In this document: one piece after another, positions 1-64,000 of the stretch | Layout: each line of letters opens with the position of its first letter | Position numbering within the stretch: position 1 is the first letter of the stretch | Assembly (NCBI RefSeq): GCF_900090045.1 | Contig: NC_041782.1 | Location: 1-64,000, forward strand | DNA length: 64,000 nt | Source: Plasmodium malariae | Lineage: Eukaryota > Apicomplexa > Aconoidasida > Haemosporida > Plasmodiidae | Direction: 5' to 3' | The notes under the pieces: model-generated | The model's input: only the letters and a program-made list of their open reading frames with translations | Told to the model about the DNA's origin: nothing | Databases searched by the model: none | Translations under genes and position numbers: made by a program

Positions 1-820
1 TACTTATGACAGCTAGCATTAAAATGCTGAAGCAAAATAAATATTCCATAAAGAAATTCTACTCCTAAACTTCCTATTTGATCTCCTAGATTTCCTTTTA
101 TAAGATTCCACAAACTAGTAAATGATGCAAATATTGGTTGCTCACCCATATCTAATGCACGTAATATAGGCAACCCTTTCCCAACAAGCAAAAAAGTATA
201 AATATAATAACTCCAAAACTATAACTTCTAAATTTTATTTTTTTTAAATCTATGTCATGGATTCTTCTGCTATTTTGAAGAAAATCATCATAATCTTTTT
301 TTCTGATAAATTTTTTTTCAAAATGAAAATGCTTTCCATCAAACATTACATTATTATAATCCATAACTTCTGTGTAGAATTGTGCCTTATTTAATGAGCT
401 TTTATAGTATTCTTTGTTTTTTCCTTTGGTTCCTTCTTTATTATTAGATATATTTTTTTTTTCGTATTCAGCTCTATTTGGCATAACATCATTTAGCTCT
501 ACAATATATGAATCCCTATTCTGCTTATACTTTGCCAGTAATCGATGTATTCTTGCATCTAATTTTATTCTAATTTTACTGTTAACACTGAATGATTCTG
601 TAAACTTGTTCTAAAAAAAAAAAATAGTAAATATTATTATTAAGAGCAATTAACAATTTCATCATTATAAAAGAATTAATATAGAACACGAAAAAAGAAA
701 TAATACAAATAACCGTAAATATTATTGTAATACCACTTCACAACTAATATAACATATCCAAGTTAAAAAAATAAATGCAGAAAATTTAATGAATACGATG
801 GAGTATGATTTTTGTTCCAT
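1..820 (-). pseudogene. fam-m-like exported protein, frameshifted, 3' end outside window
   Basis: Exon 1 is 734-820 (29 codons, MEQKSYSIVF..., ending in LTWIC plus six residues). The intron is 611-733 with GT/AG ends. Exon 2 starts at 610 and reads without a stop to 152. Exon 2 shows RLLAK at its residues 23-27 (PEXEL-like), the family core around KAQFYTEV and FDGKHFHFEKK from residue 75, then a first membrane segment ending LLGKG. There the frame breaks at the run of C/T/C at 171-183. One base off, the expected LPIL sequence continues leftward, with a possible second break near 25-45 before a hydrophobic second segment runs off the window. Related to the loci at 7039-7949 and 42720-43615. 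Real decay and a homopolymer sequencing error are both possible. Family membership is firm; the 'm' label is from memory. Confidence 0.8.
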
Positions 821-3509
821 GATACAGATATATAAAATTTTTATACATCAACTAAAAACAATGTTAATAATAACATAATTCTAATTATTAAAAATTCTGT
901 AATTCCTCTGAAATAACGTTATTATTATGGATTCACATAAATTAATAAAATTTGCTGAACTATTATTCATTTATAACATGTACAAAGAAATGTAACATAA
1001 ATATTATATTATAAAATTTTTATATTTATATTATCTTTTAAAAAATAATATGCGTTAAAAACAAATATTTAATTTATTTATAAATATTCAAAACATACAT
1101 TTAATTATTTAATGAAGTGCACTAATTAAATCATTTTTTTTTTATTCCTTTAATAAATACAATCAAAATATAAAAAATATACTATTTCATAATATTTCGA
1201 AATATAGAGAATATATAGAATATACAACTTGGAGAATGTAGATAATTCCTTGTTCTATATATTAATACAATAAGTAAAAATAATAAGGATTTTATTCTAA
1301 TTACAGTTCTAAATTCATAAACATTATATTGTAGAAGAACCACTTCTTATACTTAAAACATTTTTATTATTAAAACAATATTATAATAGTAACAATATAT
1401 TTAAAAAATTATATTTTACGCTATTTTAATGATAACAGACAATAAAGGTAATTCCTGAATATATACAATTTTTTATAGTATATAATATATTTAAAAAATA
1501 GAATTTATATGCTACTACCTTATCTATAAATTAACATATATTTTAATGATTAATGACAGATTTTTCTATATTTCTCCAACAATATTTGCATATTATAACT
1601 TTCAATTATTTTTGTTTTATAGCATTAGTTGTAAATAAAAAATATTATATTCATCCATATATAATTCTGTTTTGTTTTCTTTATTAAATATATATATTTA
1701 GAAGAAACATCAATATAAGAAAAACAAAAAAAGGAATTCTCAAAATTAAATAATTTCAGATATTTATATATATAATATTTAAATCGAATATAATATTTTA
1801 ACAAATTGTAATAATACGTAATATTAAAAAAAATATATATACTTTTTTTTTAAAATTGTTTCTACGAACATATTTAATTGTTCCATATTGTGTTCCCATA
1901 TATTCTAGTATAATATAAGTCCTAAATATTCTCTTACTATATTAAAATATGCATTGAATATTTCATTGACTAATCAGTACTTTTTAATGATTATGTAAAA
2001 AAGTTAATTAAATCATTTATTAAATATATATTATAATTTTTGATATGAATCTATAAAAAATATAAATATAATAAATTAAAATTCTTTCAAAATGATTGTA
2101 TAGATAATATTGTAATTTATACTTATTTAATTAAGCATTGTAAAAATAAAATATATAATAACCTAATAAATATGTATTATTAATACGTTTCAAAAAAAAT
2201 AAAAAAAAAATTTTATCTATTTATACAATATGGATAAAAAAATAACTCTGTTTTTTTAATAATTATTGTGTTTATAATATTATCATTATTATTATGAAGA
2301 AACTAATAATGGTTAATGCATACTATATATATGTATACTCCTTCAAAATAAAAGTGACATTTTACTTAATATAATTACCTTTAAGTATGAAAAAAAAACA
2401 TATCTATTACATTCATCTATATATAATTATATTATCATAGTAAGGACTGTATTTATTTTCATTATGCTTTCTGAAAATTTTTATTTTTATAGATATATTA
2501 CATGTTTTTAGTAGTTCATTTTTAAAAAATTAAAAAGCAAAAATAAAGAAATTTCAATATATTATGAATTAATATATAAATACGCGCTTAATTAATGAAT
2601 TTTATTCTCTAATATAGTAAAACACAAAAAATATGTATAGTATGTTAATATATTACTCTTCAAAATAATATATATATAATTAATATATTTTAGAAAATTG
2701 TATTAATATGAACCCTTGAACACTAGTAAATAATATTTCTAATTCATTTAATTGTAAATACTAGTATTACAAAAGTTATTGAACTATAATAAATAATTAA
2801 TACTTAAATATTGAATTATTTTACTGTATATTTATTCACATTTATTCATTGCAAAAAAAAAAAAAGTAAACGTAAATTAAAAAATTTATTACGATGAATA
2901 TATTTTATGGTACATTCTCCATAAAACCTGTTTTATAGAATGAATATTATGTTTTTTTTAAATCAAAAGATATATATATATCTATGCAAAAAACAGATTC
3001 GCTTTGTTTTGTTGCATATAAAACAAAGACACATCCTTTAATTAGAACTAATAATTCATTTTTTTAATATCACCATCAAATCATAATTTTCGAATGTAAC
3101 AATTAAAAAATAATAAGTATTATCGTATATAGCTCTAACATATATTAACATACAACTTAAATAATATTATACTAATTTTCCCATTATATATGAATTTTAA
3201 CAAAAAAACATTTTTCATAAGAATCAATTGAAATACAAACATATATAAACATATATTAAGTTATATTTAATTATGTTTAAGAAAGTTCCTTAAAATAATA
3301 ATTGAAAAACATCGAAACATCTGAATTCACTAAAAAGAACTTAACATAATTTTGTACTATTATACATTAAAAGCAGAAAGTATACATGGGGATATTTATA
3401 AAATTATGTAATCCTATATATGCATATTAAGCATATCTCTAAACATATTACATATATTACCTCATATTAAAGGCTTCCTTATATAAAATTAAGTACTTTG
3501 TTATATATT
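821..3509. other. Intergenic: 5' module of the first fam-m gene, then 3' flank of the next gene
   Basis: No gene is seen. The part next to the gene on the left carries landmarks found upstream of the other exported genes: an ATTCAAAACAT-type block near 1086, a TATAGAGAATAT/GGAGAATGTAG block at 1202-1262, and a TATATATATTTAGAAGAAA motif near 1692 followed by an A-rich tract. From about 3300 on it is the 3' flank of the fam-l gene to the right, with a GAAAAACATC...ACTAAAAAG stretch about 190 bp past its stop. Confidence 0.6.
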
Positions 3510-4464
3510 TTACTTTTTTCTGAACTTAATTTTTTCATACTTATTAACTTTTTTATGGTAATATACAATTCCTAACATAATTGTGATACCCAATACAAAG
3601 AAAGATAAGAAATATATTATAGTAGTAAAAAATTTTAAAATGACAATGGAAAAATTCCCATTAGTTAGTTTAATAACACCCTCAAACATTTTCTTAAAAG
3701 GGGAACCCGTATTCCATTACATAAGGTCTCGATCCATCCATCTTTATAATTCACAATCATTATTCGATACAGCTCATTAACAATACCACAACCCACAAAT
3801 AAGTCCAATGTGAGAGATATTGATAACATAAAAAACAATAATAAAGGTAAAGCAAGTTTTATTCCGCATTTTTTAAGTACTATATTTTTATAAACCTTAT
3901 CACTGATTGTCTTGCTATTTTTAAGAAAATCTACATAATCAAGTTCTTTGAATATTTTTTTTTCCAAACGGGAATATTTTTTTGTTTCACATATATTAAA
4001 TTTATTTTTCAGAGCTTGTTTATATTCCCCCAAATTATTCAATGAACATCCATTCGATGTCTTCTTTTTTCCTGTTTCCTCTTTATCATTTATATGTATA
4101 TCTTTTTTTCTATGTAATTTATTGTATTGTATCTCTTTTCTTAACCCTAGAATGCACGAATCCTTATTTTGTCTATATTTCGCCAGTACTCTATAAGTTG
4201 TTAGACGCAATTTACTCCCATTATTTTTCTTCGCGCACGTTAATTTATTAAACATAACCTAAAAATCAAAGTAAACATTTATTATTTACAGAAAAAAATA
4301 TATATATTCTAGAAAATAGTATTAATAAAAATAAATGGAAGAAATATTAATGATGTATGAACCCGCAAATAACACTATCTTACCCTATCATAGGAAAAAT
4401 GATATATCCAATATATTAAGATACAAATTTTAATAAAAAAAAGGAGCCTAATTTTTTTTTTCAT
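3510..4464 (-). pseudogene. fam-l-like exported protein, single frameshift before second membrane segment
   Basis: Exon 1 is 4384-4464 (27 codons, MKKKIRLLFFIKI..., AG|GTAAGA donor). The intron is 4259-4383. Exon 2 starts at 4258. It shows RVLAK at protein residues 50-54 (PEXEL-like), the fam-l core TKKYSRLEKKIFKELDYVDF near residues 119-138, and a first membrane segment near 162-180. The reading frame stops at 3665. At 3700-3703 there is a run of four C on the coding strand; reading past it with one base fewer restores a second membrane segment and the family ending YYHKKVNKYEKIKF, with a stop at 3510-3512. So one base separates this from an intact gene of about 275 residues. It lies 2.7 kb upstream of the fam-m locus on its left, the usual pair spacing. 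An assembly error in the homopolymer is a live alternative. Confidence 0.82.
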
Positions 4465-7038
4465 GATTTAGTTCTCAATATCGTAATATATTCAGTAAAA
4501 AAAATATTAACAATAATATAATATTCGACCAATAATAAAGTATACTCAAACTATAAAAAAAAAAAATTTATATTAATTCTTCGTAAAAACGAAATGAAAT
4601 ATATATGACAATGACGCTTTTGACGATAGAATTAAGTTGAAATAAATTTAAAAATATATTATAGTATTTTTTTTAACTTTATTTTAAAAAAAATTAATTT
4701 TCATTAAAATAAAATAATATGAACAGTTTCATAAATATTCAAAATATAAACTTTAATAAATTAATCTAGTAGAGTAATTAATAATTTCTTATAAATTTAC
4801 TTCAAAAAGAAAATATAAGATTTCTTAATAATTCTGTATATTCAATTCATGTAGAGTACAGAATATATATCCTACAGTTTGGATAGAATATATATAACAC
4901 GATGTTCCATATATTAAGATAATAATAACTAATTTAAGAAATTTTCTTTTCCAAAAAATTTAAATTTGTCAAATGTACGTTTAGTAATCGTAATTTATAA
5001 TTCTTAAATAACATTAATTATAATATTAACATAATAGTATTTATTATATATAAATAAAAAAATCTTAGTACAACATTTTTCGTTATATTATTTATACTGC
5101 TTACATTGATTACTACATAAAAACATTTATTCTTTTACAGCATATAATCTATTTACAAAATGAGAATATATAATATACTAACAAATCTATAAAAAATTTT
5201 TATTTGAAAGGTTAATAAATTATAATTTCTTACTTTTTCATAATAATTTTTGAATTTATAATTTTTAATTTAGTCCATACCGTTATTTATATATAAAATA
5301 TTTTTAAATTTATCTTGTTATTTTTCCTTCTTTTTTTTTTTCATATATAAATATATATATTTAGAAAAAATACCAAGACCAGATATATTGCAGTTTTTGT
5401 AATAATTGCTTTAACATGTGAACAAATTCCTTATTGTAATGAATTATTCTAATTCCATTAATAATATTATTATATGAAATATCTTTTTGACATATTTTTA
5501 TAATAGATATTTAATTAATATATATATAATACATTTAACTAAGAAATTATGTAGCATTAATAAGAAAATATTTAATATGACAATTATATTAATTATTAAA
5601 ATAACATAATAATATATAAAATGAATATTTCAATACATAATATTTCTACTAAATAAGAAATAACACTAATACAATTTGATTATTTTCTAGCAGTATTCTA
5701 ATCCCAAACCATGAAGCATAAATCATAAACATATATTTATAAATTATACATGAAAGAATAATCCTTGTTTTCTAGAAGTATTCTTGTTTTTTATGCTATT
5801 ACTTTATTTAAAAAATTATATTTATAAATATGAAATAATATGTAATAATCAATACAAACTATATGCATTTTTATATATCTTTAAAATAATAATTAATAAT
5901 TACATAATATATTTATAAACCTATAAATTATAAAAAAAATGTAAAAAATAGTACGCACTCATCATAAACGCTTGTAGAATATATAAATGTAGTTTAATTA
6001 CCCCAAATAATAGCTTACATTGTTACATAAATATAATGCATTTTTAGAAATATATAATAATTAGACAAAAAAAAAAAAGTTTTCCTTATATTATCAAACC
6101 ATATATAGTTAAACATAATTCATTAATTTAATTCTTGAATAACATGAAAAATAAAAACAATATATATTTATCTATTAACGTTTATTGTAATATGTATTAA
6201 AATATTTTATTTAAAATAGAGATAACTGTACAATTACGAACAATAATAAAATGATAAATACATTTAATTATTTATATAATTGTAGTGTTTTAGAATAAAG
6301 AAGTTAGTAAATAATTATATATAATCGATATAAAAAAAAATATTTCTTTATTATATTTTAATTATTTCACATTTATATTACCGAAAAACAAAAATGAAAT
6401 TCTCTTAAAAAGATTTCTACCGTTAGTACATTCTAAAAAATATTTTACATAATATACAAAATATAGAATAAAATATTAAGATTTTTCATAAATTAAAAAT
6501 ATATAAATGTACTTATCAGTATAAATAAATGCGTCTAAATCCTTTTATTAATTCTAAAATAATTCACATTTATTGATTTCTTAAAAATAATAATGTATTT
6601 TCATAATAAACAAAATAAATAATAATTTTATATGAGAACAAAACAATAGATAGCACGCACTTATTATTAGTTAATATATAAAATATTACAAAAAAATTTT
6701 AAAAGTATATATATGGTAATATTATTTATTTCTTTTAAAACACATTCACATATTTTACGTGAATATATATATGAATACAAAAATAAATATTTTACGTCAA
6801 ATGTATGTAATAATGGTTAACACATCAAAATGACTATTATAAAACATTAAAATATACTAATTCAAAAAAAAAATTGAAAATCATGCATTTTTACTTTGAT
6901 GCATCAAGAATTCAAAGTATACATATCTGTAATGATAAAATTATGTAAATCATAGTTATTTCTATTAAGAATATATCACTAAATATATCACAGATATAAC
7001 ATCGTATTAATAACTTGCTTACAGAAAAATACATAATA
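4465..7038. other. Intergenic: fam-l 5' module and fam-m 3' flank
   Basis: No gene is seen. The shared upstream landmarks sit at about 4735 (ATTCAAAATAT), 4860-4920 (degenerate GAATATATAT...GGATAGAATA...CCATATATTAAG) and 5350-5375 (TATATATATTTAGAAAAAA). The right end, roughly 6880-7038, resembles the 3' flanks of the other exported genes. Confidence 0.55.
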
Positions 7039-7949
7039 TTATTCATATCCCTCATTTATCAACTTAATTTTTTGATATCTTTCATTATTTCTCAAGATCT
7101 TATAAATCCCTATTATAATTAAGACCGCTAACATAATAAAGTTACTGCATATAATATTATATAAGCATGTGCTTCATTTTGTAAACCTAATGTATTTTTA
7201 AGAAACCCTAAAATTACAGTATCTATATCGCCTCCATTACCTTGAGCAGGTGTACTCAACGAGGATAAATGGAATCCACGTAATATAGGTAATCCTATTC
7301 CTAAAAGAAAAAAAATAAACAATATAGCAACTCCAAATCGGTAATTTTTAAATTTTATTTTATTTAAAGCTATATTTCCAATTCTTCTTTTTTTTTCAAA
7401 AAAATGATCATAATCTTTTTTTCTGATCCATTTTTTTTGAAAATGAAAATGCTTTCCATCAAACATTCCATTATCATAATCGATAATTTCTGTATAGTAT
7501 TGGGACTTATTTAATAAACTTCTATTAAATTGTTCTTTTTTTCTTTTATCCCATTTTCTATTATTAGATAGATTTATACTTTTGCATTCTCCATTATTAG
7601 TTGTAATATCTTTTAACACTAAATTACTTGAATTCCTATCTTGCTTATATTTTGCTAGTAATCGATAATTTCTTGTATCTGATTTTCTATCAAATCCACA
7701 GTTCTCATTCAAGAATTTGTTAGACATTTTCTAAAATAAAAGAAAAATGTAAATATGTACTATTTATTAGAATGCAAAAATTAAAGAATAAAAAAAATCA
7801 TTAATAAATATAATATACAAAGAATAAAAACAATACAAATTACTTAAATAATATTATCGTACTATATCAATGTTAAAGTAACATATCCAAGTTAAAAGGA
7901 TAAACGCAACAATTTTAATGAATAATATTAACATAATTTTTTCTTCCAT
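7039..7949 (-). pseudogene. fam-m-like exported protein, frameshift inside second membrane segment
   Basis: Exon 1 is 7863-7949 (29 codons, MEEKIMLILFIKI...LLTWIC...). The intron is 7731-7862 (GTACGATAATATT donor). Exon 2 starts at 7730. RLLAK is at residues 52-56. The fam-m core runs from SQYYTEIIDY to GKHFHFQKK (about residues 104-129), followed by a basic KKDYDHFF stretch and a first membrane segment at about 160-179 ending GIGLPIL. The frame reaches a stop at 7128 (229 residues). In another frame the sequence continues as a hydrophobic stretch and the fam-m tail KILRNNERYQKIKL, ending at 7039-7041, so a shift occurred at about 7129-7145. The last 30 or so residues of the original protein are therefore lost. 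No homopolymer longer than three bases is at the break, so real decay is somewhat more likely than a base-calling error. Confidence 0.82.
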
Positions 7950-10900
7950 GATACGTATCATTAATATTCTGATTTATATATTAAAAAAAAAATAATAATT
8001 TTATAATATAGTTGCAAATATAAAGTTTGCTATTTTTTTTTTTAAAGCTTTTTTCTAATTGCTACGTTTATACTTTATAAAAAATATATAAAAATAATGA
8101 ATATTATATTTACAAAAAGAAATAATCGAAAAATTATAGTACAAATAGTTTATGTTAAAGTTGTTAAAAAAAAATAAACGTTTATTTAAATAAAATAACT
8201 TCAATACATTCATAAATATTCAAAATATATTATTTCTTTACTTAACATAATGCATCGATTAAATAATTTTTTTTTAATCCTTTTTCAAAATAAAATAAAA
8301 AGAAAATTATATGTTCCTTTTAAATTTAGTAATATTGAGTTTATATAGAATATATAGGAGGTACATAATGTATGTATTATACATTTCTCAAGATATTAAA
8401 ACATTAAATACTAATTTAAAGGATGTTATCCCATTAATAAAGCTAATATTATAAACATTATATTTTAGAAGAACATGCTAATATTCTTAATAATATTAAT
8501 AATACAATTAACGTAATTGTTATAATAATTGATAAAAAAATAACATTATATATTACGTTATTTATAACAGATAATTTAGTTACTTCTTAAGAACGTACAT
8601 TACTTTATAGAGTATAATGTTATTAAAAAAATATAATGAATTTTGTACTATATAATTGATGAGAAAATATGTATTTTAATGGAAAACAATGACTAATTTT
8701 TTATTATTGTAAAATAATTTTTAATAATTATTATTCTTAATTAAGTTTAATTTATATCATTATTTCTAAATGAAATGATTCCAAATACTCAACTCAATTT
8801 TTTTTTAATTAAATATATATATTTACAAGAAATATATTTGAAAAAAAAAGAAGTGATTTTAGTATAAAATGTTTAAATGCAGAATAATCATGGATTAGTA
8901 ATGCATTTTTTTAACACTATCTTGAATAAAAATAATAATCATTTTGGTTTTCAATTTAATTTTTCATAGAAATACTAATAATTTTTGTAAAACTAAACTA
9001 AATCAACAATTTATTAACTTCACTAATATTATCCTTAATGTATGAATCATTTAATTTATTTGTGATATACTTTATTAGTCAAAATTAATGATCTCTTATA
9101 TATATTATAGCTAAATATTATGTTTATACTAATTTATTCGAAATTTCCTACAAGTATTTTGAAACATAAACTAAAATTATTTTATACACACAAGTATGGA
9201 TTTTGCGAAAAAGAATATAATTACTTAAAACATTGTAACATTTAATAGTAACACAAAAATGAAAAAGTACTAAGATATATATTAAAATGTTTTTTTGTAA
9301 TGCAGTGAACCTTTTTACTTTCATTTATCTATATATATACCTTAATTATTCTAGCTCGAACTATAATTTTTCAAAAACAAATTAAATATTTAAGCTGTTT
9401 TATATTCTAAGGTATGCATTTTTATATATGCAAATCGCACAATTACCAAAAAAAATATTGGCCTTAATCCTTTATGTTAATTTGAGTTTAAGAATACCAA
9501 TTTTAAGAAAAATAAATATCACGTAAAAAGATCGTATATAAATTTAAAGTCATTTATTATTTTTATATAATTAAGTCATTTACTCCAAATAAAACTTAAG
9601 ATTATAATGAAGATATACTGAAGTTTATAGCATTAATAAATGCGTAATTTTATATGGAAGAATTTACAATATAAAATAATACAGTTTAAAAATACAAAAT
9701 TTTATATACAAAAAATTTACTAAAACTCAGGAAATTTTTTTATGTATGAATATTTTTCTTTTAAATATTAACGACATTGAAATAAGGCATTTATGATTTA
9801 TACATAAATACTCTCAAAATAATATATTAAATAGTAACTCTTGTGCAACTAATGTAAATAAAATAAATTTGATGTATTATGAAATATAACTTTGAGAACA
9901 AAAATATTTATATTTGTATGTTTTTATTCCTTATACTTTGATTCATTTAGCGTTGTAGATAGATATAAAAATATTATATATTAAATGTATTATTTTAATA
10001 ATATAATGATAATTTATAGCAGTTTTCCTAGGAAAATTACTTTTGTAAAAACTAAATTATAAAAGAAAAAAAGAAATTGTAGATCTAAGGTGTATATATA
10101 ATGAATATTTTTCAGTTATTCTTCTATTTTTATTTTTTTTGTTAACTTTTCTTACTATTTTTATTACATAATTTATATAAAGCTTAATTTATTTTATTTA
10201 TATATATAATTCAATTTTTGTATAATATACTTTTTTCATTTTTTAACCCTTACACATTACTAATATCCTAATTTTACAGTATATATTTCCTATGATAATA
10301 TATATTTCAAAGTTCAACAATTTTGTATTTTATTGTAAAATAATTGTAATAATTTTTTTTTTCTGTCATCCATAGATAGTTTTATGGGATCATTGATTTT
10401 ATTAAATTATTCTATTCTTTTATAATAGCGCTGATATATATTATTCTCTATAATATTATGCTTTTTCTTTTAATTTTTCTTCAATAAATTTAATAATACA
10501 TTATATATATATTGACCAAATATGTTTCCTTATATATTTATATTTTGACTATATATAATATATTTTTAAGAAACAATATCTATATAATATAAAATTACAA
10601 AAATGATAAAATATTTTTAATCATTTTTATTTTATATAACTTTTTGTTTATCATCATTTTATATATAATAAAAAATAAAAACTTTATTAATTACAGATAA
10701 TTACATTCAGTAGATATTTCTATAATGTTATGTTTAGGAATACCATTTTTATCAATGAAAATGCTGAAATCACTTTTTTCTGTGATGTCTTATAAAATTG
10801 TTATTATTTTCATGATTTATTTTATTTTTGTATAACATTTTTCTCTAATGTAAAAATATAAAGAATATTATATAGTTGTAGCTTTTATTTAAAGAATTAT

Positions 10901-11650
10901 TCATAATAAAAATTAAACAAATTATATTTATTATTTTTACCATGTAAATTTATGTTATGAATATTAAGAGCTAATGAAAAACTTATATTTCCATATTCAT
11001 ATAAAAAGTTATTTCATTTAATTTAACAGAATATGCTATTTCCAAAATTAGGTTATATATTTCAGAATTTATAATATATATAATCATTTATTTTATTGTA
11101 TATTATTTATTGTACTACTGATGCATTTTATATGACCTGTATTATACGGTGCACATTACTTTTGTCATAATAACTATTATTTACAATGTACTATTTCAAA
11201 GAATTAACTATACCTTCTATGGCTATTTCTACTTTAAGTTGTGAGTTTCCACTATACTACTATATGTAAAAAATATTTAATTTTCATAAACTTCAAAAAT
11301 CCAAATATTTTAATTCATTTTTAATTGCATTTTGACTAATAATACATAAATTAAAAGAACGAAAAACATGGAAATTTCGAATTTAACACTCCTTTTTTTT
11401 ATTAATTTTAATTCTCTATATATTTTATTTAATAACTTTTTTTACAATGATAATATATCAATAATGTATTCTTATTTACTGTAAATTATAATATCAGTTG
11501 CTATATCATAATTTTCTGTCTACTGATATAGACGTTCTAATTTATGTATATTTTTTTTTTTTTTCTAATAGAAGAATGTATGGTCAAATGTTCTTGTTAA
11601 AATTATTATTCTTAATATAAAGTTAATATATACATTTCGTAAAAGATTAC
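7950..11650. other. Intergenic: fam-m 5' module and PIR 3' flank
   Basis: No gene is seen on either strand. Upstream landmarks of the fam-m gene are at about 8217 (ATTCAAAATATA), 8340-8400 (ATATAGAATATATAGGAGG...) and 8812-8840 (TATATATATTTACAAGAAA, then an A-tract). The remainder to 11650 is AT-rich sequence downstream of the PIR gene with no readable frame. Confidence 0.55.
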
Positions 11651-12888
11651 TCATGCGGCATGATATGCTACATTTAATTGTTTTCTACCTAAATTTGATT
11701 TTCTTTGTTCATTCGTGTATTCTGTTAATTCTAGTATATCCATTTCATCAAAATTACGTCTAATTGATTTTTTCTTTAATACTTTAGTATGTATCCATGG
11801 TACAATTGGAGTAAACTATTATTCAAAAGATATATACAAGATGATTATATAATAATTATTTCATTGTTACTTTTTATTTGTTTATGTATTAAACAAATAT
11901 AAATGGAAGTAAATTAAGTTATTTAATTATATAAATAATATTAATAATTACTTTATATAGTAGGAAGCCAATGAAGAAAATGCCAACAAAGGGTAGAACA
12001 AAGAACAGAAAAATTTGAGATGAACTAAAGGCAGATACATTAATTACGTGTTCTGGGTCAATATAAGTAGTACCATAACGGCTTGAAACTCGGTCTTCTG
12101 GGGACACCTCCTCTATTTTACATGTCAAAGGTAATAGCTTTTTTTCAAAACAACTAGAAACATGTGTTTTGAGTTGCATACAATACGATTCAAATTTTGT
12201 TTCTGTACATTTATATATTTCATTATAAGCACTATTAGCTTTAAGAAGATAAGCATTAAATTCACTGTCACATATATTATTATATTCTTTGAGTGTATTC
12301 TCAATATTGTCGTGATCTTTACAATAATCATACACAATCTTCATTTTTTCAAACTTCTCCTTATTAACATCTGTAAAAAAATTACATTTGCATTTACCAC
12401 GCTCATAAAGAGCATTTGAAATTTTAATAAGTATTCCAATAACATCTGAAAATGAATTTTCCTCTATATTATTTAATAATAATTCATTGCCTAACCAATA
12501 GTACAAATTTCGACATTTTTCTTTACATTCATCTCCTTCATTAGTAAAAGCTACGTGACATAAAGCATTCACAAGCCTATTTTCAATACTGTTAATTTTC
12601 TCATATATATTTAATTTAGATCTTTCTTCTTTAAATTTTCTCTTTTCATCAGACCCGAAGCAATAATCGAATTCTTTCTCAAAATTTTGTCTATAATAAA
12701 TTTTGGATGGTAGTGCTTGTATAAAATTTTCCTTAGAGTAAATAAAAAAAAAAAAAAATTGTACATAATTAGAAAAGCCTTATTTCTCATATTTATTTTA
12801 TTAACGTAGTTCATGAGAAAAAGAATATTCCACTGAATATGCATAATTCTCAATTTAAAAAGTTATAAACCTGTAGTACACTGGGCAT
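11651..12888 (-). CDS. pir: PIR protein, intact three-exon gene (320 aa)
   Basis: PIR proteins are variant Plasmodium proteins, exported or displayed on infected cells. Exon 1 is 12871-12888 (MPSVLQ). Exon 2 is 11952-12731 (260 codons). Exon 3 is 11651-11815 (54 codons plus stop). Both introns (12732-12870 and 11816-11951) have GT/AG ends and phase 0. Exon 2 begins with an LPS motif at residues 13-15 (ALPSKIYYRQNFEKEFDYC), is Cys-rich through its middle, and ends in one membrane segment at about 245-264. Exon 3 opens with FTPIVPWIHTKVLKKKS, the usual cytoplasmic start of PIR tails, and ends NVAYHAA. The LPS start, the short-long-short exon plan, the single late membrane helix and the FTP tail together are diagnostic. 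No stop or frameshift was found. It lacks the shared 5' module of the exported families. The in-frame GTG at 12572 is internal, not a start. Confidence 0.93.
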
Positions 12889-15800
12889 TTTAAGACATAT
12901 CTTCAATCTTGGAATATTCAAAATGGGGGAATAAAAAACATTCTAAAAGCATATTTATTTATATATTATATATGAAAATACATAATATATTCATAATTTT
13001 CATAAGTTTTATTAAAGATTCTAAAATGTAAAACTTTATTATTTAGTAGGAATCATTTTTACAATTTTATAAAGTACAATTTATTATAACATAATTATAC
13101 TTATGTAGTAGAAACACTTATATATGTTACGTAATCAGTACAATAGATAATTTTATATAATAATAAAAAATGAATTATAATATTTTTAAATTTGTTCTTA
13201 TATTAAAATGATACAAATTATAATTACATATCATAAATTTAATATTTCTCCTAAAATACATATAGCAAGATATTACATGTAAGAAGGAATACAATTTCAT
13301 CATTTAACATTCTTAAAAATATATTATTTATTAAATGGTTTCTTCATAATTAATGTAAGGAATTTTTACCTAACATATTCAACTAGATATGTTCATATAT
13401 ATATAGTTGCATTTTCCTAATAAATTACTCTCTTAGTTAAGTTACTTATAATATCATTGTAAATGTAAAAATCAGGAAAATATGTATTGAACTTAAAATT
13501 CATATCATGCTTTTGAGAAAAATTTATTTATTTAAATATTATTTTAATATTTAATAGTATAAATTTCTGTAACTTAGAATTAAAAATTAAAATAAATATA
13601 TCTTATATACATTTATCTCGATATATAAAGAGTTATTTCTTTAATATATACGATTTACGTCGAATATCTCTCTATACCACCTTATTGGAATATTATGTTT
13701 TTATAATTAGTAAAATATGATTGTTAAATTTATTTTCAAAAGTTTTTAATTAAAAATATTAATATATATACCATCATATTATTACTTATATTAAAGATTA
13801 TTCATTAATATTTTTATAAATTTACAATAAATAATAGATATTGTATTATTATGATTATATTAATCAAATGATGAAAATAATATGATGTTACATATAATTT
13901 ATTATTTAAAGATATATTTATTTATATTATTCTTAACTTTTCATTATTATGTGACATTTAGAAATATTGATATAAATCTATTTACCATAAAATTAGGATA
14001 AAATCAGCTTTGCATAGTTTGTACTCATCAAAAGAAAGCTTATAATGAAAAAAATTCCTTAAATATATTAGTATTAAGAAAATATAATTTACTTAATACC
14101 TCCTTTCATTGTGAAATGTTTATAACTATTTTTGACATTAAATTTAAGGAGTAATTAATATATTCAATAAATATTTTTTTGTATTTTTTATCATAATACA
14201 AAAAAAGGTAAACTGCTTTAACCTTAACTATCACAAATATTGTATTGAATAAATTATATTTTGAAAATATTAATAACTTCTTTTTTATTAGTTTAAAATT
14301 ATATAATTTTATTTTTTATGTATATATTGCAATAAGAAGACATTATTTTTACATTATCATTAATGTTATTACATAACCCTAATTTTAACATTTTTAAATA
14401 TATCATTAGTAATATAATTTATTATTATATATCTTTATGATACCTCTCTTACATATATAATTAATTTTTATTCATTTCTTCAAACAGTTCTATATACACA
14501 TACCGATTACTCTTAGCTATTAGAATTACATATTTTTTTATTATTATTTTCGACTTTTAATTACAAAATAGTTTATATTATTGTTACATAAATATAAGTA
14601 TTCCTAAGAATGTTCAATTGTAAAAAAATTATGATCTTTAAAAAAATTAATATAGAGTCGCTAATAATATTATGGACAAAATTATATTAATAAGAACAAA
14701 AATATCCTCACATATAATGTCATATATTCAAAAAAATTCATTCATTAATCATTTATTTAATGGGAGCTTTATTTTATTAAATGCTCATATTTATTTTATT
14801 TTTTTTTATTATGTTAAATGTCTCTTACTTTTTGATTTGTTCATTAGTAAATAAAAGATTATATTTATGTGTAAATTTTTTTTGTTTCTATTTTATTTTG
14901 TACATAATATATGATATAATTTATTAATTTATCAAAAAGTTATTCAAATTTACATATACATAATAAAAACATTCTAGCACTTTGTTACATTCATTTTCTC
15001 TAAAAAAAAATGGTTCATATAATAATATATGAAATAAATAGTGTATAAAATAAATTTGTAATATTATAATTATGCATAGTTTTCTGCTAAAATACGTAAA
15101 AAAAATTAAAAAATAAATTTTATATTATTATTTTCTAAAACAAATATTTTGTATTTTAACAATAATAAAAAATTTTCATTATTACACTCATTCACTATCA
15201 TTAGTCATTCTTTGACAAATATTTTCTTTTTGAGTTTATAATTTAAATATAATACAAAATGCATTCCACTATATAGGTATAGATATATATACTTTATTTT
15301 TGTAAATTATTTATAAAAATTCATTTCTTAAAATCTTCAGAATAAAAAAATATCTTTTAAAAATATGCCGCGCACAGAGAAACATCCATATCTTTCAATT
15401 TATATTTTTATTTATGACGTAGTCATAATTATATTTATATTATAATTTATTTAATATTTTAAGAAGTCATATAAAATCATACATTAAATATTATATGAAT
15501 TCAATTACTAATTTTCATGTGTTATTTATTTTTAATTTTATTACAAATTTTGTTCTTATTTAACTTGCCATAATAATTACGAATACTACATAAAAATAAA
15601 AGAATTTCATGTGTTATTAATATATTATGTTAATATAAATTTTATCAGAATATTTTTGTTAATTATTATATACTAAAGTAATTAAAAAAAATTATATATA
15701 ATCATAAAGTCCATTTTATTTTATTATAAATTTTTTATATTAGTTTATATAAAAATACATCTAAATATAATAATTTGTTAAATAAAAGGAACCTTACAAC

Positions 15801-16569
15801 AAAAAGTAAAGAATAAAATCAAAAAATATAAACACTAATTATTATTTATATATACAAAAAAAGGAAATGTATAAATTATATATATAGATATTTTCATGAT
15901 ATTATTTTTATTATTTACCTTCATTTATAATTATTCTATAACGGAATTTTGTAAAACAAATTTATCATTGTACATAATATTTGATTATTCAATGTTCTCT
16001 TTACGATATCAACCAATGATTTTTTTTATCACATTTTTTAATAAGTACATTATTTATAATTACTTAGAATATAAATTATAAAACACTATTTATACTTTTT
16101 TATAGTTTTAGAAATATATTTATAATAAAATTTGTTAAATCTTCAAATTTTTTTTCTTTATATCTAATATTTATCAATATATTCTAATCTATTTATTGAT
16201 AATAATTTATTGTTAATTTTATCATATGTAAAATATGTGTCATTTTGTATTATTAATTTAAGGAAAACATATTTTATTTACGTTTACGTTATATAGTTTA
16301 TAATATCATACAAAATTTTTATGTTTATTTATTTTCTTGTTTATGTATTTTTTTATTTCTTTATGACATTACTATATGAATACTTTATAACTTTCACACA
16401 TTAGTTCTATGATATTTATAAATATGTTTTTATCCTTTTAATTTGAACTTTTTCTTTTTCCTTATTTTATTTTGTTCTTATAAAATAACATTACTTATAA
16501 ATTATAATTTATTATTTTTTAAATACTCATATTCTAATTCACTTCGTTATATGGGTTATACTAACACAA
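12889..16569. other. Intergenic upstream of the PIR gene
   Basis: About 3.7 kb of AT-rich sequence. I see no exon with the composition or motifs of the neighbouring families. Open frames here, such as those near 14.7 and 15.9 kb, are Ile/Tyr/Phe-rich translations of A/T runs. The left part should hold the PIR promoter, but no motif can be singled out. Confidence 0.5.
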
Positions 16570-17894
16570 AGTAACTTAAGTAAGAGGACAAGTTCTAATT
16601 ACTAGATATCTTTTAGGATATCTGCCAAAACTGCTTGATGTACAAGCTTATGATGATTTCCTTATATTTTTACATGAATAACTCTTTATTTTTCTCTCTT
16701 TTGTCCGTTTATATAACTATGAAGATAAGGGAGTAAACTAATATAAAAATGCATAATATAGAAAAAATATAATATAGATTTACTTTATAATTATAAATTT
16801 TTAAGGAAATTTAATTATATACAGCATTATAAAATATTTATATATTAATATGTAATTTGTATATACTCTGTAAAAAAGGAGAAAAACGATAATTACTGCT
16901 AGAATATGAGCAACTGATATACCTAGAGAGAATGAAATAGATATAGACATATTATTTAAACTTACTTAAGTATTAATGTTATCATCAACAATGTTCAAAC
17001 GTTTTTTAAATTTTTATAAATCTTCTGTATAATTCAACTTTAATTTATTGGTTCCTCTTTTGTGGGCCTCTGCTACTGTTAATATTGGGCTTCGTACCGG
17101 AGACGGAGAATTTTGTAAAACTTCTAATGCAACAAATTTTGAAAAACTATAACAATCTTTCTATCTAATAAAGAAAAAGAAACACTTAGCTACTCCTTTT
17201 CTTTCAGATTTTTAAACATTAGTTTCCTTATCCGATATATTACTTCCAGCATTTACTTTTTCTTATATATCACTGAACACTAGCACTTTATGCGCACATT
17301 CAGTAACACCTAATTCAGGCATCACTTCAATATTTTCTCATTTATTCATTTTTTTTAGAAACCTCTGGTTTTATTGGTATGCTCATACATGACTATACTT
17401 ACTTACCATAAGGACTACCCCCTCTGATTGTATCCAATTGAGTTAAAAGTAATGATTTCTTCTGCTTGAAAATTCTCGCTTTCACTCTTTACACCTCGGA
17501 GTTGTGTGTAACAGAATTTTTTGAGAATTTGAAATATTGCTTTTCTCAAAATAAAATTTATTTATTAAATAATTGTGATTATAGTCTTCTTCACAATTAA
17601 AATAACCTTTGCAAATATCCTTCCAAAATTAATTACAACAATTCATTCTGTGCATGTTATATAGTGATTTAATTGAATTAAGGTATTTACAATATCCCCA
17701 ATACATAAAACCATCAGAACTACTAGAATAAGTATCAGTAGTACTGTGGTTTGTGATGTAAACATACAAATCCGTTTATTCCTCCCAATCTTTCAAATGT
17801 ACACTTGAATTGCACTGAATTTGACATTAACTCTTTCTTTCATTACTAATATTTTCATATGTTTTAAATGACGTTAACTCTCTTTTAAGGCCAT
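16570..17894 (-). pseudogene. pir: PIR-like pseudogene, many stops
   Basis: The strand reads, with interruptions, as a PIR gene. A possible start ATG is at 17892-17894. A degenerate N-terminus LTSFKTYENISNE follows in another frame, in the place of the usual LPSYxxY motif. Then come paired Cys residues and the PIR-like stretch YWGYCKYLNSIK (near 17690), which continues for about 60 residues across an internal stop. Near 16870-16960 a hydrophobic segment is readable (ISFSLGISVAHILAVIIVFL). At 16737, after an AG acceptor, an exon-3 start FTPLSS-stop-LYKRTKERKIKSY is recognisable. At least five in-frame stops and one or more frameshifts are present, so it cannot encode a full protein. An STP1-type gene is the alternative, since its tail is similar. 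Base composition (more G+C than its surroundings) agrees with former coding sequence. The left limit is approximate. Confidence 0.7.
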
Positions 17895-20800
17895 TACGAA
17901 AATTAAGAAAAAAATACGAAATGTATAAATACTTAAATAATTTCAATAAATAAAAAGTCATTGTTCTTCTAAAGAAACGAATCATTAAAATAAAAATATT
18001 TCAATATTTTCGTTTATTATAAACCCAATACGTGCCCATATGAACTCCCTTATAGATTCTATTTTATTATAGCATATCTGTGTTCAATAATATAACGTTT
18101 TTAATTAATATATCTTTCTAAATATAAAAAACAAGAGCCCATGATCTTTTATTATGTTATGTATAATTTTATATTTATCTTAAAAATTAAATTGATATTC
18201 ATTAGTAGGAACATATTTTTAAATATACGTGATTATTATATTTGAAATTACCATATATGTCATAAAAAACTCAAGCATTTAATTTTGAAAAAAATATAAA
18301 AATAATTAGGTTAGTAATGCTTTAGTAAATTATAATAAATTATTATTTTGTAAAATATTCATATATATCAATATTATATGATCTTGCGGTAATATATAAT
18401 AAAGCAGTTAATATCAAGGTTATATAAACATAAATACTAATTTTTATTACAATATATTCATAAGAATTTTAACTTACTTATCAAAGAAATTATTATCCAC
18501 TTGTATATTTTTTTTCAAAATAATAATATTTTTTATGAACGTAGATCATATTTCAGGATGAAAATTATGATATACTAATGTATTTATCCAACTTTGAGAG
18601 TTATTCTAGTACATAATATCCATTTAATGTTAAAATAGTTTCTTTTACTGATATAAAAATTTTAATTAATGAAAAAAATATTATGCTTTAATAAATGTAT
18701 TCTTAATAAATAAATTATATTATATATAAAGAGCTTCTTAAGTATATTTTTATTAATTATATCTAAAATACCTGAAAGGATTGTTATACACTAAAATTAT
18801 AAAAGTACACACATCGTTTTACTTCTTTTAAATACTGGAAACTTAAAATATTACGTTATTGTATATTTCAATTGTATTTATATAATATTATTTATTTCCA
18901 CAATTTATATCAATATATATACGATTGTACCATGATATTATGAATTATTCTGAATAAAAAATTACATAAATAAAAGCTAAATAAGTTCATTTTTAAAACA
19001 AAATACAATAATTAATATATATTTTCAAAATAAAAAAATACAATTTCAGATGTATATAAGTGCATAATCTTGATAATATATATTATATAATATAAATATA
19101 TATGTAACAGATATTTCAAAATTTCCTAAATTTTTAATAATTATGAAAATATATATTAAATGACTTTTCAAATATATATAATTATATTCTTCATTTTCCT
19201 GAATTCATTATTATTTTTAAAGGAGAATAAGTATATTTACGATCTTTATTATTCGTATTATGTATTTCCTTAAAATTTTTGTAATCATATTATATAGTTT
19301 ATTAAAGTATCATTCATTCCAAAAACAACAATCTTAATAAGTTATTATCAAAATCGTTAATATTATTCTCTATATGGTATTCGCTATATGTTTATATGAA
19401 TTCAAATAATTTAAAATACTTTTCTAAGAGTGATGACAGTATAAATTGATATCTAATTTTTTATATTAAGTAATAATATAATACACCTTCATAAAAATAA
19501 AATTTTTATAAAGCTCTATTGATAACAATTATCATAATAAAATGATATATAAACATTCATATTTATATTATTTACCCATTCAGTTTTAATATATATTTAT
19601 TAAATAAAATAAAAAAAAATTGAATATAAATATATAAAAATTAAAAATATATAGTAACATATATTATATTTGTTTTGTAAACTCTGAAATAAATTTTTAA
19701 ATTTACATAAATGTATATTAGTAATAGTTGTTCTTCTTTTAGCTTCTGAGCTTAGAATATATTAACGCTATTAATTGAGAACACAATAAACATTCATAAT
19801 TGTAAAAAAAACGAAATATATTTTTATATTATAATATTAAATAAAAATATAATATTATTGAGTGAAATATTAAATAAAAAAATATTCATTTGCATTTAAA
19901 CCATATATGTATATTACGTTTTTATTATTTTTTTTTTTTTGTACAATAATATATATTTTTGCTTTCCAAAAATAAAAATTGTAAATACATTTCCCTGTGT
20001 TTTTTAATTTTTTATTATATTTTTTATTTATTTCTTAAATTACCCTTTTATTTTTTATATTTCCAAGTATAATTTTCCTTTAAAATATAGTATTATTCTA
20101 GATTAAAAATAGCCTTAAATTAATACATAATTTTTGTGGATTATTTTTATGCATCATAGAAAATAAAAAATAAGTGCATTATGTATATTAATTACATTTA
20201 CTTCTTTTTAATATAATAAATAAAAAGAATATTATATTCTATGATACTAAATAATAGTATGTGCAAATAAAAATAATCATATAATATTATAAATAAATCT
20301 AGCCATGTTAAATACAAATTTAAGTTATATAAAAGTTTGTTAAAAGAAAATTTTAGAATACGAATAATATACTATTTTTCCTATTGGAAAAATTATAAAA
20401 GAATTCATAATATACTATTCTGTTTAAATATATACTATTGAAAACATATTCTTAAGAATAAACATAAACAGTTAATATTTTTACATAACATAAAAATTTT
20501 TTTTAACAAGTAAATTATTTTGTAATATGTTATTATTACACTTTCTACATTTTTACACAATTAAAAATTAAAAATCCATTATAAGCAAAAAATTATAATT
20601 ACTTAAAAAAAAAAACAAAAAGTAAATTATTACAATTAAAATGTTTTTTTTGAATTGCTAAATCAAGTTTTGTAAAATGAAATAAATATATTTTTATTCC
20701 ACTAATGTATATGTTCATATGATTACATTCTTAATGACAACCTCTTGTATTCCTTACAAACATTTATCATTTCATTAACAAAAATGTTACCTAATTAAAA

Positions 20801-22544
20801 AGAATTTTTTACGTATAAATAAGTTAAAGCATAAAAATTGATAAAATAAACAGTAGAAAAATTGTACTATCAAATAAATTATAATAAAATGTAAGTTCCA
20901 TTTAATACAATTAAGAGAACACTTTTATTTTTTTTACATCCTCAAAAATTCATTGGAATACTTATTTATCATGATTTTTTTTATTTTTTCCTTTTACTTG
21001 TTTAACAATGATAATAATAATGTGCAAATTTATTATATCAAAATTTTTTAAGTGATATATTTAAAGCATAACTAAATCAACAATTACTTAATTGTAATAA
21101 TTAAATAATAAATGCAGAAATACTCTGATTACCTGGAACATCATAATTCGCATAAATCTAATAATCCCTTATATGCGATTTCTACTAAAACTAAAATTCC
21201 ATTAATAAACCTAGACTATTTTTTAGATATAGCCTGAAATCCAAATCTATATTAATGAATTATATGAAAAAAAATATAATTCGATATTGTTACCCTTACC
21301 TTATTAAAAAAATAATAGTTATAAATATTCGTAAATTATTTGTGGTAAAGGTAAACCATATATGTGCATAAAACCATAAAATAATATTAATATTTACATA
21401 ATTTATTTGTGTATTACCATAAAAGATTGAACAAATATAAAAATAAATTCTTACAGATAATGAAATGGTTGTAGAAAATACATATTAATTTTAATTAATG
21501 AAATGATAATTTATGTCTTTTTAGACATATAAAACATTTATAGAATATTACATATATTTCTGGGAAGAATAAATATCCTTTGTACATACTATCTATTAAT
21601 ATGTGATTAAATTTAATTCGTTAATTAAATGTTTGAATGATAAAAAAATAAGAGTCCTATACATTACATTTATCTATAAATATTCAATGTAATTTAGTTT
21701 TAATTAATTTTTTCATAATCCAAATAACACTGCAATTATGAAGTATAATAAAATTACAAATATTCTTAACTTCTCATTAAACTGTAAGAATTTAGAGTTC
21801 CTAAATTAGTGAACTATTACAAATAATCCATATATAAAATGAAGTTCGCCCTGTTATATATTAATAATTCCCCATTTTATATCTTTCAAAAAATAAAAGT
21901 AAATGTGTTTTAGTAAATTTTTACAGTAAATATGAATAGTACATATCTCAACAGAGATATTTTACAAAATATATATTAAGTTTTTCCTTTAGTAAATATA
22001 TGTATACATATCAGTGCAATAATATATACTCACTTCACTTCATTAAATACAAGAAAAGACACATTTATTATTAAATTAGAACTAATAGGTTATTTTTCTA
22101 ATTACTTAAACAAATAGTAATTTTCTTCTAAGAAAAAAAAAATAGTAAGCATTGTTTATATTAGTTTAAATAAAAATAAACAAAAATACTCTATTAAAAT
22201 TATGTTAATTCTACTGTTATGTATGCTTTCTAAAGCACAAATATACACTTTTCATAGAATTCTATTTTAATACGCAAATATATGTATTATTTAGTAATAT
22301 ATAATTACACAATATAATAATTAAAACAAAAGTTATAAAAACTTAAAACATTCAAATCTATAAAAAAACTAAGAACATATATTTTTATTCTTTCGAATTA
22401 GAAAATGCATTAATATGTAATTGCTTGCTTAAATTTTCAGCAATTAACTATATGTTTATTGTATATATAACTAATGACATGTTAGATATTACATCATATT
22501 AAAATATACGTTACCTTAAAGAAATAAATTCCTTATTATTCTTT
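17895..22544. other. Intergenic: fam-l 3' flank, related to 32.6-34.7 kb
   Basis: No gene is seen. From about 20.6 kb to 22.5 kb the sequence is a diverged, colinear relative of 32.7-34.7 kb, the 3' flank of the other closely related fam-l gene. Shared stretches include GCAATTAACTATATGTTTAT (22440 and 34631) and ACATATATTTTTATTCTTT (22376 and 34566). A fam-m partner would be expected near 19.8 kb by analogy with the other pairs, but none is recognisable. Confidence 0.6.
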
Positions 22545-23469
22545 TCACTTTTTACTGAACTTAATTTTTTCATATTTTTTAGCTTTTTTATGATAATAAA
22601 AAACGTATGATGTAAGGGTGAAACCTAATATTAATAAGGGTATAACAAATAATACAATTCTAAATAATGGTTCTAATACACTTTGAGATGTACCTGTCAA
22701 TAACCAACTAAAATATTCCTTCAAAGTTTCCTCCCAGGAACTTAAAATCGTCTTCAATCCTGATAATTCCAAAAATCCATGTCCTCCAGATTGATAACAC
22801 AGAGATGTATCTACTATGAGTAGAGTTGATAACAACAAAAACAATAATAAAGGTGATCCTAATCGTAATGAAAATTTTTTACGCATTGTTTTTTTGTAAG
22901 TCTTATCACTAATATTCTTATTCCTTCTAAGAAAATCTACAAAGTCTAGCTCTTTGAATATTTTTTTTTCAAGATGACTGTATTTTTTTGTTTCAAACAT
23001 ACAGGATTTACTTTTTACAAATGATCTATTGACTTTCGAATTCTTTAATGAACATCCAGCTGGTTGTTCTTTTCTTCCTGTAGGTTCTTTTTCATTATTA
23101 GATATATCTTTTTTTTTTTCATATATTCTATTATTTGGTATTTCTTCTTTTAATCCAACAACATGTAAATCTTTATTCTGTTTACATTTCGCTAGATATC
23201 TATTAATTCTTGTACATAATTTCCCATCAACAACAATCTTCACATTTCCACATTTATAGAAAGTACTCTAAAAGATCAAAGAATACATTTAATACTTAAA
23301 AGAGTAAATATTCTATTATTAAAAAACACTATATATAAAAATAAAACACCAAAAATATGAAAAGCAGAAATATAATTAAATATTAGTGCTATACCTTGTC
23401 AATGTAAAAATTATATATTGAGGAGAAAAATATATACGTAAAAATATTAATAAAAGGTAAAATCTTCAT
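22545..23469 (-). CDS. fam-l-like exported protein, intact (265 aa), displaced start codon
   Basis: Exon 1 is 23395-23469 (25 codons, MKILPFINIFTYIFFSS...). The intron is 23268-23394. Exon 2 is 22545-23267 (240 codons and stop). Exon 2 has RYLAK at its residues 23-27 (PEXEL-like), an Asn/Lys-rich spacer, the fam-l core TKKYSHLEKKIFKELDFVDF, a first membrane segment at about 161-178, a variable loop, a second membrane segment at about 226-249 and the tail YYHKKAKKYEKIKF. Two helices with a short basic tail fit a two-pass membrane protein in the host cell or parasite boundary; function is unknown. Compared with relatives, the usual start codon is ATT at 23479-23481 and translation most likely begins four codons later. 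It is close to the gene at 34737-35674 over its last 145 residues. The in-frame GTG at 23243 is internal. Confidence 0.87.
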
Positions 23470-26400
23470 TTTTTTCCCAATTATGTAGATAGATAATATT
23501 GTACTATATTTAATAAGGCAAAAATTAACAACAAAATTATGTTCTTTAAAATATTAAGAATACTATTAATTTTATTTCTTTATTTTTTTTTTGTTAATTT
23601 TTTTTTTAAGATCTTTATAAAATATATAAAATAATAATGCTTTATTAATAGAGACAAAGAAAAGAAGCATTAATATATATGATAAATTTTTTATCATAAT
23701 GTTGATACAATAAAGAAATTTTCATTAAAATATTATATTTTGAATTCATTAATATATATTCAAAAAATATTAATTAATAATTTAATCTAAAATAGTAATT
23801 AACGTTTTTATTTTTCTCAGAATAAAATGAAAAAAAATATATATGATTTCTTAATATTTGAAAATAATAAGTTAATATAGAATATAGAGAATGTAGATAA
23901 AACGTTTTTCAATATATTAATAGTGTATCACCTAATTTTGATGATATTTTCCCATTAATAATTCTAATTTTTTAAGAAATATATATTTAGAAGAACATAA
24001 TATTTCCAATAAAATAGGAATTTTTATAACAATAAAATAATTTTAATAATAAGCGAAAAAAATATTTTGTACAATTTTTAGTGCTACATTATTTGTATTG
24101 TTTGTATTAGTAGCCACAATAGCACATGCATCGTTTTAGAATTAATAATATATTTAAAAAATATAGTTTGTAGCATGGTATCTAATCCGTAAAAAGTATA
24201 TATTGTTTAAAGGTAAATAAAAAATAATCTTTTATTTCGTTTTACATAATTTCTAGAGAATGAAATTTTTAATAATGTAAAATTTGTTCTATTATTCATA
24301 AATTTAATGACTTTTTCTTTTTTTTCTTCTTTTAATTATACATATATATATAGAAAAAAGGTAACAAAAAAAAAAAAAAAAACATGTTACCGAGTAATTC
24401 ATCTATAAATTAAATAACACCAGAACAATTTTCTTTTAGTTAAGCATTTTTTTTAATTCTATTTAGAATAAAAATACATATCCTTCTTAGTTACCATTTA
24501 ATTTTTTTACAAATATTTAAGTAAAATTTATTAAACACTATCAAAACGACAATTAAGCAAGTTAAGTAAGAAAATCGTAAATGTATCTACCTTTTATTTT
24601 TTGCCTAACAACCGTAATATTTTAAAAAATAATCTATTATGTATGCACCTTTTATAAATTAAAATTGTATTAAAAAATGTTAATTATTCCCTATGAATAA
24701 TTTTAACCCTAAGTAATAATACTTATATATATGTGTGTATTTTATTTACAGAAAACTATATAATTTCATAAAATGTTATAAATTTTAATATTAATAAAGA
24801 AAAAAAAGAAATTGTGAAACATTAAAATTTTTGCAAGAATTGTGGTGAATTTTTGTGTATAGATTCAAATACTAATACCATCATATCTTCATCTAACTAT
24901 ATTTTATGAAAACAATGAAATAATTAATATGTTTCATGGTATAAGGTGTGCACTTTCAAAGGTATATACCACTTAAAAAATAAAAAAAACATTAACCTAT
25001 ATTTTTGGAGTTCAATTTCATATTGTGTTATTGAATGTTTAAAGGAAAAAAAATTTAATAATGATAAAAGTTCATATATAAATTTAAGGGATAATGATAT
25101 AATTCATTACTACATTCAAAATATTGCTTAATATTTTAATTAAAATATATTAGAAATTATAGCTTTAGTAAAAGCTTTATAAAAATTTTTCGAACTTAGA
25201 AGTGTAACGTGGATTTTCATTTAATTACTTCTATATTATTAAAAAAAGGTTTATGACTAATAAAAAATTCGTAATCGTTTATAAAATTTCGTAATATTTT
25301 GTTACTTATTTAAACTTTTACTGCTACTGATTGAATTGCATTTATAGAACAAAAATACAGGGTATCACAAATATATAAATGGATATAAATATATAATATT
25401 ATTCACTTTTATTCATGTAGTTATTGATTTAGATAGTATAAAATAAATATTTAATTTTGCACACATTTTAGTATCTCACTAAACTTTATATCAAAGAAAA
25501 ATTCGCTTGATTATGTCACAAAAAAAATATATTAATATTTTATAATCATTAATTTTATTATAGATATCTATGGAATAATTATGCAATGGATTTATATGAC
25601 CCATTTGATTTAAAAAATTACATTATATATAGACTTTATCTATTTGTATAATTGTAAAGTTTCATTAATTCTAAAATTGGTAAAATAATATTAATAATTT
25701 ATTTTTATACCTAAAAAAAGCATTAGCACATATTCGTATTCTTCACAAATTATGCAAAAAAATATAAAAATATATTAAAAAAAATATATATATGATACAA
25801 TCTCTGAATTTCTTATTTCTCATAATATTTTATTTTAAAAAAAACACTTGTTAAGTTTATATATAAATAAAAAAAAACATGTACAACAAAAAAATGGACC
25901 TAGTTTTATTAAAGGTATATTATCATGTTGTACTAAAGTTAAAACTAAGCTATAATAAACCTTTTTAAATAATTTATCTAACAACTATTTACATTTATAA
26001 AAAAAAACAAAGCGATAAATAACATGATTATTAAAAATATAAATGAACTCATCAACTCTAGAAATGTTGCTTTGAATATAACATTATATATTAAATTAAA
26101 TTAACTCTTATAAAATATAATAATACACGTTAATATAAAACACATATATATATAAAATTTTCCCATTTAAAGCATATATTTCTCTTCTGAACAATGATCT
26201 ATATTAATTTCACCTTTTTTTAAAACTAAAAAAATATCATTGTATAACATATGTAGATTTAAATATGTTACACTAGAATACTAAGTACTCAAATAAATAC
26301 ATTATAAAACAAAAGAATATATAAAAATAACCTAAATTTTATAAAAATTAAGCATATATTTTTTTGCTGTTGTTCAACTATATACATAAGTATACATCTA

Positions 26401-26684
26401 GATTGTCTAGAACAATTTATCTGCATATATGGGATTTTTTTTTGTCAAATAACTTCACTTATCAAAAAGCATATCTTTATTAGTTACATAAAATTTTTTT
26501 TTTTCATAGAAAAATTTATTCGTTATTACTGTATTTTAATAATTTCATATTTTCCTTTTAACTCTTGTGCTTTCCTCCCTCATTATATAGCATACTTTAA
26601 ACATTTTCTATATTATAATAACAAATGAATAGCTTTTAAAATACCACATACTAATGAACATTTAAGATATATTGATTATAGAGA
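23470..26684. other. Intergenic: fam-l 5' module and unannotated spacer
   Basis: Upstream landmarks of the fam-l gene are at about 23760 (ATTCAAAAAATATT), 23876-23930 (ATATAGAATATAGAGAATG...) and 24335-24365 (TATATATATAGAAAAAAGG then A18). Beyond 24.4 kb I find no exon. The short open frame at 24946-25131 has no match to the local families and no supporting splice sites. Confidence 0.55.
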
Positions 26685-27346
26685 TTAAACAATGGCCCAT
26701 ATAACTGTTATAATAAAATAGGTTAATATTCCACCAAGCGCTAAAACAGATCTCTTTAATGAATCATTCACTAAATACGATTTTGTATCAATATCAATAC
26801 ATATCATCAATTTTTTTATACCAGTTAATGCTTCATTTTCAATTTTTCTAAAAAATTATCTGTAGCTCCAGAATTTTTACCCAACGCAGATGTTCGCTTC
26901 TTGTCTAATTCCTCTTCTTCATTTTTGGAATTTTCAATATTTCCTTATTCAGATTTTTCATTTCTTTGAATTACCATCTTTATTTCCAGAAAACTTACCT
27001 TCTGTAGATTCTTCATTTCCTGTTTACACTTAAGATTTGATAATAATCTATAAGTTATTGAAGTCAATATGCTATTTGCAGTTATTAACTGATTATTCAT
27101 AAACGTTACATTACAAATAAGAGGAATATATATAATATATATAATGCGTTATATTTATTTACTGTGCAAAGTTTCTTATAAATACGTATATCTATATGTA
27201 TATATAATATGAAGCAGCAAAATATATTAAGCAACTTTTCTGGAATGTTGTCTTTATACCAAATTATTTAAATATGAATATGTCCAAATTAAAAGGATAA
27301 AGGTAAAAATTTTAATTAAAATAAAATATTTTATTTTTCCGTACAT
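26685..27346 (-). pseudogene. Exported-protein pseudogene with signal-peptide exon and PEXEL-like motif
   Basis: Exon 1 (27258-27346) is well preserved: MYGKIKYFILIKIFTFILLI followed by WTYSYLNNL and a GTATAAAG donor. It is clearly the same exon type as in the fam-l/fam-m genes. Exon 2 shows ITYRLLSNLKCKQE (PEXEL-like RLLSN) near 27045, an acidic stretch ENSKNEEEELDKKRT near 26920, then a C-terminal block IENEALTGIKKLMICIDI and a membrane segment ending ILTYFIITVIWAIV with a stop at 26685-26687. These pieces lie in different frames, with a stop in the middle. If exon 2 began 22 residues before the Arg, as in the other genes, its acceptor dinucleotide would be at 27116-27117, where the coding strand reads TT rather than AG. 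The C-terminal block is not fam-l, fam-m or the third family here, so this is a remnant of a fourth exported type, which I cannot name. Confidence 0.72.
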
Positions 27347-29889
27347 GTTCGAATTAGTTCATATTACAATATCTTTCATTAGTTAACAAGTTCAGTTGAT
27401 ACTCGAAAGAGACTAATAACATGATACTGATATTTGTACTATTATTTCATTATGTATCTTATTTTAAAAAGAGCTTTAAATTCCATATATAAAATAAAAA
27501 TATTATGTATTGAAAAAGGAAAAAAATATTTAAATATTTTTTCCATAAATTTTAGCAATAATGATTTATATACAACAAATACAAGACTAATTACAATAAT
27601 TATGGACAAAAATTATACTATTGATAAGTGATCAGATTATATGTATATTTAAATTATCTAACCGAATAATTAAAATTTTTAGTTATTAATACTTTTCAAA
27701 AAAAAACATAAAACAAAGCGGCTTTCTTGGCCCTTAAAGTTTTTATTTTTACATTAAAAAAAAAAATATATATATATATGTCCTGAATAGGTACGTTAAC
27801 ACAAATGGATATATAACTATTAATTATTTTGCTATATATCCTAATAATAAACATATTAGTGTGTAAATATCATATTAAACATTATTTTATAGTTAACATT
27901 TATAAATTATTGTACTGCATATAATAGCCATAATATGAGAAAAAAAAGAAAAAAAACGACAAAATATTATTTATTACGCAAATTATAATCTGTTATGTGA
28001 TATATATTCACCATATATAAATATTTAATATAATGTTATTTTTATTTTGTTTTATTAAATTTCATTAAATTCCAAAATCTTCATATTTACAAAGAAATAA
28101 CTCCTAATTGTTTTATATTTTTGTATTTTATTTTTATAATAAAAATATTATAATTTTCGGAAAATATAAAAAAATAAATATTAACTATTTTTACGAAAAA
28201 TCAACTTTTAAAATTTAAAAATTCTCTTATTTTCTATTTTCCCTTTTTTTCTTTTTTTTTAAATGTAAAATTTATAATTTCGATGGAAATATTAAATAAA
28301 AAAAAAAATTCTATAAATATTTAATTAAATATAGTAAAAAATATATTTTTAATAAATGTAAAATTTGAAAAAAAAAATTTAAATAAAAATTAATTTCAAT
28401 TAAAATATTTTACAAGATAAATATTCTTAAATAATAAAAAAAACGTAAAATATTACATATAATGTAATTTAGAATGAACATGGATACATTATTTTATCCT
28501 TGAAAATTTTAAGGAACGATAAAATTGTATTTGTTTTTTTATAAATAAATTGTGGAAAAAAGAACTTATAACGTTAAATTATAATATTTTTTTGTCTATA
28601 ATAAATAAAATAAATTTGATTTTTTATGAATTATATGTGTGAAACTATGGATATTTATAATTCCAAGATTTTTATTCCTTCATATAACTATAATGATTGT
28701 AGAATTATTAAAATAAGAAATATATATATAATTTTAATTATATAATAATAAATTGATACTAATTTGTACAAAAAAAATTACTCTTATAAGAAAAAATTAA
28801 TTGAACGGAAAGAATTAAAGAAATAATCAAATTTAATATTTTATATAATATTATCCATATTCCTTAATAAAAAAAAAAGAAAATTACTGTTTTATATCAT
28901 TATTTTTTATGTGCATATATACATAAGTTATATGCAAATTTAGAAATATTTGACTTTTTTATTATTAAATGTTTCTATTATTTGGATGTCATTTTGTTAC
29001 ATACAACATATTCGTAATTATATAAAAATAATTTAATTCTCATATTAATAACTAGAATTATATTTTATGAAGAATTTATTATGATACAGACTGTATATGT
29101 GTACCATTTTTTATTTAGTATTTTATAATTTATTTTGTTACAGATTTTATTATCCTTCTTTAGGTGTATATATTTTTTCCTAGATTTTTTTTGAATATTA
29201 TATCTAATAAAAATATGCATGTTATTTAAAATTATTTAATTATGCTTATTCGTACAGATTACAGTACCACATATGAATAATTTTTTATATTTATGTGAAA
29301 TATTTAGTTTTTTCCAAGTGCATACATCATAAGTGAATAATAATATTAGGTGCATAGATATATCAAATAGGAATATTTAATTGACTTCCAAAGATAATAT
29401 AATGCATAAATGAGAAAAATACATGTTTGAACCCAAGTAATTTTTAGGAATTCACATTAATTTTCGTTTAGTATATAAAACGTTTCTCGTATATCTATGT
29501 GATTTTATAAAAATTACATATATTAATATTTAGTTATGAAGTAACATCACTAAGGATACACCATATTTTTGTAGAATTTAAAAAAAATAATGTTTCGTGG
29601 AAATATATGTTGATTAAAATATGGAATATATACTCCTTTTATTGGTAATTAATATTATTATGTATTTATGAAAGAATAGTTAAGTATTACACCACTTGTT
29701 CTTATGAATATTACAGCCTAATAAGATGTAGTTACAAAAGAATGGAACAAGAAAAATATCATTAAGACTTTTGCAAGAATTATTTCAACATAATTCCAAA
29801 AATATATTTTATTACAAAATTCGTCTTCCTAAAAAATCTGATCTTTATTTTATTTGTTTATATATAAGGAACTGCATCTAATGCACATT
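27347..29889. other. Intergenic, very AT-rich
   Basis: No gene is seen. The 28.1-28.5 kb part is almost pure A/T with long A and T runs. The 5' landmarks found in front of the fam-l, fam-m and third-family genes were looked for upstream of the pseudogene on the left and not found, in line with its different body. Confidence 0.5.
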
Positions 29890-30577
29890 TTTTATGTTAT
29901 TTATTATTTTTCTTATAAAAAATTCAGCATAGAAAATATTTTTTTAGCAATATATTTGTCTATCCTCACGGTATTTAGTACAACTTCTTCAAAATGTTTG
30001 TATATTAATTTAGGTTGTTCTTCGTTCATTTTATTTTACTTTTTTCTTAGAATACTTTTAATTAAATAAGTCTCTAATCTCTTTAAATTAATTTATCTTT
30101 CTATGTTTTTAACTGATTCTTATAATTCTTACCTCTTATTTTTTTGCATTTTACATACCTTTCTTCATTTTCTAATCGCAGTTCATCTTCTCATTATTAA
30201 GTCATAGTTTTCCGATACCTTTTTTTATTTCCCTCTACATATTGCAATTGATATTCTCTTTCGATCTTTACTAAAATTAAGCTAGTTTTGATATCTTATA
30301 AAATGCTTATATTCGTTCTTCATAGTAATTTTACTATTAGTACTCTAGAAAAAAGGCATAAATATTATTTATTATTTATGTAAATCTTAAATTTCTTAAT
30401 AAGTGAATATTGATTTGAAAAATAAAACAAATAATCAGGGGAAAAAAAATAACAATAATACAAAATAAAGACACATTTTAATTATACAACATTATTATAA
30501 CATCATATCCATATAAAAAGTATAAATACAAAAGTTTTTGTTATAAACAGACTCTTAATTTTACTTTTTGTTTCTAT
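29890..30577 (-). pseudogene. Decayed exported-protein gene, signal-peptide exon recognisable
   Basis: Exon 1 (30488-30577) reads ETKSKIKSLFITKTFVFILF, then IWI-stop-CYNNV and a GTATAAT donor. The start codon has become ATA and a stop interrupts the end. A CTAG acceptor precedes exon 2 at 30344. Exon 2 is broken: charged stretches are readable in shifting frames, including REYQLQYVEGNKKRYRK near 30240, EDELRLENEERYVKCKKIRG near 30150 and, around 29915-30035, a stretch NEEQPKLIYKHFEEVVLNTV. No PEXEL-like motif is clear. The exon 1 type and intron place it with the exported-protein genes, but the charged body is unlike fam-l, fam-m or the third family. The lower boundary is a guess. Confidence 0.5.
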
Positions 30578-31682
30578 TTCTTTTTAGAAATTATAATTTT
30601 AGTAAGCAAGAAATTTCTCATTGAACTGTTCATAACGATACTTTTTATAAAAGCGCTATTTATATTGTTATATATTTTACTTATTTTTTTTAACTTTATC
30701 GGAAGTATTTATTATGCTATATACATATTTTTACGCATATATGAATGCATAATAAGCCACAGAAAAGGAAAACTATAAAAATATTAAAGAAATATTTCTT
30801 TTGTGAGTTCTTTAGGTAATAAGAACTTAAAATATTTTTAACAGAATTAATCCGTGTAAATTTTATACTCAGTGTATATATAAATTGAAAATTTTGTTAA
30901 TAATTTTTTTTTACATAAATATAATTTCACTAATAAAATAACTGCATTCAGTTGTATTTAATGGATATAAAATTTAAATATAATAATTTTTTTTTAGATG
31001 AAAAAAATATTTCTCAAACTTGCACCGTATTTCCTTTAACATTCTTTTTTTTTTGTGTATATAGGACAATGTTTTTTACTATACTTCTACATATTCTTAT
31101 GATTATAACATATTATTATAGTTCCATGAAAACAAATATTGTTAAATGGACAAAAAAAAATTATATTCAAGTCATTTTATAATGCTATAAACAACGTACA
31201 TTTATTCATAATTTTACAATAATAATACATTTTCATTATAACATGAACAAATAGTTATTTAAAAATAGTTAAAGTTATAAAGCAAATGGTAGAAATTCTT
31301 AGTTTAAATATAAATTATGACAGTTATATAAAATTCTTTGAACTGTTCTATCATATATTCACTTTAAAACAGAAAAAACATACTTTCATAGAAATCAATT
31401 TTAATATATAAATACATATATTACTCCAAATATAATTAATTAAGCAGATAAAGTATATTAAAATGCAAATAAGAATCAACAGAAAACATATGAATTCATA
31501 AAAAAACTCATAATACATTTTCTTACAATTATGTATCAAGAAGATAAGGTGAGAATACAACATTTATAAAAATATAGCAATTATAGTTACATTTATTCAG
31601 AATATGTCACTTAAGATATTACGGATCTTATTGCATATTAATAAATTCCTTATTAGAAAATATGTGTTTCCTATTATTAATT
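30578..31682. other. Intergenic: 3' flank of a lost fam-m gene
   Basis: No gene is seen. From about 31300 to 31680 the sequence resembles the 3' flank of the fam-m gene at 42720 (for example TAAATACATATATTACTCCAA at 31408 beside ATACATATATATGTATTATT at 42449). The open frames at 30952-31182 and 31351-31563 are products of this AT-rich flank. Confidence 0.45.
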
Positions 31683-31795
31683 CTACTCAGCCACCAACTT
31701 AATTTTCTTGTATTTTTCAATATTACTTATGATTTTCGTAATCACTATTATAAGCATAAAAGCTAATATAATTATAAGTGTTGAAAAAAATACTA
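31683..31795 (-). pseudogene. 3' remnant of a fam-m gene
   Basis: About 35 codons remain: a hydrophobic stretch STLIIILAFMLIIVITKI followed by ISNIEKYKKIKLVAE and a stop at 31683-31685. This matches the end of the intact fam-m gene at 42720 (second membrane segment, then KILRNNEKYNKLKLMME). Upstream of 31795 nothing of the fam-m body, intron or signal exon is found, so the gene has been truncated from its 5' side. It lies 2.9 kb downstream of the fam-l gene at 34737, the place where a fam-m partner is expected. Confidence 0.72.
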
Positions 31796-34736
31796 GATAA
31801 AATAAAATTAAAAAATTATTTAATTAGAGATAAAAATCTTTCATTTATATAAAAGAAAGTGTATCTTGTAGAAAATATACACATAAAAGTATTCTGAATC
31901 TAATTATGAACTTATATTTTGTATTGAATTAATGATTCTAATAAAATACTTGTTTTTTCTAGTGTTTCATGTTATAGCTAAATAAAATTAATTATTATGA
32001 AAGTAAAAATATCTGGAGCTATAAAATATATTTTTCATTATATATATATTATATATATATTATTATGTATCTAAAGAACTATATGTTATTTTGTAATTTT
32101 TAAGCATATAATAAAATTTACAGTTAAAAAAAAATATGTACAAGTTTTCATATTGTTTAAAGTACTATAATAACGAGCATTATAATTTTTTATAATGATT
32201 TTATAAATTTATACCATTCATTCATATACTAACGAAATTCGTTAATATTTAAAGTGGTGTTAAAATATTTATATATTTCATACTTTATGTTTTTTTAAAA
32301 AGTATAAATAAACATACGTTTATAAAGGAAAAAATACTTCCAAAAAAAAAAATAATAAAAGGAAGTAAAAATAAATTTACCATAAATAACTATTGTATTT
32401 AATTTAAGAATTTCAAAAATAATTGTAGTCATATATTATTCCAAGCAAGCATAGTCACATGAAATAAAAATTTAATATATATAAAATAATGGTAAACACG
32501 GACTATGAATTATTGAAGATGAACCAAATTTTTTGATAAAGAAATTATTGAAAGAATAAGCATTTTACTATTTTATATAAATGGATACTGAGAAATATAT
32601 TTTTATAAGGAAATAAAAGCTACAGTATCATTTATATAATGTAAAATTTTCATATAACGAGAAAATTATTTCATATACTCTTATTTCTACTCCTTGCTTA
32701 TTATAAAAAAACAGATAGCAATTATAATTTATTATAAGTAAAACATTATTTCCCTTTAAACAAAATAAAATTAAACTATTATAGTTTAAATAGTTTTTTT
32801 GGTTTACTAAACTAAGATGCAAAAATTGAAAAGTATATTTTTTATTCCAATACTTTGTATGTGCTTATTTTAACATTAATAATGGCACTCTCTTAGTATT
32901 CTTCATTTATTTTTATTATTTCATTAAAAAATATTTTTATGAATTAAATTTTTTTATATATAAATAAGTTATCACATAAATACCTGTAAAATAAAAAGTA
33001 TGCAACTTGTGTTAATTAACAAATTATAATAACGTACACCTTCCATTTAATGTAATGAAGTAAGTGAGTTAATTTTTTACTTTCTCAAGCATACATTGAA
33101 AGGTTTATTTAACTTAAACTTTTTTTTTCCTTTTATTTAATAGAAATATTTATTTATTTATTTCCTCAATAATAGAAATAATACGGTACAAGTAATTTTT
33201 TTATGTCAATTTATTTTATCGTAATTATTTACTCAATACATTTATAATAGTATATAATTAACCGTTATGTATATGTAATAATAAAATAATTAGTATAAGT
33301 ACATTATAATTCTTAGTAACTGTATAATTAATGCAAATCTAACAATCATTCACATACGAATTCTAGTAAGACTAAAATAATATCAATAAATCTAGCTATT
33401 TTTTACAAGAAACGTGAACTTCAAAGTTGCATTTATGAATTACATGTAAAAAAGTAATTCTATGTTTTCCTTATATTTTATTTAAAAAAAATATGAGTTC
33501 TAAATATCAGAGATTTATTTATGATAAATATAATTCATATATTTTTTTATATATACTCAAAATATTATTAAAATATTACTTGATTTATTTATAGACAACT
33601 ATAAAAAGAAGCATAAATGTATATGTATATATCTAAACGCGAAGAAAGGATGATATAAAATACATACTTATTTTAATTACTCCTATTGTGAATTTATATA
33701 TTTATATACATATATAACTTTTAGAGAGAACTACAATATAGGGGAGATAAAAAAAGTTATTGTATATATGATCTATTAATATGTTATTGGATTTATTTCT
33801 TTAATTTAATATTTGAATGACATAAAAAATTAGGGCCATATATACTATATTTATTTATAAATTTTCAATGTAATTCATATTTAATTAATTTTTGCAAAAT
33901 TGAATTAACGCACAATTAGAAACCATAATAAAATTATTAATAATTTTAATTTCATATTAAATTCTACATATTTAAAAATGCAAAGTATGTAAACTATTCC
34001 GTCTATAACTCAAATAGAAAAGAAACCTTATCTTCTTATATATTATTAACTTCTCATTTATTACTTTTATATAATAAAATTGAATGTATATTTGAATGAT
34101 TTTTACAGTAAATATTCTTAATAACTCTTATCTCATATAACTTATTTTATACAATAAATATTTTAGCCGTTTCTTAAATAAATAAAATATACATATATAT
34201 TAATGCAACAAATTCTCTTCATTTCCTTTCATTAAAAAAAAAACAAGACACATTTATTGTTAAATTAAAAGGAATTTTATATTTTTCAATTACATTAACA
34301 AATAGTAATTTTCATCAAAGAAAAGATAAAAAATAGCACACAAAATTTTTATTATTTCATATATAAAGAAACAAAATACTCTAATAAAATTGTATTGATT
34401 ATACTGTTATGTTTTCATTTAAAAACATATGAATATATTCTTCGTAGAAACCTATTTTAAATCAAAAATAGATGATATATACAGTGGTATATAATTAAGT
34501 TAATACAATAATTTTAAATACAAATTTAAACAAATTAAAACATTCAAATCCATAAAAAAACTAAGAACATATATTTTTATTCTTTGGAGTTAGAAAATGC
34601 ATTAATATGTAATTGATTGCATAAATTTTCAGCAATTAACTATATGTTTATTGTACACATAACTAATAACACTGTAGATATTAAATCATATTAAAATATA
34701 CGTTACATTATAAATATATATTCCTTATTATTCATT
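31796..34736. other. Intergenic: fam-l 3' flank, related to 20.6-22.5 kb
   Basis: No gene is seen. The 32.7-34.7 kb stretch is the counterpart of the flank of the fam-l gene at 22545. The segment between the fam-m remnant and about 32.3 kb matches nothing I can identify and may contain the breakpoint that removed the rest of that gene. Confidence 0.55.
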
Positions 34737-35674
34737 TCACTTTTTATTGAACTTAATTTTTTCATATTTTTTAGCTTTTTTATGGTAATAAAAAACGTAC
34801 GATATAAGTGTAACACCTAATATTAAAAAAGGTATAACATATAATACAATATTAAATAATTCTCCTAATACACTTTTAGATGAATTTGTTACACCAGTCA
34901 ATAACCACTTAAAATATTGCTTTAAAATTCCCTCGTAGGGACTTAGAATCGACTTCAATCCTGATAATTCCCAAAATGCATCTACATTAGATAAACACAG
35001 AGATATATCTACTATGAGTAGACTAAATAACAACAAAAACAATAATAAAGGTGATACTAATCGTAATGAGAATTTTTTACGCATTATTTTTTTGTAAGTC
35101 TTATCACTAATATTCTTGTTCCTTTTAAGAAAATCTACAAAATCTAGCTCTTTGAATATTTTTTTTTCAAGATGACTGTATTTTTTTGTCACAAATTTAG
35201 AACATTTATTGTTCATATCTTGTTTTTGTCCATCATAATTATTTAGTGAACCTCTATATAATTCTTTCTTTTTTTCTGTGCACTCCTTTTCAGTATTAGA
35301 TATACCCTTTTTTTTGTCCATTCCATTATTTGATATATCATCTCTTAACATTACAACTTTTGAATCCTTATCCTTTTTATATTTTGCTAGTAATCGATAT
35401 ATTCTGTCGTCCAATTTTATAGCAAGCGTGTACTTTTTGCCTAGGTATTTGTTAGACCTAATCTAAAAATCCAAAATAAATAATAGTTATTTAATGAATA
35501 AATAATATAATGATGAAAACAGTATTCATAAAAATATAAAATGAAAAATATAAATAACAAAAATATACTTAAATAATTTTATCATACCACATGATCACTT
35601 AAATGAGGTATCCACGTTAAAAAGATAAGTACAACAATTTTAATAAATGAGAAAATCATAATGCTTTTTTTCAT
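34737..35674 (-). CDS. fam-l-like exported protein, intact (270 aa)
   Basis: Exon 1 is 35588-35674 (29 codons, MKKSIMIFSFIKIVVLIFLT...). The intron is 35463-35587 (GTATGATAAAATT donor). Exon 2 is 34737-35462 (241 codons and stop). RLLAK is at residues 52-56, preceded by DDRIY. A Lys/Glu/Asn-rich spacer follows, then the core TKKYSHLEKKIFKELDFVDF, a first membrane segment at about 164-181, a loop of about 50 residues, a second membrane segment at about 232-253 and the tail YYHKKAKKYEKIKFNKK. No break was found. It is a near copy of the gene at 22545 in its last 145 residues and 3' flank, but its N-terminal 100 residues differ clearly, so the two have different histories in the two halves. A truncated fam-m gene lies 2.9 kb downstream. 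The TTG at 35414 is internal. Confidence 0.92.
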
Positions 35675-38600
35675 CTTTTGTTCTTTAAATATTTTAAAAT
35701 ATTTATTAAAAAATACATAAAAAGTTATACTATAACCTCTTAAAGGCAAAGGATATTATAGTAGTTACTTAATTCTATTTTTTTTTTTTTTTTGTATCTA
35801 CTTAATAAAATTTATATAAATGTAAAGTATATTATAACATCGATATACAAAAATAATATTAAAAAGGTATTATATAATTTATAACTTTATAGTGTTTATT
35901 AAAAAAAAATAACTTTCATATAAATAAAATAATTTTAATTTATATAAAAATATTCAAAATATATATTTTAATTATTTAGAAGAGTAGTTTAACTAAATGA
36001 TTTTTATTATAAATTTCATTCAGAATATATTATGAAAAAAATAATATTTCCATATTATAAGGAAATAAGGAATTTATATACCATATAGATCGTATAGTAT
36101 ACATATAAAATACATTATTTCATACCCCAAAGCTATAAGTAATGTTATGAATATCTTTTCATTAAAAATTATAATTTTATTAACATGATATTTTAAAAAA
36201 AATTATTTGTAAAAAAATATTAATTATAACAATACAAAAACAGTAATAATAAATGAGGATAACTATATTTTACATAATATTTTGTAATATGTTAGTATAT
36301 CAGCATAATATACTTATGCATAAAGGAAATACGATCTTTTATATTCTAGACCATGCTTAAAGAATCGAGTATATATGGAAATACCTAATTTCTGAAAAAA
36401 TATATAAAGTTAAATAAGTTCTAATTTTCCTGTTTTTTCGAAAAATTTTGAAAGTTATAGATTTAATTAAAATAAATATATATCATTATTTCTAAGTGAA
36501 AACTATTTATATCTTACTACTTAATTATTTTTAATTAATTGTAAACATTTAGAAGGAATATTAATATAATCAAAAAAAAAAAAAAAAAAAAAGAAAATTA
36601 GAAATATATATATTAATTACGACGCACAATATTATTATATATATATATATAAAAAAATAGAAATTAAAATAAAAACCTTATTCTATAAATAATAAATAAA
36701 TATATTTTATATATAAATAACACTTTTTTGAGATTTTATTATTACTTCTTTCTTTGAAATTATATTGAATTAAATATTTAGCGAATTATATAAAATTTTT
36801 GTCGTTTTTATCTTCTAAATATTCTGTAAGGCGCTGTACTAAAGATATTTATCAATGACTATAAGGTATAGTGATTCAGCTATTGGTTAAAATTTAAATG
36901 GGAACAATTCTATCCATTATTTAATAATTTATATATGTGTTCTTTTATAGAGCCACTTTTTAATTTTTTTTTCCCTTAATTTTTTTTCTATTTATACAAC
37001 ATCTATGTTAAGTAAACAATTACACATATAAAAAAATAAAAAACATATGAAACCATATTGGAATTATAAAATTTTCACTAAAGTATATTACAGTAGAATA
37101 AAAAGTATTTATACTTTTATGTTTAACTTTCATTTATTTTTTACAAAAGGAAAAACATGTGAAATACTTCCATAACTAGTAGCAATTAACATAACAATAT
37201 ATAAGGGATAAAAGAAATTGAAAGGTAATTCTTTTTTGCTTTGATATTTCATGTAGAATTCCACTTCTATAGTTCTCTTGGAAGTTATAGACATAACTCA
37301 ACATATGATCTTTTGGATGTGGATAAGCCAATTTTACATCATTTCAAATTTTCATATGCTTCACTAGTTCGTAAAGTAAAAAATACACATTATGTTCTCT
37401 TTTTAATTACTGCACATAATTACTTATGTCTTGGGGTTTTACCATATATGTGAACATATGTTATCAATTTAAATAAGAGATTTTTTGTATTATACGTAAT
37501 ACAATATTCAAAATAATAAAACAGAAAATATGTGCTACTGTAATTATAATACATTAACTCGATATTGAGATACGTATATTAAAAAAATAAATGCAAATCG
37601 TTCTTTAATTAGGGGCATTTTATATTATTTTTTATAGGAATTTCTTTATGATAATTATAAACTTAGTAGAGATAAGAGATGTCAGAATATCGTTCATACT
37701 TCCAATAAATATAAATACATTACTTAGTTATGTCTTTTCTAATTTCACTCAAAAGATTTGTTATACTATATATATATATATATATATGTACGTACATTGT
37801 CAACAGCATAATAAGGTATATAACAAAAAATATTATAAAACAATCAAATAATATCCCCTTCCTAATTTATTTATACATTACCCAAATGAAATATTTTTAA
37901 TAGAACTAATCTATAAATATTATAAATTTAGTTCTACAAATTCAAAATATTGTTAATATTATATTTTTTATAAAAAGGCAATTAATGTAATAAAAAAAAT
38001 TACTTTTATTTATATCTTAATAATATAGGATTTAAATAAAAAGAAGTTTTTTCACAAATCAAAAATATATTTTAGAAATATATATTTCTTTATATTTAAC
38101 ATTTTGTTATATATATATATATAAAACATATTTTAATTTCTTAAATTATCGAAGCTTATTTCCTTTTTTTAGAGCAGAATTAATTGGATATATAATAATA
38201 TACATAAGCAATGAACTTAAAGAAAAAATGTAACAGGAGTAAAATTAAAATATCTACTATAAAACGTAAACTCCGAATACTAATTAAAAATTATATTATT
38301 TACATTATATCTATAACTTCATATTTTTAACGTATAAGTAAAATAAAATATCTTTTAAAATTATTTTTTAAATAAATATGATTGATATTTTTATTATAAA
38401 ATATATTATGCCGAATAAAAATGAACTTTATTTTTATTGTTAAAAAAAATATATCGAAGCGAGATATAAAATCAGTTCGTTTCATTATTTACTAACTAAT
38501 AAATACTCATTTATAATTTTAAAAGTATATTACACATTTTTTATTCACTTAACACCATATTATTTAAAACTAAAAAATATTAAAAATAATTAAGACACTT

Positions 38601-38941
38601 TTTTATGATAATAAATACAAATCAACTCACAATAACAATAACATTATATAAATACGTTTTTACTTATTAATTTTAAGGACTATACAAATATTTTTTTAAA
38701 AATATCTTTTTGAATGCAGAAACATATATGTGAAACATGATATGATATTAGATGTAGAAAATATTCTAAATCCACTGGAAAAAGTCAAAATAGTCAAATT
38801 AAAAAAACAATAAAAAGTGTTTATTTTTAATGTTCATCATAAAAAAGGATAAGTAGATATGAGGGATTTTATAAAATTTAAGCAATTACAGGTATATTCT
38901 CTATTTTTGTATAACATTCAGGAAATTATATGTATGTATTG
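35675..38941. other. Intergenic: fam-l 5' module and long conserved 3' flank of the exported gene
   Basis: Landmarks upstream of the fam-l gene: about 35950 (ATTCAAAATATA), a degenerate copy of the -400 block at 36070-36130, and 36540-36590 (AAACATTTAGAAGGAATATT then A20). From about 36.65 to 38.94 kb the sequence is a diverged colinear copy of 60.93-63.17 kb, the 3' flank of the other third-family gene. A relatively G+C-rich spot at 37240-37450 contains an open frame that is not kept in the other copy. A (TA)n run lies near 37770. Confidence 0.6.
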
Positions 38942-39819
38942 TTACAAAAAAAGTGCTTTACGGAAAGAAGGATATGCCGTATTATTTATTTCACATTTTT
39001 TATATTTTAACTTTACATTTCTTATGAGTTTTCTGCCTATATAAATAATAACTGGTATAACTATAACCGCTATTACCAACAACGCTATACTTGTTTCATG
39101 CAAATCAAACTTATCAAATGATATTTCAAACGTACAACCACTCTTTAAAAAGAAATATCTATAAAGAATGACTGCTAATGCATATAGTACAATGAAGCTA
39201 AATAAAACAGTAATAACATCTACTTTTAATAATATGTCCTTTCTTAAATACGCAAAATCTGAATTTATAGCGGCCCTAACCTTATTTTTATAGTATATTT
39301 TGTCTAACATTCTTTTTCCAAAATAATTTTTTATGTTGCCACCAGAAGACTTACATTTTTTATATTTTCCATAATCTCTTGCATTATTTAATGAACATTC
39401 ATTTCGAAGTTTATTTTTTCCTTTAGATACTTTTTCATTATTACAGATAGGTTTTTTTTCGTATTCCCTATTATTTGGAATTTCTTCTTTTATCCACATC
39501 ATATCTGAACGCCTTCCCTGATTATGCTTTGCTAATAAACGATAATTTCTGGTATCTATTTTTATATTAACATGGTTGTTTTCATTCAAAAATTTATTAT
39601 AGATACTCTATAAAAACAAATATCCATGGTTTACAAGTATAAATAGCTTTATGATAACAAAAACTATTAATAAATAAATACTACAAAAAAATAGAAATGA
39701 TTCATATATCCTTATAAATAATAATATCATACCATGTCTATATAAATTTTACATATCCAAGTTAAGAAGAGCAAAGTACGTATTTTAAAAAAAACGTGAA
39801 ATTTATTTTTTTCTTCCAT
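38942..39819 (-). CDS. Plasmodium exported protein, third family, intact (250 aa)
   Basis: Exon 1 is 39733-39819 (29 codons, MEEKNKFHVFFKI...LFLTWIC...). The intron is 39608-39732. Exon 2 is 38942-39607. RLLAK is at residues 52-56. The body then differs from fam-l and fam-m: a Lys-rich spacer, the block GKRMLDKIYYKNKVRAAINS at about 126-145 and DFAYLRK, a first membrane segment at about 157-178, a second at about 202-220, then a basic stretch and the ending INNTAYPSFRK. The same block order and TAYPS ending recur in the gene at 63169, so this is a real family; I recall such proteins only as 'Plasmodium exported protein, unknown function'. A two-pass membrane protein sent out of the parasite is inferred. 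No break was found. The TTG at 39589 is internal. Confidence 0.88.
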
Positions 39820-42719
39820 GACATAGAACTTTAATATTAAAATATATTTAATAATGAATAAAGTAACTATTATAAAACATACATTTAATTGTAAAGATTT
39901 GAATATTTATTTTTTAAATTTTATTTCATTATCATTTTATTTTTTATATAATATATAATTAAAATATTTATAACTACAATATACTTTACAGCATAAACAA
40001 AGAAAACGAATTTCAAAGAATTATTAAATATTTTTTAATACTATTTTTAATACACAAACATTCGTTTATATAACATAATTCACATACATTCATAATTATT
40101 CAAAATATTTAATACAGTTATTTAATATAGTTTAGTTGTTAAATAATTTTTCCATTAGTTTCTTCAAGAAAATATTTTAAAAATATATATTATTCCTTAT
40201 TATTATAAACAAAATGAGTTTGTTCATTTTATAGATTATAGAGAATACTTTTTTTAAATATTGAAAGAGAATAATTATATATATAAATTCTGATTTCAAA
40301 TTAATAATTCTTTACTATAAGAATTATATATTCAAAAAATGGTTATTACTCTTAAATAAATTTAATTATCATAATAATATAACAATAGTAATAATAATAA
40401 ATAAAAAAGTAAATTTTTGTATTTCATATTATATAAATTATGAAACTTGAAATCTATATTATCATACATTTAAAAAGTAAAATTTATACAGTACTACTAT
40501 ATAATATTTTAAAAAATATATAATTTAACGCTTTATAAAAAATATTTATTATATCATCATACTTAAAATTTTTAATTTTTTAAAAAAACTTAATTTATAT
40601 CATATTTTCTGAATGAAGAGTTTTAAATTTAATACACTTAACTTTTTTTTTTTTTTTTATCAATAAAATATATATATTTAAAAGCGTATTAATAAATTTA
40701 AAAAATGTTTAAAAATAATATTCTTACAAGAAACTTACTTATAATTATATTAAATAAAAATCTATTAAAAATTAAAATTTTTTACAAATACGAATAATAT
40801 ATATTGCGTATAATATGTACATAACTTTTTAGAGTGTGAATAACCTTAAATTTACTAAAATACATAATTAATTAATTTTATTTTGTTATTTAAAGAAAGT
40901 GTATATCATTTTTTATTAGTCCCTTTGCATAAGCAAAATACCAGGATATTTTTTAAAGGTTAATCATAACCAATCTACATAATTATATAAATACGTAAAA
41001 TATTATTAAAAGAATTTTTAATAGAAAAATATATTATACCCAAGTATTTATGTATTTTATATTAAATTTTTTTTTTAACCCTAAATATGATAATAATAAA
41101 TATATGATATGCGTAAAATTATATTAATCAGACAAAATAAAATTTTATACATTTGTTTTCTTTAAAATATATTATATTCTTCGAGAAATAATTAAAAAAT
41201 TATAAAAAAAAAAAATAGATAAATTTAAAATACTACTCAATTTCCCAAATAACTAAATTTTCAGAAATTAATATTATACTTCTTTCACTGGTTTAAATTA
41301 TTTATACATTTTTTATCATATTTTAAATTATTCTTATTTAATATCTTTTAATTTATATCATTACATTATCTTATCATTTATTAATTCACATTTAATATTT
41401 TTATATGAAATATATCTTTAGTCAATTAAGAATTCATATTAATTCATATATAAATTATAAAATAAATTATGAAAAATGAAAGCCAAATATAATTAAATCC
41501 TAATAAAAATTTACATATATAGTAATTCATGAGCATTGAAAATATATAATATTTGCATATATATATTGTTTTTTACTGACTATATTTATAGACAATAATG
41601 AAAAATAAAAAATATATACAACTATGTATTTATATATAATCAAACTATTTTGCAATATATATATTTATTTTAATTACCCTAATATTAATTTAAATTTTTA
41701 CAGATTTATAACACATTTCTAAAACTATACATTTATAAAAAAAAAAAAAGAGGATTTGTCGATATTATCTGATTATATATGATTAAAATTAAGTTTTTTA
41801 TATAATACTCCAACGACATAAAAAAATATATCAAATAAACAATATTAGTTAATTCAACTTCAATTCCATATATTTTTAAATAATATTTGAAAAAATAGAC
41901 TTTCTCAACAATCATGTACACTAAGAATATAATAATCCTTTTTAACTGTTAAGTGCAAAGATTTAAATAACCCTAGTTTGTAAACAATTATAAATAATTA
42001 TTATTAAGGTGCATATAATTTTATTATACATTTATAATTTTACTTTAATAAAATTCAAAAAAGCTACATGTTCCTTATAATGACTTCTACAATAGATATG
42101 TTTTGTTGTATATTTTTCGTAAAGCTTATTTTAAATAATAAGCAATAACTGTGTTTTTAAGCGAAGAAAAAAAAATAAACACATATATAAATATCAATAC
42201 ATCATTATACTTTAGCTTCTTATAATTAGGTGCAACATAAGGACAGTTTTATTTCTAGTTTAATGTTAATAATATAGTTTCGTAATAAACTGAAATGTAA
42301 TTTTAGACATAATATGATATAATATAGAGAATAGTACAATTTAGTAGAAATAAATATTACCAGAGGTCTATAAAATTATATAAGTTTTGATATTATATAT
42401 TCATTTTAAAGCAAAGACGTAGATTTTTCACAAATATTTATTTAAATATACATATATATGTATTATTCTAGATATAATTAAGCTGAAATAATACATTAAA
42501 ATTCAAAATGTATCTTTAAAAATATTTAAATTCAAAAAAAAATTAACGAAATATATACTTATTTTTGTGTATTAATATATCAAATTATACACACATGAAA
42601 TTATGGAATTATTCCAATTATAGGAATTCATATTAGGAATATAACACCAAAGACTTTAAATATATTACTTCATATAAATAACTACCTTTGAGAAAAATTC
42701 ACATATATTATAACTTATT
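39820..42719. other. Intergenic: 5' module of the third-family gene and fam-m 3' flank
   Basis: No gene is seen. Upstream landmarks are at about 40095 (ATTCAAAATATT), 40230-40280 (AGATTATAGAGAATAC...) and 40665-40690 (ATATATATATTTAAAAGCG, after a T-tract). Single CCCTAAA or CCCTAG words at 41077 and 41972 are isolated, not telomere repeats. The right part, about 42400-42719, is fam-m 3' flank. Confidence 0.55.
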
Positions 42720-43615
42720 TTACTCCATCATCAACTTCAATTTATTATATTTTTCATTATTTCTTAAAATCTTGGGAAGCGTTATTAAAAGTATTACAAA
42801 TAATATGAAAATTATTATTCCATATGATATTATAAAAAAATGATATTTTGCATTATCTAACCATGATTCAACAACACTCCACAAGGATTTTACCCATGAC
42901 AATTCTTTAATACTATCCCCTGCACTTTGTAGCAACTTAAATCCTTGTAATATTGGTAATCCTATACCCAACAAGAAAAAAAGTAATAATATAGTACCTA
43001 TAAATCGGTAATTTCTAAGCTTAATCTTTTTTAAAGCTATATTTTGAATTCTTCTCTGCTTTTCAAGAAAATGATCATAATCCTTTTTTTTGATTAATCT
43101 TTTTTCAAAATGGAAATGTTTTCCATCAAATATTCCATTATTGTAATCCACAACTTCTGTATAGTACTGAGCCTTATTTAACATATTTTTATTGCATTTT
43201 TTGTTTTTGTCTATATACCACAATTTATTATTATAAATATCTTTATTTTCATTTGCACCATTAATTGGAAATCTTTCGTTTAAATATATATTATTTGAAT
43301 CTTTATCCTGATTATATTTTGTTAGTAATCGATAATTTCTTGTATCTAAACTTTTACTCATAATGCAATTTCCATATAAAAAATCTTTAAACGTAATCTG
43401 ATAAAAAAACAAAAAACAAATATTTATTATTAAAATGTATAAATAATTTAATTGTAAAAAACTGTATTAATAAAAAAAAAAATACGAAAATTAGAAATTA
43501 TACAATAATATAAACAATATTATCATACCCCATCATTTTTAAAAAAGAAAATCCCCGTTAGAAAGCTAAAAGCAGATATTATATTAAATAATATTTTATT
43601 AATTCTTAGTTCCAT
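42720..43615 (-). CDS. fam-m-like exported protein, intact (254 aa)
   Basis: Exon 1 is 43529-43615 (29 codons, MELRINKILFNIISAFSFLT...). The intron is 43398-43528 (GTATGATAATATT donor). Exon 2 is 42720-43397. RLLTK is at residues 52-56. A hydrophilic spacer is followed by the fam-m core KAQYYTEVVDYNNGIFDGKH (about 104-123), the basic HFEKRLIKKKDYDHF stretch, a first membrane segment at about 161-179 (GTILLLFFLLGIGLPIL), a loop with Trp residues, a second membrane segment at about 215-236 and the tail KILRNNEKYNKLKLMME. It is the only intact fam-m gene in the window and serves as reference for the broken ones. It lies 2.7 kb downstream of the intact fam-l gene at 46316, same strand, the one complete pair here. 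An open frame extends five codons into the intron; the CAG acceptor at 43398-43400 sets the exon start. Confidence 0.92.
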
Positions 43616-46315
43616 ATAATATATCTTTAATATTGTAATATTTAAAATAATGAATAAATTAATAATAATATAATATTCGTCTAATGATAAAGGACACTAT
43701 AAATATTTATTTAATTTTTTTTTATTATTTTTTATATTTTTGAGGTAAAGTGTTGATGAAATATACATAACTAGAATGCACTTTGAAAAAACTACATAGA
43801 AATATAAATGAAAAATATATTGTATTATTTTATGATTAAGTATAATTTAATAAAAATCAAGAGTTTTCAAAATAAAATAATTTGAATTGAACTATAAATA
43901 TTCAAAAAAAAATATTATTTAATTATTTATTTAGTTAAATATTATATAATTTTTTTTTATTTATTTCAGAATAACTTAGATATATGACATTTCTAATTAT
44001 ATGTAAATATTCAGTTTATGCCTAATAGAGAAGATAGAGGATATATATATAATACATTACCCTATATATTAAAACTATTATTAATAAATTTGTGTAATTT
44101 ATGCTATTAGAAATTATAATTTTGCAAATTTTATATTTTAGATAAACCACTTATTATTCTTAATGAATATTAATTATTAAAACATATATTAATTAAAGAA
44201 AATATTTTGTGTCATCTAAATTAAAATTTATGATTTAGTTGGTCCTTATTCATATAAAGATTTTTACATTCCAAATATAATTAAAAAAATTTATTTTATA
44301 ATGTACCAACTAATCAACAAAAAAATATATGTTTAAAGAAAGTACGAACTAATTTTTTATAATTGCAGCTTATTTTTTAAAAATTATATTTTTTAATGTT
44401 ATGGAATTGTGTTATTTATAAATAAAATATTTTTAAATTCATCAATTTATTTTCTTTTTTGTTTTATTAATATTTATTTTAAATATAATATTTCAATTAA
44501 AAAAAAACATAAAAGAATTTGTATATTAACGGTAGAATATTTACATACATCTATGCTCATACATGTTATTTGTAGAGAATAACATATTTTAACTAATTAT
44601 AGTATTACTTTATATTAAAAATAAACACAAGGTTAAATAAAAAAAGTAATTGCTTCTTTTAGCAAAATTCTTTTTAGTCATGTTTTCATTTTTCCATAAA
44701 GAATATTCTATATATATCCGTCTCATTCTCTGTAGCTCAGATATATATTTTTAAAAAAAAAAATTAAAATTAATGTACATGGATTATTTTAATGAATAAT
44801 CAATAGTGTAAGTATATATATTTATCAAACTCAAACATATATTAGTACTATATTAAAACGTTTATTTGTAAGGAATAAAAATATAATTTATTGAAAAAAA
44901 ATACTCGAGAAATATTTTCATATTTATGCTTATGTATTACACTTATCTACTTATTCCACGTAAAATAAATAATGTATACTATAAAACAAACCTTATTAAA
45001 ACTTAGTTGATAAAGAAAATCTATATTACTCATTAATGTTTTGCTTACAAAAAAGTAGTTCTTCTTTTTTTTTTATTTTTATATTATTTTAAAAATGACA
45101 TTATGAATATAAATGAATTATTAATTTACAATATAAACTATATGTATATATACACACCTCCAAAATGGTAATAACTAGTATTATAAATATTCACGTAAAA
45201 AATAGGAAATATACATATAAAGAATTACCTACACATTATTATATGATCATGTAAAAAATATATATTTATTTATCTCCCTTAACAATAATTCACCTTCTTA
45301 TAGACATAAGCATATATTTAAATTGCTAAAAATATGAAAAACGAAAGAAAAAGGGAATTTATATGTATTATATATTAATATATTTTCAACTTCAATGAAT
45401 TAATTTTTTAAGTATGTGAAATTTAAAAAAAATATATAGTTAATTTATTCATAAATTTTCTATATAATATATATTTAAGTCTCCAAAATAGAATTAACAC
45501 AATAATAAAGAAAAATATAAAGTAATAAAATTAACTATCTATTTAAATGGAAAGATAAAAAACGTATAAATTCTTAAAGAATTATAAACAGTGGATATTT
45601 AATAAATAAATGATATTTATTATATACTAATGTCCTAATAAGGATATCATTAAGAAAAAAAATAGCATATATTAAAATTTTTTTTTTTTTATTTTGTTTC
45701 ATAGTTTATTTCCCTAAGAATTACTTCTATACAATAAATTTTAATTTTTTTTAAGTATATAAATATATATATATGTATCATTCTAAGAAAATATATTGTC
45801 TTCTAATCATTATATAATAAAGAAGACCTATTCAGTTCGAATACAATATTAATAATACATTTTCTTAATGGAAAGAAATTATAATCATTATAGATTAGAA
45901 AAAAATAATGAACAAAAAACGAATGTTTTATATCAATTATAACTTATCACAATCAATATCATTATATGAATCTTGAATTACATTATTCATTTTAATACAC
46001 ATAAATATATATATATTTTTCATAGAAAAAAATTATAAAACGAAAAAATATATACAAAACTATTATATTTATTCAAAGTAGTACAATATATTATAATGTA
46101 AATTAAAAAATATTAAAACATTCAAATTCCGAAAAATCTTAGAAAATATATTTTTACACATATATATCAAAAATACTATATATATATATGAGTTCAGCTC
46201 CAAAATATAATCAGTTATGAGTATTTCTAATAAGCATATAGTTAATGATATTATAGAAGCTATTTTATATTAAGGAATTTATTACAAAAAAGAAATACAT
46301 TTATTAATATTCACT
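43616..46315. other. Intergenic between the members of the intact fam-l/fam-m pair
   Basis: No gene is seen. Landmarks upstream of fam-m are at about 43890 (ATTCAAAAAAAAAT), 44028-44090 (ATAGAGAAGATAGAGGATATAT...) and 44485 (a degenerate form before an A-tract). From about 46110 the fam-l 3' flank begins (AAAACATTCAAATTCCGAAA at 46116). There is no sign of a shared promoter: each gene has its own 5' block. Confidence 0.6.
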
Positions 46316-47279
46316 TTATCTTTTCCTGAATTTAATTTTTTCAAATTTTTTAACTTTTTTATGGTAATAAATAATTCCTAATATAAGAGTTATACCAAAT
46401 ATAAAGAAGAGTACGCAGTATATTATAAAATGAAAAAACGGTGTTATATAAAAATCAGTAGTACTTCCACCATTTTTTGGTACTGAATACTTGAAAAACG
46501 AGCTTACAGCGGATTTCAAATAGCAATGAAACTTCCCCATTATTGACGGACCTAATGAAAAACTCAATAACTTATATAACCCCCTACTAAGGCCACAATT
46601 ATAAGAAAAATCTAATATTAATCCTAATGAAAACAACAAAAACAATAATAAAGGCAAAGCAAACCGTAATCTGTTTTTTTTAATTATTATTTTTTTGTAC
46701 AACTTATCACTAATTGTTCTGTTGTTTTTAAGAAAATCCTGATAATCAAGTTCCTTGAATATCTTTTTTTCTATACGAGAATATTTTTTTGTTTCAAATG
46801 TACAAGTTTTATTTTTCATATATTTTTTATGACCTCTTGTATTTCCTGGTGAACTTCCATTTGACTGCTTCATTTGTGTTTTCACACTTTCTTCATTATT
46901 ACATATATCGTTTCTATTATTTAATCCAATATTTAGTATTTCTTCATTTGTACATATAAAATTTAAATCCATATTATGTGTACACTTTCCTAGTAATCTA
47001 TAATTCCTTGTTTTTTGTATTTTCTTAAGCTCGCAGTACTTATCCAATGATATATTGAACATGCTCTAAAAAAATAATACGTAAATATTTGTTATTTAAT
47101 AGTATAAATAAGCTAGAAGGAAAAAAAAAGTATTAACAAAAAAAACAGAAAAATATTAGTATTTCAAATATCCTTAAATAATATTATCATACAACATCAA
47201 TGTAAAAAGGACATATCCAAGATAAAAGGATAAACCCAAAAAAATTAATAAATATGATTGTCTTTTGTTTTTTTCCCAT
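46316..47279 (-). CDS. fam-l-like exported protein, intact (278 aa)
   Basis: Exon 1 is 47193-47279 (29 codons, MGKKQKTIIFINFFGFILLS, then WIC and six more). The intron is 47066-47192 (GTATGATAATATT donor). Exon 2 is 46316-47065. RLLGK is at residues 52-56, after KTRNY. The spacer is Asn/Ser-rich. The core TKKYSRIEKKIFKELDYQDF starts near residue 121, the first membrane segment is at about 163-181, a long loop of about 55 residues with Gly/Ser follows, the second membrane segment is at about 236-262, and the tail is IIYYHKKVKKFEKIKFRKR. All family landmarks are present and in frame. Together with the fam-m gene at 42720 it forms a head-to-tail pair. The family has been said to be structurally RH5-like in the literature as I remember it; nothing in this sequence alone shows that. 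Confidence 0.93.
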
Positions 47280-50200
47280 TATATAGATAATATTACAATG
47301 TAATCAATATAAAGAAGTTAATAATATTATACTATACATCTAATAATAAAAAGCAAAATTCTTTTTAAAATTTTTTTTTTATCATTGCTTCTTAAGTAAG
47401 TAAAAAATATACATAGCTATAATATACTTCAAAACATCTATGATACAAAAATAAATTTAAAATGTATTGCATAATATTTATCATAGTCATAATTAAGAAA
47501 AACCAACTTTTCTTAAAAAGAAATAATTTGAATTAACTAATAAATATTTATAATATCTAATCTAATTATTATATATAGGAAACTAATTATATAATAATTT
47601 ATTTGTTGTTTTATCAATAAATTCTGAAATAAATACGTAAATACTTTTTATATTTGAATATTTATTTTATATAGTATATAGAATGTAGAGAATACATATA
47701 TTATATATTCCTGTATATATTAAAATAATTGCTTATGTTAAGAATGCTATACCATATTAAATTCAAATTTTATAAATATTTATTTTGGAAAAAGTTCAAA
47801 TTTTGAATGAAATATAGATTATTATAATAATACAATAATAGAAATAATAAAAAAAATAAATATTTTTGTTAATTTAATTATAAAAAATGCATTAATTCAT
47901 CGCCAAGTAGACACAATTTTTTTTTAGTGTATAATTTTTTTTTAAAGGAAATATCTAGCGATCTACCTAATATATGAAAAAATATATATTCTAAAAACAA
48001 ATAAGGAGTAATTTTTTATTGTTTTACTATAATTCATTAATATTTCTACTTTAATTAAGTTTAATTTATATCACTGTTTCTGAATTATAAATCCCTACAT
48101 TAATTTACATAATTTTATAATTCTCTATTAATTAATTATATATATTTAGAAAAAATATTAAATAAGAAAAAAAAAAAAAAAAGAAACTAAAATCAAAAAT
48201 GGCATCAAAATATTACATATAATTTCATTAATTTAGAAATATATAAAATGAAATAAATTTACAAATAAGAATAGTATATGCAAGATGTAACATATACATA
48301 AGAAATCAAAAAGAATAACAATATATTCTACTAATATATATGGTTTAGTAATTTATCTGCTTATACATTTAGAAGGAATATATATTTTTTTTTATTTATT
48401 CTTTTAAAGATACATAATATAAGGAACATATATTGTTGACGATGATCAATGAATCGACGTAAATATATAAATGAATAATATTTTATGAAAAATACTATTA
48501 AAATCATCAAATATAATTCCTACAATATTTTGTTCTTTTTATGATTTTTTGAAGAGAACGATAATTTTTAAATTATTGTATATATACCAAAAACTATATT
48601 AATCCTGTAAAATATAACATTATAATATCCTCATTAACAAGTATTTTTTTCGAATTATAATTAAAAATTTAAAAAAGTAAATAAATAGCTAAATTTATAA
48701 CACAATTTTTAAATTACATAAATTAACATAATTATATTTGTATTATTTTAATGTATATGTAATCTAGTTTTTACAATAATGAAAAAGAATCTTATTTAGT
48801 TTCATTTAGTTTTTTGCACAATTTTCTTGCCTTAGTTTTTTACTAGTAATGTTACTACATAAAAAATATAATAACCTATTTTTAATATTTACAAAAATAT
48901 AAATATAAATTATAAAATCAAAATAAAAAATAAATAAACTATATAATTTAATTCCTATAAAAATTCAGCTATAAATAGGCCTTTTTAATTTTAGAAGAAC
49001 TGCTTATTTCTAAATATTTTTTTGTTCTATTTTTTTAAACAGTATATATAATTTTTCCTATATTAATTATTTTTTTTTTTTTAAATAGGAATTCATATGC
49101 AAATAGTTTAATTTTGTTGTAAAATATTAAATATACTTCTTTTTAAGTATATATACAATATGTGAATTGTGCTATTATATAAATATATATATATTAATAA
49201 AGATTACATGCTTTCCATAAAATGATTTTTTATATTTAATACATACTAATAAAACTTGTCAAATAAAAGATAATATTAAATTTCAAAATATAATTATCAT
49301 ATTTACCCTAAATATACAGTTAAAAACTTACAAAAATATACATTTTGCATTTAAATGTTCAATTTGTATAGAATGTAATATAACGTTTACATTGTTAGAA
49401 CTATAATTTATTTATGTATATCTATATTTTTTTTTGTTTTGAAGAAGAAAAATTGCTTACAGATTTCCTCTTTTTTATATTTTTAATATAAATTATTTGT
49501 TTAATGTTTCTAAAAAATGTAAATACTTAAATCAATACATACACTCTATAAATACATGCTAAACAACAAGACTAATTATATAATAATTTATAAATAGATG
49601 TATTATACATATGTCAAATAAGTTTTTTTAAAAAATTGCAAAATTTAAAATATAATTATGGTACTCGTAATATTTATATGACTAAGTCATAAGGTGGACT
49701 ATTCTCAAAATTTGTCAATTAAGGGAATGAAGCTCTTCAATATAAATGAATCCTATATCCTGAAAAAACATTCTCGCGAGAAGTTTACACACGAGAATAA
49801 GTACATACGTACGATCAGTAACACTAATTAATCTAAAGTTTTTCTAAAATTACGGTAACATATATTTATCATATTTCATATTTTTTCTTTTTTTCACACG
49901 ATAAGTTATTACAAATATACATGAAAATTCTCTTCTACAATCCATTTATTCTTTTACAACAAGAAATTGTTGATCTATTAATATCACATTTACAAATATG
50001 TATTTTTTTTTATATAATTTTACTCCATTTGAAAAATTAAGTTGCTTCAATAAAAAAGCATATAATATTTTTAAAATATCTATATAAAAAAAATGATCAA
50101 TTAACTATTCATTATTCTGAGAATTATCAGACATATATGTGTGGAACGACATACAATATAGTACATCGTATCGAAAATAACTTTAACTTATAATTGTTCA

Positions 50201-53200
50201 AATATAAAAATCATACGAAATATAAAATACATATCTGTACATGTTAATATAACTGCGTTTTAAAAAAATATCAAAAAAAAAAAATACAGAATAAATTTTT
50301 TATAATAATAATATTGTAAAATAATATGATACAGCTGAGTACACTTCTAAGATAACTATAAAAAGTCCATATATAAAGATTAGTGCTAAATATTTTAGCA
50401 AAGTAAAAAAAACACCCTGAAATTAAATAATAATTCTTCCGTTGAAATATTTTATGTCACTAAGAAAAAAGATATATTCTTTAAAAATATGTTAATATTA
50501 ATTAATAATATTAATGTTATTACTCACGATTAACATACTTAGGAAGTACGATATTTATTATAGCAACTTCATCCATATAATAAAAGTAGGAGCAATTAAA
50601 TAAATAAATTGGTATAATACTATCACTAGGTACTGTGAAAAATAAAATTTTCTTTATGTCGTCTAATAATTAGTAGTAGTAATAATAATAATATGTTATA
50701 AATTAATGTAGAATTAATACAAACATAATAATTTTTATAGCATGATAACTAAATAAATAGTTATGTTATAGAATGTGAGATCACGTTTTGAAATATCAGT
50801 TCTAAAGTTCTACAATTTGATATTAAATATATTACATGTAGAACGAATATATGTAATTCAATAAGATTAAACGATATTAATTATATATAAGAACAATATC
50901 ACTTGTTTAGATTATTATTATATGTATAAATATAATTTATTTCATTCTCACTACAATCACATATTAAACAAACTTTTTTTATGCAGTAATGAAACTTTAT
51001 ATTTATCAGTATAACTAAAAGAATCTATATAATATAAAAATATATGTATCACGAGAATAATTTTTTTAATTTTATTTTCAAGATATTTCATTCTTTAAGG
51101 ATGAATTCACTATCATAATATATAAATTATTATTAACTCTAATATGAAATAATATGCACTATAAATTTAAATGTGTATGGGCCTTTTTCTAATAATATAT
51201 ACCGCAGTTCTTACTTTGGGCATTTATACATAATAGATAAAAAAAAAAAAAATATATAATTTGTTGTTTAAACAACTATATTTTTTTAAATACAATTACA
51301 TTCAATTATACTTTTTTTTCGTTTTGTGTTACTATTTATTGTTGCAATATATATATTTATATTATGTTCAAAATTTACATATAGAAAGAATCAATTTTAA
51401 TATTATATATTTTATTTGTAATAAATATATAATATATATATTGTACTATAAAAACAGCTCCAATGAATCATATTAATTGTTATTAGTTTTGTATCATTTT
51501 TAAATAAATGTAATATTTAATTTGCAGTATCACTCTATGTTTTTTATAATATATTAAAAAATAAGAAGTATATGAACAAAAAAAAAATAAAAATTTCACA
51601 TATATAAAAAAAATTGTATATAAATAATATATATCATATAAACACAATATAAAACTCCTTATTTTTTCTTTTTTTTTTGTTTCCTTCGCATTTTAATTTT
51701 ATCATATATAATTCATTCCACGAAAATTTTGTTAACATAAATATAAAATATTTCTCTTGATTTCATAATTTTTTTTTTCAGAGGATCTTCATGTTTCATC
51801 AAATGTACAAAATTATTTAAAAAAAACCAAATAAATTTATTAAAAAGAAAAAAATAAAATCAAAATAATAATGCTCCCCTAAAATTACAAAAACTTGAAA
51901 AAAAAAAAGTAATATACAAAAGTAATATGAGTAAAATATTGAAATACAAAATGTATGTTATAAAATGATACTGTTTTATTTATTTGTTTTTATTTTTGAT
52001 TATATCCATCCTAATTGTATAACTGCAATCTTCATAAAACAAAGCATAATAAAAGTATATATTTTATAGTTTTAATCTGATTTTTAGCACTATATTATTA
52101 GAATTATTGACATTATATAAGAATATACATCTTTTTCAAGGATTAAATGGAGCATACTGTTAAATACTTATACAGATCAAAAATGTATTATATTTTTTAT
52201 TACATAAAGTAAAACTACGTATATATTATATAATTATATTGCGTAATCACAGTTTTCATTAATATAAATTATACTTAAAATGAATAGTATATATATACAA
52301 GCATAAGTAATATATCATTATTTTGATATGAATATGTATATTCTTCTTTGTCCACTAATAATATTTATCGAAAAATTTTTTAAAAAAGATTACAGGATAA
52401 TTAGTATATAATCTCTAGAAAACTCTAATTATTCAACATCTAACAACGGCTTTAAACAAAATTGTTCTAAAAATTTTATTTACATACATAATAATGTAAA
52501 CGTTACTAGTTAAATGTTATCCTCTATTATATCCTTAACGAAGTATTTTATCTATGTATAGTATATATAATTTTTTTTTTTCGAAATAAGTACTATATTG
52601 TTGATTAATAATTATTATACAATTCTATGCCCCTAAAATATAATAAATCCTATTTTATTAATTTTATTTTAATATTATATCTTATTAACTCTTTTAAATG
52701 AAATACATAATTCATATTTTTAATGCTTCATTTAAAATGTATGCATAAGGGATAGAGAATGGTGAGAAATATTAAAATGAAAAAATATATGGATAAAATG
52801 TTTTTCAGTATCATTGTTTACGCAGAATATTTAATTTGTCATAATTACATTTAGTTAACATATTACACTTATAAATTGTTAGCTTGATTTACTTTTAATT
52901 TTTACGCTTTTTTATATACCATTAAACAGTTCAAGTTTTTACTTTTTATAGAGTGCCTGCTTTTTACTGCAATTCGCGTCAACATATATATCGTGATTAT
53001 GATTTACCTAAGAAGATAAGAATATTTTACTTTTTTTTACGGTATTATATATTTTAAATTTTTATATGTGAATAAAAGAATTATATATAATATTATGATC
53101 AAGAATTATGAGTTTATATTAGTGGAATAAAAAATGGAAATGGAAAGTAAAACAGAATATTCCAAAATTTATAAAACTGCATGAGGAGGAACGGATAGAA

Positions 53201-55601
53201 ATGTTTTCCTTCAATGATAATATTTCTTTTTTTTTTTTTTTTTTTAATAAACATAGGAAATAACTATTATGCTTTATTTATGCATATTCTTCACTTTGCT
53301 ATTTTATATGGACATAATTATTGTATGATACCCTATTTCACAAATTGCAGCTTAGGGATATCAATATAGAATAATTATATGTTCCTACTATTTGTTGAAT
53401 AGTTCCTATTATTAGTATGAATATGTTAAATATTTACTTGGAATATAAAACTTAATACTACAATGGCTATTTGAAGCCTATTCTTTTTTTATATTAAATA
53501 ACAGAATTGGAGTATATAAAATTTATTAAAGGTGGTCGCTTGCAATATGTATATGAGTAATTCCTCTTAGTTCTATCCATTTTGACTATAGCAATAAATT
53601 TATATTGTCAATGTATTTCAATACTGCTTTACGCTTATTGCTTTAACCTTTCAACATGATAATATTTCTTATATTTAATATTAATTAGAGAAGGAGTAAG
53701 TAGAACATATATTTATAGGGATTCGCATCATTAGTGAAATTCAAATAATTTTTAAAGAATTATTTTATTATTATCGACTAGTCTAAAATGTTCTGTTAAA
53801 TATATATAAGAAACACATTAGGTGTTAATATTCATATAGTGCTATATCAAATGTATATATGCTCTACATTTATTTAAGTTATTCACTGTTTAGATGATAT
53901 AATAGTTAAGGAACGACATATATATATATGTATGTATATTAAAGCATTCAAAATGAAAGCTATATAATAGGTATATACAAACTGAATAATTTAAATATAA
54001 TTTTTATTTATTCAAATATTATTAATTTTGGCTTAAATATTGGAAAGCATATTTTTTATATACTCCTAAGAACTGTGCTATTCTTTTGATGCTTCACTAA
54101 TAGTATATTAAATATGTTGAATATTTTATGCAGTTTGACATGATTATCAAATTATCAACAATAAAAGACTTATTTTTTTAATAATATGTGTTAGTTGTTT
54201 TATTGTTTAAGGAGTATCCTTATTTTTTTTAAAATTACTTTTTGGATTGAGTTATTTCTTTACCTTTTTATAGTGAGTGTAATGTATATATTTTAGCATC
54301 GTCTAAATAAACGTATTAGAGAATTCTAATTATGCGAATGATAAAAGAAATATTAGTTAATCATTCTTCAAGTGTTCTAATTTCTCTATTTATCCTTATA
54401 TACAGAATTTTTCATTCGAGTGTTGCTTACACAAAAAATTAGTTAATTAATAAGCATAATGTGATATAGTCCCTGGACTGTTTATCATTTTGCTTGTACA
54501 ATATTCTATAGAATTTTAAATTTAGGATAATAGTATATATATATATATACATTTTAAATTAATACTTTTTTGTCGATAAGTATTTACAAGAACTGTATGG
54601 ATGTCTATTGTGCGCTTTGTATTCCCTCTATGGTATTAATAAGGAAAATACGTTATATATATTATTAGTGATATTCTAAAATTTTAAAAGTTAATAAACT
54701 AATAAATTTAACACTTTTGTGATAATTTATATGTTTTATGATTATATATAATGTAATAGTACGAGTCTTTTTATCATCATATCTATTATGTATTTACAAA
54801 AGGTTATTACTCCTATTATACTTTGAAAAAATATTTCTTAAACCTCTTATGAACTACTAAAAATTTCGCAATACGTGAAAAGGTGAAGTAAAATAATATA
54901 AACAAAAAAATATTTAATAAAAATAATAATTTAATATAAATCTATATTTTCTCTTTAAACCATTAAAAAAAAAAATAAATGTTTGTTAAAAGGACGTTTA
55001 AATAAATAAGTTCTATAACACATTATTAATAAACTTATATATATAATAATTATTAAATATTTTCTTATATAATATATATGTATTAATACAACAATATACA
55101 TTCACATATAATTGGTAAACGAAAAATGTAATCCATTTTTTTTAATGTAGATCTAATTAAACATTTATCTAAATATATCAACAAATAATCATTTTAGATT
55201 ATAAAGAAATCAAATAAAAAGAAATCTTATTATAGCTAAAATATAAATCACCACAAAATGTTGATAAAATTGTATAAATTATCTTTTTATATAGTAATAA
55301 TAACGTACAAAAACATATACGAATTTAGTGGAATACATTAATATACCAGAAACCATTATTTACATTAACGCTCAAACTATAATTTAAACTACAAATAGAA
55401 ACATATTAAAACATTCTAATTCACAAAAAAACTAAGATAAAATTTTAACTTGTGCATAAAAAATTTCCTTATCTGTATGTTCATATATATAAAAATTAAG
55501 CAATTATTAATATGTTTATTATATATATTTATATATATTGTAATTATTAGTTTACATTGATTATTTTATTACAGAAAAAGGTATGTAACTCGTTATTAAT
55601 T
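47280..55601. other. 8.3-kb gene-poor stretch
   Basis: The left end is the 5' module of the fam-l gene: about 47550, 47672-47730 (TATAGAATGTAGAGAATACA) and 48140-48180 (TATATATATTTAGAAAAAAT then an A-tract). The right end, from about 55415, is fam-l 3' flank (AAAACATTCTAATTCAC). Between them no exon of any local family was recognised on either strand. Two spots stand out: 49690-49860, less AT-rich and with a 12-base palindrome TTCTCGCGAGAA at 49771-49782, and 52.7-54.7 kb, which has fewer homopolymers than its surroundings but stops in all frames. A T-tract of over 20 bases is at about 53229. Confidence 0.55.
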
Positions 55602-56587
55602 TTATCTTTGTCTGAACTTTATTCTTTCATATTTTTTAACTTTTTTATGATAATAAACAACCCTTGATATAAGTGTTATACCTAATATAAAAAGTGGTAA
55701 TCCATATATTAGGATTCTAAATAATCTAAATAATACATGCAATTCACTGATAGTTGTTCCAGGCGTTTCTCCAATGGATCTCCAAAACCCTTGTACTACA
55801 TCTTTCAGAGAATTATATACTGCATTCAACCACCCATTTTTCCCCATTCTTTCAAAGTTTTCGAAAAACCTATTGCACCCCACAACCCATTTTTCCATCT
55901 ATCAAACCCCACGATAAATCTACTATTGGCAATACTGATAACAAAAAGAACATTAATAAAGGTAAAAGAAATAGTATTACGCATTTTTTACGTATTATTT
56001 TTCTGTAAGACTTATTACTAATTGTCTTGTTGTTTTTAAGAAAATCCATAAAATCCATTTCTTTGAATATTTTTTTTTCAAAGTGGGAATATTTTTTTGT
56101 TTCAAACATACACTTGTTTTTTTTCATATATGATTTACAGTTTCCTGTAAAATCTAATGGTGTTCCATTTGCATGTTTTCTTTTTCCAGTGTACCCTTCC
56201 ATATGATTAGATATATCTTTTATTTTCGTCATTCCATTATTTGTCATTTCCTCTTTTAAACCTAAGGCATTTGAATATTTATCCCGTTTATATTTTGACA
56301 GTATACGATATGCTTTTCCATGTATTTCTATACTATAATTGTAACTTTCATAAAAATATTTATTAAATGTACACTAAAAAATCAAAAAAAGAAATGAATA
56401 TCAAAAAAATAAAAAATATCACACTAAAAAAAGTAATTACAAAAATGAAACAAAAAAAAAACAAGAATAACACAAATATATTTAAATAATAATATCGTAC
56501 CATATAGATGTAAATATAACATATCCAACTTAAAAGGGTAAACTTAGGAATTTTAATAAATAACAGTGACTTTACTTTTTTTTCCAT
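55602..56587 (-). pseudogene. fam-l-like exported protein, frameshift between membrane segments
   Basis: Exon 1 is 56501-56587 (29 codons, MEKKVKSLLFIKIPKFTLLS, then WIC and six more). The intron is 56374-56500 (GTACGATATTATT donor). Exon 2 starts at 56373. RILSK is at residues 52-56. The core TKKYSHFEKKIFKEMDFMDF and a first membrane segment ending LSWGL are intact, then the frame stops at 55870. A second frame from about 55898 carries a loop with GKNGWLNAVYNSLKDVVQGF, the second membrane segment and the tail YYHKKVKKYERIKFRQR, ending at 55602. So a shift lies in about 55870-55910; the third frame there also reads plausibly (WKNGLWGAIGF), so two compensating-type changes are possible. Runs of C4 near 55877 and 55907 make a base-calling error possible. 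There is no fam-m gene within 3 kb downstream, so it is unpaired. Confidence 0.82.
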
Positions 56588-59319
56588 TATATAGAACTTT
56601 AATATAGAAATACACGAAGTAAGAATATAATTAACAAAATATGGTACTCTTTTAAAAATGAAATATACAATTACTTTTTATTTAATCTGTCTTTTATATT
56701 TTTTTATAAAAACGCAATGAAAACTATGTAACTATTATTTTTTTTACAACTGAGTTAATCAAATGTAAATTTAAATGTATATTATAAATTTTTTATCTTA
56801 ACTATATGTACATAAAAATAAAATTAATTAAAATGAAGTGATCTAAATTAATTAATAAATATACAAAATATGTAAATTATTAATTTAATACAGTATATTA
56901 AGTAAATATTTATTAATTATTTTCAAAACAAAATAAAAAAGAATATATTTTAATTCTTAATATATCGAAATATTGAATATATAGAGAACGTAGAGAATGT
57001 ATATAATGCTTTGCTCTATATTTTAAGAGAAATATTACTGTTCTTATTGATACGTATCTATTAATATTTTTAACATAAGAATTATATTCTTGGAAAACTT
57101 GTTATGCCTATTAAATTATTAATTATTATAACAATATAATAATAGTAGTAACAAATGAAGAAAAAAATAAACTGTACGACCTTTTCTCTCATATTTTTAA
57201 TAGCTAATATATTAGTTAATAGGTAAATTTATGCATTTCTTTTATGGACAATAATATATTTTAAAAATAAAATATAGAACACAGGAAATATTCCACAAAA
57301 AATACTTACTTTAAACGCAAATAAGAATTTATATTTATCGCTACTATATAATTTTTAAATGGAATAATTTTTAATTATATATTATTTATATTAACATTTC
57401 TAAATGCAAATTTTGTAAATTTAAGGATATTATTCAATTTTTTATTTTTTAATATATATATATTTTTTAGCAGTATTATTAAAAAAAAAAAAAAAACTAT
57501 GAAGTAATTCCTATATAAAATATACTAAATCCTAATAACTTTGGTTCACTAATATATTTCCATAATAATATTTGGAATAAAAAGAAATTTTTATTTTTGT
57601 TACTAATTTATTTTGTAATAAATATTAAATTAATTCGTATATCATATTATTAAATACACTGTTATGCAAGTGTAATCAAAATATAATAAATGTATTTTTT
57701 CTTTTATTGGTAAAACTTCATAATAAGCAAACTAATTGTCTACCATGTATGTAACCATTACAAATTAAAATTGAATTATCAATTTTTGAATATATAGTAC
57801 TAATAACTTGAACCTGAAGCAACAAGAGTTAAATACAAGCTTATGTCATATAAAGAAAAGTATGTGGCTTCATAAAATATCATAACTTTTAATATTTATT
57901 AAGATAAAAATAAATAATTAAAAAACATTAAAAGTTCTATTAACAAGGTTCCTAATTTTGCTAAGTATATATATTAAAAATATTGATATTAAGGTATCAA
58001 TGACCAATTATATGTTTTTAAAAAGGCTGAAATATTTAAGGTGTTTCATGTTCTAATTTATATATATTCAAAAATACTTAGCATATGATTAATAAATCTA
58101 ATAATTATCTAAGTGGGTCTTTCAATATGAACTTATAGTAAAGCAATTTCAACAAAATTAGAGATTAATAATGTTAAAATTCCATAAATAAATTTCTTAC
58201 AAAACAGTATAATATATCTTTATTTATAATATAAAGATTTATATCTATATTATAATATATTAGAGGTTATAGTATTGTCAAAACCTCTATAAAAATTTTA
58301 TGATGTACTTATATATGTAATGTTCATACTATTAAAAACTTATATTATTTAAAAGTTAATTAAATTTTTTCATCTTTTATTTTTGTTATATAATTATAAT
58401 CCATTTAAAATGTAAAAATATTTAATGTTTCTACATATATTTATATATAGAATATAAAAATATATATTATACCAAGTTAAATATTATAAAGGTAAAAGTA
58501 AAACTTTAACTTCCATATACATTATGATAGAGAGAATTCACAGATTACTTTATATTTGTATGATATAGTCTATTTATCGAATATTACGTTTATAATTAAA
58601 ACACGTTTTTACAGAACATAAATTTTTATTTAAGTAATAAATTCTTATTGTCACATACATTACTTACATTTTATTTAAAATTACTTTTCGTTTAATTAAA
58701 TTTTAATTTTAGTAAATTTCGTGAAGTTCAGATTCTTAACCAGTGTATATATTGTTAAAACTTATTATAAATATTAAATAAAATAATATGAGAGTTATAA
58801 TCTTAACAATAAAAACAATTATAATAAAATAAAAGAGAAACATCTATGCTTTATACATACTAAACATTTATCTATTTATATTAATTTAAAATGTCCAAAA
58901 TATTCCTAAATAGATATTGCATTATAATAGGAAATGTATATTGGAATGAACTAGAATTATTTTATTTATTTGTATAATATATCAGTACAAATATATGAGA
59001 TTCATATAAATAAACAAACAGAAAAAAGCAGTTTCCTCTAAATTTATTTTTATTTACAATTATACAAACTTTTTTTTTCAAATAATTATATTGTCTATTA
59101 GAATAGTTTATTTCATATTTTACAAATTATTCTACCGTATTTTAATACTAATAAAAAGTAAAAAGGTAATTTTCCTGTGTATTTTGTTTTTAAAATTTTC
59201 TGTATGAAAAAAATTTACAAACCACATATAAACATATTAAATATATTTTTTCTTTTATATAAATATTAATATTACACCAATTTAATTTTTGCTATTTAAT
59301 TTACGTAAATCTATATACA
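56588..59319. other. Intergenic: fam-l 5' module, then spacer to the plus-strand PIR remnant
   Basis: Landmarks upstream of the fam-l locus are at about 56870, 56975-57030 (TATAGAGAACGTAGAGAATG...) and 57450-57480 (ATATATATATTTTTTAGCAG). No exon is seen from 57.5 to 59.3 kb. This interval separates two divergently oriented loci, so it should contain the point where strand orientation switches. Confidence 0.55.
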
Positions 59320-60457
59320 ATGGTGGCTAATAGTACGGAAGAAAACGCAAAATTTATTTGTATATTATAATTATTATATTTGGCATTATAGCCAAGCATT
59401 CATTTTTCTAGAAATGATACATAAATTTGGTTAATGAAAATGTAAATCTGTCTATTTATATATTATTATTATACCTTATTAATTTTTAGGAGAATATTGT
59501 GACATTATATCTTAAATATAAAGACGAATTTAATAATAAAGCTATAGCAGATGCATGAAATAGTAGTGGATCTGGTGGAAATCCTGGAATCAAATGTGCA
59601 TCAATTAATTATGATAATTTTACTACTGCGTGTCAAGAGATTTCTAGATATTTTATTGAGATAAATAATTGTTGTAAATTTCATACCCTGAAACCTCGTA
59701 AATACTTAAGTTACAGGATAAATTCTGATAAAAATTATAATAGAAATCCTTATTGGTTTTAGGGATATAATGAATTTTCTTCCAAAACATTAAATATATG
59801 CAAGAAAGAAATATAAAAAATTGACGATAATATTTAAAAAAAACTTAATAACCTATACAAATTATATCCGAATTTTAAAAATTCGACATCTCAGAAAATA
59901 CATCCACAAGTTGTAAAAATCCTAAAAATTGTTATGAATTTTATATAGAACGTTACAAGGAATATGAAGGGAATATATTGAACGAATTTTGTGAAGCGTT
60001 AAGATATTTTAAGAAAGCATATGTTGAAACAGTGAACAATATAACGATTTGTCTTTATGTACCAAAAATTTTAGCTCCTCTAAAGAGTTTATTTTTCCTG
60101 CCATTTTAACAACCGTCCTGTTACTAACAACTTTTACCTTATTTTTTTTATATAAGGTTAATAAAAAATATACTTAATAGGGAGAAAATTCTACGACAAT
60201 GCGTATATTCAATTTTACATTTAATTACCAAAACAAAAAAATTATATTTTTAAGAATATAAATATTTTTTTTTTTTTGTACAGTTTACTCCAATGAAATT
60301 ATGGTTACATAGTAGTTTACAAAGTAAAAAAATAATTCAACTTAATTATGTTAAAGATGAAACAAGAGAATCCTTAAAAAATTCACCTGAAGAAGTAAAT
60401 AGAAATTATGAAGAATGTTTTCATAATATAGGATTTCACCCTCAAGGAGTTGTTTAA
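59320..60457 (+). pseudogene. pir: PIR pseudogene, the only plus-strand locus
   Basis: A possible exon 1 starts at 59320 (MVANSTEEN...), with no convincing donor. Exon 2 runs about 59490-60156: ENIVTLYLKYKDEFNNKAIA, a Cys-containing body, then, in a second frame, TSCKNPKNCYEFYIERYKEY, and in a third frame a membrane segment FPAILTTVLLLTTFTLFFLY ending at a K|GT donor. Exon 3 (60284-60457) is open and well preserved: FTPMKLWLHSSLQSKKIIQL to HNIGFHPQGVV and a stop. The FTP opening after a membrane exon and the IG(F/Y)HP-type ending are PIR features. At least four in-frame stops and two frameshifts lie in exon 2, so no functional product is expected. It differs in sequence from the intact PIR at 11651, so it is not a recent copy of it. 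Confidence 0.78.
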
Positions 60458-63168
60458 TACAAATACTACAGTATATGTTATATTCATTAAAAAATTGTAT
60501 ATTCAATGATATAAATGCTACATTTAAGTGAGTAATACATTAATAAATAAGACACTCTAAAAGCAAAATAATGATTGCGGGTGTATACATATTACAAAAA
60601 TAATGTCATAAAATTTATACAAAGAAATGTATAACATGAATAAAATACTACTGTAAGAGACAGTAACACAAAAATCCAATTATATATTCTATCTTCTTCA
60701 AACTAAAAAAACATTAATATTAAAACTTAAATAAATAACGCAAGAATATTCAGTAATTATTAACTTTCTTACACAATAATATGAAGTAAAAATTATTAAC
60801 TAAGTATTAAAGAAGCAAAAAAGACAAAAAAATTAGAAAAATAAATGTGGAACAAAAAACTTATAATATTATAATATAAAAAAAAATAAAACATTTAAAA
60901 TAAAACCATTATTCAATAAATAAAAATAAATGTATTTTATTTATAACGAACTTTATTTGAAACTTTTATTATTCGTTGTTTCCTTGCAATTATATAGAAT
61001 TACATTTTTAAAAAATTATACAAAACTTTTAACTTTGTTGTCTTCAAATAATATATACTTTACGTCGCACTGTAGTAAAAATAAAGCTAAATTGTCATAA
61101 GGATATTAATTCTCTTGTTGATTAAATTCAAATAGTAACAATGATATCCATTATTTAATAATTCATGAATATGCTTTTTTAGAGCTCTGTACTTAATGTG
61201 TTTTTTTTCCATTAATACACTTTTATATTTTGATATCTAAGAGGAGTAAACAAATCGATATACGATAAATAAAAAATATACATAACACATCTTTATAATT
61301 GTAATATTTTCACAAAAATATATAATAATATTAACAAATGCTATTTATATTTCCACATTTCATTATTATGCACATTAAACAAATGGAAAAATACAGGAAA
61401 TATTTGGTAAATATATTAGAAAGTAACATGATAATATAAAAGGATCAGAAAAAATTAAGGTAATTTTTTTCTTCAAATTTCTTCATGGAATCCATTTTTA
61501 TAATGTCCATTGAAACTCTTATATATACATTTTAGAATAAATTAAATGTTTTAAAATGGGAATCCCGTTATTTATTATGGAATATTTTCATATTCTGTTA
61601 TAATTATTCAATTAGAAATTTCAGAATACTTATATGTCTAAATTATTTCATATAACTATGTATGACCTAGGATTCCATTATATACCTGAATTTTAATTAT
61701 TAATTCAGATATGCTATTTATTAGATTATACATAATACAACGTTCAGAATAACAAAACAAAAAAATATGTAATATTGAAATTATACATTATTATTGAAAT
61801 ATCGACATATTCATATAAAAAGTATATATATAAATATTTAGATGATAATTAGGTATTCAATTTTATTTTTAATGCCTATATATTTATAGTAATCATAAAT
61901 TTAATGCGGAAATAATTGCTCTGATTGTTCTTTGTAATTCATATTAATATAAAGACATCATTTAAGTTTTTCTATTTTTTAATAATTTTTTTTTTTTTAT
62001 TTTAAAGATCTATTAAACTACGTATATATAGCGAATTTTATGATAAGAAATGGTAAAAGAAAACTATAAAATTAATAAAGTATTACTTAGTTAATGATTT
62101 ATATATGTAATATCAATTAAAAATATTTTTAATATAACTAATTTATAAGAAACATTTTCTTATTTCACGTAAAAATTCAACATATATTATTAATGATTTA
62201 TTATTATAAAAATAAAATTTCAGTAATAAAAAAATTATTTTTATTTATATTTTAAAGATATAATAAAACAATTTTTGCATATTCAAAAAAAATAATTTTA
62301 TAGTTCAAATTGTATTCCTTTAACCTTTTTTTCATTATGTATGTAAATAAAAAAAAATATTACAATTTTTCAAAATTTCGAAATTTATTTTTCACTCTTT
62401 AAAAAAGAATTAATTGTATATTAAATATTACACATAAGATAACAAAATAGATAAAAAAAATTGCATCCAAAGTAAAATTAAAATATTTACCATAAGACCT
62501 AATCTCGGAAATACAGTTAGAAAGAATATTTTGATATGTATATAACTTCATATTTAGACCATTCAAAAAAGTAAAAAAAATTTCAAGAAAGACTTTATAA
62601 AAAAATATGTTTTATAATGTATTTGTCTTAAAGCTTATACGTAGAATTAACATAAAGTTTGTTTTTATTTTTAAATATATATATTTATATATATATATAT
62701 CCATACAACTAAATACTATTGAATCCTTTTCATCATGTAATAAACAAGACAATCTTATTTTTAATTATAAACAAATAGTATGTTCTATTTACACAACAAA
62801 TAATCATTTAATTCTAGAAACAGATAAAGCAAAAATAATTAAGGCTATTTTTACAGTGACCACTAAAAACTGAAAAATAAAATCAACAAAAATTATATTA
62901 ATATTACTTATATATAATGATATTAAGCCACATATAGTTTTTAAAAAGACCTTAGTAGATAAACATATATGTATTTTGACAATAATATTGAAGAAAACTC
63001 AAAAAATAACATAAAATATAATAAAAAAAACATTAATACATTTAAAATAACAAAATATTAAAAACACCTATTTTTACTTTTGCTTTTGAAAAAGTCCAGA
63101 AATGTATACTGGATTTTATAAATTATAATCTTTTATAGTTGTGTTATTTTCGTATATATCCTGGAGAA
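60458..63168. other. Intergenic: long conserved 3' flank of the third exported family
   Basis: From about 60.93 kb the sequence is colinear with 36.65-38.94 kb (for example ATCCATTATTTAATAATT at 61146 and 36912). No gene is seen. The open frame at 62607-62873 is not kept in the other copy and looks like chance. The 61480-61560 stretch aligns with the 37240-37450 spot but carries stops. Confidence 0.55.
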
Positions 63169-64000
63169 TTATATATAATTACTGTTATAAAAGACTTTAC
63201 TAAGAGAAGGATACGCTGTATAATTTATTTCACGTTTCTTATGTATTATCTTCATATACTTTGCAATTAAACTGAAGAGATGAATAAACGATAGTATAAC
63301 TATATATGTGAATGTGGAAAATCCTACAGTTGCTCCAAAATTCCAAAGCTTTGATATCACAATTTTACCATTTCTTAGCGTGTCGGTTGGTATTAAAAAA
63401 CTTAGTAGTATTCCACTTATTGCATGGAAGCTCAATAAAATACAAATAAGAACTGCTTTTTGTTTTGTAACATTTCTTAAAAACTTAAAATCTGCAATAG
63501 TAGAATTCCTAAGTGTATTTCTATAGTATATTTTGTCGAATTTTCTTTTTCCTAATTTTGAATTTCTTCCGTAGTGCACAGAATTTTTACTTCTCCCACC
63601 ATGTTCATAACCTCCTGCATTATATAATGAACATTCATTTTGCTTTTTATTTATGCCTTTGGTTACTTTTATACTATTATAAGTATTCAATTTTTGGTAT
63701 TCCCTGATAGTTGGTATATCACCTTTTATATATACAATATCTGAACATTTTTCCTGCTTATGCGTTCCTAGTAATCGATATGATCTTGTAACTATTTCTA
63801 TATCAGCAATGTAATTTTTATACAAATATTCATTATCGATACTCTAAAAAAATAAATATCCATGGTTTAAAAAATATATAAATTTTTTCTAACAAAGTAA
63901 TGATAATAATATGACGCAAAAAATATGAATAACACAAATATCATTAAATAATATTATCTTACCATATCATAATCAAAATGACATATCGAAATTAAAAAGA
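63169..64000 (-). CDS. Plasmodium exported protein, third family, 5' end outside window
   Basis: Exon 2 is 63169-63843 (224 codons and stop). The intron is 63844-63962 (GTAAGATAATATT donor). The last 12-13 codons of exon 1 are in the window (63963-64000, FLISICHFDYDM); the ATG lies beyond 64000. Exon 2 has RLLGT at its residues 23-27, where the other genes have K at the fifth place. It then shows the family block GKRKFDKIYYRNTLRNSTIA, DFKFLR, two membrane segments (exon-2 residues about 129-151 and 172-194), a basic stretch and the ending REINYTAYPSLSKVFYN. The block order is that of the gene at 38942, and the two also share more than 2 kb of 3' flank. No break was found in the visible part. 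The TTG at 63825 is internal. Confidence 0.87.

Follow-up and report, generated by a model that had tools for sequence, protein, structure and literature searches.

Plasmodium malariae is a neglected human malaria parasite without continuous culture. Two of its gene families, fam-l and fam-m, are reported as co-evolving doublets with an export signal and transmembrane segments, an RH5-like fold is claimed for both, and a figure legend in the same article places them in separate similarity clusters (PMC5326575). Conserved flanking DNA is described for the var genes, in which a conserved upstream region (the ups type) defines gene groups (PMC2257938, PMC3491689), and for the rif genes of P. falciparum, where 500-bp flanks on both sides sort by coding group, with only partial congruence in detail (PMC2257938). 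The PIR-D proteins of P. vivax belong to PF12420, also known as DUF3671 (PMC7432439). The portions of the open-access literature that were covered, on conserved upstream regions, fam-l/fam-m and PF12420, contain no account of flanks shared by these families.

Here, we describe the flanks and bodies of genes from three groups (fam-l, fam-m and a third group) in the window, that is, the whole 64,000-nucleotide stretch of P. malariae DNA that was analysed. A sequence-only reading of this DNA had proposed a promoter-signal-export module joined to unrelated effector bodies, or kept alike by recombination. We now consider with good confidence that the genes are PF12420 paralogues that arose by duplication of whole units, with flanks that changed more slowly, and with old, occasional exchange of 5' ends between fam-l and fam-m.

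A common 5' region in three gene groups

A profile of the 900 bp upstream yields nine strong places in the window, each ending at most 15 bp from one of nine ATGs (the weakest, at gene 39819, with E 1.8e-108), so that the colinear upstream region previously noted for nine genes is borne out. Each ATG opens a minus-strand frame with the predicted structure of an exon of about 26-32 aa that looks hydrophobic, followed by a GT intron start, and in all nine the exon-2 frame is predicted to start about 200-220 bp on. The names fam-l and fam-m follow the earlier reading and are used here as putative assignments. In the features below, genes are named by the position of their ATG, and blocks A (-870 to -910) and B (-400 to -430) are the landmark motifs of the upstream region.

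152..820, minus: fam-m gene 820; signal exon from 820; exon 2 152-610, short (152 aa); PF12420 E 2.7e-44
822..1724, minus: fam-m upstream module, ATG 820; profile E 2.2e-126; block A exact at 1689, block B with 2 mismatches at 1203
2411..3495, minus: downstream module of gene 4464; profile E 2.8e-152
3665..4464, minus: fam-l gene 4464; exon 2 3665-4258, broken, two ORF pieces; PF12420 E 1.3e-53
4474..5376, minus: fam-l upstream module, ATG 4464; profile E 3e-119
5966..7039, minus: downstream module of gene 7949; profile E 1.2e-156
7128..7949, minus: fam-m gene 7949; exon 2 7128-7730; PF12420 E 7.3e-47
7951..8849, minus: fam-m upstream module, ATG 7949; profile E 2.2e-130
21446..22542, minus: downstream module of gene 23469; profile E 2.9e-175
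22545..23469, minus: fam-l gene 23469; mosaic versus 35674; PF12420 E 1.3e-68
23484..24379, minus: fam-l upstream module, ATG 23469; profile E 2.6e-126
25640..26092, minus: weak downstream trace, decayed gene at ~26.7 kb; profile E 3.1e-4
27516..27988, minus: weak upstream trace, decayed gene at ~26.7 kb; profile E 8.2e-4
31158..31681, minus: downstream module, decayed PF12420 gene at ~31.7-31.8 kb; E 1.6e-62; exon-2 fragment E 6.6e-7
33638..34735, minus: downstream module of gene 35674; profile E 6.1e-169
34737..35674, minus: fam-l gene 35674; exon 2 34737-35462; PF12420 E 2.3e-71
35685..36578, minus: fam-l upstream module, ATG 35674; profile E 8e-116
37853..38989, minus: downstream module of gene 39819; profile E 7.2e-85
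38942..39819, minus: third-group gene 39819; exon 2 38942-39607; PF12420 E 2.9e-43; body alone E 6.7e-11
39820..40703, minus: third-group upstream module, ATG 39819; profile E 1.8e-108
41626..42717, minus: downstream module of gene 43615; profile E 2.4e-153
42720..43615, minus: fam-m gene 43615; exon 2 ~43397 to 42720; PF12420 E 1.7e-56
43619..44507, minus: fam-m upstream module, ATG 43615; profile E 2.3e-111
45222..46314, minus: downstream module of gene 47279; profile E 3.9e-142
46316..47279, minus: fam-l gene 47279; exon 2 46316-47065; PF12420 E 4.3e-72
47283..48175, minus: fam-l upstream module, ATG 47279; E 1.7e-113; block core 47675-47694 by genome-wide pattern
54742..55600, minus: downstream module of gene 56587; profile E 6.2e-109
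55602..56587, minus: fam-l gene 56587, broken; exon-2 pieces 55870-56373 and 55602-55898; PF12420 E 5e-54 and 2.4e-14
56589..57495, minus: fam-l upstream module, ATG 56587; profile E 8.1e-137
62527..63144, minus: partial downstream module of tenth gene; profile E 1.6e-44
63169..63843, minus: tenth gene (third group), exon 2; PF12420 E 5.6e-38; signal exon and upstream region would fall outside the window

Across 52 labelled genes, a small and non-random set chosen from search matches (L001-L020 come from four contigs only), an upstream model built from fam-l in a leave-one-family-out design found, colinearly, the upstream regions of 15/15 fam-m genes, 11/11 third-group genes and 5/5 genes of a third-group subclade, with 0 matches in reversed DNA at E 1e-2. 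The subclade (L021-L025, with a late-starting third-group match) is diverged and has a signal exon of the same kind. The 5' region is thus common to the three gene groups; it becomes patchy farther out than -900, and it was absent from the 14 PIR and 5 PHIST upstream stretches tested (0 matches). The earlier statement that PIR and decayed genes lack it holds for PIR (0/14); the decayed gene at ~26.7 kb, by contrast, keeps a weak upstream trace.

Pairwise ungapped identity was dropped as a similarity test, given that real and shuffled segments both lie at about 0.72 (medians of ~0.71-0.75 for pairs from the same or from different main groups, versus 0.72 shuffled). By that measure alone, upstream identity is no higher than in shuffled sequence, a result that the sequence-only reading had named as speaking against itself; only scored or profile alignments separate real from shuffled upstream DNA, and profile alignments show real similarity. 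The 13 additional matches of the fam-l model comprised six at PF12420 genes, one before L005, four that overrun a tile end and two weak, unassigned ones. L005 was considered as an upstream module without a family gene and rejected: its frames, which gave no match to the family profile, resemble by eye a decayed third-group gene.

As previously proposed, cross-family detection continues from the upstream region through the signal exon and intron to an export-like motif. Among 43 single-frame genes, the strict form RxLx(E/Q/D) occurs once, positioned too early, the relaxed form R-x-(L/I) lies within residues 10-35 in 38, usually as a YRLLAK-like sequence, and R-x-L is missing from residues 10-45 only in the five t2 genes. 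Searches of the window for Rfam families and tRNAs returned no match.

Bodies and downstream flanks of one gene family

All ten exon-2 frames match PF12420, the Fam-L, Fam-M like protein family, at 131-243 bits, against a curated cut-off of 34 (148.3-242.6 bits for the nine genes, with 56587 scored by its main piece, and 131.1 for the tenth); six of the ten matches reach the profile end and four are cut short. When only the body (exon 2 beyond residue ~80) is used, the match persists in 6/6 cases tested of the ten (42.5-157.1 bits). In hhalign comparisons, fam-l and fam-m bodies align along most of their length (98.2%, E 6e-14), fam-l and third-group bodies score 75% (E 2.5e-5), and the third group and fam-m are weakly related (22%), with reversed controls at most 4.9%. 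The bodies are therefore not unrelated, and the earlier idea that the third group stands apart from fam-l and fam-m is corrected: the nine genes, and with them the tenth at 63.2-63.8 kb, are paralogues within a single superfamily of subtelomeric genes, PF12420. Membership in a single large family accounts for the same old DNA preceding all nine neighbouring genes.

Sharing also covers the ~0.9-1.3 kb that follow the stop codon, in most of the nine genes. The fam-l model detected 8/8 fam-m and 2/2 third-group genes in each of the two segments that follow the stop, 0-450 and 450-900 bp (reversed controls at 0-450 bp, 1/30), and the sharing fades at 900-1350 bp and is gone beyond; one PIR stretch (L044) gave a marginal match to the downstream model (E 0.0098). 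Along the gene, all or nearly all members of the other families are detected in the upstream region (-900..0), exon 1 plus intron and the N-terminal part of exon 2, and the fewest in body DNA. Since the 3' side is shared as well as the 5' side, what was multiplied is the whole gene unit of ~3 kb, in which the body diverged fastest. This unit comprises ~0.9 kb upstream, ~0.2 kb of signal exon and intron, ~0.7 kb of exon 2 and ~0.9-1.3 kb downstream.

These findings leave very little room for a mobile promoter-signal-export cassette recombined onto unrelated effector bodies, which we regard as very unlikely. Such a cassette would fit the similarity that extends from the upstream region to the export-like motif and the mixing of families in upstream trees and not in exon 2. 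It is opposed by bodies that form one Pfam family, with fam-l and fam-m aligned along most of their length, by sharing that resumes behind the stop codon, by the lack of any recent cross-family tract in the sample, and by the additional fam-l-model matches, seven of which lie at PF12420 genes or before the apparent decayed third-group gene.

Slow flanks and probable exchange of 5' ends

Cross-family BLAST gave 953 matches; the top 25 are colinear, with identities of 65.6-69.2%, and 0/953 reached at least 80% identity over at least 80 bp among the sampled genes, so nothing recent keeps the families alike. On a small set of ten recent pairs, some with genes in common, divergence of the upstream flank lagged behind that of exon-2 synonymous sites in eight; the exceptions are L031/L033, with the upstream region more diverged than dS, and L022/L024, with the two about equal. 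With exon-2 dN/dS at ~0.4-1.5, old common ancestry is thus easy to see in flanks and hard to see in bodies, and common descent with slower flank change is supported as the explanation of most of the upstream similarity.

Tree comparison points to something further. Forcing clean fam-l/fam-m separation on the upstream trees costs 44.6 lnL, versus 0.2-9.0 in 12 null simulations in which family separation, model and tree were fixed. By segment, the two upstream halves cost 18.0 and 31.2, while the N-terminal part of exon 2, the body and the first downstream piece, in which the families separate perfectly, cost 0. Slight excesses in exon 1 plus intron (7.5, with null values up to 5.1) and in the second downstream piece (3.2, with null values up to 2.5) are not secure, as null values of -6.9 and -5.9 there show the search to be noisy by several units. 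With eight different alignments or trimmings, the upstream cost was 13.8-23.1; removing a single fam-m gene (L038) lowered it from 21.7 to 8.8, and removing gene 47279 lowered it to 12.3, so that few genes carry the signal, to which model misfit could add. AU tests (p 0.0023 for fam-l, 0.021 for fam-m, 0.017 for the third group) were weighted below the simulated null because the AU comparison of two trees is prone to bias when the tree is close to a star. Two other null simulations (costs 83-117; 6-9 label changes) were judged invalid, the supplied tree having probably served as no more than a starting tree.

The anticipated discordance between 5' and body trees is thus found, with upstream conflict beyond the simulated null and none in exon 2. 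Pure common descent without exchange, in which short branches deep in the tree and the alignment of AT-rich DNA would produce the mixing as an artefact, is a possible but rather unlikely account: identity between the families is uniform as well as old, the upstream trees contain no strongly supported branch that mixes fam-l and fam-m, and family labels still cluster (9 changes versus 22.6 shuffled; 8-9 in each of eight segment trees), yet the null simulations fall far below the observed cost, the N-terminal part of exon 2, similar in length to exon 1 plus intron, separates perfectly, and the cost is robust to alignment and trimming. Old, occasional exchange of 5' ends between fam-l and fam-m is likely, supported statistically with no single event proven, and such swaps of upstream regions would have had break points before exon 2. 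Of the earlier proposal that recombination keeps the families alike, the mixing beyond the null stands and recent action does not. Within fam-l, a break point does lie inside exon 2: genes 23469 and 35674, mostly 80-93% identical in the 3' half and about 60% on the 5' side, share a body (grouped 100/99) behind different 5' ends, and their grouping by upstream region is opposed (AU p 0.0096).

It is extremely unlikely that neighbouring fam-l/fam-m doublets keep matched upstream regions for joint production of heterodimer partners. Doublets and tree co-variation are published (PMC5326575), and the neighbours 47279 (fam-l) and 43615 (fam-m) lie near each other, weakly (43/71), in one upstream tree, but six adjacent pairs show no excess, falling at percentiles 0.05, 0.09, 0.46, 0.69, 0.71 and 0.78 of 252 cross pairs.

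The -410 element and known systems

Block B occurs with at most 4 mismatches in 28/49 genes (0.4 expected from shuffles; 0/98 in other upstream segments) and block A in 25/49 (1.9 expected; 2/98). The landmarks are not sharp in all nine genes, with 7 and 6 mismatches for block B at genes 4464 and 35674 and 6 for block A at gene 43615. No other non-coding part of the upstream region is as conserved as the -400 block with its doubled ATTCTCTA element near -410. Its core pattern has 33 sites genome-wide versus 0 for a control pattern; of 18 sites checked, 17 precede family genes (11 before an exon-2 match in the search lists or the window, and 6/6 further fetched sites likewise) and one overlaps an upstream DNA match. 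The promoter and 5' leader most probably lie within the upstream 0.9 kb, where the doubled ATTCTCTA is the leading candidate site for the core promoter or for a transcription factor. More speculatively, and with low probability, the promoter region and perhaps also the signal exon may form an exchangeable module within this superfamily in P. malariae: 5' ends would cross between fam-l and fam-m, whereas exon 2 and the near 3' flank keep to their own family, and a single regulator that reads the doubled element would govern both families, which are putative heterodimer partners with many hundreds of genes. The upstream element and boundaries now given for the largest gene families of P. malariae make co-regulation of fam-l and fam-m directly testable.

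The two gene groups are probably those of the published fam-l/fam-m account, which, in its passages on these families, describes co-evolving doublets without mention of shared flanks and does not name the third group (PMC5326575). The match of all ten exon-2 frames to PF12420 joins them to the family that includes P. vivax PIR-D (PMC7432439). A parallel in kind is rif, with flanks on both sides that follow coding groups; there, the flanks split two groups, whereas here upstream regions mix fam-l and fam-m (PMC2257938). A conserved upstream region also recalls the var ups types, as far as these are described in the sources cited, but in the present genes a single upstream type extends over three protein groups.

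Genes of the window and the sampled loci

The nine ATGs are all on the minus strand, and "upstream" accordingly points to higher window coordinates. The ten exon-2 frames of the window all matched the profile PF12420 ("Fam-L, Fam-M like protein"), six reaching the profile end and four stopping short. Body motifs sort the genes into three groups, two of which we take to be fam-l and fam-m, names carried over from the sequence-only reading:

ATG 4464, 23469, 35674, 47279 and 56587, minus strand: fam-l (n = 5)
ATG 820, 7949 and 43615, minus strand: fam-m (n = 3)
ATG 39819, minus strand: third group (n = 1 with its ATG in the window)
63169-63843: tenth gene, third group, first exon outside the window

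Genes 4464 and 56587 are each in two frame pieces, and 820 is short. The genome searched comprises 33,612,066 bases in 62 contigs, the window being bases 1-64000 of one of them; 65 loci of the same genome were fetched, chosen from search matches. The window and fetched loci L001-L040 yielded 61 PF12420 loci, nine of which were excluded (seven without a recognisable signal exon, two without a group label). The final sample of 52 comprised 21 fam-l, 15 fam-m, 11 third-group and 5 t2 genes, with 1000 bp of upstream sequence for 49. The t2 subclade of the third group (L021-L025), five near-identical loci spread over as many contigs, has CRIMA or CRMMA (SRMMA in one) in place of the export-like motif YRLLAK, with the signal exon and upstream module kept. 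The third group is seemingly large: a protein search with exon 2 of 39819 gave 154 matches, the lower of which grade into fam-l and fam-m, and many matched stretches contain single stops. Among 40 places scored for window 35400-35700, where the 35674 gene starts, 15 are copies elsewhere, on many contigs, at 90-98% identity.

A gene unit shared on both sides of a fast-changing body

The sequence-only reading held that one 5' cassette drives three families with unrelated bodies. Whether its upstream identity exceeds that of random AT-rich sequence depends on the measure: ungapped pairwise identity was about 0.72 for real and shuffled upstream segments alike, and thus not above chance, whereas profiles show sharing clearly beyond chance. 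Models of the upstream module (-900 to 0) cross-detected all groups: the fam-l model matched 15/15 fam-m, 11/11 third-group and 5/5 t2 upstreams; the fam-m model 21/21 fam-l, 10/11 third-group and 5/5 t2; and the third-group model 21/21 fam-l, 15/15 fam-m and 5/5 t2. These cross-family matches implied a start no more than 200 bp from the ATG, and reversed sequences gave no upstream-model match at E 1e-2, confirming the common upstream region. Thirteen further matches of the fam-l model comprised six at PF12420 genes without a known start or label, one on L005 (minus strand, about 7100-9000) ahead of frames that by eye resemble a decayed third-group gene, four cut by a tile end (signal exon visible in two) and two weak matches assigned to no gene (L016, E 3e-9; L007, E 7e-4). 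Within the window the upstream model gave nine strong matches and one trace, with none in the PIR region; it also gave none in 2.2-kb upstream stretches of 14 PIR and 5 PHIST genes, bearing out the proposal that PIR genes lack the upstream blocks. The downstream model had one marginal match in a PIR stretch (E 0.0098).

Mapped in steps of 450 bp, cross-family detection is patchy further out than -900 (fam-m, 3/6 at -1350 to -900, for example). It is full or almost full between -900 and the end of the exon-2 N part, and low in body DNA, where the fam-l model detected 14/15 fam-m at a median of 40 bits and 0/10 third-group genes. It resumes behind the stop codon, with 8/8 fam-m and 2/2 third-group genes detected at both 0-450 bp (reversed controls, 1/30) and 450-900 bp, 5/8 and 0/1 at 900-1350 bp, and 0/4 and 0/1 at 1350-1800 bp; third-group sharing on this side rests on only two downstream pieces. 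Sharing is therefore not confined to the 5' module but extends to about 900-1350 bp past the stop, and what is shared is a whole gene unit of about 3 kb with a fastest-changing body rather than a 5' cassette. A decayed PF12420 fragment at 31158-31825 of the window has a well-kept downstream module and no upstream-module match.

Nor are the bodies unrelated. Taken alone, they exceeded the PF12420 cut-off (34 bits) in all six cases tested, two third-group bodies scoring 42.5 and 52.7 bits, and profile-profile comparison gave 98.2% for fam-l/fam-m, 75.3% for fam-l/third and 22.2% for fam-m/third, against 0.4-4.9% in six reversed controls. Third-group bodies are the most distant, and their link to fam-m, taken by itself, is weak. 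Among ten recent pairs, some with genes in common, dN/dS ranged from about 0.4 to 1.5, and upstream divergence was below exon-2 dS in eight; it was about equal in L022/L024 (0.046 vs 0.043) and higher in L031/L033 (0.164 vs 0.108). These values fit a moderately constrained upstream flank and a fast body, which would account for plain flank similarity and faint body similarity.

The element near -410 and the export-like motif

Read in the direction of the genes, the TATAGAGAATGTAGAGAAT block of the sequence-only reading becomes a doubled ATTCTCTA near -410; the other landmark block lies at the outer module edge, -870 to -910. No other non-coding block of the alignment is as conserved as the doubled ATTCTCTA, which has 1.06 bits per column (start-codon and signal-exon blocks little higher, at 1.12-1.18). 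The block varies between genes, with at most four mismatches in 28/49 genes and at most six in 44/49 (shuffles, 7.2). Its core pattern occurs at 33 places genome-wide (backward control, 0). At least 11 of these precede an exon-2 match among the matches listed or in the window, one overlaps an upstream DNA match, and an exon-2 match follows in all six fetched from the other 21, giving 17 ahead of family genes plus one overlap among the 18 places checked. A second core pattern occurs at 15 places, versus 1 for its control. Promoter and leader would naturally be located in the upstream 0.9 kb, and the element near -410 is the strongest candidate for a core or factor site.

In 43 single-frame genes the export-like motif is usually of the YRLLAK type, mostly R-x-L-x-K and not RxLx(E/Q/D); the strict form occurs in one, implausibly placed. 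Cleavage may follow a looser rule, or the motif may be located elsewhere.

Probable old exchange between families

Recombination, proposed as what keeps the families alike, has left probable traces of old exchange and none of recent homogenisation in the sampled families, since none of 953 cross-family BLAST matches among the sampled loci reached 80% identity over 80 bp. The 25 strongest were colinear, at 65.6-69.2%, most spanning the upstream edge region into exon 2. Six pairs of adjacent fam-l/fam-m neighbours revealed no matched upstreams.

Fam-m and the third group each form one clade in the body tree (38 rows). The upstream tree (49 rows) has nine label changes, although labels still cluster and no mixed branch was starred for support. 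For 38 non-redundant upstream rows (11 near-copies removed), forcing the three groups apart cost 44.6 log-likelihood units, compared with 0.2-9.0 in 12 simulations on the forced tree; label changes there numbered 9, against 2-6 in the simulations. The predicted discordance between 5' and 3' trees is thus present as upstream mixing of fam-l with fam-m, with exon 2 at no cost.

Segment-wise fam-l versus fam-m cost in log-likelihood units (six simulations per segment)
U2, upstream half: cost 18.0; null at most 2.8
U1, upstream half: cost 31.2; null at most 3.6
Exon 1 and intron: cost 7.5; null at most 5.1
Exon-2 N part: cost 0
Body: cost 0
First downstream piece: cost 0
Second downstream piece: cost 3.2; null at most 2.5 (nulls of -6.9 and -5.9 reveal search noise)

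Eight alternative upstream alignments or trims gave costs of 13.8-23.1. Gene omission showed that most of the cost is carried by L038 (fam-m) and 47279 and, less so, by L039 and 35674. Upstream regions were probably exchanged a few times long ago, with break points ahead of exon 2, though no single event is proven.

Within fam-l, a mosaic is clear. Between -1000 and roughly +450 relative to the ATG, genes 23469 (22545-23469) and 35674 (34737-35674) share about 60% identity (0.46-0.73 per 100 columns); the value is 0.80-0.93 from about +450 to about 0.2 kb beyond the stop, and 0.68-0.81 thereafter. The body tree unites them (support 100/99), and the upstream data reject their grouping (AU p 0.0096); they have common 3' halves and old, differing 5' halves, with the break inside exon 2.

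The open-access literature searched contained no account of an upstream region common to fam-l, fam-m and the third group, or of mixing of fam-l with fam-m in it. According to PMC1805447, the regions upstream of P. vivax msp1, dhfr and vir3 did not work in P. falciparum. For P. falciparum rif genes, PMC2257938 describes flanks on the 5' and the 3' side that follow the coding groups in partial congruence, and family-wide flanks are thus of a known kind.
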